Part shown: positions 1 through 64,000 of the stretch, piece by piece | Numbering within the stretch: the stretch's first letter is position 1 | Layout: each line of letters starts with the position of its first letter | Assembly: GCA_034440575.1 (NCBI GenBank) | Contig: JAOTOL010001633.1 | Coordinates: 310,001 to 374,000 of the forward strand | DNA: 64,000 nucleotides | Direction of reading: 5' to 3' | From: Imbricaverruca yamaguchii | Taxonomy: Eukaryota; Arthropoda; Thecostraca; Neoverrucidae | Position numbers and translations under genes: made by a program | Notes under the pieces: model-generated | What the model was told of the DNA's origin: nothing | Seen by the model: the letters and a program-made list of their open reading frames with translations, nothing else | The model's database searches: none

Positions 1-195
1 CATGCCACCGTCTGATACTCCTGCCGCCGTATGATACCCGTCTGATGCTCCTGCCGTTGTCTGGTACTCATGCCACCGTATGATACCCTTGGCCGCAGTC
101 TGATATCCCTGCCGCCAACCGATACCCTGCTGCCGTTTGATACCCCTCCTGCCGTCTGATGTCCCGGCCTCTGCCTGATACCCCTGCCCCCGCAG
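1..195. repeat. Degenerate minisatellite abutting exon a acceptor
   Basis: Imperfect units of about 25-30 bases built on the motif ccgtctgatacc-cctgccgc recur from the window edge to the acceptor of exon a. The polypyrimidine tract of the acceptor (cccctgcccccgcag) looks like part of the last unit. The left limit lies outside the window. Confidence 0.7.
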
Positions 196-326
196 GCGAC
201 ATCCACGGCAACTTTGAGGACCTGGTGTGCTTTGAGAAGGCCTTGTGGCGACTGGGGCCGCTGCTGACGCCGGCCAGCTTTCTGTTCCTCGGCGACTACG
301 TCGACCGCGGTGCGCACGGCGTGGAG
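196..326 (+). CDS. Phosphatase exon a (GDIHG and GDYVDRG motifs)
   Basis: Acceptor cccccgcag precedes base 196 and donor gtgagt follows base 326. It enters with two bases of a split Gly codon and ends in phase 0. It encodes GDIHGN and, about 35 residues later, FLGDYVDRG, the first two metal-binding motifs of PPP phosphatases. The upstream 195 bases are an imperfect repeat that runs right up to the acceptor. Confidence 0.93.
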
Positions 327-3300
327 GTGAGTGTCGTGTCAGTCATGGTCCAGGCGGCGACAGTAGTGGACACGTCACCGCGCGGGCCTAAACTGGGCCG
401 GTCAGGAATAGACGCACTTTAGATGCTCCTTCAGTGGTCAAAATGGAAACGTTTTGCAGATATGAGGGTTGTGTATGCTCCGTCGTCCACGACCCTAGTT
501 GTTATGCCCATGCGTGATGGGAACGTGAGGATCAGCGTTCCTGGACTACCTTGAGGCCAATGAACCTGTTTTAGTAGTATTGTTGGGAAAGGATTTCGTC
601 GAGGTCGGGCCAAAAACAAATATAAGTTTGAGGAACAAAAGGAGAGATAGAGCTGAAGCGAAGGAAATGTGCTTACTTTCGGATGTACTTCGCATTGGCT
701 TTGAGTATCATCACTATCCAATCCGTTTAAGCACACACTGAACAGTTGTTTCATAACTCAATCATAAACAAAAACTCGCCCACTGACCTCCCCCTCGCTG
801 CACGGTGTTTTCGTGTTATCCCCGAATGACTCAAGTGCAGCTGAACTCAACAAGTACTTACTGGTAAAACCAGGTAAACAAAACCACCATACAAAATGGA
901 TGCCTTTGTACGGCAATGGGCATGGAACCGAAACAAAAGTTTTCTTATTTCTTCTATTTGCATATGTGACTAAACAGTAAAGCTGTCAATTATATGCAGA
1001 GCCACCAAAGTACGTATTGCTATCAAAGAGGCCAGTGGTTAATGGGCGTGGTTGGTTCGGCGCATGGCGCCGCTACTCACTAACGGTGGGGTGCTCCGTA
1101 CAGTGTCCTAAACTTATTTCACCATTAACTGTGAGGATAAAGAAAGAAGTTGCTTGGGAATAGTGAAAGATTAGAAGAAAATAAAGGATCGTCACTTGAG
1201 GATTAAAACAGTGGAATGCCTTTCACTTCAGTCACATGCATTTTACATTATTTAGCAGTAGTGTGCATAATGACTGCCCACACATGTGGCAAAATGGTAA
1301 AAACCTAAGACAAGGATGAAATAGCACAATTCCATTAAATGTGAATTTCCAGGCAACATGGTCAATTATTTTACACTGGCTCCGTACATCTGATGTGTGG
1401 CTGGTCTGACTCACGATCGGGCGGTACCCAGGCCGACTGTGTAGCCTGCCGTGTGTAGAGTCCTGATGTGTGGCTGGTCTGACTCACGATCGGGCGGTAC
1501 CCAGGCCGACTGTGTAGCCTGCCGTGTGTAGAGTCCTGATGTGTGGCTGGTCTGACTCACGATCGGGCGGTACCCAGGCCGACTGTGTAGCCTGCCGTGT
1601 GTAGAGTCCTGATGTGTGGCTGGTCTGACTCACGATCGGGCGGTACCCAGGCCGACTGTGTAGCCTGCCGTGTGTAGAGTCCTGATGTGTGGCTGGTCTG
1701 ACTCACGATCGGGCCGGTACCCAGGCCGACTGTGTAGCCTGCCGTGTGTAGAGTCCTGATGTGTGGCTGGTCTGACTCACGATCGGGCGGTACCCAGGCC
1801 GACTGTGTAGCCTGCCGTGTGTAGAGTCCTGATGTGTGGCTGGTCTGACTCACGATCGGGCCGGTACCCAGGCCGACTGTGTAGCCTGCCGTGTGTAGAG
1901 TCCTGATGTGTGGCTGGTCTGACTCACGATCGGGCGGGTACCCAGGCCGATTTTAGCCTGCCGTGTGTAGAGTCCTGATGTGTGGCTGGTCTGACTCACG
2001 ATCGGGCCGGTACCCAGGCCGACTGTGTAGCCTGCCGTGTGTAGAGTCCTGATGTGTGGCTGGTCTGACTCACGATCGGGCCGGTACCCAGGCCGACTGT
2101 GTAGCCTGCCGTGTGTAGAGTCCTGATGTGTGGCTGGTCTGACTCACGATCGGGCCGGTACCCAGGCCGACTGTGTAGCCTGCCGTGTGTAGAGTCCTGA
2201 TGTGTGGCTGGTCTGACTCACGATCGGGCCGGTACCCAGGCCGACTGTGTAGCCTGCCGTGTGTAGAGTCCTGATGTGTGGCTGGTCTGACTCACGATCG
2301 GGCGGTACCCAGGCCGACTGTGTAGCCTGCCGTGTGTAGAGTCCTGATGTGTGGCTGGTCTGACTCACGATCGGGCGGTACCCAGGCCGACTGTGTAGCC
2401 TGCCGTGTGTAGAGTCCTGATGTGTGGCTGGTCTGACTCACGATCGGGCCGGTACCCAGGCCGACTGTGTAGCCTGCCGTGTGTAGAGTCCTGATGTGTG
2501 GCTGGTCTGACTCACGATCGGGCGGTACCCAGGCCGACTGTGTAGCCTGCCGTGTGTAGAGTCCTGATGTGTGGCTGGTCTGACTCACGATCGGGCGGTA
2601 CCCAGGCCGACTGTGTAGCCTGCCGTGTGTAGAGTCCTGATGTGTGGCTGGTCTGACTCACGATCGGGCCGGTACCCAGGCCGACTGTGTAGCCTGCCGT
2701 GTGTAGAGTCCTGATGTGTGGCTGGTCTGACTCACGATCGGGCGGTACCCAGGCCGACTGTGTAGCCTGCCGTGTGTAGAGTCCTGATGTGTGGCTGGTC
2801 TGACTCACGATCGGGCCGGTACCCAGGCCGACTGTGTAGCCTGCCGTGTGTAGAGTCCTGATGTGTGGCTGGTCTGACTCACGATCGGGCCGGTACCCAG
2901 GCCGACTGTGTAGCCTGCCGTGTGTAGAGTCCTGATGTGTGGCTGGTCTGACTCACGATCGGGCCGGTACCCAGGCCGACTGTGTAGCCTGCCGTGTGTA
3001 GAGTCCTGATGTGTGGCTGGTCTGACTCACGATCGGGCGGTACCCAGGCCGACTGTGTAGCCTGCCGTGTGTAGAGTCCTGATGTGTGGCTGGTCTGACT
3101 CACGATCGGGCGGTACCCAGGCCGACTGTGTAGCCTGCCGTGTGTAGAGTCCTGATGTGTGGCTGGTCTGACTCACGATCGGGCCGGTACCCAGGCCGAC
3201 TGTGTAGCCTGCCGTGTGTAGAGTCCTGATGTGTGGCTGGTCTGACTCACGATCGGGCGGTACCCAGGCCGACTGTGTAGCCTGCCGTGTGTAGAGTCCT

Positions 3301-6300
3301 GATGTGTGGCTGGTCTGACTCACGATCGGGCCGGTACCCAGGCCGACTGTGTAGCCTGCCGTGTGTAGAGTCCTGATGTGTGGCTGGTCTGACTCACGAT
3401 CGGGCCGGTACCCAGGCCGACTGTGTAGCCTGCCGTGTGTAGAGTCCTGATGTGTGGCTGGTCTGACTCACGATCGGGCGGTACCCAGGCCGACTGTGTA
3501 GCCTGCCGTGTGTAGAGTCCTGATGTGTGGCTGGTCTGACTCACGATCGGGCGGTACCCAGGCCGACTGTGTAGCCTGCCGTGTGTAGAGTCCTGATGTG
3601 TGGCTGGTCTGACTCACGATCGGGCCGGTACCCAGGCCGACTGTGTAGCCTGCCGTGTGTAGAGTCCTGATGTGTGGCTGGTCTGACTCACGATCGGGCC
3701 GGTACCCAGGCCGACTGTGTAGCCTGCCGTGTGTAGAGTCCTGATGTGTGGCTGGTCTGACTCACGATCGGGCCGGTACCCAGGCCGACTGTGTAGCCTG
3801 CCGTGTGTAGAGTCCTGATGTGTGGCTGGTCTGACTCACGATCGGGCCGGTACCCAGGCCGACTGTGTAGCCTGCCGTGTGTAGAGTCCTGATGTGTGGC
3901 TGGTCTGACTCACGATCGGGCCGGTACCCAGGCCGACTGTGTAGCCTGCCGTGTGTAGAGTCCTGATGTGTGGCTGGTCTGACTCACGATCGGGCGGTAC
4001 CCAGGCCGACTGTGTAGCCTGCCGTGTGTAGAGTCCTGATGTGTGGCTGGTCTGACTCACGATCGGGCGGTACCCAGGCCGACTGTGTAGCCTGCCGTGT
4101 GTAGAGTCCTGATGTGTGGCTGGTCTGACTCACGATCGGGCCGGTACCCAGGCCGACTGTGTAGCCTGCCGTGTGTAGAGTCCTGATGTGTGGCTGGTCT
4201 GACTCACGATCGGGCCGGTACCCAGGCCGACTGTGTAGCCTGCCGTGTGTAGAGTCCTGATGTGTGGCTGGTCTGACTCACGATCGGGCGGTACCCAGGC
4301 CGACTGTGTAGCCTGCCGTGTGTAGAGTCCTGATGTGTGGCTGGTCTGACTCACGATCGGGCCGGTACCCAGGCCGACTGTGTAGCCTGCCGTGTGTAGA
4401 GTCCTGATGTGTGGCTGGTCTGACTCACGATCGGGCCGGTACCCAGGCCGACTGTGTAGCCTGCCGTGTGTAGAGTCCTGATGTGTGGCTGGTCTGACTC
4501 ACGATCGGGCCGGTACCCAGGCCGACTGTGTAGCCTGCCGTGTGTAGAGTCCTGATGTGTGGCTGGTCTGACTCACGATCGGGCCGGTACCCAGGCCGAC
4601 TGTGTAGCCTGCCGTGTGTAGAGTCCTGATGTGTGGCTGGTCTGACTCACGATCGGGCCGGTACCCAGGCCGACTGTGTAGCCTGCCGTGTGTAGAGTCC
4701 TGATGTGTGGCTGGTCTGACTCACGATCGGGCCGGTACCCAGGCCGACTGTGTAGCCTGCCGTGTGTAGAGTCCTGATGTGTGGCTGGTCTGACTCACGA
4801 TCGGGCCGGTACCCAGGCCGACTGTGTAGCCTGCCGTGTGTAGAGTCCTGATGTGTGGCTGGTCTGACTCACGATCGGGCCGGTACCCAGGCCGACTGTG
4901 TAGCCTGCCGTGTGTAGAGTCCTGATGTGTGGCTGGTCTGACTCACGATCGGGCCGGTACCCAGGCCGACTGTGTAGCCTGCCGTGTGTAGAGTCCTGAT
5001 GTGTGGCTGGTCTGACTCACGATCGGGCCGGTACCCAGGCCGACTGTGTAGCCTGCCGTGTGTAGAGTCCTGATGTGTGGCTGGTCTGACTCACGATCGG
5101 GCCGGTACCCAGGCCGACTGTGTAGCCTGCCGTGTGTAGAGTCCTGATGTGTGGCTGGTCTGACTCACGATCGGCGGCCGACTGTGTAGCCTGCCGTGTG
5201 TAGAGTCCTGATGTGTGGCTGGTCTGGCTCACCGTCCGGCCGGTACCAGGCCGACTGTGTAGCCTGCCGTGTGTAGAGTCCTGATGTGTGGCTGGTCTGA
5301 CTCACGATCGGGCCGGTACCCAGGCCGACTGTGTAGCCTGCCGTGTGTAGAGTCCTGATGTGTGGCTGGTCTGACTCACGATCGGGCCGGTACCCAGGCC
5401 GACTGTGTAGCCTGCCGTGTGTAGAGTCCTGATGTGTGGCTGGTCTGACTCACGATCGGGCCGGTACCCAGGCCGACTGTGTAGCCTGCCGTGTGTAGAG
5501 TCCTGATGTGTGGCTGGTCTGACTCACGATCGGGCCGGTACCCAGGCCGACTGTGTAGCCTGCCGTGTGTAGAGTCCTGATGTGTGGCTGGTCTGACTCA
5601 CGATCGGGCCGGTACCCAGGCCGACTGTGTAGCCTGCCGTGTGTAGAGTCCTGATGTGTGGCTGGTCTGACTCACGATCGGGCCGGTACCCAGGCCGACT
5701 GTGTAGCCTGCCGTGTGTAGAGTCCTGATGTGTGGCTGGTCTGACTCACGATCGGGCCGGTACCCAGGCCGACTGTGTAGCCTGCCGTGTGTAGAGTCCT
5801 GATGTGTGGCTGGTCTGACTCACGATCGGGCCGGTACCCAGGCCGACTGTGTAGCCTGCCGTGTGTAGAGTCCTGATGTGTGGCTGGTCTGACTCACGAT
5901 CGGGCCGGTACCCAGGCCGACTGTGTAGCCTGCCGTGTGTAGAGTCCTGATGTGTGGCTGGTCTGACTCACGATCGGGCCGGTACCCAGGCCGACTGTGT
6001 AGCCTGCCGTGTGTAGAGTCCTGATGTGTGGCTGGTCTGACTCACGATCGGGCCGGTACCCAGGCCGACTGTGTAGCCTGCCGTGTGTAGAGTCCTGATG
6101 TGTGGCTGGTCTGACTCACGATCGGGCCGGTACCCAGGCCGACTGTGTAGCCTGCCGTGTGTAGAGTCCTGATGTGTGGCTGGTCTGACTCACGATCGGG
6201 CCGGTACCCAGGCCGACTGTGTAGCCTGCCGTGTGTAGAGTCCTGATGTGTGGCTGGTCTGACTCACGATCGGGCCGGTACCCAGGCCGACTGTGTAGCC

Positions 6301-9300
6301 TGCCGTGTGTAGAGTCCTGATGTGTGGCTGGTCTGACTCACGATCGGGCCGGTACCCAGGCCGACTGTGTAGCCTGCCGTGTGTAGAGTCCTGATGTGTG
6401 GCTGGTCTGACTCACGATCGGGCGGTACCCAGGCCGACTGTGTAGCCTGCCGTGTGTAGAGTCCTGATGTGTGGCTGGTCTGACTCACGATCGGGCCGGT
6501 ACCCAGGCCGACTGTGTAGCCTGCCGTGTGTAGAGTCCTGATGTGTGGCTGGTCTGACTCACGATCGGGCCGGTACCCAGGCCGACTGTGTAGCCTGCCG
6601 TGTCGGGTACGAGCTCCTGATGTGTGGCTGGTCTGACTCACGATCGGGCGGTACCCAGGCCGACTGTGTAGCCTGCCGTGTGTAGAGTCCTGATGTGTGG
6701 CTGGTCTGACTCACGATCGGGCCGGTACCCAGGCCGACTGTGTAGCCTGCCGTGTGTAGAGTCCTGATGTGTGGCTGGTCTGACTCACGATCGGGCCGGT
6801 ACCCAGGCCGACTGTGTAGCCTGCCGTGTGTAGAGTCCTGATGTGTGGCTGGTCTGACTCACGATCGGGCCGGTACCCAGGCCGACTGTGTAGCCTGCCG
6901 TGTGTAGAGTCCTGATGTGTGGCTGGTCTGACTCACGATCGGGCGGTACCCAGGCCGACTGTGTAGCCTGCCGTGTGTAGAGTCCTGATGTGTGGCTGGT
7001 CTGACTCACGATCGGGCCGGTACCCAGGCCGACTGTGTAGCCTGCCGTGTGTAGAGTCCTGATGTGTGGCTGGTCTGACTCACGATCGGGCGGTACCCAG
7101 GCCGACTGTGTAGCCTGCCGTGTGTAGAGTCCTGATGTGTGGCTGGTCTGACTCACGATCGGGCCGGTACCCAGGCCGACTGTGTAGCCTGCCGTGTGTA
7201 GAGTCCTGATGTGTGGCTGGTCTGACTCACGATCGGGCCGGTACCCAGGCCGACTGTGTAGCCTGCCGTGTGTAGAGTCCTGATGTGTGGCTGGTCTGAC
7301 TCACGATCGGGCGGTACCCAGGCCGACTGTGTAGCCTGCCGTGTGTAGAGTCCTGATGTGTGGCTGGTCTGACTCACGATCGGGCCGGTACCCAGGCCGA
7401 CTGTGTAGCCTGCCGTGTGTAGAGTCCTGATGTGTGGCTGGTCTGACTCACGATCGGGCCGGTACCCAGGCCGACTGTGTAGCCTGCCGTGTGTAGAGTC
7501 CTGATGTGTGGCTGGTCTGACTCACGATCGGGCGGTACCCAGGCCCGACTTTGTAGCCTGCCGTGTGTAGAGTCCTGATGTGTGGCTGGTCTGACTCACG
7601 ATCGGGCCGGTACCCAGGCCGACTGTGTAGCCTGCCGTGTGTAGAGTCCTGATGTGTGGCTGGTCTGACTCACGATCGGGCCGGTACCCAGGCCGACTGT
7701 GTAGCCTGCCGTGTGTAGAGTCCTGATGTGTGGCTGGTCTGACTCACGATCGGGCCGGTACCCAGGCCGACTGTGTAGCCTGCCGTGTGTAGAGTCCTGA
7801 TGTGTGGCTGGTCTGACTCACGATCGGGCCGGTACCCAGGCCGACTGTGTAGCCTGCCGTGTGTAGAGTCCTGATGTGTGGCTGGTCTGACTCACGATCG
7901 GGCCGGTACCCAGGCCGACTGTGTAGCCTGCCGTGTGTAGAGTCCTGATGTGTGGCTGGTCTGACTCACGATCGGGCCGGTACCCAGGCCGACTGTGTAG
8001 CCTGCCGTGTGTAGAGTCCTGATGTGTGGCTGGTCTGACTCACGATCGGGCCGGTACCCAGGCCGACTGTGTAGCCTGCCGTGTGTAGAGTCCTGATGTG
8101 TGGCTGGTCTGACTCACGATCGGGCCGGTACCCAGGCCGACTGTGTAGCCTGCCGTGTGTAGAGTCCTGATGTGTGGCTGGTCTGACTCACGATCGGGCC
8201 GGTACCCAGGCCGACTGTGTAGCCTGCCGTGTGTAGAGTCCTGATGTGTGGCTGGTCTGACTCACGATCGGGCCGGTACCCAGGCCGACTGTGTAGCCTG
8301 CCGTGTGTAGAGTCCTGATGTGTGGCTGGTCTGACTCACGATCGGGCCGGTACCCAGGCCGACTGTGTAGCCTGCCGTGTGTAGAGTCCTGATGTGTGGC
8401 TGGTCTGACTCACGATCGGGCCGGTACCCAGGCCGACTGTGTAGCCTGCCGTGTGTAGAGTCCTGATGTGTGGCTGGTCTGACTCACGATCGGGCCGGTA
8501 CCCAGGCCGACTGTGTAGCCTGCCGTGTGTAGAGTCCTGATGTGTGGCTGGTCTGACTCACGATCGGGCCGGTACCCAGGCCGACTGTGTAGCCTGCCGT
8601 GTGTAGAGTCCTGATGTGTGGCTGGTCTGACTCACGATCGGGCCGGTACCCAGGCCGACTGTGTAGCCTGCCGTGTGTAGAGTCCTGATGTGTGGCTGGT
8701 CTGACTCACGATCGGGCCGGTACCCAGGCCGACTGTGTAGCCTGCCGTGTGTAGAGTCCTGATGTGTGGCTGGTCTGACTCACGATCGGGCCGGTACCCA
8801 GGCCGACTGTGTAGCCTGCCGTGTGTAGAGTCCTGATGTGTGGCTGGTCTGACTCACGATCGGGCCGGTACCCAGGCCGACTGTGTAGCCTGCCGTGTGT
8901 AGAGTCCTGATGTGTGGCTGGTCTGACTCACGATCGGGCCGGTACCCAGGCCGACTGTGTAGCCTGCCGTGTGTAGAGTCCTGATGTGTGGCTGGTCTGA
9001 CTCACGATCGGGCCGGTACCCAGGCCGACTGTGTAGCCTGCCGTGTGTAGAGTCCTGATGTGTGGCTGGTCTGACTCACGATCGGGCCGGTACCCAGGCC
9101 GACTGTGTAGCCTGCCGTGTGTAGAGTCCTGATGTGTGGCTGGTCTGACTCACGATCGGGCCGGTACCCAGGCCGACTGTGTAGCCTGCCGTGTGTAGAG
9201 TCCTGATGTGTGGCTGGTCTGACTCACGATCGGGCCGGTACCCAGGCCGACTGTGTAGCCTGCCGTGTGTAGAGTCCTGATGTGTGGCTGGTCTGACTCA

Positions 9301-12300
9301 CGATCGGGCGGTACCCAGGCCGACTGTGTAGCCTGCCGTGTGTAGAGTCCTGATGTGTGGCTGGTCTGACTCACGATCGGGCCGGTACCCAGGCCGACTG
9401 TGTAGCCTGCCGTGTGTAGAGTCCTGATGTGTGGCTGGTCTGACTCACGATCGGGCCGGTACCCAGGCCGACTGTGTAGCCTGCCGTGTGTAGAGTCCTG
9501 ATGTGTGGCTGGTCTGACTCACGATCGGCCGGTACCCAGGCCGACTGTGTAGCCTGCCGTGTGTAGAGTCCTGATGTGTGGCTGGTCTGACTCACGATCG
9601 GGCCGGTACCCAGGCCGACTGTGTAGCCTGCCGTGTGTAGAGTCCTGATGTGATGGTTCCTCGACAGGTGGTGGTCTACACCTGCCCTGTGTTGAGTCCT
9701 GATGTGATGGTCCTCGACAGGTGGTGGTCTACACCTGCCCTCTGTTGAGTCCTGATGTGATGGTCCTCGACAGGTGGTGGTCTACACCTGCCCTGTGTCA
9801 AGTCCTGATGTGATGGTCCCCTCCACAGGTGGTGGTCTACACCTGCCCTGTGACAAGTCCTGATGTGATGGTCCTCCTCCACAGGTGGTGGTCTACACCT
9901 GCCCTGTGTCGAGTCCTGATGTGATGGTCCTCCTCGACAGGTGGTGGTCTACACCTGCCCTGTGTTGAGTCCTGATGTGATGGTCCTCCTCGACAGGTGG
10001 TGGTCTACACCTGCCCTGTGACAAGTCCTGATGTGATGGTCCTCCTCCACAGGTGGTGGTCTGCACCTGCCCTGTGTTGAGTCCTGATGTGATGGTCCTC
10101 CTCCACAGGTGGTGGTCTACACCTGCCCTGTGTCGAGTCCTGATATGATGGTCCTCCTCGACAGGTGGTGGCCTACCTGTTCTCACAGAAGCTGCTCTGC
10201 CCCAACAAGTTCCACCTGCTCAGGGGCAACCACGAGGTTCGAGAGATCCAGCAGACGTTCTCCTTTCAGAGGTGGGCGATTGCGTAAAGTGTTAGAAGCT
10301 GGGCTGGCGCCACGGAGACGCTCCACAGCCATTAGTTGGATGCTCAGGGTCTTGTCCGAAGCCATGAGAGGCTTGGGACTACGGCTTCTAAAGATGACCG
10401 ATTTGCAACAACAAAAAAGGAATTATGTCAAACCAACGGATTTATTGAAGTGTATGCATACTGTGTGATCAGAAATGTTGTTCCGAAGCAATCTACTTGG
10501 AAAACTACCCGAATCTGGCGGATTTGTATGAGAGGCATAACGCGAACGAATTAAGTACGGGTTCGCCGCGTGCCACCGTCACCAGCCGCGGCACTAGAGT
10601 ATCCCAGCCGTGGTGCGACTGACGCATGTTGGGGACACTCACTTCGCCGGAAATTAACCTGCGGCCAATTAAGTCAATGGGTAGCGATGAGATGCTCAAG
10701 ATATTCGCTGAAATTATGAATGAGAGCATTGGTATGTACACAGTACATGTTACACGGAGGTGGTATTTTGCAGCGTGAACCATGTAGTCTCGGCATGGTT
10801 TGCAGTATGCCAACGGCCTATTCATATCAAATCACGCGATGAACGGTGACGTCAGTGGTGTGTGACGACCGCTGCGGTTGTTTCCAGGGAGTGCACCATC
10901 AAATTTGGTAAGATCACCGGGCCGGAGGTGTGGGAGGCCATCAACGACTGTTTTGACGTCATGCCGTTGGCGGCCGTGATCGACGGTAAGGTGGGTGCGC
11001 CATCCATCCTCCACAAATTCCCCATCAATCTTTTGTATTTCACGTGTTCTACGTGACCATGGTTGATGCGTCATCATTAGCAAACGAGACGAACAACCAA
11101 GGGAAGTCAACTGGTTACAGTTAATCGCGATATTCCGAACCGCTAAAGCTACGACTTTTAGCAGTTCGAAATATCGCGAATGAAAAATGAAGTGCGGGAT
11201 CAAATATTCTTGAACACAGGTGCCGCCATGGGAAAGGACTATGGGGCAATTGCCTCTCCTCCAACCACTGAATATCATGGCTTTATGCAGAGATTTGTTA
11301 GGTTTTATCAGCCGAAATTGGGACGAAACTGACTTGCTCACTCACCCACTTACAGCTTGCTTCCTTTTCCAGCAGGACTGGCGGTGTCGATGCCTGAACT
11401 GATGAGTGTTAATGGCACGCCGACTGCATTTTGCGCCCATTGCTCTTCATTTGTTGTGTGCAGAATGCACTTAGTGGCCAATCTATTTTTCCAGCCAGCC
11501 TCCTTTATATATTTCATCATGCACCGTCAGCATTTCCTGCCACCATCTATCTATCCCATCTCCACCTGCTGTGTCTGTACTCGATGTACGGGCCCCATGT
11601 CCATCTAGACGTCTGGATACTCTAAACCAGTGGTTCTTAGCCAGGAATGCTTGCCTCCCTGAGGGGTGCGAGACTGGTTCCTGGGCGGTGCGTCCATCTG
11701 AGTCCATCGGAGTCCGTCGGAGATACCCCTATCATCGACAGGGAAACCGGCTTCTCTCTGCCTCGCGGATGTTCGTTGACGCTTGCAGTTTTTGTTTGTT
11801 ATGTTCTCGTTGTCGGAACTCGCTGGCCGCTGTGTCGGAGCTGTCTGCTGGTCTGTACCTCTGTATGTGGGTGTGTAGGTGTAGGTGTGGGTGTGCGGCT
11901 GGCCACTGTGTAGCACCGCTGTGTCCCAGCTGTCTGCTGGTCTGTGCCTTTTGTGGGTGTGTGTGTGGGTGTAGGTATGGGTGTCGGCGGCTGGCCGCTG
12001 TGTCCCAGCTGTCTGCTGGTCTGTGCCTCTGTATGTGTGGGTGTGTGTGGGTGTAGGTATGGGTGTCGGCGGCTGGCCGCTGTGTCCCAGCTGTCTGCTG
12101 GTCTGTGCCTCTGTATGTGTGGTGTGTGTGTAGGTGTCGGCGGCTGGCCGCTGTGTCCCAGCTGTCTGCTGGTCTGTGCCTCTGTATGTGTGGGTGTGTA
12201 GGTGTGGGTGTAGGTATGGGTGTCGGCGGCTGGCCACTGCCGAGGGCAGCTGTCTGACGCCGCCGGTGCTGCAGATTTTCTGCGTGCACGGCGGCATTCC

Positions 12301-15300
12301 GGCGCCCACCATCGACGGCGGCAAGATCTCGGCCATCAGTCGGATCCCGTGTCCGCTGCCGCAACCTGAGACGCAGAGTCCTCTCGCCTGGGAGATCATG
12401 TGGAACGACCCCATCAGGTGAGCCGGGGTCACGGCCAGGTCAGGTCAGCCGGTGTTGCCGCCGCGTGGAGCGAGGGTCTGGCGTTGCAACGATCGCCAGG
12501 TGACGAATGCAAAATGAGTGCACTTTGATCGGCCCAATTGGTTGAGTCGTAGGCTTGGTGTTTGCGGATACAGAGCGAATACGTGTCGTGTCGGGGTCTC
12601 CGCGAATCTCCATGCGGTAGTTGTCGCAGTGACCGTCACGGATGAACGCTAAGGCATGTGCTGTTTGGAAGGCCATCGGTCGCAGAGTGACGTACGTTAC
12701 CATGTTTGCTGGTCCATGAGCATCAACTGGTCAACTTGTAAAAGCTTCACGAGCTGTGCTAGGTTGCTGTTCTGTCGTGCCGTGACACTGCCAACGGCGA
12801 TTCCCAGCATACCGGACGGCCTGCGGAGATAGATGTGCCAACTGTTGGTCCCTGAAGCCTGCATGGCCGAGTGAATTAATCGGGTTCCCCTTCTGCGAAT
12901 CGTTAACATAACGAAGCAACGTTTGTTGGCTCTGACTCCCGCCGTATGCCAATGATATGTGAAATGTGAAATGAATATTTTGATCCTATTACTTCAAGTT
13001 CGCAATGGATGGTGTAACCTAACCATGTTTAGTTTCGTCGGACCGATTGACATACTTGCATAGATGTGCAGCTTTGTCAATAATTTTATATCATTGTGGT
13101 TATTTGTGTCACAATTTTCAGGTGTTGCTGTTAAGATCAAATCCTACACATCATTTCGGTGGAAACAGCGAGAATATCCGATATACAGGGAAGCCAGTTT
13201 GGATACCAAAGACATTATGAATGTCATGTTTCCGAAAGAGATTGTGGTACATGATTTCTTCCATGGCTTGGGATGAAGGATGGACCTTCCTTACTTCGCA
13301 CATGCTACCTATCTATTATCGTTCCCATCCTCTCAGCTTTTCATGTGAAACTTTCTCTGGCGTTCTTGGCGTAAATATCATGAAATACATGTAACCAAAA
13401 ACATGTTCACCAAAACTAGCTCGGGCTTACTAGACAAAGGAAACTACAGTTTGACAGGCGGGATCTGGCAGGTGGTTTCCTTCATAATCTCTATGAGAAT
13501 TGGTCGAAGGTTGTAGACTTAGGTGCTGGTGTGTGTACGTGTGTGTGTGGGGGGGGTGCGTCGTGCGTGCGTGTGTGTGGACGTTGATGTTCCAAACAGG
13601 CCACAGCGCCATGTAGGAGACTGTTGAGTGTTTCGCCGCGTGTTTCAGCATGGGCAGCGTAAGCTCGGAAACGCTGAGCGAGCTGCAGGAGAATGACGGC
13701 TTTATCGACAATTACCGGCGCGGCACGGGCCACATGTTCAGCAGTGAGGGGCTGGACCGGTTCCTCCAGAGGAATGCACTGTCGCACGTGGTGCGCGCGC
13801 ACGAGGTGCAGCAGGCAGGCTTCCAGGTAAGCTCTGTCTCACCCGACCGTCGACCGCCACCAGTTGCACGCACTGTCAATGGCCCTGGCCAGTTGCATTG
13901 TCAATTTCTCCACGAGGCCGGTTGCATTGTCAATTGAACGGCCATTGCCAGTTACAATGTCAGTTATCACTGACTACCACTGATTTCGCTGGTAATTATC
14001 ACAGCCCACGGCCGATTACACGGTGATTTTGCACTGGCCATTATCTTTTACACTGTCAATCATCGCCAGTCACCACCAGTTACACTGTCTGTTGACCACG
14101 GACGGTTATACTACTACTTATGACCATCCACGGCTGGTTGCACTGGTAATTGCGTTATCCTTGGCTGGTTACAATGTTCATTCCCGTTATCCATAGCTGG
14201 TTGCAATGTCAATTCCAGAAATCCACAGCTGGTTATACTGTTAGTTCCTGCCAGCTGAGCCTGGTTACACTGTTGATTCCAGCCATCGACGACTGGTTAC
14301 ACTGTTAATTATCGCTACCCACTGTTAATTTCCATCGGCCACGACTGTTTGACCTGATTTATCAGCGGTCACGACCAGGTGCACTGTTAATTATTCCCAG
14401 CGACCACCAGTTACACTGTTAATAATCACTGGCAACCACCAGTTGCGCTATGAATTATCACTGGCAACCACCAGTTGCACTGTTAATTATCACGGGCAAC
14501 TGGGCTATGTTCTTGTGCTGCAGCAACTTTACAACACGAGAGGTGGCCGCAACATGATCATAGTTGTCGACGCGCCCTAAGCCCAAATAACTAACTAACA
14601 AAAAATGCCTGAGATTAATTTGATTTCCAGGCAGTTTTGAGTTTAAAAAAGTTGGAATAAGAAAGTACATGATCACTTCAAATTAACCCATGCAATTAAT
14701 ACAACTTAAAAAGTATGCAGCATGGCAGCAGCTTTTGCTTTCAGTACATGGTCATTGCCGCATGGCATCGTTTGTCCGCATGGCATCGTCACGAAGAAGA
14801 AATAAATCTGACGATGATTGTTACAATTACAGCAACAGAAGCTTGCAAAAGGTGGATGTTGCACACACGGAGAAGCGGTGAGGTCCGCGGACGAGCACTA
14901 TATAGTAGATCGGTCCACCAATACATAGCATTTGCAAACAAGTTTAAAAGTTGTTGCTCCTAAGGGCCGCCCCCGTTTCACTTGACGTGCTAACTATCTG
15001 AGCCGACTTTCAGGTCAATCGGATAATATTTAGAGGTGGCTCCATTTTGACACTTTTGCTGTTCGTAGATTAATGCAGTCAACCTAACGATCTCATCCAA
15101 TCCGCATTAACAGCTAACACCTCTGTACACCTTTATATCAGTAGCCATGCGACTATATTGATATTTTTCAACCTTAGCAGATACCCTAAGCGTTATAGCA
15201 ACGAAGTCAGCTGAGTGTAGACACAATTGCAGCTGTTTGCGCGCGCAAGCGCCTCGGCGACTCGGCAGGGAAGAGGCGTTACAGAGTGCGCGCTTCAGCG

Positions 15301-18300
15301 TGGCGAGCGTGGCTAGGTTTGAGCGCGGATGGTGCTGGCTGGTTAGTTGTTGTATGGTAAATCGACACTTTGTGGGAAGTGACATAATCGGAAGTTAGAA
15401 CGTCGGACTAGGATTAGTAATTTGTAATTACAGGTTCAAAGAGGGAAAACATCGGAGTCAATCAATGTAGCGTTGATCTCCGGACCAAACTACCTACCGG
15501 GCAGTTCTATTTCGGGTCCGTGAATTTTGTACTCAGCCTCGCCTTTTGCCAGTGTGTTTTTGTCATCAGGACAAACATGATCTTACCGGCTCGGTAGCGT
15601 ACTTGGATAATACATACACTACCTGGAGTTCGGGGGGTCCGTGGTTCGATTCTGTCTGTTGGCAGAACTTTCCGTGGGCCGGCTCCCTACCAGGAGTTGA
15701 AACAAGGTAGTGATCGCTGTGCCGCGGGTGAACGCTGACCAAGCGGCGCCTGCGGCATTGGGGTCACGGACGTGATTCGCCTCCGAATCCGACTCGAGTG
15801 AGACGAGCCAGACGAAACCGAGTGTGTGAGTGGATACTTGTGCTTTGTGCCTTGGATAATTCGTATTGCACTTTATACCTAATAAGGTTTTGTATTCTTG
15901 TTATTTTTTGTTATTTATTGTTATTTTCCACGATTAAAGTACGAGCAGTAGGTATGGGCGCCAATGTCTATCCCAAGTTAGGATAATGTTGGATTGCATT
16001 GGAGATGCAAAACGGCAAGTGTGCGAAGCTTGTGACCAGCACAAAGCCTAGCCCAAGCGATCGCTAAAATAGCCCAAGCTTACTCTGCCTTAACATATAA
16101 ATAGGTAATAAAAAGCATCGAACGTTCAGCGATACAAAAAAAGGCGTCGCGTTGACGGGTAGGGTAGTACACAGCACAGCTATGGGAACAAACGTGCATT
16201 TTGGAGCCACCTCTAAAAATTGTTCAAATGGTCCAATTTTTGGCAGGGGACCTTACCATGTGGTATGTAATAGGGGCACCCTTTAGGAACAAGACATTTA
16301 AAACTTTTTCCAGTTTGGACCCCTCTACTATATAGGTGTACCACAGTGGTAAATGCTTCCTTTTTTCATCGTTAGGTGTAAGATGCCGACATAAGTACAG
16401 TAGAATGTCTAAATTCACCATGTAAACGATGTCACCTAACACAACTTATATGTTCTTCAAACGCAATTTTGATCTAACAGCGTACTCATACGTGTGCCTT
16501 TTCTCCTTGTTTTGAGGTACCTAGTAAGTTTTTTAAAAAGATACCTAGCTATTTTAGCGATAGCGATACAGACTTTCCTTATCAATTGGTATTCTACAAC
16601 AGACTACAGCATTGGTAGTCCTCTTACCTGGAATTGTGCCAAGTGATGTTCGTGCATCATCATCCGCGATGCTCGCAAGTTACTGTGTAAATTCAATATG
16701 AAGACTTCATAGCGACTCACCACGAAACTTTATGTCGATACTCCGTTGGGAGGGAGGTCAACTCATTGTTCAGAAAGTGAGATTTTCCACCCTATTTCAC
16801 GAATAGTGTATTACTGGTGTACCATCACGCACTTTGTTAATGCCATATCGCCCGGCACGGCCGATTACACTGCCAGTTATCACCAGCCGCGGCCGATTAC
16901 ACTGCCAGTTATCACCGACCGCGGCTGATTACACTGCCAGTGATCACCGACCGCGGCCGATTACACTGCCAGTTATCACCAGCCGCGGCCGATTACACTG
17001 CCAGTTATCACCAGCCGCGGCTGATTACACTGCCAGTGATCACCGACCGCGGCCGATTACACTGCCAGTTATCACCAGCCGCGGCCGATTACACTGCCAG
17101 TTATCACCAGCCGCGGCCGATTACACTGCCAGTTATCATCAGCCGCGGCTGATTACACTGCCAATTATCACCGACCGCGGCCGAACACAAACCGTTACGC
17201 TGTCAGTTATCACCGATCACAACCGGTTACACTGGCAATTATTGCTGACCACGGCAGGTTACATAAGGCGTGGTTTGCTGTGTGGTCATATGCTAAGTTT
17301 GATGTTTGGGTACTCAAAATAATGTGTGAGCGTCTTCGAGCACTTACTGCATTGAATAGACTAGCTGCTGAAGCCATGCTGTTTCACTAACATATATTGT
17401 TATTTAACAATAGCGCTGATATTACACATCCGCTGGCCATGGCTGTCCTGTTGACCGTGTTCCCAAGTGCTCGGCAGCTGCAGCAGAAGGGTCGCCTGCT
17501 GACTGTGTTCTGGTCGGCAGCTGCAGCAGAATGGTCGCCTGCTGACTGTGTTCTGGTCGGCAGCCGCAGCAGAATGGTCGCCTGCTGACTGTGTTCTGGT
17601 CGGCAGCTGCAGCAGAATGGTCGCCTGCTGACTGTGTTCTGGTCGGCAGCCGCAGCAGAATGGTCGCCTGCTGACTGTTCTGATCGGCTGCTGCAGCAGA
17701 AGGATCGCCTGCTGATCATGTTCTGGTCGGCAGCTGCAACAGAATGGTCGCCTGCTGACTGTGTTCTGGTCGGCAGCTGCAGCAGAATGGTCGTCTGCTG
17801 ACTGTTCTGACCGGCAGCTGCAGCAGAATGGTCGCCTGCTGACTGTGTTCTGGTCGGCAGCTGCAGCAGAAGGGTCGCCTGCTGATCATGTTCTGGTCGG
17901 CTGCTGCAGCAGAATGGTCGCCTGCTGACTGTGTTCTGGTCGGCTGCTGCAGCAGAATGGCCGCCTGCTGACCGTGTTCTGGTCGGCTGCTGCAGCAGAA
18001 TGGTCGCCTGCTGACTGTGTTCTGGTCGGCAGCCGCAGCAGAATGGTCGCCTGCTGACCGTGTTCTGGTCGGCTGCTGCAGCAGAATGGTCGCCTGCTGA
18101 CTGTGTTCTGGTCGGCAGCTGCAGCAGAAGGGTCGCCTGCTGATCATGTTCTGGTCGGCTGCTGCAGCAGAATGGTCGCCTGCTGACTGTGTTCTGGTCG
18201 GCAGCTGCAGCAGAAGGGTCGCCTGCTGATCATGTTCTGGTCGGCTGCTGCAGCAGAATGGTCGCCTGCTGACTGTGTTCTGGTCGGCAGCTGCAGCAGA

Positions 18301-18594
18301 AGGGTCGCCTGCTGATCATGTTCTGGTCGGCTGCTGCAGCAGAATGGTCGCCTGCTGACTACAGTGTTCTGGTCGGCAGCTGCAGTAGAATGGTCGCCTG
18401 CTGACTACTGTGTTCTGGTCGCCTGCTGCAGCAGAATGGCCTGCTGACTACTGTGTTCTGGTCGGCAGCTGCAGCAGAAGGGCCGCCTACTGACCGTATT
18501 CTCGTCGTCGCACTACTGCGGCGGCTCCAATGAGGCCGCCTGCGTGCTGGCCGACTGCAACAAGCTGAGGACGCTCCGCCTGGACACAGCCTGA
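196..18594 (+). CDS. PPP-family serine/threonine protein phosphatase, catalytic subunit (six 3' exons, 5' part off window)
   Basis: Metal-dependent phosphoserine/phosphothreonine hydrolase of the PP1/PP2A/PP2B superfamily. Joined exons 196-326, 10165-10271, 10888-10990, 12275-12417, 13649-13826 and 18469-18594 keep one frame for 261 residues plus stop. In order they carry GDIHGN and GDYVDRG (metal ligands), LLRGNHE (catalytic His), [27 protein letters not shown] (metal-ligand His) and a C-terminal SSHYCGG loop. All catalytic residues of the family are present. Family length is about 300-330 residues, so only roughly the first 60 plus any N-terminal extension are missing. The subfamily is unclear: it is PP1-like in layout, but the SAPNYCGEF loop reads SSSHYCGGS, and the segment after HGG is unusual. 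Introns hold large tandem arrays that abut the splice sites. Confidence 0.9.
327..1092. other. Intron sequence, no feature recognised
   Basis: This is phosphatase intron sequence between the donor at 327 and the MITE. No coding similarity, tandem repeat or transposon end was recognised. Short open frames on both strands lack codon bias and motifs. Confidence 0.5.
1101..1378. mobile_element. hAT-type MITE, copy 1 (278 bp)
   Basis: Begins CAGTGTCC and ends ACACTG, so short terminal inverted repeats start CAGTG as in many hAT elements. It is flanked by a perfect 8-bp direct repeat, gctccgta, at 1093-1100 and 1379-1386. Eight bases is the hAT target-site size. There is no transposase inside, so it is non-autonomous. 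A second copy with about 90% identity by eye lies at 21516-21792 with its own, different 8-bp duplication. Confidence 0.88.
1387..9640. repeat. 73/74-bp satellite array, about 112 copies
   Basis: Nearly identical head-to-tail units contain gtgtagagtcctgatgtg and ctgactcacgatcggg. Two length forms differ by one C (gggcggtac, 73 bp; gggccggtac, 74 bp). Both forms mix in 1400-4360 and 6400-7560, while 4360-6400 and 7560-9300 are almost pure 74-bp. Rare variants occur at about 1950, 5175, 5230, 6604 and 7545. It fills phosphatase intron 1. The open frames on the minus strand across units are by-products of the period and not genes. Confidence 0.97.
9641..10164. repeat. ~53-bp array carrying copies of the exon b 3' splice site
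   Basis: About ten units each contain ctcgacag followed by gtggtggtctac, nearly the true acceptor and first codons of exon b (cctcgacag, then gtggtggcctac). The rest of the unit, cctgccctgtgttgagtcc, is shared with the 74-bp satellite (cctgccgtgtgtagagtcc), so the two arrays have a common ancestor. The array ends at the real exon. Confidence 0.93.
10165..10271 (+). CDS. Phosphatase exon b (RGNHE motif)
   Basis: Acceptor cctcgacag, donor gtgggc. The exon continues phase 0 from exon a and encodes [10 protein letters not shown] then HLLRGNHEV, with the catalytic histidine in NHE. It ends two bases into an Arg codon. The acceptor and the first coding bases are nearly identical to the unit of the tandem array immediately upstream (9641-10164). 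Confidence 0.93.
10272..10887. other. Phosphatase intron b-c, no feature recognised
   Basis: A 616-base intron. No tandem repeat, transposon end or additional exon was recognised. Confidence 0.5.
10888..10990 (+). CDS. Phosphatase exon c
   Basis: Acceptor tttccag completes the split Arg codon, and the donor is gtgggt after GGTAAG. It encodes ECTIKFG, then [21 protein letters not shown]. This matches the PP1 stretch that runs from the conserved EC to the strand before the second HG motif. The alternative donor gtaagg five bases earlier would break the join to the next exon, so it was not chosen. Confidence 0.9.
11125..11179. repeat. Fold-back inverted repeat
   Basis: Arms 11125-11147 and 11157-11179 are inverted copies of 23 bases with two mismatches, separated by a 9-base loop. 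Both arms carry the tcgcgata core at their outer ends. It lies in phosphatase intron c-d. It could be a relic of a small fold-back transposon or a transcribed hairpin. Confidence 0.75.
11815..12250. repeat. GT-rich minisatellite upstream of exon d
   Basis: Five to six units of roughly 70-82 bases contain ggctggccgctgtgtccc, agctgtctgctggtctgtgc and a variable (GTGTGG)n run. The last partial unit (ggctggccactgcc) lies about 40 bases before the exon d acceptor. The preceding intron sequence, 10991-11814, shows only the hairpin. Confidence 0.9.
12275..12417 (+). CDS. Phosphatase exon d (VHGG motif)
   Basis: Acceptor gtgctgcag, donor gtgagc. It encodes [11 protein letters not shown], with the conserved metal-ligand His, followed by a Pro-rich segment and WEIMWNDPI, the equivalent of the WSDP motif of PP1. 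It ends two bases into a Ser codon. A GT-rich tandem repeat (about 11815-12250) ends roughly 25 bases upstream of the acceptor. Confidence 0.92.
12418..13648. other. Phosphatase intron d-e
   Basis: No coding motifs were recognised. A short GT-rich run with a G homopolymer (about 13527-13580) lies some 70 bases before the exon e acceptor. An open frame at 13064-13276 resembles nothing I know. Confidence 0.45.
13649..13826 (+). CDS. Phosphatase exon e (RGTGHMFS and VRAHEV motifs)
   Basis: Acceptor tgtttcag, donor gtaagc. It encodes [15 protein letters not shown], then [15 protein letters not shown]. These match the PP1 RG..F.FG segment and the RAHQVV metal-binding histidine. It ends in phase 0. 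The intron that follows starts almost at once with a decayed 32-bp repeat. Confidence 0.93.
13835..14510. repeat. Decayed ~32-bp repeat following exon e donor
   Basis: Starting just inside the donor, the motif ccagttgcactgtcaatt recurs with heavy divergence every 30 bases or so (ggttacactgttaatt, accagttacactgtta). It is the diverged form of the array at 16850-17250. Immediately after it, 14560-14603 holds gcgccctaagccc plus taactaactaac, the 3' end of a LINE-type element. Confidence 0.8.
15033..16213. mobile_element. TIR element with TA flanks (about 1.18 kb), family uncertain
   Basis: GAGGTGGCTCCA at 15033 and its inverted copy TGGAGCCACCTC ending at 16213 are flanked by TA at 15031-15032 and 16214-16215. 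A TA duplication points to the Tc1/mariner group. The TIRs are only about 12-14 bases, and no transposase was recognised. Inside, about 15584-15665, lies a tRNA-like stretch with a B-box (ggttcgattc), probably a SINE fragment. The element separates two related 32-bp arrays. Confidence 0.5.
16688..16822. repeat. Dispersed repeat, copy 1
   Basis: Shares patches such as tatgtcgata, ttccaccct and cacgaata-tgtatta-ctgg in the same order with 29332-29461, about 70% identity by eye. The family is unknown and no ends or target duplication were identified. Confidence 0.6.
16850..17250. repeat. 32-bp tandem array
   Basis: About ten near-perfect units of gattacactgccagttatc plus accagccgcggcc, decaying at the right end (ccggttacactggcaatt). 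The same unit in older form lies at 13835-14510, so a single array may have been split by later insertions. Some units are fully open on the plus strand but have no other coding signal. Confidence 0.93.
17455..18468. repeat. 43-bp array made of the last exon's acceptor and first codons
   Basis: About 24 units of tcggcag, ctgcagcagaatggtcgcc, tgctgactgtgttctgg. The true exon start reads tcggcag then ctgcagcagaagggccgcc, tactgaccgtattc. Each unit thus copies the 3' splice site plus roughly 33 coding bases ([11 protein letters not shown]). Because 43 is not a multiple of three, use of an upstream copy would usually shift frame. Variants: tgctgcag for agctgcag, and gatcatg for gactgtg. Confidence 0.96.
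18469..18594 (+). CDS. Phosphatase last exon (C-terminal SSHYCGG loop and stop)
   Basis: Acceptor tcggcag, phase 0. It encodes [19 protein letters not shown] and ends LRTLRLDTA, stop TGA at 18592-18594. The aligned PP1 stretch is the LVTLFSAPNYCGEFDNAG region. With this acceptor the spacing from GFQ to LLTVF equals PP1; the next AG, six bases on, would delete two residues. The array at 17455-18468 repeats this exon start about 24 times. Confidence 0.9.
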   Translation: MQQKGRLLTVFSSSHYCGGSNEAACVLADCNKLRTLRLDTA

Positions 18595-20680
18595 TGACGA
18601 GGGTGTCGAGCCACCCCTGGTTAGGTCAGGTCAGGTTGTGTCGCCCGACCTTCGAACCAGAGCTGTGAGTCCATAGAGGACAGTGACTAGTCCGCTAGCG
18701 TCGCCGTCAGGCGATCGGATCCAAGTGATATCAACAATATCGTCATACGGTAGTCAGTGACGTGATTACTCCGGTAGTGAGTACTCTAACAACTAGCTGA
18801 GTTTTTGTCAGTATGCTCAGTGGCCAGGCATGTCCCACAATGTGTAAATGCAGTCGCTTCCACCCCCCCCCCTAATTGGAGCACCAACCTCCAAGTCGGT
18901 TTAGTCGTGCTTCTCCAAACTCATTGTGTGCAGGTCTGGCGTATATTTTTACAGGCAATATCTCGTATGTGTTTCATTTGTCTGTTCCGTATTTGTCAAA
19001 GCAATAGGAAACGGAATGTACCACAAATAAGGTGCTGTTTGACACATTCATGAAGTGTACATAGCCGTTTATAATGCAGAGGATCGTCAGCTGGCTGATG
19101 ATGTCCGTCATTCAGCTTTACAAAAGTCACATAGCGTGTTCAATCGCGTTTAAATGCGATGTTTCGTGAGCTCCGGGCCAGTGCCTTCTCATACGGATGT
19201 GTTCGGTTGACGGTGATGATCGGTGACTTGGGTTGGTCGCGTGCGATGAAGTTTTGTGTTGATGTCATCGTTGCGTCACATAGCGCCAGTACGTTGATCG
19301 GGCATCGCGATGTTTGGCGGTAGTATGGATACATACTATTGTGGAACCGTGTGACGAGTCTCCTGGACTTCGGCGCGTCGCCTCGCGGGAATGTTCGTGT
19401 TGCATTGACGTTGCTGATTGTTGGTGCGCCACCCTACTGCTCATTCACTGATTTATTGTCCATGTATCACTACTGTACCAGGACGTACAAGTGCCAAATT
19501 CGTCATATCGCACGTGATCGTAGCTAGTAAATAGACGCACTGTCATTGCCATGCTGTTTTTATTTGTGTAGGAAATGCATCGACTTGTGTGTTGCATAAC
19601 CACCACAGTCGATGCGTCCCCTCCTCCTGCATCCACTTACGATACATCCAACAGCATTCAAGGGGTAGGATGAGTGGTAAAGCTAACCGTTAAACATGCT
19701 GTGAAGTCTGGGGATGCCAAGCTCACAGGGGGTGCCATTTTGTTGTTAAGCATTCGCTTTTGTGTGAGGGGAGGATTTAATTTGGCCCCCTGAGGTTTTT
19801 CTGAGACAAGTCTTAAGGCTGTTACAGATATTGCTTGTAAATATGGTATCCGTTCTTACATTTGATGAGCCGACATTCTGTCAAAGCAGTGAAATCCGGT
19901 CAGGTCCTGAGAGTACGTCAGGTCAAAATCAGGGATGTTGTTTTTCGATGAGTGTTGTACATTGAGGTAAATACAAATAGGTATTTACCTATTTGTCATG
20001 GAGAAATGATACTGGACGTTCATACTGGAAAACAAATGTTTGTTGTGCATTGTGAAAAGTAAGCATTAGTTGACTGTTCAATTTGTTGAACCGAAATATA
20101 TCGTGCAAATTTGTTCTAGGAGTATTCCAAGTTTCAAGTCAATATCTGGTCAGGTTAGGGAGCCATGACCTGAAACGTCAATACAAGTAGATGAGGCATT
20201 CTGCGACTTCAGTTAAAATGACTAGATCAGGGAAGTGCTGCACGCCGATTTGGTTCTTGGTGTGATTATAACTTCCAAATTTGACTTGGAACATTAAAAA
20301 TGCCCAGAATTATTTTTTAAGGTGTATGGAGGAGTGAAATATTCGGATTTGCTTTAGTGGCATGAATTACCTTTTACTGACACAATCTGCCTTCGAAAAC
20401 GTCAGCTCCAACAGTTATTCGTGTATTATTAGGTACTTTACTTTAACCTGACCGTGATCTTGGCCTTGTGTGTGTTCCTTCAAGTCTTCTGTTTGTAAGT
20501 CATCGGTATGGAAACACGAAATTGCATTCCTTTCACGACCGGAGTCCAAAAATGTCTGCAATGGTAGGATGTTTTTATTTTTTTACAGATTATTTTATTA
20601 CCTTATTTATCCTCTTTTTTAACGTCACCGGACGTCAGCCACTATTTTATAATTATACGGAGCGCTGACTAATGTGGGTG
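18595..20680. other. Intergenic sequence downstream of the phosphatase
   Basis: Starts as the presumed phosphatase 3' UTR and flank. A palindrome lies at 19966-19995, and a possible LINE 3'-end fragment (cataaccaccacagtcgatgcg) near 19591-19612. No further gene was recognised. Confidence 0.5.
19966..19995. repeat. Nested AT-rich palindromes
   Basis: caaataggta / tacctatttg (arms of 10, two-base spacer) overlaps aggtaaata / tatttacct, so two alternative hairpins compete for the same bases. Confidence 0.7.
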
Positions 20681-20955
20681 TCGCGAAGCGTTACCTGCGC
20701 TGCGATTGCTCGAAGAGTGGTTCGAAGAGGCTCGTCTCGTGCTGGTACACCGTGGTGGACAGCAAGCAAGACCCTCCATGCGAGTTATTTTCAAGGCGAA
20801 CATCGCTGCGGAACACAATGTAGCCTTTCATGTTGGCAGTGTCTTTTGGTCTTAGCTTAGTATCCTGAAGGCAAATGCCTACCGGACTGTGTCGATTTAT
20901 AATGATCACAAGGTCAAGAATCGAGGTGTTTAGACCCCGGCAGTTCCATTGTCAA
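20681..20955 (-). mobile_element. Jockey-type LINE ORF2, N-terminal endonuclease fragment
   Basis: Read on the minus strand, the frame opens with QWNCRGLNTSILDLVIIINR, then ICLQDTKL, the N-terminus of an APE-type endonuclease of non-LTR elements (QWNCRG... and the metal-binding E position, here D in LQDT). The similarity stops at about 20680, so ORF2 is truncated and its reverse transcriptase is absent here. Confidence 0.75.
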
Positions 20956-22750
20956 ATGGCCGTAAGAAGAGCCCGCTAAAACGTGCTAAAACGACACGTT
21001 GACCAACTCCGTTGCCACTGTTGTGCGGAGGATCCAAAGGAGGGTCTTGGCTTCGCTCTAGGGTTTCTTCCATCAGCCGGGGACACTTGCCATGGTCGAG
21101 CTCACTTCCTGCCCCTGGGGGGTGACGGGTATGCCAGACCATCGCCCCACGTGGTGGGATGGGTGGTAGTATATGAAAAGTTGCAGCTGGAGCTACGGAG
21201 CCTCCAGGTGCCAATGTGGACGGAATTACCTCTGTGGTTGGGGCTCTCGGCCGTACGTTCGGAGACGAGCTACGGCTCACTCACCCCACCGGCCACGGGT
21301 CCGGGGCTCCTTGGCGAACACTGGTGGTTGGGATTCGTGTCACTGATGGGGTCCTAACGGGTATGCGTCGCGGTGGTCCTCTGAGGAACGATGAATGGGG
21401 AGGAGCAGGAATTGATGGTGGTGTGGGAGGTAGGATAGGTTTGGACGTGGAACTATAGGGTGTGGTGGATGAGGTGTAAGGAGGCCTGGTGAGTTTCTTG
21501 GACAGCTGTGCCAGGCAGTGTCCTAAAGTTACTTCACCATTAACTGTGTGGATGAAGGAAGAAGTTGCTTGGGAATAGTGAAAGATTGGAAGAAAATAAA
21601 GGTGTGCCACTTAAGGATTAAAAAGCGGAATGCCTTTCGCTTCAGTCACATGTATTTTACATTATTTAGCAGTTGTGTGCATGACTGCGCATACATCATG
21701 TGGCAAAATGGTAAAAACCAAAAACGAGGATAAAATACCACAACTCCATTAACTGTGCATTTCCAGACCACATGGCTAATTATTTTACACTGGTGCCAGG
21801 GTCCACTTTCCTCAATCCTACCGTGCCTCCGTCCCCGAGCGTTCCTCTGGAAGCTGTATGGATGCTAGGAGTGGCGTTTCTTTCGCCTGCTCTGGGCTAG
21901 ATGACCGAACTGTGAGTGGCACATCCGGTGTCTCCGCCCTCGCGGAAGGAGTTGGCCAAGTAAAACTGAACGAGCGCAGCAAGGCGCCGAGTTGTGCAAG
22001 CATCTGGGTAGCGCTGGTGCGCTGCTGATGTGTGTAGCTCAACAGGGTACTTCTAGTTCTTTCAGCTTATGATACTTTTGGGCGACTCTCCTCATATACC
22101 TCTCGGACCTGTCGAAAAGTGATATTTCTGGTGCATTTCAGTGACAAGATCTCTTTCTCCCTAGCGTAGGCTGGGCATGACTTGTCATAGGTTTTGTAGG
22201 GCACCCGACCCCGACCACAATTCACACACCATGACTCATGTGAGTCACACTTGTCAACAATGTGACCTTCCGACCCTCATCGGCCACACGCAGGGTGTCC
22301 TCAGCAGTAATGGATCGTGTGGCCGTAGCGCTTACATCTGTAGCACTTCATCGGGTTGGGAATGAAAACGCGGACTTTTATTCGAATATAGCCTTCTGGA
22401 ACTGTTGCTGGTGGATCGGTGCTGCTGAACGTTATAATAATGTTATTTGTCGGATGTAACTCCTCTTATCTTCATTCTCAGCGTCTCAGCCACAGACACT
22501 TCCCTTAGATCGAGGAAGTTGATGACTCCTTTGCAGAAGTTTTTGGTACTATGAGGTTCAGCTTTAGCTGTAATGGTAATATCTATTGTTCCGATCCGGG
22601 TGCGTATACTGTAAGCGAATTTGTCTAGCTCCACGGCTCTTCTCGCATCATCCCCACTACAAAATTTGACCTCGATGCCTCCATCACGCAACTTACCACA
22701 ACGCATTATACAACCCGGCCAAAGATCGGATCCTCGTTTGCACTGAAAGG
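20956..22750 (-). mobile_element. Jockey-type LINE ORF1 (gag-like, broken), interrupted by a MITE
   Basis: Minus-strand reading from about 22700 gives GGIEVKFCSGDDARRAVELD, then VFIPNPMKCYRCKRYGHT with CCHC zinc-knuckle spacing, a second knuckle-like CGR..GSEGHIVDKC, WCVNCG, and CPAYAREKEIL. This is the classic ORF1 layout of Jockey/I-group elements. Stops and frame changes break it. A hAT MITE sits inside at 21516-21792. The Pro/Ser-rich C-terminal part resumes to the left of the MITE and runs toward ORF2. Confidence 0.72.
21516..21792. mobile_element. hAT-type MITE, copy 2, nested in LINE ORF1
   Basis: Same element as 1101-1378 in the same orientation: CAGTGTCC at the left end, ACACTG at the right. 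A perfect 8-bp duplication, gtgccagg, lies at 21508-21515 and 21793-21800. It is younger than the LINE copy it interrupts. Confidence 0.88.
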
Positions 22751-25700
22751 GAGAGCGTTGATAATTTCTTTTATGGGTCGGTTGATTTGAAAATCAATAT
22801 ATGCGGACTCAAGGTGCTTGATGACGACGCGGTACTCGCGTGCCCAAAGAGTCGATTTTGTGTACGCTAATTGTCCTCGTGAACCCTACGAGGTAAGGTC
22901 ACAGTTGGGCTTTGTCTTCGAACCGAACGAGGGGCCTGGTCCTTGTGTGAGGGGTCAGTCAGTGGACGATTGTCTACGTATTTCGCCTACGGCATTATTA
23001 GGCTCAAACTAAGCATTTTTGTTGGTGCGCAAGATAGCTATAAGCTGATGGCGAATCCGGGAGGAATTTGGTGTATTCGCCCCCCGGATAGATAGTACCG
23101 ATCCTCCCAGAAATATCGAGTGCACACATTCTAATTTTTTTCAGCCAGAGATTCCCCCATGAAAAGGAAATGGAGTCCCTTGGAGGGAAAGGCTATCATC
23201 CAATAAGGCATAAGGGCACCCCTTCAAATTTTTCATCGGCAGACGGCCCCCGGCACGAACTAAAGGTGCCCCCCCTCGTAGACGGAATAGGACTGATACT
23301 TTTAAAAAAGCGTCACGATTCACGTGCACCGAAACAAAGCCCTCTTCCAGGAATTTGTATTTAGAAGGGTGAATTCCCTTGGGTGAATTGGCGAAGCCGT
23401 CATCCGAAGAAACCAGGCCCTCCTCCAGCAATGCACGGGAATAGTCACTTCGACGCTGTTACTAAATTCCTTATATGGTATCCCTGAAGAACGCAAGTTT
23501 GCGGCGAAATTCCCGCGTACGTTACACCACGGGCCCTGGTGGGCCTTGGTTACGCCGGCGGGTACAGCTTGGGCCGTTCCTGTGCTTGAGAAAGGGGATT
23601 AAAGTTGGTATGTAATTGAAAGCTTATTTCGCTTCCAAGGTAAGCACCTAGATGATATAAGCCTGGGTCAAAGACCAGCAGCTGATGGCGTATTGGTTAT
23701 GAGAATCATGAAGACATCGTGAGTCAAAGTATGCATAAGGTGACCAGGGTGGGAATTTTGCACTTCCGATATTTTATCCCTGAAAACATTCTTGCATCTG
23801 GGTTCGTACTGGATATGATGGGCTTCAGACGCACTCCGACACAAATGTGAGAACACAGATGACAATAAAAACAATCAGAATGACACCCACAAAAAAATGC
23901 TGGTTGTTCCACTTATTGTTACCACTCAAACTAACCACTTTTTGTAGCAGTCAGCAGCCAGACCACATATTTACACACCTCAATCTCAATCACTGGAAAT
24001 GCAGATGGCAACACACAGAGAGCTCTTGCAAGATGGTGTGCCTGCACACTGAGTACAATGTTCTCTGGTTGCTCTGACTGGAGCTGGGTCTTTGAAAACC
24101 TGAATTCACACCACCCATTTAGTGGAAAGTTTGATAGTTTTTGGAGACATGCTCTGGAGTCCCAGAGGCTGCAGATAAGAATTGGCTGAGTTAGTGTTCT
24201 CTGTTGTAATATCTGTCTCTGAACCAATTGATGCAAGATATTTTTATATGATGTCAACCATAAGCAACTTTGAAAACATTGTTAAAGGTATACTGCCACA
24301 CACACAAGACCCTGACTGATCCTTTGCATTGTGCACCTCTATGACATCTGATCTCTGACTGTGGCTTGTGCAGGAGTTTTGTTTCTTTTTCATATTGCTA
24401 CCCTTGTACCAAAACCAACAGTGAAAGGAAAGTGCATTGCTCCTATGAGTTATGTGTGACAAAACTGTGCTGATTATCACAATTTACTGTTGGGCTGTTC
24501 CATCCCTTGTTCACTTCTTTGTACCTATGATTTGACATTGGATTTGACCAAAGATAGCAATGCATATTACTTATGCATATTACATAGGTACTGACTACAT
24601 ATGCTTTTCCCTGTTGGTTACTGGTAAACAGATTCCATGCATACAAATATGTCCATGAAAATGTGTTCCAGGAGAAGTTGGTATGCACTCTGACTCCTAA
24701 CCTGGAAAGTAAGTTTCACACTCTGGTGAACATTCATATGTTGTGTTATCCATGCTACACTGCTGTTCTCTGTGCCAAAATGTAACCACCCTTCACCTGG
24801 TGCTTCTCAGATGTGATTAAGGGGAAATTCACCACTGCATGTAGTTGATTCAACACTTCTTCACATAGAAAATGCTTAGTTTCTACCTTTTTTCCACATA
24901 TGTGTATCACTCACACTTACAAGTCAACACAAATGAGAGCAGAAACTTGATGTATCCAGAACAAGTGGTGCTGGTCAGGATGTTCCTTACATATCAGGTG
25001 ATGATTTGCATATTTATTTTATACACTAATATATTAGTTTATATTAGGTAGTTTGTATTATAATTGATTAGGTTGTGTTAGGCTAGGTTCTCCAATTTAA
25101 TTATAAATGATAATTAAATAGTAAGACATGACCTAACTTACTCACATATAATGTAACCCAATCAGCCAATGCATTATAATATATGAAATATAAATGCAGT
25201 ATGTAGGTCATGATGTCATCAATGTATCATTTCATGTGGCATCTGTCCTGGCCATATTGAGTTTCTGCTCATGTCCATGTCTGCTAATAATTGTGCATTA
25301 TATGTGGCAAAAAGGCAGAAACTAATTTTTTTTTGTATGGAAAGTGTTGAATCAATTGCATTGAGGGTTTGACTTATATCCCCTTAATCATGTTGAAGAT
25401 GTGCCAGGTGAAGGATGGATGCATTAAAGCACAGAACAGCAGTGAGGCATGGATGACAGCATAGAAATGCTCACTATCATTAACCAAATGGTAAGTATAA
25501 GCAATAAAAACAAGTGGTCCCATCTTCTGAATCACTTTCATAAACATGGTTTTCCCAGGGTAAATTTCAATGGAACACCTTCACTTGCCCTCTCTTGGGG
25601 AGGGGTATGCACCTCCTAAGGTGGACAGCAGGTAGTGAAAAATGGCATGTGGCAGAATGCCAAAGTTTGGCACACCTTTTCCCAAATATATTTGACAGTT

Positions 25701-25897
25701 GTGAAAATGTTGAGGCCATGTCATTTATTGTCATTAAGTTGTTCAAGGCCAAGTGATGCCACATCCAAAAACGATAGAATATATTATATTATAGAATATA
25801 TTTACTAATGTAGAACATCTGATGTGCAATTTATAGGAACACAATGTGATAATTTGGGATACAAATCCTGCAATTGAATGCAAAGATGACAGTGTTG
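22751..25897. other. Intergenic, AT-rich toward the right; no gene recognised
   Basis: 22751-23600 may include further decayed LINE sequence, but nothing definite was read. 23640-25900 is clearly more AT-rich than its surroundings and has no recognised coding motif. Confidence 0.4.
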
Positions 25898-25913
25898 AAA
25901 CTTCATGGAAGTT

Positions 25914-25971
25914 TGGGTGTGAATGATCAACCCTGGTCGATGTGCCCTAAAGCCCAAATAACTAACTAACT
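25914..25971 (+). mobile_element. 58-bp LINE 3'-end insertion with 16-bp target duplication
   Basis: The insert ends gtgccctaaagcccaaataa followed by (CTAA)n. Direct repeats aaacttcatggaagtt flank it at 25898-25913 and 25972-25987. The conserved tail shows it is the extreme 3' end of a non-LTR element or of a SINE using the same tail. Confidence 0.85.
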
Positions 25972-25987
25972 AAACTTCATGGAAGTT

Positions 25988-26420
25988 ATTCAAGATAATA
26001 TAAAAATGTAGCACGTTTTATTTTTATTTAGCTAAGAACATTGGAAATTGTCAGCGAATCTTAGAAGATGTACGACATGTTATATAACAAGAAGTTGGTG
26101 GCCAATTGCTTTCATGCTTTGAGGGCAAATTGACATGCTTGAATGATTTGATAATATAACGAACTACACATCAAAGGAGAGCTTCTTTCAGTGTTGTTCA
26201 AATTTTACCATTGGAAATTACTTGCACTTTTCTAGAGACTAGAATATAGCATTACTCATTACAAACCCACTCTGGTAGCGTTCCTTTGCAAACCCATCAC
26301 CAGAACGGCTCCATCGTTAGTGTGTCCGCTCATGACGCTTAACGGCGTGCCGCGCTACTTTCTTGTATTTTGTGGTGGAATGACTTGATATGGATATTGC
26401 ATTTTTTACAGAAAGAAACA
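25988..26420. promoter_or_regulatory. Presumed LARP7 5' flank / leader region
   Basis: No TATA box or initiator could be assigned. A possible acceptor (attttttacag, ending 26410) lies ten bases before the ATG, so an upstream non-coding exon is plausible. Confidence 0.3.
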
Positions 26421-26571
26421 ATGGATGAAGACAATAATGCACAACCTAAGACAAAGAGAGTCCGGAAGAAGAGATTGTACTCAATGATATTAAATCAGAT
26501 TGAGTTTTACTTCAGTAATTCAAGTCTGACTCGGAATAAATACCTTCAAGATCTTTTGGAAAAGGACAAAT
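26421..26571 (+). CDS. LARP7: LARP7 exon 1 (start; first half of La motif)
   Basis: Start ATG in acaATGG context, MDEDNNAQPKTKRVRKK, then the La-motif helix with QIEFYFSNSSLTRNKYLQDL. Donor gtaagg follows one base of a split Tyr codon. The frame is open further upstream, but that stretch shows no La similarity and contains the possible acceptor at 26410. Confidence 0.88.
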
Positions 26572-29500
26572 GTAAGGATTCAAGTTTAATTCTACCAGCA
26601 TATGCATCGATAATGTATTGCTGCAGGATATGTATTGCCGGAAATCGGCCATGCACTGCTGCAATACTGGCTGCAAAGTTTGCTTGTCACATGATGTGTC
26701 AGTTACTGCTTAGGTTAGCAGCTGGTCTGTATTATTGTAATGTTTTTGTTCTCCTTTTCCACACAGGACACATGTTATTCATCCCCACAAAAGACCATCT
26801 GCACCCATGAAGCAGTCTAGTTGTGGATTTCTGTCATACGTCAAATGATGTTACCCAGAAAGATTGCCCTCCCTGTTTCGCCTCTGAAAATAAATGGCGC
26901 TACGTCGCATTTACTGATCCAGTCTCAGCTTAAAAACTCTGACTAAAGCTGTTCTGAATTGAACACTTAAACTTCCTAGAAATATAATTATTATTATTCC
27001 TAAAACAAATTGTCATGCATGATTATCACAATGCGAAATTACAGTGACAGTATTTTGTGTCCATTGCTGAAAATATGACCCGAGTATTGACTGATTGGAT
27101 TTGCTTGGTCTCAGATTGCTCATGAATAACAAGTAGAAAAAAACTTGTCCAATCTCCGGAAGTATTGAAATTACTTTTAATGCATGACAATTTAAGAATT
27201 ATGTCCTCAGAACTCATGGCTTCGGGTATTCTCTGGAAGTCTGAAACATAAGTTTATCCCTTTCTGTCTCACACTTTACATCCTGCATTATCATCAGTTT
27301 CTCAGCTCATCGTCCCTTATTTGCTATCTAGAGTCCAAATTTTCCCCAAATCGAAGAGAGATTAAATGTGAACTGAAGTGTTAGCGGACAGCTGACGTGT
27401 CACCTGACTTGCACTGCGTGGGTGGTTAGGTGTCTATTGTGCAAACTTCGTGAGCTTTTCCATGACTCAGGTACGTTTTCAAGTGGTCCGATGGTATTGG
27501 GCGGTTAATTGGTCGCTTGACCATCTCTGGACTGTGGTCGCCAGACATCTCCATCGCTGAGCTTCTGACGTTCAACAAGCTGAAGGCGCTGGCGGCGGAG
27601 CCGTCCGACGTGGTGCGAGCCCTGTCGACGTCTCAGTTCCTGCAGCTGTCGCCAGATGACTCTGCCGTGTGTCGCCGCTCGCCGTTCACGCTCAAGGAGG
27701 ACGCCGACCTCTGCACCATATACGTGGTGGGTGAGTGGAGGTTGACTCACGCACCCAATTGGAGAGCGGCATTATTGTGGGGGCGAGCAGGTCTGAAGTT
27801 GGAGACCTACATACGTGGAGATTACACAAGCACACACAAGCTGCCCTATGGGGGTCAATGGCAAAACTGAGGAGTATCGTCGGGCGACTTGTGCGAACCC
27901 TGGAGGGGCTCGGTGCTGTACAAAGAGGTACGAAAATTATATCATGGCTACACACTCGTGCATATGCTGATGCAGACCCTTGCCAGCCAATACACTCCAG
28001 CAGGGTATCTGACTGTAGTGTCAAGTGCTGATGCCGACTCTTGACATCCAATACACTCCACCAGCCAGGCGTCTGACTCTGGCGCAGTGTGATAGTCCTA
28101 CTCGGTCGGGAGGTTGTTCTCTGCGATCATGATTGCCATTCGTGTATAAACGGTGATTAGAGAAACAGCCTTAGTATGGATTGTGATAATCGATATAAAT
28201 TGTGCTGACAAAATGGTAACAAAATTGTCTATGCAGAACCATCGAGTCATGGCGCATGAATTCAGCACTGGGATGAGCAGTATATTTCGAGTACCATCAG
28301 GTGCTGGCAGCAGTTGGCCGGAATTGTTTCTGCCACTAGCTTTAGCCAGTTAAAGGTGGTGGGAAGAAATACAGGTGGCAGAAAATGACAAGAGGGCGAA
28401 AATAAATATATGGCAATAGCTAATAAGTCACATTTCCGAGCAACTTGCGCATGTCAAGTACTTTCATCACTACCCATAATTGGACTATTTAGAGCTGGTT
28501 TATATGGTACAAATTGCACAATATATGAGGGGTTGCATATCTTCAGGCGTAATGATTAATTTGAATACCCTGGAATGACTCACCAAACTATAAATTAGTG
28601 GTAGTCCTTGTTCCTGAAATGAAACGAACGTCATGTTTCCCTTATTTAATCCAGGTGTTTTAGCTGAAATAGCATTATCACATTGACATGGTGCCAGTAT
28701 GAGATATATGGTATGACTTTCAATATGATAGATTATGGATGGTAGTGCTGGCTATTCTACATTTTCCCATGACTGGTTTCATTTCCCATGACATCGTTCC
28801 CATGGGATTCTCACTGTCGTCCAACAGGCCCTTTTTGTAATAATTTGTGCTATGTTAGAGTGGATTATGTTCCCAAGTTAATATTTTGATGTAGTTCATG
28901 AGCATTGACAGCACAACTTTTTTCGGTTGGTTATTCATATTAGTGAACAGATTAAGTAGGCACTGTATCATATATTTTTCAGTGTATTTCACATGCAGTG
29001 TTTGTGAGTTTTCACTTATGCACATCAGCACGTAAAGGCTTAGCAATGGCCCCAGGGCCCATCTTGATGAAGGTCGGTACTGAATCTACTGTTTTGCACA
29101 CGTGTTACGAGCATCATTTCCCATTCATAAGCACGGTATGGGACCAGAAGTTCCAAGGTACCACGGTAACCAGAGAGCAAATCCTAGAGGGCATCGCTGT
29201 TTGCGGCCCCTCCCCGCCTGGTGTACAGTTGACAGTGTTAAAATAATGTTGTTTAATGTTGTTTAACGCAAAGTGTGTATGATCCGCAATGGTCAGTATA
29301 GGCATGATACTTATCAAGAAGATGCTGTTAGAAATTGACTATGAAGACATCATAAAAACTTAATGAGAAACGCGATGTCGATAATCCTTTGGAAGGGATG
29401 TCGATTCAGTGTTTAGGAAGTTGTGTATTCCACCCTCTTCCACGAATAATGTATCACTGGCAGTTGACCACCGTCGGAAGTGAGGTCGGGACCATTCCCA

Positions 29501-32500
29501 GACCAGTAACGTTTCCCGAGGCGAATCCTCCCCTCCTCCTCCACCCCCGCCCACTCGGCAGCACCACGTACACACTGCGCCCGCCCACAGGAGAACATCC
29601 CTCGCAGCTCGGGCGTGGAGGCTCTGAGCCGCACCTTCTCGGCCTACGGAACCATCGACTACGTTTCGGCGCCGGTACACCGAACCACCGGCCAGCACCG
29701 CGGCTTCGGCTTTGTCGAGTTCCGCACACCCAACATGGCGCACAACGCGCTGCAGGTGAGCGACGTCATCATCACGTGACGGTTGGTGACAGCATGTCGT
29801 TATGATTCCCAAGTTAATGATGTGTTTTTGGTAGCCAGCTTCTGCCATTTCGTTCTGCGCTGCACACAGTGCCAGCCGACCCTGGAAACTGCCGGTAACT
29901 CGTCATATCGAATTCGTCGTTCGTAGCTTCCGTTGGGTAGTCTTTCAATATTAAATTTGATTGAGAGTTCGGCGGTGGCGCTTGTTTCCCCTTAATGTTG
30001 TAAGCTGTCTGTCAAAATCACAACAATTAAAGGCACGAAAGGTAGGAGAACGAATGTGGCGTGTGCAAATGCAAAATTAAATGCAACTCGTGACGAAATG
30101 CTGGCAAGGGTACTATATTATAAATTGAGAGTAGGTATGGAGTAAGCAGTTTGGGTCACAGCAGCCAGGATCGGCGACACGATCAACAAAAGAAAAAGAT
30201 TCCCAGAACAAAATACCTTATCTTGTACTTAGAATTCGTCACTCACGAAAAGGCATGACGGTAGCGATAGCGATATGGCCGAATTATTGAGAATTTCATA
30301 AGCATTGACCACTATTTTCAACCACTCTGACGAGAATAGTAATTGTGAAAATCGATGTCAACGGTGGAGGGAGCCGCTTAAAATTCACATTGCTGTCCCA
30401 GCAGCTTTTGGCTTGGTTAATCGTGGTTTTGTTAGGGCATCTGATACAATAGCCTTGATCTAGCCCATAATGCGTTGGTATGCGTGGGGAGGGGGGGCTA
30501 GTTCGTGACATAGTTACGGTTCCTCGTATTTTGGTTTGTCTTTGATTGCATCAGGAAACAGATGACCTGAGGAGGCTTTAGAACCGCTACTTAAATAAGT
30601 TGTGAAGCGCGTGATGAGCTATAGCGAACCCCCGCGTATAATGCTTTCTTCAGAAATATTGATCGGTCTGCGTTGCCCCAGAGGCAACAACGCGCGTTGT
30701 GCTTTGTTGAGCGCACGAATTGTGTCGCCACCGAACGCACGATCCGTTGATTGACGCCTGACTGCGCTCTCTGTGCTCATACCGACACGGATACGAGGTC
30801 ACCGCGGGCCGTCCCCGGACTGGCCGAGTGTTGGTGGCCCGGCCCACCTGGTGACAGGCTTGCCATGCATTGCAGTATACACCACCATGTTGCCTGCCTC
30901 CGTGACCCGTGTAGATATTCAAACCACTTCAAATTTCAGAGAGGCAGCCTTCTAACCATTTGGGCCGCCTAAGGAATGCGAACCAGAGCCACTTGACTAT
31001 TTATGAGACCTTTGCACAGTACGCGACCAATTGACGTGAAAGATTGGCCACGTTACGTGACCCAAAACGCAGGGGGTGTGTCGTAAGACCAATACCCACG
31101 AGCCTTTGATATGTGTGACCGAGCTTCGGAAATGTTTGATATACGTCACCGCTGCAGTATTGTCCAGCCATCGTCATATCCATACCTCAGACCCAACATT
31201 GGGTACCTGTGACCATAGCAGATACATGTCCCCATCAGGTCATCCATGCCTCAAACCCAGCCTTGGGTGTCTGTGACCGTCACAGTCCCACGTCGCCATC
31301 ACATCATCCATGCCTCAGACCCAGCCTTTGGTACCTGTGATCGTAACTAGGTCGCCAGTGCCGTATGTGAAGTTTTCCAATGACCACTTTGACCCATATA
31401 CCGACTGACTGAAAGGTACCGATGATCGGTGTTGAACCTGATAGTCACAGAATGTATTGAGCGTGGTCGAGCGGCTGCCTTCAGAGCAGTGGGCAGAGAG
31501 AAGGGTGCTGACCTTGGCGCGCGCACTACCAGGCGTTCGGCGCGCTGGGCCTGCGCATGGCGTCGGAGCACTACCCCGAGTATCCGGCTGCGTCGCTGGG
31601 CGGCGACGAGGCGAGCGGGCCGGCCGTCTCTGACGACGACGACCAGACGGACGAGGTGACGTCTGGCGGCTGGTCGGTGCCGGCCGCGCCCAGCGACACC
31701 GCCAGTCGGCCCGGCAAGCGCAAGCCGTCCACCGACTCCAGCTCACGCGGTGCGGACGGGTGCTGGCTCCAGCTGGTGCGGTGGGAGTCGGTGCGGTATG
31801 GGGTGTTGGGTCGAGCTGACGCGGTGGGGACCGACACAGTCTCAAATGTGGAGTCCATCTCATGTGATGAGAACCATTACAGCCGGAAGTATTCAGTCCA
31901 CATTTGGTAGTGCTTGCCGAAGTGATCCAGGCGAACTCCAGAAGAGAGCAGATTACATGCGTACTTTACCTCATCATTCCTCGTTGGCGTGCTCCTATGC
32001 CAATAGGAGCTTTCTACCGATCAGGAACCCTGCCACATTCTCAGCAACTGGATCTTGACAAGGTGATTTGTGAGGAAATCAGTAGAAACTTTAAGAGGAA
32101 GTGCCTCATTCTTGGTGACTTTAATCTAAAAGGTTATGAAAATGCTGGTGTTGGCTCCCATCATGCAAAATGTTTAGGAAATGCCTTGAAGAGGACCTGT
32201 TCTTACACCAGTTTGTATCGGAACCTACCAGGCATGGTTCATTCTTGGACCTTGTATTCTCGGATTTAAGTGACTTGGTTCAAGACTTGACTGTAGGCGA
32301 AACTCTGTGAAAAAGTGACCATAACATAGTTATATTCAAGGCACATGTAGGGGAAATTATCAAGGATAATTTGGTAAAAGTTCCAAATTTCAACAGAGCA
32401 GACTTTGACGGCATGAGAGCGGCTTTAAGTGCCATCAGATGGGAAGAAGAATTCTCAAATTTAAATGCCTGTGAAATGTGGGAAAAGTTCAAATCTTACT

Positions 32501-35500
32501 TGAAGGAAACTCAGATTAGACATGTCCCCCAAAAGCAAAGACGCAAAAGAAGGGTAGGAAAGCCAGCATGGCTTACACAAGACTTGATAAAAGCAATTAA
32601 GGCTAAGAAAACTGCATTTAGAGTTTTTAAAGAAGCCTCAAATGTCGTTAATCTAAAGGCGTATCGAAAAGCTAGAGACACTGTGAAGCAAAAAAACCAG
32701 AGCAGCAAAGCGAGCAAAAGAACTGGATTTAGCTAGAAACTGTAATGGGGACAGTAAAAAGTTATTTAGTTTCTACAAGCTGAGTAAAGTTTCTAGCACA
32801 ATTGGTCCACTGGAAGTAAACGGGACTACATTTGGTGAGGATAGTGAGATGGTTGAGGAGCTGAGCAAGCAGTTCAAATCAGTGTTTAAATTGGAAGATA
32901 TGACCAATTTGCCGACCGTACACCATAGTTCAGTGACATGGGATCTGACAAATGATGTTGATTTCATTGATAGTGATGTTGTTTACAAGCATACCAAATA
33001 AAGGAAAATAAAGCCAAACAAGGCAGCAGGACCTGATGAAATTTATGCTAGGGTGTTGCGGGAAACTGAAAAGGAACTGGCATTTCCACTTAGTATAATA
33101 TTTTGTAGATCAGTTTCACAAAATGAAATTCCAACCGATTGGAAAAGGGCAAATGTAGTTCCTATTTTCAAGAAAGGAGAAAGAGGGAAAGTTGAAAACT
33201 ATAGGCCAATAAGTCTCACATCCCTAGTCTGCAAGGTACTCGAATCAGTTATCAAGGATAGAATGGTTAGTTATCTGGAAGGTAGCAGATTGATTCAAGA
33301 TACTCAACATGGGTTTAGAAAAGGACGATCGTGTCTCACAAACCTCTTGGACTTTTTGAACTTCGCCACATAACAATTTGATCAGGAAATCAGGTTGATG
33401 TAGCATATCTTGACTTTAGTAAGGCCTTTGACAAGGTACCTCAAACGGTTAATGATACAGCTTCAGTCCCATGGTATTGCAGGTAGCATCTTAAAATGGA
33501 TAGAGTTGTGGCTTTCAGATAGACAGCAAAGAGTGATGCTAAATGGTACAAAGTCATCATGGCAAAATGTTCTTAGTGGAGTCCCCCAGGGGTCAGTACT
33601 GGGGCCACTACTGTTCATTATATTTGTAAATAACATTGAAAGTGGCCTAAGCAGTAAAGTTTTGAAATTTGCGGATGATTTGAAGGTCTTTAGGGCAATA
33701 ACAGGTCAAGATGAGCATATCTCGCTGCAAAAAGACTTAGACGAACTTGTGAAGTGGTCCGAAGAATGGCAAATTTAATTTAATTTTGATAAGTGCAAAA
33801 TCATGCATGTAGGTAAGCAGCATATGAAGGCTCCATACTTAATGGGCGGCCAAGTGCTATCAGTGACTCAACAGGTGAAGGATTTAGGTGTTATTCTAAA
33901 CACAAAACTGGGGGTATCAGAACAGACCAAGGAAGCCAGGAAGAAAGCACTGAGAATGCTCGGGGCAATAAATAGGAATGTATCATACAGAAGTGAGGAA
34001 GTGATCAGGAAGCTTTACTGTGCATACGTCAGGCCACATTTGGAATACTGCATCCAAGCTTGGTCTCCTAGCTATGAAAAGATTGTTGGCTTTTAGAGAG
34101 TACAAAAGAGGGCTACAAAAATGGTTAATGGCATAAGCAACCTGGCATATGAGGAAAGATTGAAGAAATTGAACATGTTTTCACTTAGATATAGAAGGCT
34201 GAGAGGAGATCTCATCGAGGTCTTTAAATTTGTCCATGGTCTGGAGAGGGGATACCTTGGGGAAATGTTTGAATTTAACAGAAATGATGCAATTAGAGGT
34301 CATAAATTCAAAATTAAAGTTAACCACAGCAGAACAAGGTTAAGGCAAACTTTCTTCACCAACAGGGTAGTAGAACACTGGAACCAGCTGCCAGAAAACA
34401 TCGTCAGTAGCAGCACATTGAACATCTTTAAAAACAGCATAGACAATCATTATAAGAATAGAGGGCTTGCTTTTCGGTATTACAGGGAGGGCTGATTGAC
34501 AGATTTGGTGGGCAACTGGTTCAGCGTACAGAGTGCAACCAAGAAGGGCCCTTGTGGCTCATAGTTGCACTAATCTTTTATGTCTTTATGTCTTTATGCC
34601 AAGGTTTAAGTATAAATCGTGAATAATTGCATAGTTGCACGTGGCTAAATAGGGTTAGTTTTTGCCACGCCGTCACCCCGAACGTTTGCGGAGAATCCAA
34701 CTTTTCAATCAGTTAGCTTGATTTCAGCCGCTCATGGGAGAAACAGGACTATTACATCACTATCGGCTTGCCGATGTTGTGATGTATAATACAGTTTTCA
34801 AACGTTCTTATGTTGCGGTGTATATAAGGTTGCGATGGCCCTGACATATTTGGATATGCATTAACCTTGCTCAGGAACCCTAGTTGTGAGCGTGAAGGGA
34901 TCCAAAATGTACGGTGGAAACCACAGCAATCATTAACGCGCTAGTGTTTCCCTGTGTGGATCTCTGGTTTCTCGGACGCGTATTACGTTCTGGTTTATCA
35001 TGATCCAGTATAAATATCTATGACAGGTTTCTGAACCATCAAAAACTGTATTTTTCTTGAACAAAAGTTTCTCACGTGTTTCAATTGGTTGTTTGCTGTT
35101 TTAGTTCTTTGTTTGCTCCAGTCTGTACGTTCCAGGTATCGTGTCTTCGCGCGGTATGCGTGACGTGAACACTGAAGGGAATGACAGTTAAGGCGATCAA
35201 TATCTTGACCGGAAAGGCGTTTCGGAACACTTCCAGTTTTGTGGGTGGCGCCTTGCGCATGGTGCTCGTCTCAAACACCAAATATATCTGGAGATTTATG
35301 AACTGGAACTTCAGCCATGCGTAGGTGTGTCGTGAACAGCACACCCAACTGTGCCCTTCACCCACTTTCATTCGCTATTGTCAGCTGCACTACACCCAGG
35401 GGATGGTTTTGTTGACGGTGAATTCTCCGATCGTGCATTCCTGTCGTGTGCTCCGTCCGAGCGTTATGGCCATATATTTCTGTTGTGTGCTCCGGGCGTG

Positions 35501-38500
35501 TGTTCTGACCATGTATTCCGGGCGTGTGTTTTGGCCATGTATTCCGGGCGTGTGCTCTGACCGTGTGTTCCGGCCATGTGCTCCGGTCTTGTGCCCGGGC
35601 CGTGTACTTCAGCCGAGTATTCCGGACAGAGCGCGCTGACCCGCCTGGTGCGGCCGGCAGACGCGCCGCTCAAGGTGACCCGGTTCGCCGACACGCCCGA
35701 GTCCGAGCCGGCCTCGCTGGTCGGCGGCGACGTCGCCTCGCGCAGCCCGTCGCAGCTGGACGTCAGCACCAGCGCCACGCCGGCCGACACGGACAACTCG
35801 AACTGCTCCGAGTGGCAGGCAGATGGCACCACCAGCTGCTCTGAGGCGCACCACGAGGACGCCAGCCGCGCCACGTCCCAGCTGACGGAGCGCACCGACG
35901 ACACGGACCTGGCCGAGCGGAGGCCGCGCCGCCGCCGCCGCACGCGCCGCAGACGCAAGCCGCATCCGCTGCACACGGAGCACACCGACCTGCTGGCCAT
36001 CCAGATCATGCCGCTGTGGGTGAAGCTGCGCCCGCACCAGCCGGCCGGCGGCGCTGAACACGAGCCGGTCGGTCAGCCGGCCGGTCGGCCACTTGTTCAC
36101 CACACTGTTCAATCGTACAATTATCTCTCCCCGGGGACTGGGCAGGCATGAGCTGGTACGTATAGATGCGTTGCCGTCCTGACATCGCCGCCACAGCATC
36201 GGCGCTCTGTACACCGGGATGTCGGTATACTGCCCGAGGGTGGTATGCCGTCCATCGCGAATAGGGGACGAGTGGTCTAGGGGTAAGTTGCCCGTCTCAC
36301 AATCAAAAGGTTGTGGGTTCGAATCTCACCTGCCGCTACTCTTCGTCCACGACCAATCGGCGTGAGGGATTGGCGACGCTACATGACTCAACGGCCAAGG
36401 TGTCGTAAAACCAATAACCAACCAACCAACGCGAATAATAAAACTCAACAACACACGGTTTTCAGACGATAGCTCCGAAGCCGTTTGATACAGGGTAGGT
36501 TAGTTTTGTCCGTTATTTGCATACACTGCCTAGTCTGACCAGCTACGACGGTATCTTTTTATTTGCATGCAGTATTTTGTGGGACATTCCCATCAATGTG
36601 AATTAAGGTTGTTAATATAGACAGAAGGCTAAGTTCAAGTCCACATATTGCCATTTGGCATATATACTTCACAGATACTTCACAGTGCTACCTACTCCTG
36701 TATGCGGCCCTACACAGATCCACATGCAGGTGCAACATGAAACGTGGTCCTGTTCCAATGCTTTTATCGTTGACTTTTTACCGAGCTCTTCGCTGTTTCT
36801 GTTTGTGTTTCCGTCCGTAAAATTGGCACGCCATTCCTCCTTTCTATACGAGGTGCCTTTTAGAAACGGAAATTCCATTGTATAGTTGTGATCAGTTGCG
36901 TTTTCGGAGAGTCAAAGTTCGGAGGCAGAATCTCCACCCACTGGGACCTGGCTGAAATAGCACGTGTTTATGGTATTTTATTTCCTGTTTGTTTTTTGTT
37001 CATCACTTAGTTCCTTTCCCCCATGTTGCCTGTTTTCTCAGCTGGGGGTATGCCCAGGTTTGTCGTCTGACCTCTGCACGTCTTGTTGGTGCAGGTCGGA
37101 GTGGAGGTGGTACCGGGAGGAGTACCGTGCACTGCAGAAGGAGAACATGGCGGCCGTCAAGCAGTCACTCAGGCAGGAGACCACGCTGGCAACCGCAACG
37201 CAAAAGGTCGGGGCTGGTCTGCACAGGTCACCGCACCATGGCCTCTCTCCTTGGTGACTGTGAATCGTGAACTTTGAGCTCTAGCTGGCATTTGTGCAGG
37301 TCCATCTTTGGGTATAAATAACAGATTCTGCGTCAGCTTAGATCACAAGTTATGTAAGTCACACCTTGTAAACTGACAAACTACATTATATTGTATGCGT
37401 TTATCGGAATTCACCCACAGTAAGCGACTTGTTCGGTTTTTCTTCTACCACGCTTATTCCTTGGTCATCAACTGGGCTCAGTGCGGCTTAGTGTTCGTGT
37501 ATCAGTCGGTGTGGTCTGACGGCCGACTGGTCCTCAGCGGGTGCTGTGTGTCAGTCGGTGTGATCTGACGGCCGACTGGTCCTCAGCAGGTGGTGTGTGT
37601 CAGTCGGTGTGGTCTGACGGCCGACTGGTCCTCAGCGGGTGCTGTGTATCAGTCGGTGTGGTCTGACGGCCGACTGGTCCTCAGCGGGTGCTATATGTCA
37701 GTCGGTGTGATCTGACGGCCGACTGGTCCTCAGCAGGTGGTGTGGTCTGACGGCCGACTGGTCCTCAGCAGGTGGTGTGGTCTGACGGCTGACTGGTCCT
37801 CAGCGGGTGCTGTGTGTCATTCGGTGTGATCTGACGGCCGACTGGTCCTCAGCAGGTGGTGTGTGTCAGTCGGTGTGGTCTGACGGCCGACTGGTCCTCA
37901 GCGGGTGCTGTGTGTCAGTCGGTGTGGTCTGACGGCCGACTGGTCCTCAGCGGGTGCTGTGTGTCAGTCGGTGTGGTCTGACGGCCGACTGGTCCTCAGC
38001 GGGTGCTGTGTGTCAGTCGGTGTGATCTGACGGCCGACTGGTCCTCAGCGGGTGCTGTGTGTCAGTCGGTGTGGTCTGACGGCCGACTGGTCCTCAGCGG
38101 GTGCTGTGTGTCAGTCGGTGTGGTCTGACGGCCGACTGGTCCTCAGCAGGTGGTGTGTGTCAGTCGGTGTGGTCTGACGGCCGACTGGTCCTCAGCGGGT
38201 GTGTGTGTGTGTGTCAGTTGGTGTGGTCTGACGGCCGACTGGTCCTCAGCGGGTGCTATGTGTCAGTCGGTGTGGTCTGACGGCTGACTGGTCCTCAGCG
38301 GGGTTGTGTGTCAGTCGGTGTGATCTGACGGCCGACTGGTCCTCAGCGGGTGGTGTGTGTCAGTCGGTGTGCTCTGACGGCCGACTGGTCCTCAGCAGGT
38401 GGTGTGTGTCAGTCGGTGTGGTCTGACGGCTGACTGGTCCTCAGCAGGTGGTGTGTGTCAGTCGGTGTGGTCTGACGGCCGACTGGTCCTCAGCAGGTGG

Positions 38501-39785
38501 TGTGTGTCAGTTGGTGTGGTCTGACGGCCGACTGGTCCTCAGCGGGTGCTATGTGTCAGTCGGTGTGGTCTGACGGCTGACTGGTCCTCAGCGGGGTTGT
38601 GTGTCAGTTGGTGTGGTCTGACGGCCGACTGGTCCTCAGCGGGGCTCAGCCGGTACTGTGCCGCAGTTCGTGCCCTCGACAGTGGTGCGGTTCACGGTGG
38701 TGCGGACCGGATCCAGCGACAAACATCTGGTGGTGAGTATCTGTCGGGAACGCCAGGTCGCGATGGCGTGTGCTACGGGGCCACCGTGGCTGTAATTTAA
38801 TAGACAAGGAAATGGCCTCGTGAAGAAAAAACAAGCAACCATGCTACAAATTGAGAACTAACAACCATGCTGTATAGTACAAATTTTAAGACATACTGAC
38901 GTCCGAATTTACCAAAGGTATGTTGCAGTAGTCGCCTATGATATGCAGTAATGGGCACAGCTGATTGTAAGCATGATATGATTGAAGTGATTGCATTGGC
39001 GTTCTTGAGTGATGCCCCCTGCTGTCTCATATTTATGCGTCAATGCCTCAGTAGCCGGCTTCAGATTTTGATTTCATGTAATTTTGTTTTGTTCTGCGTT
39101 CTGTTTCGTCAGGCGAGTTTGAAGCAAAGGCCTGGCGTGTTGTACGTTGAGCTGTGTTCGGAGAGCGAAGTGGGGTTTTTGCGCTTCGACTGTGCGCAGG
39201 CGGCGGCAGACTGCCTAGCCTCCGATCTCAAGGATCCTGTCCTGATTCAAGGTGAGTAATAACGATAGTCGGTGGCTGGGCCGATGCACTGTGGTAGGGA
39301 CAGAAGCACCGATGCCAGACATCGACACTACTGACGAGCCGTGGTGGCGTGTAAATTATTACACAACTTTGGTGTGAGCGGACTCGATGTTTTGATTTCT
39401 TACCACGCATTCTGAACGATTATTTCATCCAGTTCGTACAGTTGTGCTTTGCTCGCTTGTTGCTTGGCTGGTGGTCGGACGACCTGACTCACATTCTGCC
39501 TGGATCTGTGTTCAAGTAGCGAGTTCAAACCCACACGTCTGGCAAACTGTTCTCGCCAGACACACACAAGCAGGCGGACTTCGACAGCGCTGCTTTGGTA
39601 GTAATGTCCGTCTCTCTCCATCAGGCGACGAGGAGCTGAGCTACTGGCGCCGTCTGGTGGCCGAGCGCCAGCTCACCAGAAATACACGTGGACGCAGCCA
39701 TGCTGAGCGAGGTCGTGACAAACTGCTGCGACGTCTGAAGGAGTGCACTCTGAGCGAATCTGCGACAGACTGCTGCGACTTCTGA
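26421..39785 (+). CDS. LARP7: La-related protein 7 (7SK RNA-binding protein), nine exons
   Basis: LARP7 binds the 3' end of 7SK RNA and stabilises the 7SK snRNP that restrains P-TEFb in the nucleus. The joined exons give 531 residues (human about 580). Order: La motif (about 15-95; KKRLYSMILNQIEFYFSNSS, then SIAELLTFNKLKAL), RRM1 (about 105-165; IYVENIP, RNP1-like GQHRGFGFVEF), acidic/Ser-rich linker, Arg-rich block RRPRRRRRTRRRRK (about 345), the SEWRWYREEYRALQKENMAA segment typical of LARP7, then the C-terminal xRRM (FVPSTVVRFTVV, PGVLYVELCSESEVGFLRF, GDEELSYWRRLVAERQ). All intron phases agree. The last codons come from a tandem repeat. A CR1-like LINE sits in intron 4. Confidence 0.92.
26572..27544. 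other. LARP7 intron 1
   Basis: No repeat array, transposon end or extra exon was recognised. Confidence 0.5.
27545..27726 (+). CDS. LARP7: LARP7 exon 2 (second half of La motif)
   Basis: Acceptor ggtcgccag completes Tyr; the exon reads YISIAELLTFNKLKALAAEP, then VVRALSTSQFLQLS and LCTIYV. It matches the YVDIS-LL-FNKMKKL region of LARP7. Donor gtgggt in phase 0 was chosen over gtgagt four bases on, because only the former joins in frame to exon 3. Confidence 0.9.
27727..29331. other. LARP7 intron 2
   Basis: No feature was recognised apart from an imperfect pair of short repeats near 27960-28070 (ccagccaatacactccagca / catccaatacactccaccag). The right end of the intron holds the dispersed repeat at 29332-29461. 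Confidence 0.45.
29332..29461. repeat. Dispersed repeat, copy 2
   Basis: Partner of 16688-16822 in the same orientation: gatgtcgata-atcc, ttccaccctcttccacgaat and gtatcactgg match in order. Its family is unknown. Confidence 0.6.
29591..29755 (+). CDS. LARP7: LARP7 exon 3 (RRM1 core)
   Basis: Acceptor gcccacag, donor gtgagc, phase 0 at both ends. It encodes ENIPRSSGVEALSRTFSAYG, then HRTTGQHRGFGFVEFRTPN. GQHRGFGFVEF is the RNP1 strand, with both aromatic positions present. Confidence 0.92.
29756..31532. other. LARP7 intron 3
   Basis: 31021-31106 is a diverged copy of the body and tail of the SINE at 36264-36429 (ggccacgttacgtgaccc, gtgtcgtaagaccaatac). 31170-31340 holds about three decayed units of 60-70 bases built on catgcctcagacccagcctt. 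Nothing else was recognised. Confidence 0.55.
31533..31749 (+). CDS. LARP7: LARP7 exon 4 (end of RRM1 and acidic linker)
   Basis: Acceptor cgcactaccag, phase 0: AFGALGLRMASEHYPEYPAA, then SDDDDQTDEVTSGGW and PGKRKPSTDSSSR. Composition matches the poorly conserved LARP7 linker. Donor gtgcgg, phase 1, is weak, and gtgcgg recurs nearby; it was chosen because the phase fits exon 5. Confidence 0.72.
31850..34598 (+). mobile_element. CR1-like non-LTR retrotransposon, 5'-truncated and inactivated
   Basis: The plus-strand frames contain an endonuclease piece with GDFNL, then reverse transcriptase motifs AAGPDEIYARVL, NYRPISLTSLVCKVLE, HGFRKGRSCLTNLLDF, YLDFSKAFDKV, SGVPQGSVLGPLLFIIFVN and LKFADDLKVF, and a C-terminal YRRLRGDLIEVFKFVHG. 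The style is CR1/L2-like. In-frame stops (for example 33776 and 34094) and several frameshifts kill it. The 3' end is a short (TCTTTATG)n tail at 34574-34598, the octamer tail expected of CR1. The 5' edge is approximate. It lies sense-oriented in LARP7 intron 4. Confidence 0.88.
34599..35415. other. LARP7 intron 4, right part
   Basis: No feature was recognised between the LINE tail and the repeat before exon 5. Confidence 0.45.
35420..35611. repeat. ~26-bp minisatellite abutting LARP7 exon 5 acceptor
   Basis: Units of gaccatgtattccgggcgtg (with 13-base half units such as gtgtgttccggcc) run to the acceptor. The exon itself starts CCGAGTATTCCGGACAG, so the unit core gtattccgg also occurs just inside the exon. 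Confidence 0.8.
35613..36015 (+). CDS. LARP7: LARP7 exon 5 (Ser/acid linker and Arg-rich block)
   Basis: Acceptor cgtgtacttcag finishes an Ala codon; AEYSGQSALTRLVRPAD leads into an Asp/Ser/Thr-rich linker, the basic run RRPRRRRRTRRRRK (probable nuclear localisation or RNA contact) and LLAIQIMPL. Donor gtgggt, phase 2, gives a perfect join to SEW of exon 6. An alternative acceptor at 35633 (ttccggacag) would be phase 0 and would not fit exon 4. Confidence 0.8.
36264..36429 (+). mobile_element. tRNA-derived SINE, full length with target duplication
   Basis: A head with A-box-like tggtctaggggtaag and B-box ggttcgaatct is followed by a tRNA-unrelated body and the tail gtgtcgtaaaaccaataacc + (AACC)n. 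Direct repeats cgcgaata lie at 36256-36263 and 36430-36437. The tail resembles that of the LINE-type 3' ends elsewhere in the window. Diverged relatives lie at 31021-31106 and about 46068-46240. Confidence 0.8.
36438..37094. other. LARP7 intron 5, right part
   Basis: No feature was recognised. Confidence 0.45.
37095..37206 (+). CDS. LARP7: LARP7 exon 6 (SEW/EY segment)
   Basis: Acceptor gttggtgcag adds the third base of Leu; the exon reads SEWRWYREEYRALQKENMAA, then VKQSLRQETT. It corresponds to the SEW..LKKEYLALQK segment that precedes the xRRM in vertebrate LARP7. The donor gtcggg is weak but in phase 0 with exon 7. Confidence 0.85.
37480..38655. repeat. 49-bp minisatellite before LARP7 exon 7
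   Basis: About 24 units of tcagtcggtgtggtctgacg, gccgactggtcctcagcggg, tgctgtgtg. Variants: gcaggtggt for gcgggtgct, and some units lack the first part. Each unit carries a pyrimidine-AG (ggtcctcag) resembling a 3' splice site. The array stops about 12-20 bases before the true acceptor gtgccgcag. Confidence 0.95.
38667..38732 (+). CDS. LARP7: LARP7 exon 7 (xRRM strand 1)
   Basis: Acceptor ctgtgccgcag, donor gtgagt, phase 0 at both ends. The 22 codons FVPSTVVRFTVVRTGSSDKH-LV match the start of the LARP7 xRRM (QFVSGVIVKI in human). Confidence 0.87.
39113..39251 (+). CDS. LARP7: LARP7 exon 8 (xRRM strands 2-3)
   Basis: Acceptor tttcgtcag, donor gtgagt after one base of a Gly codon. It encodes PGVLYVELCSESEVGFLRFD, then AQAAADCLASDLKDPVLIQ, corresponding to VLYVDLLEGDTECHARF of human LARP7. 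Confidence 0.92.
39625..39785 (+). CDS. LARP7: LARP7 last exon (xRRM helix 3 and repeat-derived C-terminus)
   Basis: Acceptor ctctccatcag completes Gly; GDEELSYWRRLVAERQLTR matches the GDHEQRYWQKILVDRQ helix that caps the 7SK binding site, and GRDKLLRRLKE matches the basic end. From codon GAC at 39717 the sequence is the first unit of a 47-bp tandem array, so the final CTLSESATDCCDF and the TGA at 39783 are repeat-encoded. Confidence 0.83.
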
Positions 39786-40100
39786 AGGAGTGCACTCAAA
39801 GCGAAACTGCGATAAACCACTGTGACGTCTGTAGGTGGGCACTCAGAGCGAAGCTGCAGCAAACTACTGAGACATCTGAAGGAGCGCACCCAGAGCGAAG
39901 CTGCGACAAACTGCTGCGACCTCTGAAGGTGGGCACTTGCTGGGCTGCGACGTCTCAACGAGCGCACTCAGAGGGAAGCTGCGACAAACTGTTGCGACGT
40001 CTGGAGGTGGGCACTCGAGTCGGCTGGGATGAACAATCTACTGCCATGCATGAACAAGCGCACTCTAAGCGGAGCTACGGCAAACCGCTGCCACGTATGA
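39717..40100. repeat. 47-bp array seeded in LARP7 coding sequence
   Basis: About seven decaying units of gacaaactgctgcgacgtct, gaaggagtgcactctgagcg, aatctgc. Unit 1 is in frame with LARP7 (DKLLRRLKE). Later units show gaaggtgggcac in place of gaaggagtgcac, which looks like a splice donor. Confidence 0.88.
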
Positions 40101-42311
40101 ATAAGCGCAATCGGAGCGAACAGCGGACAGATGCTGGCTGTATGATGTCCAACACTGCTGTATATGCGTGGTGATGATAATATATGCGTCTAGTTTCCGT
40201 ATTATGCTGTGTCGTAAATGTCACACGAGACAGTGTCGGTAATGATCAGATGGTTGAGGGAACAGGGGGCATGCGGCCGACTCGGTTCAGGTATCACGAG
40301 AGTATTGATTGCGTTGAACGCAAGCACGCTTACTCATCAAACGCCGGCCGCCAGAGTATGTACACGTATTAGCAGAGCAGAATTGCGGGATAATTATCGT
40401 CTATGCCACGACATACACTGCAGGCGGAAGGTTCGGTCATGTTTGATCCTTCTGTCGTGACTAATGAGGTCGCACATGCACTATCGGGGCGCAGTCGAGC
40501 AGTGAAAAAAAATCACCATTTTGCATGGAAAGTCACGGGTAATAAAATTTTTAGGTTTTCATCCTTGGTGATGACTCATCTTTTCATAAACATATTACAA
40601 ACACGGATGGTGGTTGTTGTGATGGAAATAAAGTGCCTGTTTGCAATGTTTTCATCCTTTTCATTTGTTTTCCAGCAGGTATCAATAGTCTCACTTTCAG
40701 GTGAATATAGAATGAGCTTTGAGACAAATGCATACCATCACAAAACCTAATGGACCTGTAGTGAAGATGTTCCTGGCAGGCTGATAATTATTGTCTTCTT
40801 TTCTTTTCTTATCTTCATGAAGCTAGGCATGAAGTTCACAGTGTATCCTCACAATGCAAAGGATTATATGGCATGATAACATAAGTGCAGCAATCTATGA
40901 ATATGCATGAATCCATGAAATACAAACTCATACCATGCATCTAAAAAAAATGTGAAGCTGTAGCATAACCAGAAATTTGGCTGAGCTGACACGCTTAAGG
41001 GCTGAATCATGACATTGGCCAAACCCAAGTAATTGTCAGCTAATGTGGGAGGGATTTGGAGCAAGGGGATGGGGCATCACCAGCATAGATAGCCTGATTT
41101 GAAGTAAAATTATCCTTTACTCAAGCTCTTCAGAAAAACAGGGAATATTTTATTTGAAGAAAAAGTATTGTTTTCAACTAGAGCTTGCACCTAAACCATA
41201 CAAATCAGGTATTTTGCATCAACGATTTATTAAATCTTACACAACCCAAAGCTGAATGACAACGGGCTGGCTGGATCGACCCATGAGCCTGAACCCTTAA
41301 CAGCGTTGAGTATCATGACTGAGTAGTATCTCAGCACTGATTACAGGCAAAGCATGCAGGCATACAAATTTACATTAATAAATACGGAAATACCCAAACC
41401 TGGATCCTATTCAGCGTCTTACGAGGGCTCTGGTTTGTTTTTCGAAGTCTTGTGTGCGTCACAATTGTAGGTATGTATTTTGAAGAAAAATAGAATTGAT
41501 AAAATGTTCGGATATTAATATATGATTCTCTTCAGATATAAACAGAGAAATAAAGTTAGAATTGTTTCTTCATTTATTTTAACCTTACATTAATAAATTT
41601 CACAAATACTGCAATGGCGCAGAACCTGACGTCAATGGCGCAGGAATCCTATGAGGTTTTCATCATGATGCATCTATTCAGGGTTTTTCATCTTTCACTA
41701 CCTCAGTGATTTTGTTTTTCATTTGCACAGGTACTGAACAAGTAATTCGAAGACACTGCAGTCGAGAGAGAAGCTCCGTACCACAATTTGCACGCGACCG
41801 AACTCGCCATGAACGGTCCCCTATAGACCTTGACGACCGCGATACTCTACAATTCAGCATTCACCACAACTGAGCTGGCTTCCGCCGTCAGTACTCTGCT
41901 GAGCGTATCTGAGGGCTCTGGTGACGTGCATAACGATATGCTGAAACGCCTCCCAGTATGCTTCGGGTGCTCCCATACATTTTCATCCGGTTATGGGAAG
42001 GATTTCCACCCTCATGATGACAAGCGATAGTAATACCGATAGTAAACTTGGCAAGAGCGGACCTGATCCATTACACCGTCAACCTATTGCGCTCACATCA
42101 TCACTGCAAACTTACGGAATGTAGAGGTTGAGTTAGCCATCGGTAGATGTCGCCGTTGGTCGTCCCCTCACCTGAGCTATGTAGGCCCAATACAGTTCTC
42201 ACTCTAACTTCCTGGTGTGTGCATTGGGCCCTACGGCGAACTCGGATGGAACTGAACTACGGAAACTATGGGGAACGTGCGCTTGATGTGGTTTTTGTGA
42301 CACCCATTTTA
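40101..42311. other. Intergenic between LARP7 and talin, no gene recognised
   Basis: No coding motif, array or transposon end was recognised. The 40500-41650 part is AT-rich. Confidence 0.45.
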
Positions 42312-42322
42312 TCATTAGTGTA

Positions 42323-42377
42323 TGGGCGCTGTATAACCACTGCAGTTGATGCGCCCCAAACCTCTAATACTAACTTG
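42323..42377 (+). mobile_element. 55-bp LINE 3'-end insertion with 11-bp target duplication
   Basis: tgggcgctgtataaccactg, cagttgatgcgccccaaacc, then a TAAC-like tail. Direct repeats tcattagtgta lie at 42312-42322 and 42378-42388. The same sequence is inserted in the opposite orientation at 45578-45630. Confidence 0.85.
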
Positions 42378-42469
42378 TCATTAGTGTATTAGTGTATTAG
42401 TACCTAATAAACTAACTTTTCATTAGTGCATTATTTTAATGTTTTTATTGCTGTAAAAATCATCATTTT

Positions 42470-43430
42470 TCAACGCGCAGTGTGGTTTTAAAAAACGATG
42501 CACAGTCGACAATATTGCATCCCTGGACGCAATCATACGAGCTGAGTTTCAGCGCAAACGACACGTTGGTGCTGTTTTCTTTGATACTGAAGCCGCGTAT
42601 GATACGACCTGGCACCACGGGATTCTTCTTGATGTTTTAAAAAGCAAAGCATACGCAGACATGGTACGTTTTCACAAACTTCTTAGCCGGCCGATCCTTC
42701 TGCGTCCGAGTGGGCAATCGGCTCTCAGATTGATACCCACAGCTTAATGGTGTACCACAGGGCAGCGTTTTGAGCGTTCCTTTTTTGAGCGTTCGGAATT
42801 ATGATAAACGACATCGGTGACAACTTTCTAACGACCACCGGGCGATCCTTGTTTGTGGACAACTTCGGTATCTGATGTAATCCTGGGATCCTGTCCGGAC
42901 CAACAAACTGAAAGCGTTAAAACCTCGTCAAGATGTAGGACAGTCCTCCTCGCGACGATCGAGGCGTGATGAAGTGATTATTTTGTATACGTCTAGGACA
43001 CGCATATTTTTCACATCGCTACCTTCTCTGTTCGGAAGAACGAACAGCCTGTCCACGTTGCGGTGATAACCTGTGGCCCATATTTTCAGCGCATGTCACC
43101 TTGAAACGGAACGTCATCGCTTCTTTGAAACCCCATCGCCCACCCTCATGCAGCTACTGGGCGACGACTCACACTATGTTGCTGAACTCTTCCCGTTCCT
43201 TTCTACGGTTGAGGTTGACGTGGTGTACTCTAGCCAGCAAAGGTAGCATACAGACACCAAATATTTTCTGACCAAACAAAATAAATTTACTATGAAATGT
43301 GTTAGCGCATTGTGGCCCCAGACCTCTCATTTACTTGACGCCGATACGTCTTCACCTGGTTTGACTGACGAAGTTATGGAAACTGTATAATCTATGCGGG
43401 TGACGCGCCCCTAAACCACAATAACAACGG
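42470..43430 (+). mobile_element. Decayed Jockey-type reverse transcriptase fragment
   Basis: The plus strand reads CGFKKRCTVDNIASLDAIIR, then VFFDTEAAYDTTWHHGIL, NGVPQGSVLS and MINDIGDNF in shifting frames. These match Jockey-group RT domains (CGFR..RST.D, DLEKAYDTTW, GVPQGSVLS). It ends near gcgggtgacgcgcccctaaa, the 3'-tail motif seen in the short insertions, which suggests that they derive from this family. Confidence 0.75.
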
Positions 43431-44294
43431 TGGCGGTTAGTCACCTGAAAACCGCCTTGAGTGACAAGTCACCAGAGTGAATTGGCGGACGTCACTAGTT
43501 CCAGGGTCATCGGCGGGGCTATCGATGGCAACACCCTTGCGACCATTGGCGTGGCCATCAATGAGGTCATCGGTGGGACCATCGGCGCTCTCGCTCCAAT
43601 CGCAGCCCGCAGTTGCATGCTTTTGCTGCAAGCCCATTTGAATTTCATATTTAGGGGGGCAAATTCACTATTGGAGGGGCAAAATTGAACATTGGTGGAG
43701 AGAGGGAGTACATGCTCTTCCAAAAGTATACATAGCAACACCCCAGACTCGGGCCCTCTCCAGACGTTCGCCCAGGACCAAACCCTGGCTACGCTTCTGA
43801 TATACCCGGACAATTTTTTCCTTTCGAAGTGCCGTTCGATGTCACTTCTTTGAACGTGGTCTGATCCGAAACATGATGAAATACACGAAACTTTTGCAGC
43901 ATTGTGAGGAAGGTCATGCTAGCCCATCCGTGCAACTGTCACCTGTGATTTAATCGCATTTCTTCCATTCATTTTGGACACAGCGACATAGGGTAGAAGT
44001 ATATTTTCTCTTCATTTTGTACAACACCTAACTATGTCGTAACTCGCGGGAAATAGTCAAACTGTTACGAAAACGTATTAACCGCTAGCCGTATACTACG
44101 TGTAAGGCGTTATCTAGCCACTACTCGGCAGTGGCGCGTGCTGAAGCGAATATACGCAGCGATGCCACCGCCCGCGACCAAGCCACATGACCGCCACAGC
44201 TTACGTGCCGCCAGTCTGCAACCACCGGCTCAGACCACGTGACCTCGGCTCCCGCGCCGCCATCCTAGCCTGTGATATGTTGAACGAGGACTCG
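43431..44294. other. Intergenic, downstream of talin
   Basis: No gene was recognised. An imperfect repeat with ggcgtggccatcaatgaggt / atcggtgggaccatcggcg (43510-43590) is open on both strands but has no known motif. Confidence 0.4.
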
Positions 44295-44299
44295 TCATT

Positions 44300-44655
44300 G
44301 GAAGCGGCGCAGCTCCTCGCCGCAGCACCATGTTATAGTGGTCATATGTAGGCAAACACAAACGGCGCAGTCTGCTTCCTCAGTTGTCGACCTACCGCAG
44401 CACCATGTTATAGTGATCATATGTATGCACACACAATCGGCGCAGTCTGCTTCCTCAGTTGACCTACCGCAGCACCATGTTATAGTGATCGTATGTAGGC
44501 ACACACAATCGGCGCAGTCTGCTTCCTCAGTTGTCGACCTACCGCAACACCATGTTATAGTGATCATATGTAGGCACACACAAACGGCGCAGTCTGCTTC
44601 CTCAGTCATTGACCGGCCGTAGCACCATGTTATAGTGGTCATATATAGGCACACA
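44300..44655. repeat. ~74-bp array downstream of the talin stop
   Basis: Five units of about 71-76 bases with gcagcaccatgttatagtga, tcatatgtaggcacacacaa and gcgcagtctgcttcctcagt. It begins about 160 bases beyond the stop codon on the minus strand, so it lies in the talin 3' UTR or just past it. Confidence 0.92.
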
Positions 44656-44812
44656 TAATCACTCTCTGCATCTCGCCAGCCGCGCCGGCAGTTTGCGCCG
44701 CCTGCTCGCGGCGCCGACCACAGTCCATCTCTCTCCCGCTCGTCGGAGCGCCGTGCCGCCGGCCGGCGGCGGCGAGCGGGCCACACAAGCGAGGCGAGCA
44801 CGCCGCCGGCGT

Positions 44813-44965
44813 CTAGGTGTGCCCGCCGCGGTACGAGCGACTCGTGCTGCTCATCGTCACCGTCTTCTCGATGCGCTGCGAGCTCTGCGTCAGCATCTGT
44901 TCGGCGGAGGCCAGCGAGGAGGCCGGGTCGCCGAACCGGCCCACCGAGTAGTGGCTGTTGGATGA
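44813..44965 (-). CDS. talin (rhea-type): Talin last exon (tail end and stop)
   Basis: Acceptor ccgcccacag, 50 codons then TAG at 44815-44813. SSNSHYSVGRFGDPASSLAS, then AEQMLTQSSQRIEKTVTMSS and SRSYRGGHT. Phase 0 with tail exon 2. It is Ser/Thr-rich with several Tyr. Confidence 0.85.
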   Translation of the reverse strand, partial: SSNSHYSVGRFGDPASSLASAEQMLTQSSQRIEKTVTMSSTSRSYRGGHT

Positions 44966-47900
44966 CTGTGGGCGGGGCGGGGCAGTTCAGGTCGGCCAAT
45001 TATACAATACCGCACCTCTGGCACACGCACGGTTCGTGTGCAATCACTAACGACACCACCAATATCTAGCTCCACGAGAGTGCACACATTCGATGTACAA
45101 TCACTGAAGCTATAGGAGATATATAACCCAATGTCCCTTGTCATTAGCTTTTAAATGGAGATAATGACCTAAGTAATAGGAGCATTTACTCAAAAATATA
45201 TCAGAGTGGCATTAGGTGAATGATGCGACGCTACGCGAGCATTACGTGAATGAATAACAAGACCACTATTGATACAAACAAAGTTTCTTCTTGATGCAGG
45301 GATGTATGGGAACCGTTTTGGCGGTGTCGTGAAGTGAAAAATAAAACATTTGCAATCCGAATGACTATGATATTGTCTCCGAGGCGAGTAGTGCAGCCTA
45401 AATTCACTGAAGCGACAATTTTATTTGTGCACGATTAACCTATCAGCTACATTGGGGTGTTTAAAATGCAATGCACTGATATTCAGCCTCAAGATGTCCA
45501 AATGAATGAAAATCGTACGGAGGTCAATTTCACAGAAAATACCAAACTTAGCATTAAAAAGTTAACCTCGCCACGTAGTTAGTTATTATGGGTTTAGGGC
45601 GCATCAACTGCAGTGGTTATACAGCGCCCATAACCTCGCCACGTAATGCCAGTTGATAAGCAGCAGCGGTTCTTTTACGGCGGTGGATATGACGTCACTT
45701 TATTACACACCACCGGCGGCCTATTGGAGTTCAGGTGCTCATCGGAGGATGTGTGAACGGTGAAAAAAAATTTCACCGGCGTCCAGCTCTGCGCGGTACC
45801 GGTGCCACCCCGGGGGCGGTAACGGCCGCGACTGGCTCCACCCGGCCCGGACTCCAGCACTGAGGTGACCATGGCTCGTGACTTGTGCGAACCTTACCGG
45901 CCGGTCAGGTCAACACACCAGCTAACCAGGTGTCCCGCGCCCCGCCACCAGTGCTGTGCGGAACCACAGCCAAACACACTCGACTGTCAGCAGGTGGAGG
46001 ATGTTTGGCTGTCGTGGCCTCACGACGTACCGACGTCTGGCTCACTCGGCGCCACGAGACCACCCCTGCTAGGGGTGAGCGGTCGAGAGGTAGGATGTTC
46101 GTTCCCCAACCCAAGTGCTGTGGGTCCTAGTCTTACCAGTCTCTGCCATTCGCCCACGACCCGCCGGTGTGGAAAACTAGCGACGCTATACTGCCAAAGC
46201 GGTCGACGAGACCCACATCAAGTAAGCAACTAGCCGACTAACCTTGTTAAGACTACTGTTGGCGCTGGCGGAGCCACCCGCGAAGCTCTTGAAGTGCTTG
46301 AGTGACTCGGAGAAGCTGGGCCCCTCGGTGATGGAGCTGTCTAGAGCTTCGTAACTCCTGTCCGCCGCCGGACTGCGGCGCCGGGTCACGTCGGGTCAGC
46401 TCGGTGACGATACAGTCGAGCACCAGCACAGGACACCACCCTGTCTCCCGGGATACGGAGACCGCACCAGACCTCAGGCATGCAGAGGAACGTGGCGACT
46501 GACCCATTTGGACATGACAACAGCATTCGACATCCCAATACATCCCTCGGGAGAACACAGTCAACCCTGGTCACAAAATGTAATCGCCCAAGTGAGTATA
46601 CCATCGGAACTGCAGGAACACGAAAACATTCATATCTCCAGGGCTCGATGTACCCGACCAGAAGTGGAGGACCGAAAGCCATATGCTGGTTTGCATCACA
46701 GTGAATCACAACGCATTTTACGCGGCATGCCCGCAGGCGAAACTATCAAATCGAGCATGCGAAAAATACATCCTAGCGAACATGTCCAAAGGCAAACCAC
46801 AAACATGTGGATGATTTCGCGAAGTTCAACCCAACCCTGTAGCCCACAGTCGTGTATTGGCACGAGCGACGGTGGCGCACCTGGCGGCCGGTCGCTCGAT
46901 GGTCAGTTTGGCCAGTCCGCCGCTGATGCTGGCCGTAGGGTCGCCGCTCTGGTTGACCGTGAACTCGCGCGTCACGCTGTACGACGTCTTCTTGCCGAGC
47001 GTGTTGCCGGGCGTCGACTGGGGCGTCGAGTGGGCCGACGAGGTGTAGCAGCTGACGTTGCGCGCGCCGTCGGCGTCCTGGCGGGACGTCTCGTGTCGCG
47101 ACGAGTCGTACCTGCCGCGCGCCGGCCAGTCAGACCGCCGGCAGGTGTCTTCTCTCCACACACCACCGGCCAGTTCCCTTCCTACCACCGGCCCGTTCCT
47201 CCCACACCACCGGCCAGGCCCTTCCACACCACCGGCCAGTTCCATTCCTACCACCGGCCAGTTCCTCCCACACCACCGGTCAGTTCCCTTCCTACCACCG
47301 GCCAGTTCCTTCACACATCACAGGACGGTACTTCTACACCACCGGCCAGTTAATTTCACACCACCGGCCAGTTCCTCCCACACCACGTGCCAGTTCCATC
47401 ACACATCACCGGCCAGTTCCTCCTACACCACCAGCCAGTTCCATCACACACCACCGGCCAGTACCTTCCACACCACCGGCCAGTTCTCTGTACACCACCG
47501 GCCAGTACCTTCACACCACCGGCCAGTTCCTCCCACACCACGTGCCATTGATTGATTGATTGATTATTTGGGCTTAAGGGCGCGACACCACGTGCCAGTT
47601 CCATCACACATCACCGGCCAGTTCCTCCCACACCACGTGCCAGTTCCATCACACATCACCGGCCAGTTCCTCCCACACCACCGGCCAGTTCCATCACACA
47701 TCACCGGCCAGTTCCTCCCACACCACCAGCCAGTTCCATCACACACCACCGGCCAGTACCTACCACACCACTGGCCAGTTCTCTGTACACCATCGACCAG
47801 TTCCTTCACACATCACAGGACGGTACTTCTACACAGCACAGGACGGTGCCTCCTGCACATGGTTCCTGTAAAAGCGTGCATGTGGGGGCCATACGACTCA

Positions 47901-50900
47901 TATCAAAGCATGGTCCTCCCAGACACCAGGGCTTCAAAATGGGCTTGTCCTGGATGTTTGTCCATATAAAACATAATCCGCTCTTTTCGCAAGAACATTT
48001 TAGCATACATAGTTACATGAGAAAATATCTGATATAAGAATTATATCAGAGATAAGAGTCGTGTCCGAGATTAAATTTATATCTGATAAAATAATCTTAT
48101 CTCAGATAATTATTTCTACCTGAGATGAGATTAAAACATCCCGATGGAATCGGAGTAGCAATTAAAGCACTGTCGGATTTTTTTTCTGTCTGAAATCCAA
48201 CCGTCAGCCAATGTATGTCAAGTATTGTTGCCATGACATTATAAATATTTTGACATTTGAGCACGCGGCCACGTGAGATTCGTCACCAATACAAGCCGTA
48301 CAATACAAGACTTGCCGGCTGCCGTGGTTGGAATGGCCACCAGGCCGCCGGCAGCTGCGAGCCGCCACCCACCTGGTGGAGCTGTCGTAGCCGCTCAGGT
48401 AGCCCTCGCCCTCGCTCTCGCCGCCCTCGCCGTACTTGGCGCGTCGCAGGGCGGCTAGCTTCAGCCGTGCGTCTTCCAGCTCGCGCTCCTTCCGCAGAAC
48501 CTGGCCGGCACGCAGCGCCCGTCAGCCGGTCAGCCGGTCAGCCGGTCACACGCAGGTCAGCCGGTCACACGCAGGTCCAGCAGCTCACACGCAGGTCCAG
48601 CCCGTCAGCCGGTCACACGCAGGTCAGACGGTCAGCCGGTCAGCCGCTCACACACAGGTCCAGCTCGTCAGCCGGTCACACGCAGGTTCAGCCCGTCAGC
48701 CGGTCACACGCAGGTTCAGCCGCTCACACACAGGTCCAGCTCGTCACGCACCGTCCAGCAAGACGAGCCGAGCACAGCCAACTCACACACAGCATATTCA
48801 ACACAGGATGTAAAATAGCCTATAATATGGCTGGTGGCGCGGTTCCTCTTGGCCTCTCGTTAATCCTCACTACTTGATGTGACGCATTAGGGTTTAGAGC
48901 TATGTCGACAACGACGTCATTTGGCGACCTCCATTTCTCCTCAGATTTGTCGATTATTTTGGCATTAGTGCGCACCAACTGCTATGGTTTTCTTGCGCGC
49001 ATGCCTACCACCAGTGAAATAAGTCTCACTCACATGGGGGCCACGGATAGGCACGGCATCCACCTGGTACCCAGACAGACCGCGTCGGTCCACGTCGCGT
49101 GACTCACGTCGCTCTGGGCGTCCATCTCCTGCGCCAGGCCGCCCACCAGACGCTTGTTGAGGATGAGCGAGCGCTCCTCGTCCTGTTCGATGGCCTGCTG
49201 CGCGGCGCGCACCAGGTTGTCGGTGGCCTTCTTCACCCGGTTGCCGGCCTCCTGGAGCCGCCGCGTGGCGGCCGAGTCCGGGTCGGCCTTCACCTTGCAG
49301 GCGACCAGCAGCTGGGCGGTGGAGCCGGCCACCTGGCCGCCGGCCGGCCGATCGTCAGACAACTCGGACGGACCATGCGCATCGGCAATATGCTCCCATA
49401 CGGTCCCATACGGCTCGTATGTGTCAAGTTAGCCAAGCGTCGCAAACAGATCAAGATCGCTTACGTTGCACGTACAATAGGTCTGAGATTGCTGTGTTCA
49501 CTAATACGCACACTTACGTTACGGGCACTTCAACACTCTAAACCCTCCCTCGACGGGACAAAAAAAAAACAGTATTCACCAACGCAGAAATGGATAAATA
49601 AGAATACGATGTGATATGCGAAGCCACGCATTATGTTACGCTTCCCAATGTGCTTATATTGGATAACACCAGATACTCTGCACATCATAGAGTCGAGGAC
49701 CGTCGAAACTGTGGGGACCATGAGGCCCTCACGGTACCAGAGCGTGGTGACCGCCGCACGACGCACCTGTTTGGCCGCCGAGATGAGCATCTCCTCGGAC
49801 GAGTGGCCCTGCACCAGCGAGTTGGCCGCCTGGCACAGGCTGTGCGTGGCGACCGCGACGGTGCGCGCCGCCGAGATCAGACCCTCCGACCACTGGCCGT
49901 CCTCGGTGCTGTAGTTGGCGCGCTGGCTCACCTGGCGACGGGCCGGCGCACGTTCAGAGCGTGACCGCACTGGCCAGACGCGCTCGCTGCGCGCCGGCCG
50001 GCACACGGCCGACACGCTGCGTACGCGCACCGACCGGCACAGCCGGCGCGCCGGCGGCCAGCTCATGGCGGCCGGCGGCGGCACAGTGGGCGGCGCAGCG
50101 GCGCGGCTGTCGGCCCGGCCGGGACGGACGACAGCCGCTCACAATGGCGGGCGCGGTCGGCACGTGTTGCGTCGGCGCGGCTCACGCACGGCACCCAGCC
50201 CTGCCCTGTCCTGCCGAGCTGTGACTGAGACTGTGACGGCAGCCTGACACCACGTCACGCCGCCCGCCAGCTGACTGGTGATGCGTCACACTGCACGGCC
50301 GTCACGCGAGCGGAGTCGGTAGCCGTCATCAAGCACAACCTAACTAGACTAACGTCGGGACGGCACAATATAGGTGACACGGCAATCATAATGTACATCG
50401 CGGTATTCTATGGCCACCATTGATATTCTCTTTTTCGGTGGGACAATTTTGTGCTTACTACCGGTGCTTCGAAGGAACCGCATCACGTGTTGGATTGTTT
50501 TCACTGGTTGGAAATTTGGGACACATTTAAGCTCAAATGCACACAGTGAAACTTTTTTCAACGGACAATTCCCATTGTCACATTTTACCTGGCTGTCAGG
50601 ATAGCAGATTGTACATCCAAGCCAAATTTAAGGGGAAAGAAGTTCATTCTCTCAAAGATCGTTCCTGAGGCACAACTTTGCATATTGCTAGGGCTCCACA
50701 AGAAGCATTGCAGTCGAAGTGTGCGCACAGTATATAGACCAATATATCTATACGCATGGTTCTATGGGGGCCGTGTATCTATGCAACATACGTATGGTAC
50801 GTATATTACAGAGCTCTCATTGTATACAAATCGCGTCTGCCGCAATGGCCGCCATGTATCCCGCCACGACACGACACAACACGACACGACACGACAGGAC

Positions 50901-53900
50901 AGGACACGACGACAGGACACGACAGCGTAAGGTGGGACAAAACTGGATTGTAATAGACCGAGTTTGGTTCGGTTGGGCTGGGTTGAGACATGACCTCGAC
51001 GCGACATACTATCACGTGGCACGTCATGGCCGTTTAGGACAAGGTGACACGAAACGACACATGACAGGACAATTGACATAACATGACGTGATAACATAGG
51101 ACAGGAAAAGACCGGACACAACAGGACAGCGCAGACCTGGCGGGGAGAACTCAGCGTCGAGCTGACAGCCACCCGCGCCTATTGACATCCGCCCTAGCAC
51201 GACGAAACACACACACAATGGCTAGCGTTGGCGCACCAACGACACGCCAGGCGGCGCACACTGAGCTGACGCTGGGCTGCGTCTGTTCTGACCGGCTACA
51301 GCAGTTGCAGTATTCGCCCCCCCCCCATCCTCAGTGTCAGGCGGTGTGTCGTGACACCGCCTGGCGCCGGTCGCCGACACTCACCACGCCCCTGTCGACC
51401 AGCTCGCGCTGTGCCGAGGAGGCGGCCTTCACCAGGGCGGAGGTGGCCGCCGCGATCGCCTGACACGAGTCCAGGATCAGCTCGTCGAAGTTCAGGTCCT
51501 GGTCGGCCTCCTGCGGACGACACACACAGGTGTCTCACTCCGCGCCGGCTGGCCGCACACCGGCCAGTACAGACCGCACTGACCTGGCACTGCGAGAGCA
51601 CATCACAGTGGCAGCCGTGGGCGACGTTCCAGCTGGGGTGGTTGGTCGAGAGCGCGGCGCGTCGGTAATAATATGTCTGATATCTGGTTGATTTAATGCA
51701 CAACCAAGAATATCAAACATATCTGACCGCCGTGAGCGACAGACGTACGGTTCGGCAGCAGATGGACGTCGGCCCAGTAGAGGAGGTGGCATCAGCTCCC
51801 AACAAACGCCGCCTTGATAACACCAGCCCGGCATGGAGCTTTTTACAACAATTATTGATTTGATCGTAACCTCTTCCGAAATGAAACGTCACTACAAAAT
51901 AGAAAACTGGCACCATACAAAGGTGCTGTTAACGTGCATGTAGGGAAAATCAATATATACAAAAATATTCCATTAGAGCCACGGATGAATATGTATCAAA
52001 ACTACTCGGTCGATCCAGCAATGCTAAAGCCAACGCGCTAAAAATTAACTGCAAGGGCTGTTCCATGTCAACACTTCCAGCTATTAGGGGAAGCCTCGAC
52101 CAAACATTCAGGGACTGGAGTCCATTCAAAGGGACAATAAATTCCGCTGCGATTGACATAGAACACGATCCACTTTTCCACCGCAACTCGGAGTGCCATG
52201 TCACCACGTCAGACTATGGTTATTCCACCGGCGGGAGACATCTACATATCCCATAGTGTTCTACTCTACGCAGGGTGCGGCGGACACCGGGTCGGCCACA
52301 CCACGTGGCCGGCACGCCCGGCAGCCGCAGCGCCGCCCACACGGCCACACCCACCTTGACGGCGCGGCGCGGCCGCAGACTGGCCAGCTTCTTGGCGGCG
52401 GCGTCGATGGACGAGGCGGCGCCCAGCAGCTCCGTCTCGGCGATGGCGCACGGGTCGTCCGGGTCCACCCAGTCGCTGCCTGTCGGCACAGGGCGCGTCA
52501 CAGGGCGTCGCCGGTCGTCGGCACACGCTGACGCACACACACGCACACACACACACGGGCCGTAACAGCCGACCACAGGCGCAGCGCGGGCCGAGGAGCG
52601 AGGCGAGCGCACCAGTCGCGGCCGGCTGTGTTGGCGAGTCGGCGTCAGTCGGATGGCAGCTTCACACAGTTAATGGATTACGGCCGAGCAGCCGGCTGCC
52701 GGCGACGGCAGGCACCAGCTGGCTCGGAGGCGGTCGGCCGGCCGGCCGGCACGCGCTGCAGCATGCTCTCCGTGCGCGCCGGCCGGCGCGCGCCGCCAGG
52801 CGACTAGTCCAACGGTGGCCGCGCGGTCCGGCCGGGCGGACCAGCGCGGCCGACAGGCATGCGCAGCTGCGACGACCACTTCACGCGGTGGACAGACGAG
52901 TCAAGGGGCGCACAGGCTGCGCCGTGCTACCGTAGGATGAGTGGAAGCGCAGGCGCCGCCGGCCGGCCCGGCAGGCGGCACGGCCGGCCGGCGCCCGATT
53001 AGAAGGCGGTCGCCGCCAGGCTAGATACAGGTTCCGTGCCGAGGGTTATAGTCAGCCCGGTCACACTCACTCACCGCTGCCATGACGACCGTAGCCGCCG
53101 CCGCTCTCCACTGTCCACGGACACAAAGGTCAGACCGTGTGTACACGCACACACATACAGACAACCTGGTAAGACCAGCCAAGGGCTGAACATAGTAGTC
53201 ACAATACAAAACTAATACAAAAAGCCAGCGGTAAACAGGGCTGCGACAAAACGTTAGGCTGCCGATCTACAGGAGACGACAGAGCGGGGACGTGGCGTCA
53301 TTACTGTGAACAGATCACAACCGCAACGCCAAAATATATACACTAGTGGCGCGAACAGCGCAACAACATGAAAAGCAAGGATGGAGAACTCAAATATCAG
53401 AAGCCATACACTTGCACAGCATGTGACTGTTCCTCGGGACAGGTTAGATCCGTCACATCCCGAGGATTCCTCACACCCTGAGGTTAGTCACACCCTAAAG
53501 ACGAAGCTTCAGGGTGTGACTGAACCGCAGGTTGTAATTGAACGTGACGCAGTCTCAGGGTACGGTGGATCCCCAGTGTGAGTCGAATCCTCAGAGTGTG
53601 ACGGGGCCTCGCGACGCGGCAAAGCTTCGGGACACGACGGGACGTCAGGATGTCTCATCCCAAGGGCGCGACTGTGCTACTGACGAGTGCCGGAAATCCG
53701 CCAACATAGCCGGACCGGACACTCAGCCAATCGAGCAAAGCGGCTGCAGCGACGCGCCGGCACCTGGCGCACACGGAGCGCCGACGACCGCCGGCGGCTG
53801 GCGGCCGGCGACGGTGCGGACCGGCCCCGGCCTGGCGGCGGACCGCCAGCGACACCGCACCCTGCTCTCCTCAGTCGGCGACCATTGCAGTTAATCGCAC

Positions 53901-56900
53901 CTTTGAGCTGCTCGGCGGTGGCCACCAGCTCGGTGACGCACTGGGCGATCTGCCGGCTGACGGCCGGCAGCTGCTGCTTGCTCTCCACCGTCGGCTTGTT
54001 GAGGATGACCAGCACCGACTGCAGCAGGTGGCGGTACTCGGCGGCGATGTTGTGGCCCGCCTCCAGCGTGCGCTGGCGCAGCTCGGCACTCTCGGCGCCG
54101 TACGCCGCGCCCTGTCCACGGCCAGACGAGTCAGTGGAGGTCAGTGGAGGTCAGTAAAAGTCAGTGGTCAGTAGAGGTCAGTATAGGTCAGTAGAGGTCA
54201 GTAGAGGCTAGATGTTATCAGATGTCAATAGATGCCAGTGGAGGCTAGTAGAGGTCAGCAGCCGCGCCGGCCGTGGCCGCGCATCAAACCCACATCCCGC
54301 AGAAACCGCCTGTGAGAATCAGTCATGTAGATTCTCAAAAACTCACAGATCACGACACTGTAACCCAGTTTCCTTGGTCACCCCTAAATTGCCTTAACCC
54401 GCGCACGTCCGGGGGGGGGGGGCAGATATCTGCCCCCTCCGGTTTTTCCTCATTTGCCGCCAAACTAATCTGGTTAGCATGGCCAAACCTCGCATAGCTG
54501 TTTATTGGTCTTTTTCGCATATCCTCATACATTTTAAATCCTGGGGCATCTCAGGTCAGGTCACCAGGTCAAGCGAAGTAACCCAACTACACTCGGGAGT
54601 TCTAGGAGGCATAACTGCTACAATAATTGGGCGATTGATTTCAAACTTATAACATGTCATGATCTCATCAGGGACCACAATATGTATATCGTTTTTTTCG
54701 TAGCATTGACCTTAGGTCAGTTCGCTGTCATGGCTTCCCCATATTAGGGCTATGGTAAAATATACAAATGTTTCCTGGTTACATATTTGCGCTCGGAATG
54801 ATCTCACAACGGTTGTGGCATGTAGATGGAAGCTATACTCAATGCTACCACTGACATTTATTGCTCAGTGACCTCACCAAGGTCTCTGAGGTCACCTGAG
54901 ATCACTACACATTTATGCGCATTACATCGCACTGCATTGATATAGAAGGCTTGGATTACCGTCATTGTGCTCGTATCGTCAAGACGCGTCGATTGATACA
55001 TTACATGCCCTCCCTAGACCTTGTGAGGTCATGACATCATGACCTTGACCTGAGTTTCGGTTGACCTGACCTTAAATTACACCGCCTATTGTCGGTAGCG
55101 CATTTCAAGGACTGTCGAATAGCGTTCGCCGTTTGTTTCCATCTATTACAGGTCCTGATATATGTGTCAATATCTGGGTCCCACCTGATCTGGTCGAATT
55201 TGACCTATGATTACCCAGTGACCTGACTGTTGACCTGAACGAAAAAGTGACATCTGCCCCCCGGACATACGAAGTTGGCGCGGACCTCCGGACGTGCGAG
55301 TGTTAAGACAGCAGTCCGGTTTACGCAAGTCAAGGAAACACTCCTGCTCCAATGTGCAAACCTGATCTTAATCCGGTTTATTGTCATGGAAACCGTGTCT
55401 GTGAAGCCCATAGCCCGCACAGTTATCTATGGGCTGTCCGCAAATAACTATACAGACCTTATGCATCAGTCAAACATGCAACATGGCCGCAGCCGTCCCG
55501 AGTTGCACAGAGCGTCTACATGGGTCAGTCGACCGACCCGAGCAGCGATGGTGCCCACCTTGCTGGCGGACAGCATGTCGGCGATGGCCTTCCGTCCCGA
55601 GTTGGCGGCGGCAATCACGTCGTCCTGGCGACAGCTGTTGCCGGCGGCCACGGCGCGCGCCGTCGCCTGCGTCACCGGCTTAGTGGCGCGGATCAGCTCC
55701 TCGGCCGTCACCTGCCGGACCGGTCACACGTCAGCTGTGTCACCGGCTTGGTGGCGCGGGTCAGGGGTACCTGCCGGACCGGTCACACGTCAGCTGTGTC
55801 ACCGGCTTGGTGGCGCGGGTCAGGGGTACCTGCCGGACCGGTCACACGTCAGCTGTGTCACCGGCTTGGTGGCGCGGACCAGGGGTACCGCCGGACCGGT
55901 CACACGTCAGCTGTGTCACCAGCTGGTGGCGCGGACCAGGGGTACCTGCGGGACCGGTCACACGTCAGCTGTGTCACCGGCCTGGTGGCGCGGACCAGGG
56001 GTGCCGGACCGGTCTAGCTGTGTCACCGACTTGGTGGCGCGGACCAGGGGTACCGCCAGACCGGTCACACGTCAGCTGTGTTACCGGCTTGGTGGCGCGG
56101 ACCAGGGGTACCTGCCGGACCGGTCACACTTCAGCGTGTCACCGACTTGGTGGCGCGGACCAGGGGTACCTGCCAGACCGGTCACACGTCAGCTGTGTTA
56201 CCGGCTTGGTGGTGCGGACCAGGGGTCCTGCCGGACCGGTCACCCAGCTGTGTCACCGACTGGTGGCGCGGACCAGGGGTACCGCCAGACCGGTCACACG
56301 TCAGCTGTGTTACCGGCTTGGTGGTGCGGACCAGGGGTACCTGCCGGACCGGTCACACTTAGCTGTGTCACCGACTTGGTGGCGCGGACCAGGGGTACCT
56401 GCCAGACCGGTCACACGTCAGCTGTGTTACCGGCTTGGTGGTGGGACCAGGGGTCCTGCCAGACCGGTCACACGTCGCTGTGTTCCGGCTTGGTGGTGCG
56501 GACCAGGGGTCCGCCAGACCGGTCACCTCAGCTGTGTCACCGACTGGTGGCGCGGACCAGGGGTACCGCCAGACCGGTCACACGTCAGCTGTGTTACCAG
56601 CTGGTGGTGCGGACCAGGGGTACCTGCCAGACCGGTCCACGTCAGCTGTGTTACCAGCTGGTGGTGCGGACCAGGGGTACCTGCCAGACCGGTCACACGT
56701 CGCTGTGTTACCAGCTTGGTGGTGCGGACCAGGGGTACCGCCAGACCGGTCACACGTCGCGTGTTACCAGCTGGTGGTGCGGACCAGGGGCCTGCCAGAC
56801 CGGTCACACGTCAGCTGTGTTACCAGCTTGGTGGTGCGGACCAGGGGTACCTGCCAGACCGGTCACGTCAGCTGTGTTCCGGCTGGTGGTGCGGACCAGG

Positions 56901-59900
56901 GGTACCTGCCGGACCGGTCACACTCAGCTGTGTCACCAGCTGGTGGTGCGGACCAGGGGTACCTGCGGGACCGGTCACACGTCAGCTGTGTTACCGGCTG
57001 GTGGTGCGGACCAGGGGTACCGCCGGACCGGTCACATCAGCGTGTCACCAGCTTGGTGGTGCGGACCAGGGGTACCTGCGGGACCGGTCACACGTCAGCT
57101 GTGTTACCGGCTTGGTGGTGCGGACCAGGGGTACCTGCCGGACCGGTCACATCAGCTGTGTCACCAGCTTGGTGGTGCGGACCAGGGGTACCTGCCGGAC
57201 CGGTCACAGGTCAGCTGTGTCACCGGCTTGGTGGCGCGGGTCAGGGGTACCTGCCGGACCGGTCACACGTCAGCTGTGTCACCGGCGGTGGCGCGGGTCA
57301 GGGGTACATGCCGGACCGGTCACACTCAGCTGTGTCACCGACTTGGTGGCGCGGACCAGGGGTACCTGCCAGACCGGTCACACGTCAGCTGTGTCACCGA
57401 CTTGGTGGTGCGGACCAGGGGTACCTGCCGGACCGGTCACACGTCAGCTGTGTCACCGGCTTGGTGGCGCGGGTCAGGGGTACCTGCCGGACCGGTCACA
57501 CGTCAGCTGTGTCACCGGCTTGGTGGCGCGGGTCAGGGGTACCTGCCGGACCGGTCACACTTCAGCTGTGTCACCGGCCTGGTGGCGCGGACCAGGGGTA
57601 CCTGCCGGACCGGTCACACTTCAGCTGTGTCACCGGCCTGGTGGCGCAGACCAGGGGTACCTGCCAGACCGGTCACAGGTCAGCTGTGTCACCGGCTTGG
57701 TGGCGCGGACCAGGGGTACCTGCCGGACCGGTCACAGGTCAGCTGTGTCACCGGCTGGTGGCGCGGGTCAGGGGTACCTGCCGGACCGGTCACACGTCAG
57801 CTGTGTTACCGGCTTGGTGGTGCGGACCAGGGGTACCTGCCGGACCGGTCACACGTCAGCTGTGTCACCGGCTTGGTGGTGCGGACCAGGGGTACCTGCC
57901 GGACCGGTCACACGTCAGCTGTGTTACCGGCTTGGTGGCGCGGGTCGGGTACCTGCCAGACCGGTCACACTCGCTGTGTCACCGACTTGGTGGCGCGGGT
58001 CGGGTACCTGCCGGACCTGTTACATGTCGCTGTGCCACCGACTGGTGGCGCGGACCGGGGACCTGCCGACCGCACGTGTGTGTTCCGACTTGGTGGTGCG
58101 GACCAGGGTACCTGCCGGACCGGTCACAGTCAGCTGTGTCACCGGCTTGGTGGTGCGGACCAGGGGTACCTGCCGGACCGGTCACACGTCAGCTGTGTCA
58201 CCGGCTTGGTGGCGCGGGTCAGGGGTACCTGCCGACCGGTCACACTCAGCTGTGTCACCGACTTGGTGGCGCGGGTCAGGGTACCTGCCGGACCTGTTAC
58301 ATGTCGCTGTGCCACCGACGGTGGTGCGGACCAGGGGTACCTGCCGGACCGGTCACACGTCAGCTGTGTCACCGGCTTGGTGGCGCGGACCAGGGGTACC
58401 TGCCGGACCGGTCACACGTCAGCTGTGTCACCGGCTTGGTGGCGCGGGTCAGGGGTACCTGCCGGACCGGTCACACGTCAGCTGTGTCACCGGCTTGGTG
58501 GCGCGGGTCAGGGCCGCCGTGGCGCCCGGCGCGCGGACCTGCCGACCGAGTGCACCGCTTGGTGGCGCGGACCGGGGTACCTGCCGGACCGGTCACACTC
58601 GCTGTGTCACCGCTGGTGGGCGCCAGGGGTACCTGCCGGACCGGTCACACGTCAGCTGTGTCACCGGCTTGGTGGCGCGGACCAGGGGTACCTGCCGGAC
58701 CGGTCACACTTCAGCTGTGTAGCGCCCATCATGTCGTCCGTCACGCACGTCACGCATTGTGGTTGGGAAACTAAGATAGGCCGGATAACAGACTTTCTTT
58801 TAAACCCGGTGATAAATTATTTCCGTATTTCTGAGTCTCATTCATACGCGTTTCATAATGCAAGCTGTATACTGTTCTAATTTTCTTTCGGAGCTCTTTT
58901 GGCCATGGTTGTGTTCTAGTTCAACAAAACGATTCCTGCAGCCACAATATGACAGAACCGACTTCCTACAGTCAAAACATCGGCAACCTACCAAGCTAAC
59001 ACCCGCAAGTCGGATCAGTTCAGGTTCGATTGGGCAAAGTCAGTCGTCGGGTCAGTCATGCGACGTTAGTTCAGATATCATATGCAAGCTCAGTTCAGAT
59101 CTCACATGGGAGGTCAGTTCGGATGTCGCGTAAGAGGTCAGTTCAGATGTCACATCACCAACGCACAGCCCCAGCGGCGGTAGCACCTCTCAGTCCAGGC
59201 GCCGAACTCAGCCAGCCGTCGATCAACTGCACCGTCGAATCCGACACGATCCACCCACTACACAACCACGTCCGACACGATCAAACCACTACACCACCAC
59301 GTCCGACACGATCCACCCACCACACCACCACGTCCGACACAATCCATCCACCACACCACCACGTCCGACACGATCCAGCCACCACACCACCACGTCCGAC
59401 ACGATCCATCCACTACACCACCACGTCCGACACGATCCATCCACTACACCACCACGTCCGACACGATCCATCCACTACACCACAACGTCAGACACGATCC
59501 ATCCACTACACCACAACGTCCGACACGATCCATCCACTACACCACCCCCACCATCCACGTCCGACACGATCCACCCACTACACCACAACGTCAGACACGA
59601 TCCATCCACTACACCACAACGTCAGACACGATCCAACCATCACACCACCACGTCCGACACGATCCATCCACTACACCACAACGTCCGACACGATCCACCC
59701 ACTACACCACAACGTCCGACATAATCCACCCACTACACCACCACGTCCGACACGATCCACCCACTACACCACCACGTCCGACACGATCCATCCACTACAC
59801 CACCACGTCCGACACGATCCACCCACTACACCACCACGTCCGACACGATCCACCCACTACACCACAACGTCCGACACGATCCATCCACTACACCACCACG

Positions 59901-62900
59901 TCCGACACGATCCATCCACTACACCACCACGTCCGACACGATCCATCCACTACACCACCACGTCCGACACGATCCACCCACTACACCACCAACGTCCGAC
60001 ATAATCCACCCACTACACCACCACGTCCGACACGATCCATCCACTACACCACCACGTCCGACACGATCCATCCACTACACCACCACGTCCGACACGATCC
60101 ACCCACTACACCACCACGTCCGACACGATCCATCCACTACACCACCACGTCCGACACGATCCACCCACTACACCACCACGTCCGACACGATCCATCCACT
60201 ACACCACCACGTCCGACACGATCCACCCACTACACCACCACGTTCGACACGATCCATCTACTACACCACCACGTCCGACACGATCCAACCACTACACCAC
60301 CACGTCCGACACGATCCATCCACTACACCACCACGTCCGACACGATCCATCCACTACACCACCACGTCCGACACGATCCACCCACTACACCACCACGTCC
60401 GACACGATCCATCCACTACACCACCACGTCCGACACGATCCACCCACTACACCACAACGTCCGACACGATCCACCCACTACACCACCACGTCCGACACGA
60501 TCCACCCACTACACCACCACGTCCGACACGATCCACCCACTACACCACCACGTCCGACACGATCCACCCACTACACCACCACGTCCGACACGATCCACCC
60601 ACTACGCCACCACGTCCGACACGATCCACCCACTACACCACAACGTCCGACACGATCCATCCACCACACCACCACGTCCGACACGATCCAGCCACAGCAC
60701 GCCAGCAGTGTCCGGCGGCGGGACGCCTCCGCGGCAGTCGCCACTCACCTTCTGTCTGGGCGGGTCGGCAGAGTCGAAGGCGCGCATCTCCTGCGCCAGC
60801 GCCTCGACGGTGGCCTCGAGCGCGCGCGTGCCGCGGTTGTGCTCGTCCTCCACCACCTTGACCGTCTTCAGCAGCGACGTCACGTTGGTCACCATCACCT
60901 GCAGCACGCCACAGCACGGCTAACGAGCGGCCCCAGTGGCTCGGCAGCATGGGTGTCCATCGGCCCAGGATCCCGGCACAGATCCCGTCAGCCTGACCGG
61001 CTCCGCATCGGACGTCGGACTGGCCGACAGCCGAGCAGCAGAACGACAGGCAGACTGCAGGTCGGGCTTCAGTTCAGCAGTCTGACTGCAGGTCAGGCCA
61101 ACAGTCTGACCGTACTCCAGTACAAGACCCAGCAGCTGAATGCGTCGTAAAAGGACCAGAGGCCCTGCCCGTTCGCCAGTCCAATATTTCGAGTGCAGGC
61201 CGGGCTTCATCCAGACAGTGTGACTGTACAGCAGGCCTACAGTTCGTCTGCATGAGGCGGCCGTCGGGCGGCCTGACACCCGGCCGGCGCATGCCGCCCG
61301 CTACAGCACACACACACGCGCACAAGCAGCGAGCCGGCCGACCGGCGCCCAACAGCGCGAGGGGCGGCGGCAGGCTCCCGGCCACACGCGCTGTCAGCAC
61401 CCACCCCACCCCCACCCGCAGGACACGGTAGGCGCGGCCGCGGCAGGGGGCGACAGCGGCACTATGCGCTGTGGACGGACTAGGCGCCATGCACGCGGCG
61501 GCCGGCGCGGCCGGCGCGGCCAGACGGCGGGCGGGCGGGCGGGCAAGGGTCGAGGCCGGACGGTGCAGTGCGAGGGCGGGCGGTCGGCGCCGCGCAGTTA
61601 GTGGAGGCCTAGCGCACCAGAGGGACACCACGCTACAGCTAGCTGACCACCAGCCCGGTTAGTGAGGAGCACCCAACAGCAGTGTGACTGCCTACCTGGC
61701 GGCAGGTGCCGGCGCTGGGCCGACCCGGGCCGTCCCGCCTCACCCACTCCTCGCCGGCACACCGGGACACGCCAGGCGCCGCGTGCTCACAGAATGACTA
61801 TCAAAACTCGTGTATTTAAAGCTGTAGGCGACACCCGGGCCCAGCGACAGCAGTGGGCGGCTTTAGCACAGACCGGCCGAGAGACGCGCGGCAACGCGGC
61901 CGCCTGTTTTGGCGTAGCTCCGCCCGGCCGACAACAGGTCGGGGCGGCAGCGTGTCTTCGGCGCTTGCGCGGCCAAACAACACACACGCGGACGCACTCA
62001 GTGCAAAATTCTGATGTCGCCTATGTCGCCCGCAGGCTGATTGAGGTTTTCAACGCTAAGCAAACGGATAAGCTCCTCCTCCTGGTCGGATACGGCCAAA
62101 TCAGTAACGTAGTCTGACTCTGACGTGTACCCCTGGTGGCGGAGAACAGAAACAGAAATCAGTGGATGAGAGATAGAAAAAGACAGCATAAAAGAGGAGT
62201 TGAAAAAGTGTAGGGCTCTGCCGACGGTCGGCACTGAGTGGAACGAGCACGCCTGAGTTATGTTTCTGTTTCTGCTACGGATAAAACGGACGGCTAAGGA
62301 ATACACGGGTTGACTGGGCAAGGAGCAATGGGGCACACATTCGAAGGATGGTAGCGTTCAAACACCGCGTCACTTATGACAGCGTCTCAAGCCGGCGGTT
62401 GAACTACGCACGCCGAAACAGGCCAGTTTCCTTCACCGCAAAGGTTCACCATTGCCATGATAAGTGCCATGAGAGAACCAACACCGGGCCAAGCAAACAC
62501 CAGCTGAAAGCCAAGCAAACACCGGCTGAAAGCCAAGCGAACACAGGTTTGACATCTATACCGCGCCCGGGAACAATTGCCGAGTCACCAGCTTCCCACT
62601 AATTGTTGCTGCTTGAAAGGATCACATCCATATCAGACGATGCTGCCTGTCGCGGCCTCAGCAGCCGACTATGAGCCAGTCTGCCAGCCGCGACATACAT
62701 AAGCATCCGCCCCGCCAGTAGCACGAGAAGAGGAAGATGGCGGGTGTGTTTCTCTGCCGAGAACTACCAGCGTGGGGAGGACGTGAGGCAGTGCTGACGC
62801 CACCCACCTTGGCCGATTCCTTGAGATTAAGCATGGCCGGGTCGGTGGACGGCTTGCCGGCGGCAGACTTGGTGGCGTGGATCAGGTCGCCGAGAGCAGA

Positions 62901-64000
62901 CGCCACGTCCCGCACGGCGTTCATCAGCATCACCTGCCGGCCCGGCCCGGCTGTCACACACGCGGCACACGCCACAGCACAACTCTGCACGGCTGGAAGC
63001 TGTCACACAGCAGCACACGCCACAAACCCAATCTGTCATACACACAGCACAGCACAGCTCTGCACGGCTGGAAGCTGTCACACAGCAGCACACTCCACAA
63101 GCCCCATCTTCCACACACGCGGCACACAACACAGTAACACTCTGCACATCGGAGTCTATCGCTCACGCATTACGCAGCACAGCCGGATTGGCACACACGC
63201 AGCGCACACACACAATGCACTGACGCCCGCCGTCAGTCCTGCGGTACAGGGTTCTCAATGCCAATGGCCGCTGTGCTCAAATAAACTGAGTAATTTATAA
63301 TACTTGTGCACTTCTTCCCGTCCTAGCAACGTATCACGAAGCTTCGCAAAACGGAAGTTCGAAATCGAAATCGAAGTGCCGTTATATTCGATGTCAGACG
63401 CTCCAGAAGGACTAAATGTCCATTTCAAATCCGGAAAAAGAGCAGGTCTGGACCCAAGTGTCGCCGGGTCACCAATGATTCGACGGTGCCACAAAAAATG
63501 CATAGTCAACATGAAAAGTCACGAATGCAGAGGGAACGGTTACTGGTATTGCAATCCAAACAGACAGGTGTACCTGATAACAAGACAGCTGTGCCCAGGT
63601 ACAAAAATAAAGCCGGCGCAGTTGACTCGATGTGGCGTAACTAACCCTCTATAGCTGACTCAGTATAACTGGCTCAGTGTATGCGACCCTCCTAGCCAAC
63701 CCCTATGTAACCGACTCAGTATAATCGACCAGGTTTAGCTTCCTCGATGCGCTGGACCCCGTGTGGACCCAGTGTCATCAAATTCCTGTAACATACCCTC
63801 ATGTCTGACACGGCATAACCTGCCCGGTATACCAGAGCCAGTGCAACTGACTCGATGTACCGGACCGATCACCACTGACCTCCTGCACTCTATAAATGGC
63901 CCGGACGGCGCCGCTGACCTGGGCGTCGGTGTTGTCCTGGCCGGGACTGGCGGCGCCCAGCTTGACCACGTCGGCCAGCTGCAGGATGGTGGCGACCGCG
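44813..64000 (-). CDS. talin (rhea-type): Talin, C-terminal part (13 exons; N-terminal part off window)
   Basis: Talin links integrin tails to actin at adhesion sites and recruits vinculin. The joined exons give 667 residues plus stop. Order: R11 (ADVVKLGAAS, NAVRDVASALGDLIHATK, VMVTNVTSLLKTVK), R12 (AVAAGNSCRQDDVI, ALADML-like AIADML), R13 actin-binding module (WVDPDDP, SIDAAAKKLASLRPR, IAAATSALVKAASSAQREL, GQWSEGLISAARTV, STAQLLVACKVKAD), and the dimerisation helix VLRKERELEDARLKLAALRR. Vertebrate talin stops just after this helix; here about 190 Ser/Tyr/Gly-rich residues follow. Every intron keeps phase. Five exons have tandem arrays at their acceptors. Confidence 0.95.
44966..46067. other. 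Talin intron between tail exons 2 and 3
   Basis: Contains the short LINE-tail insertion at 45578-45630. Nothing else was recognised. Confidence 0.5.
45578..45630 (-). mobile_element. 53-bp LINE 3'-end insertion with 15-bp target duplication
   Basis: On the minus strand tgggcgctgtataaccactg, cagttgatgcgccctaaacc, cataataactaac. Perfect direct repeats taacctcgccacgta lie at 45563-45577 and 45631-45645. It is the same element as 42323-42377, in opposite orientation. Confidence 0.9.
46068..46240. mobile_element. Diverged tRNA-derived SINE copy
   Basis: ctaggggtgagcggtcga, a degenerate B-box region gtgggtcctagtctt, then gcccacgacccgccggtgtg and agcgacgctata parallel the SINE at 36264-36429. Confidence 0.55.
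46243..46372 (-). CDS. talin (rhea-type): Talin tail exon 2
   Basis: Acceptor gcgccgcag, donor gttagt, phase 0 end. SPAADRSYEALDSSITEGPS, then SESLKHFKSFAGGSASANSS. Frame and phase fit both neighbours. The donor lies directly against a diverged SINE (46068-46240). Confidence 0.83.
46881..47111 (-). CDS. talin (rhea-type): Talin tail exon 1
   Basis: Acceptor cgcgcggcag, donor gtgcgc, phases 2 and 2. YDSSRHETSRQDADGARNVS, then TPGNTLGKKTSYSVTREF and QSGDPTASISGGLAKLTI. No domain was recognised. It follows the dimerisation helix and belongs to an invertebrate-type extension. Confidence 0.85.
47112..47840. repeat. ~22-bp minisatellite abutting the first talin tail exon
   Basis: Units of caccaccggccagttcc followed by ttcc, tccc or atcac run from about 47157, some 45 bases before the acceptor on the talin strand. 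A higher-order dimer or trimer pattern (caccacgtgccagttccatc, acacatcaccggccagttcc) is visible at 47370-47720. A 37-bp LINE tail is inserted at 47548-47584. Confidence 0.92.
47548..47584 (-). mobile_element. 37-bp LINE 3'-end insertion in a minisatellite
   Basis: On the minus strand cgcgcccttaagcccaaata then (ATCA)n. The 13-base acaccacgtgcca stands on both sides (47535-47547, 47585-47597). That word also belongs to the host repeat, so the duplication is less certain than for the other copies. Confidence 0.7.
47990..48130. repeat. AT-rich palindrome cluster
   Basis: tctgatata / tatatcaga around 48030-48050, followed by several variants of ttatctcagat and agataag. No transposon ends were identified. 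Confidence 0.55.
48373..48500 (-). CDS. talin (rhea-type): Talin exon (dimerisation helix and start of tail)
   Basis: Acceptor gtgccggccag, donor gtgggt, phase 2 end. VLRKERELEDARLKLAALRR, then AKYGEGGESEGEGYLSGYDS. It matches human MLRKERELEEARKKLAQIRQ, after which vertebrate talins end. Here the reading continues with an acidic Gly/Ser stretch. Confidence 0.95.
48505..48750. repeat. Minisatellite abutting the talin dimerisation-helix exon acceptor
   Basis: Units of gtcagccggtcacacgcagg, with tccagc or ttcagc, run to within about 20 bases of the acceptor tgccggccag on the talin strand. The stretch 48751-49107 beyond it has no recognised feature. Confidence 0.88.
49108..49332 (-). CDS. talin (rhea-type): Talin exon (R13 end)
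   Basis: Acceptor gccggcggccag, donor gtgagt, 75 codons: VAGSTAQLLVACKVKADPDS, then NRVKKATDNLVRAAQQAI and KRLVGGLAQEMDAQSD. It matches human STAQLLVACKVKADQDS and KMVGGIAQIIAAQ, the last helix of the I/LWEQ (THATCH) module. Confidence 0.96.
49767..49931 (-). CDS. talin (rhea-type): Talin exon (R13)
   Basis: Acceptor cccgtcgccag, donor gtgcgt, 55 codons: VSQRANYSTEDGQWSEGLIS, then AARTVAVATHSLCQAANSLV and QGHSSEEMLISAAKQ. It matches human DGQWSQGLISAARMVAAAT. Confidence 0.96.
49932..51384. other. Talin intron with (ACGAC)n-derived repeat
   Basis: 50865-50930 is cgacacgacacgacaggaca-type repeat, decaying to about 51130 (ggacaggaaaagaccggaca). 49970-50230 is GC-rich. No exon is expected. Confidence 0.6.
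51385..51510 (-). CDS. talin (rhea-type): Talin exon (R13)
   Basis: Acceptor cgtccgcag, donor gtgagt, 42 codons, phase 0: EADQDLNFDELILDSCQAIA, then AATSALVKAASSAQRELVDR. It matches human FEEQILEAAKSIAAATSALVKAA. Confidence 0.96.
51511..52354. other. Talin intron, imperfect hairpin only
   Basis: 51669-51722 is an imperfect inverted repeat (tatgtctgatatctggttg / caaccaagaatatcaaacata). No other feature was recognised. Confidence 0.5.
52355..52479 (-). CDS. talin (rhea-type): Talin exon (R13 start)
   Basis: Acceptor tgtgccgacag, donor gtgggt. SDWVDPDDPCAIAETELLGA, then ASSIDAAAKKLASLRPRRAV. It matches human TEWVDPEDPTVIAENELLGAA. Confidence 0.96.
52480..53900. other. Talin intron, GC-rich
   Basis: A (CA)n run at 52527-52556 and a very GC-rich segment of ggccggcc words (52700-53010), then a decayed repeat with ctcagggtgtgac / cctcagagtgtgac (53480-53610). 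No exon is expected. Confidence 0.55.
53901..54111 (-). CDS. talin (rhea-type): Talin exon (R12)
   Basis: Acceptor ggccgtggacag, donor gtgcga after one base of Gly. GAAYGAESAELRQRTLEAGH, YRHLLQSVLVILNKP, then CVTELVATAEQLKG. It matches human EAAYHPEV...GYLELLDHVLLTLQKP...VTELIQAAEAMKG. Confidence 0.95.
54112..54265. repeat. ~10-bp repeat abutting talin R12 exon acceptor
   Basis: gtcagtggag / gtcagtagag repeated about a dozen times. On the talin strand it forms the ctgacctccactgacctcca tract about 20 bases before the acceptor. Confidence 0.85.
54398..55302. mobile_element. TTAA-flanked TIR element (about 0.9 kb), piggyBac-like MITE
   Basis: TTAA at 54394-54397 and 55303-55306 flanks ends reading CCCGCGCACGTCCGG (left) and, inverted, CACTCGCACGTCCGG (right). 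A second inverted block, gggggcagat..., lies inside both ends, although partly degenerated into a G run on the left. TTAA duplication is characteristic of piggyBac. No transposase was recognised; the interior is rich in aggtca/tgacct words. It lies in a talin intron. Confidence 0.65.
55559..55711 (-). CDS. talin (rhea-type): Talin exon (R11/R12 boundary)
   Basis: Acceptor ggtccggcag, donor gtgggc, 51 codons, phase 0: VTAEELIRATKPVTQATARA, then VAAGNSCRQDDVIAAANSGR and KAIADMLSASK. It matches human ATAKAVAAGNSCRQEDVI. The first 40 or so bases are echoed in the array upstream. Confidence 0.96.
55712..58720. repeat. 59-bp array carrying the acceptor and exon start of the R12 talin exon
   Basis: About 50 units. 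On the talin strand a unit reads gtgaccggtccggcag, gtacccctggtccgcgccac, caagccggtgacacagctga. The true junction is ggtccggcag followed by gtgacggccgaggag, then atccgcgccactaagccggt. Acceptor and the RATKPVT codons are thus both in the unit. gcgggtc/gcggacc and cggtca/cagacc variants form blocks. Many one- to three-base gaps occur at 55880-58340. Confidence 0.95.
59215..60705. repeat. 31-bp array in talin intron, donor side
   Basis: About 47 units of cacgatccatccactacacc, accacgtccga; c/t at the tenth base and accaca/accacc are the main variants. It occupies nearly the whole right half of the intron, ending about 45 bases inside the donor of the R11 exon. The long plus-strand frame through it is not a gene. 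Confidence 0.96.
60749..60898 (-). CDS. talin (rhea-type): Talin exon (R11, vinculin-binding helix)
   Basis: Acceptor gtgctgcag, donor gtgagt, 50 codons, phase 0: VMVTNVTSLLKTVKVVEDEH, then GTRALEATVEALAQEMRAFD. It matches human VMVTNVTSLLKTVKAVEDE. The donor is followed within about 50 bases by the 31-bp array. Confidence 0.96.
60899..61997. other. Talin intron, part
   Basis: Contains an approximate repeat with cagactgcaggtcgggcttc / cagtctgactgcaggtcagg (about 61045-61130) and a GC-rich stretch with gccggcgcggccggcgcggc (about 61500). No exon is expected here from the talin alignment. Confidence 0.5.
61998..62132 (-). CDS. Candidate alternative 3'-terminal talin exon, or unrelated exon-like ORF
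   Basis: On the minus strand a strong acceptor (tttctgtttctgttctccgc, caccag) is followed in phase 0 by 44 codons, GYTSESDYVTDLAVSDQEEE, LIRLLSVENLN..., and a TGA. It sits in the intron between two talin exons that are both phase 0, so splicing to it would give a talin lacking R12, R13 and the dimerisation helix. I know no homologue. No polyadenylation signal was identified. It may be chance. Confidence 0.3.
   Translation of the reverse strand, partial: GYTSESDYVTDLAVSDQEEELIRLLSVENLNQPAGDIGDIRILH
62808..62933 (-). CDS. talin (rhea-type): Talin exon (R11)
   Basis: Acceptor gggccggcag, donor gtgggt, 42 codons, phase 0: VMLMNAVRDVASALGDLIHA, then TKSAAGKPSTDPAMLNLKES. It matches human VVLINAVKDVAKALGDLISATK. 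Two or three 76-bp units containing ctctgcacggctggaagctg lie upstream of the acceptor (62940-63140). Confidence 0.94.
62940..63140. repeat. ~76-bp CA-rich repeat upstream of the talin R11 exon
   Basis: ctgcacggctggaagctgtc and acacagcagcacac(g/t)ccaca appear twice, with a degenerate third unit. On the talin strand it ends just before the acceptor. Confidence 0.75.
63140..63918. other. Talin intron with an unassigned ORF
   Basis: The plus strand holds a 116-codon open frame, 63304-63654 (begins MCTSSRPSNVSRS, contains CHKKCIVNMKSHECRGNGYW). I recognise no family, and there is no sign of promoter or splice support. It may be chance or a transposon relic. Confidence 0.3.
63919..64000 (-). CDS. 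talin (rhea-type): Talin exon (R11 start, cut by window edge)
   Basis: AVATILQLADVVKLGAASPG then QDNTDAQ; donor gtcagc. It matches human AATAILKACADVVKLGAASLG. The remainder of the exon and all upstream exons lie beyond the right edge. Confidence 0.92.

Follow-up and report, generated by a model that had tools for sequence, protein, structure and literature searches.

The window analysed here, by which we mean the whole 64,000-nt stretch, is a single sequence from one barnacle species and was chosen because an earlier note on this DNA had noticed in it a pattern of tandem arrays at splice sites. Three genes were modelled, namely a PPP-type phosphatase, LARP7, and the C-terminal part of talin, which models together provide 27 acceptors and 25 donors. 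The phosphatase, on the + strand, has six exons in the window, a Metallophos domain match and a partial relative from Amphibalanus with 91% identity. LARP7, likewise on the + strand, has nine exons, and the best of its four matches were those of Pollicipes pollicipes (66% identity, 98% coverage) and Amphibalanus amphitrite (57%, 94%). The talin part, on the - strand, comprises thirteen exons and matches talin-1 and other talins, with no match named as barnacle among the best 120 of 154. In all three genes the joined exons form one open frame, and at most junctions the relatives align across within five residues. Alignment gaps occurred at the talin junctions T2 and T8 in all three talins and at T12, T13, and T14 in two of the three, and among the phosphatase junctions at Pe in one of four relatives and at Pb and Pc in the later-starting partial relative P0027. 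Among the array-bearing junctions other than Pa, at least one relative aligned without a gap across each of Pb, Pd, Pf, L5, L7, T4, T5, T11, and T12, the residues at L7 being unlike and T12 being ungapped in one of three relatives. The acceptor of phosphatase exon f was placed at 18469 on the basis of the relatives P0027 and P0006, and for talin T1 the relatives suggest an exon end about 39 bases earlier than in our model (CCCAG/GTCAGC, the slash marking the junction here and below), which shift alters none of the counts within 60 bp given below. The exons are short (93–355 bp).

Arrays fill 30% of the window and 18,342 of the 46,761 intronic bases (39%). In contrast, the repetitive sequence stated for barnacle genomes in the passages available to us is 3.2% for Pollicipes and 3.53% for Capitulum (PMC8416341; PMC8917513), so that either the window may be unusual or the published tools may overlook arrays of this kind.

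We label the arrays after the exons that they adjoin: Pa to Pf for phosphatase exons a to f, L5 and L7 for LARP7 exons 5 and 7, and, by acceptor, T2 (62933), T4 (55711), T5 (54111), T11 (48500), and T12 (47111) for talin. In the phosphatase (all +), Pa is a 19-bp array, GTCTGATACCCCTCCTGCC, at 98–160, just upstream of exon a (first exon base 196), with ragged copies from about base 3 and a unit that contains CTGAT and lacks an AG. At exon b, a 74-bp array of 112 copies (Pb74, 1390–9652) is fused to a 56-bp array of 10 copies (Pb56, 9627–10176), which latter reaches 12 bp into the exon (acceptor 10165) and whose copies each carry CTGAT, a pyrimidine stretch, and CGACAG/GTGGTGG or a sequence close to it. 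The Pb74 copies are nearly all 99–100% alike over 8.3 kb, next to the more varied 56-bp array, and represent a very recent or strongly homogenised expansion. Pd, a GT-rich 82-bp array without CTGAY (11822–12239), ends 35 bp upstream of exon d (12275), and Pf, a 43-bp array of about 24 copies (17471–18507), lies at exon f. After the donor of exon e (13827), 32-bp repeats occupy 13850–14500, TRF detecting them from 14126 and the earlier, decayed copies being recognised by eye; a related block lies at 16858–17242.

In LARP7 (all +), L5 has nested periods of 13 to 65 bp (35437–35605) and ends 55 bp upstream of exon 5 (35661), its 65-bp unit lacking an AG; and L7, a 49-bp array of about 24 copies (37497–38643), carries CTGAC...GGTCCTCAG/CGGG across the acceptor of exon 7 (38640). 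A 64-bp array at 31178–31347, 185 bp upstream of exon 4, served as a comparison array and is not counted as acceptor-linked. At the coding end, a 47-bp array (39717–40015) begins in the last codons (RDKLLRRLKE) and extends beyond the stop; here the duplication spans the end of the coding sequence and itself supplies the stop codon, and is thus a mirage-like event (in the sense explained below) at a coding edge devoid of a splice site. The intron before exon 5 also contains LINE-like open pieces (32311–34492, +), of which that at 33002–33370 matches RVT_1. A sequence with a tRNA-like GTTCGAATC box, perhaps a SINE, lies at 36265–36345 (+); ARAGORN found no tRNA in the window.

In talin (all -), T2 is a 75-bp array of about two copies (62966–63126) situated 32 bp upstream of its exon (first base 62933) and without CTGAY; T4, a 59-bp array of about 52 copies (55710–58720), runs across its acceptor; T5, a 10-bp array, CTCTACTGAC, at 54130–54258, ends 18 bp upstream of its acceptor, its unit consisting of a branch-site-like motif plus pyrimidines; T11, a GGCTGACC-rich array with nested periods of 8 to 83 bp (48517–48770), lies 16 bp upstream; and T12, a 22/45-bp array, GGAACTGGCCGGTGGTGTG, whose unit has no CTGAY (47154–47847), lies 42 bp upstream. 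The sole long donor-side array has a 31-bp unit in 46 copies (59240–60695) and begins 53 bp downstream of a talin donor (60748); no junction sequence was seen in that unit. Past the talin stop codon, 4.6 copies of a 75-bp unit (44320–44660) fall presumably in the 3' untranslated region. A short open frame, GYTSESDYVTDLAVSDQEEELIRLLSVENLNQPAG..., at about 61999–62131, stands behind an acceptor-like CCACCAG in a talin intron and had no Pfam match.

TRF returned 59 rows, which were merged, at a score of at least 60 and a period of at least 5, into 21 arrays, 19 of them intronic and two situated at the ends of the LARP7 and talin coding sequences or past them. The 3' edge lay within 60 bp of an acceptor in 11 of the 19 intronic arrays, against 1.44 expected under random placement within their own introns—none of 20,000 such placements attained 11—and against a mean of 0.71 under placement in any intron (none of 3,000 attaining 11); the intron before phosphatase exon a, to which one of the eleven belongs, has only its last 195 bases within the window. 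The eleven acceptors are precisely those that the earlier note had named (phosphatase exons a, b, d, and f, LARP7 exons 5 and 7, and five talin exons), and its proposal of a local origin with an acceptor bias is supported. At donors, the 5' edge was within 60 bp in one of the 19 (1.47 expected), and the ratio of 11 to 1 departs from an even split (p 0.006). The acceptor-array edges range from 55 bp upstream of the exon to 39 bp inside it: four arrays (Pb, Pf, L7, and T4) cross the junction and seven are intron-internal. Donor strength, exon length, and intron length at array-bearing exons showed no difference (p 0.58, 0.95, and 0.60, respectively).

With standard TRF settings the acceptor counts remained far over the null at cut-offs of 30, 40, 50, 60, 80, 120, 200, and 400 (14/47 to 6/8), and throughout that range the donor counts were not above it. 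With relaxed settings (match 2, mismatch 3, indel 5) and cut-offs of 30 to 60, donors likewise exceeded the null (9/55, 9/55, 8/40, and 7/32; p 0.003–0.004), each of these counts including the window's left edge, which is not a donor; the corresponding acceptor counts were 15, 15, 13, and 13, also over the null. From a cut-off of 80 upward the relaxed donor excess was non-significant (4/21 at 80, p 0.11). Because laxer repeat finding reveals weak arrays at donors too, the acceptor bias is strong rather than absolute: arrays of high score are a mark of acceptors, and weak or decayed ones are to some extent a mark of either boundary. The earlier note had stated that donor-side arrays were few, citing the 31-bp array and the decayed 32-bp repeats described above; both are present.

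As to the content of the units, the Pf unit consists of CTGCAGCAGAATGGTCGCCTGCTGACTGTGTTCTGGTCG, corresponding to bases 1 to 39 of exon f (33 of 39 identical, with five of the six differences at third codon positions), plus GCAG from the intron end. The T4 unit joins the acceptor CTGACGTGTGACCGGTCCGGCAG to the exon codons LIRATKPVTQ, present as LVRATKPVTQ, and matches exon bases 16 to 51. For both units their own exon was superior to all 26 other acceptor exons and none of 500 shuffled units did as well, so that at least these two units originate in part from exons and hold, beyond doubt, coding sequence. The L7 and Pb 56-bp units also span the AG, with a short exon homology: L7 matched its own exon better than 26 of 26 others, though 10 of 500 shuffles equalled it, and in Pb four of the 26 exons and 46 of 500 shuffles were equal. 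The other seven acceptor arrays gave no convincing exon homology (T2, with 3 of 26 exons and 16 of 500 shuffles equal, being the best of them), and in four of the eleven few AGs occur from the array start to the acceptor (Pa 1, T5 2, T11 5, L5 5). The suggestion that the pyrimidine tract, the AG, and the exon start had been duplicated together therefore fits four of the eleven arrays, clearly in Pf and T4 and weakly in L7 and Pb, and does not fit the seven that are intron-internal, to which the four with few AGs belong.

Units were said to differ from gene to gene, and in the main they do. In 306 pair-strand comparisons among 18 units, none of 200 shuffles reached the score of the related pairs within one intron (Pb56 with Pb74, and, in another intron, the two 32-bp blocks, Pe32 with Pe32old), nor those of three pairs across loci: Pb74 with T4 (score 18), Pe32 with T4 (14), and Pd with T2 on opposite strands (12). 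The GT-rich Pd and T2 also paired with a score of 29, which 2 of 200 shuffles attained. All these pairs come from the best 14 rows of the 306, and the three cross-locus similarities are about the number expected from so many tests. The spreading of one satellite family is thus ruled out for most pairs, the units being mainly locus-specific among the 18 compared.

CTGAY, which we take to be a branch-site-like consensus, occurs in 7 of the 11 acceptor units against 0.75 expected (p 1.2e-6; other strand, 1 of 11) and in none of the ten other units, where 0.62 were expected (Fisher p 0.004 for the contrast), each array being represented by one TRF consensus, picked by us where TRF offered several. 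Counted over whole arrays, CTGAY was absent from Pd and T2, occurred once in T12 and twice in L5, and reached 28 sense and 21 antisense occurrences in L7; among the other arrays, the block at 16858–17242 held three sense and two antisense, that at 59068–59155 two, and that at 59240–60695 three. In the region from -60 to -11 the motif was found at 10 of 11 array acceptors versus 4 of 16 array-free ones (p 0.0013), and in 13% of 50-nt stretches drawn at random from intron sequence free of arrays. These counts by unit, array, and acceptor region were all made with the phosphatase exon f acceptor set at 18475.

What the arrays imply for splicing can be read from the four that span a junction, in which 294 AGs lie upstream of the one used (Pb 20, Pf 67, L7 52, T4 155). 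As scored by a small PWM built on the 27 acceptors and 25 donors of this one window, those as strong as the used AG numbered 3 in Pb, 7 in Pf, 45 in L7, and none in T4, some of whose copies, reading GGCGGTACC, have no AG. Only 96 of the 294 keep the frame, and all 96 then meet a stop, leaving no open in-frame extension; a correct mRNA therefore needs the last, exon-proximal AG. Judged from the reading frame, the upstream copies in these four arrays cannot serve as exon starts. The earlier note had supposed that the arrays are tolerated by virtue of a usable acceptor preserved in every copy. This is not supported: the use of any upstream AG in the junction arrays would break the protein, the AG and CTGAY columns of the arrays tested show no extra conservation (see below), and tolerance must then rest on the use of the last AG. 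The selection of that AG would probably be effected by exon definition, with short exons and a nearby donor.

The history of the arrays was approached through the copies themselves, most of which, in the six arrays measured, are about 85–100% like their consensus. Between exon and array consensus, over 39 bases of Pf and 30 bases of T4 that we chose, nine sites differ, seven of them third codon positions (p 0.008) and six silent, as would be expected if the duplicate derived from coding sequence and the exon was kept under selection. The simplest reading would be an old founder duplication followed by homogenisation of the array, with continuing selection on the exon. In Pf, L7, and T4 the intron passes straight into the first copy at the 5' array edge, the intron tail leading into it in Pf. 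Matches of three or four bases (TCG in Pf, CAGT in L7, CAG in T4), noticed by eye where the founders presumably ended, may be due to chance. In Pf and L7 the copies at the array edges diverge slightly more than the others, which is not the case in Pb56 or T4. Purifying selection acting on the splice signals inside the arrays was looked for and not seen: in Pb56, Pb74, Pf, L7, and T4 the conservation of CTGAY columns does not exceed that of the remaining unit, nor does that of AG columns in Pb56, Pf, L7, and T4. Because these signals enjoy no extra conservation, the array copies look like passengers.

We therefore favour, with a probability of about 0.7, the view that the arrays derive from in-place duplications at intron 3' ends whose copies are intronic passengers, a process of the same kind as the amphioxus mirage. 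Short tandem duplications would have been born in place at the 3' ends of barnacle introns, some confined to the branch-site and pyrimidine stretch or to the intron end, and others passing over the AG into the first exon codons. The arrays would then have expanded into the intron, in the direction leading away from the exon, and would have been homogenised as ordinary minisatellites are. The exon-adjacent AG would still be used, the downstream donor pairing with the nearest acceptor under exon definition, so that the extra copies would remain intronic passengers while the coding copy evolved on under purifying selection. Seven of the eleven arrays contain no notable exon sequence, so that the eleven may not all share one origin. 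Moreover, the acceptor bias lacks an account under exon definition, because donors should tolerate junction duplications equally; as candidate causes there remain sequence proneness, transcription-linked damage, and unequal tolerance.

Two of the alternatives that we weighed could act as causes within this same account, so that the odds we attach to the various readings do not sum to one. Plain slippage, in which low-complexity acceptor ends would breed repeats more than donors and splicing would be irrelevant, is a real possibility to which we would give less than an even chance. Several intronic arrays are indeed pyrimidine- or GT-rich, and in 80-nt windows 6-mer direct repeats were slightly commoner at the 16 array-free acceptors than at the 23 array-free donors (2.25 vs 1.48, p 0.05). 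In those windows, however, 4-mers and 5-mers showed no difference (p 0.36 and 0.17), nor did any of the three sizes in 140-nt windows (p 0.41, 0.84, and 0.99 for 4-, 5-, and 6-mers), so that direct-repeat richness as the source of the bias was set aside in the lack of any clear contrast between acceptors and donors; and several units are 43 to 82 bp long and of mixed sequence, some with exon codons. Duplication initiated by damage coupled to transcription or splicing, for instance where the polymerase pauses or R-loops form at the 3' splice site, we consider rather unlikely: the sense strand has more T than A in 10 of 11 acceptor arrays, and its G+T fraction is above 0.5 in 8 of 11 versus 3 of 8 other intronic arrays, but the sense strands of T4, T5, and Pa lack this G+T richness and the remaining intron sequence is slightly skewed in the same direction. 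The wider conjecture that the barnacle 3' splice site is a birthplace of minisatellites—by a process coupled to transcription or splicing that would duplicate the segment from branch site to exon, genome-wide, acting at acceptors far more than at donors, driving intron growth (arrays being 39% of the intronic DNA here), and with exon definition as the filter through which the arrays persist—we would advance only tentatively, as more doubtful than probable.

The remaining alternatives would give the copies a function. Were the arrays ladders of branch sites and pyrimidine tracts whose repetition is retained for the strength it lends to weak acceptors in a GC-rich genome, the presence of CTGAY in 7 of 11 acceptor units and none of ten others, as well as upstream of nearly all the array acceptors, would be explained; a looser motif, though, narrows the latter contrast to 10/11 versus 7/16, the CTGAY columns of five arrays are not better conserved, and array and array-free acceptors do not differ in PWM score (means 9.8 and 8.2, p 0.5). 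In addition, a duplicated 3' splice region brings its branch site along in any case, and the CTGAC of Pf is derived from the exon, all of which makes such a ladder improbable. Recursive splicing, with an AG/GT in every unit allowing stepwise removal of the intron, is very improbable indeed, since the CAG/GT found in the Pb and T4 units would restore donors of low score (4.5 and 1.3, respectively, against 3.1 to 13.2 for authentic ones, 4.5 being within that range) and the Pf and L7 units have no AG/GT at their junctions.

The earlier note knew of no described system of this kind, an assertion that proved wrong: in amphioxus, minisatellite-like tandem duplications of exon-intron boundaries, termed mirages, are described, in the parts of the literature that we draw on, in Adh3, in the globins BflGb6 and BflGb9, in troponin C, and in PGBD5, with units of 10–72 bp in Adh3 and 150–160 bp in the globins (PMC3087553; PMC3902484), the original paper being that of Canestro 2002 (cited through PMC3087553). 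According to the same accounts, the BflGb6 mirage repeats the 3' end of the intron with the 5' part of the exon, mirages are located at 3' boundaries as well as 5' ones, AG or GT is retained in many of the copies though not in all, splicing is reported as undisturbed, and the mechanism is described as unclear (PMC3087553; PMC3902484). "Mirage" in PMC7960049 denotes a transposon class and not a boundary repeat, and neither "mirage" nor "minisatellite" occurs in the intron-gain review PMC3443670. A search by terms of the available text of four barnacle genome papers gave no mention of such arrays (PMC8416341; PMC8917513; PMC8270832; PMC11331182), and among the literature titles and abstract openings listed, a scope outside which most subscription papers fall, no arthropod report of acceptor-linked minisatellites was found.

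Measured against the amphioxus mirages as there described, 4 of the 11 barnacle arrays agree with the core definition in having a boundary-spanning unit (Pf and T4 clearly; L7 and Pb with a weak exon part), and many but not all of their copies carry splice signals, as the 294 AGs and the T4 copies without one illustrate. By contrast, seven of the eleven stop short of the exon; the host is a barnacle instead of a cephalochordate; arrays of up to about 120 copies affect 11 of 27 acceptors within a single window; the units have a branch-site content; and the arrays are strongly acceptor-biased, whereas mirages are reported at both boundaries. Units with a donor junction were not seen in the barnacle window, the donor side giving an excess of weak arrays under relaxed settings only. 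Mirages are further characterised by length polymorphism between haplotypes and by homogenised inner copies from which those at the edges are left out, with regard to which the barnacle arrays are mixed, Pf and L7 having slightly more divergent edge copies and Pb56 and T4 not. Intron gain by tandem duplication, exemplified by the potato RdRp case in the portion of that report available (PMC4974935), similarly involves a local duplication containing a branch site, tract, and 3' splice site, but there a new intron or exon is made and here none of the 294 upstream AGs of the four junction arrays opens in frame. With ordinary intronic minisatellites our arrays share the head-to-tail arrangement and the high similarity of copies noted above, and they differ in being tied to acceptors and in having some units that are partly exonic. 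We therefore regard the barnacle arrays as a variant of the amphioxus mirage in an arthropod, new in lineage, density, size, acceptor bias, and branch-site content. A second, distant lineage with dense mirages would make their origin testable, and likewise the spliceosome's choice of a single acceptor where dozens of near-copies are on offer; should the acceptor bias prove genome-wide, it would point to a cause linked with the 3' splice site; and such arrays may disrupt gene prediction and assembly in barnacles.
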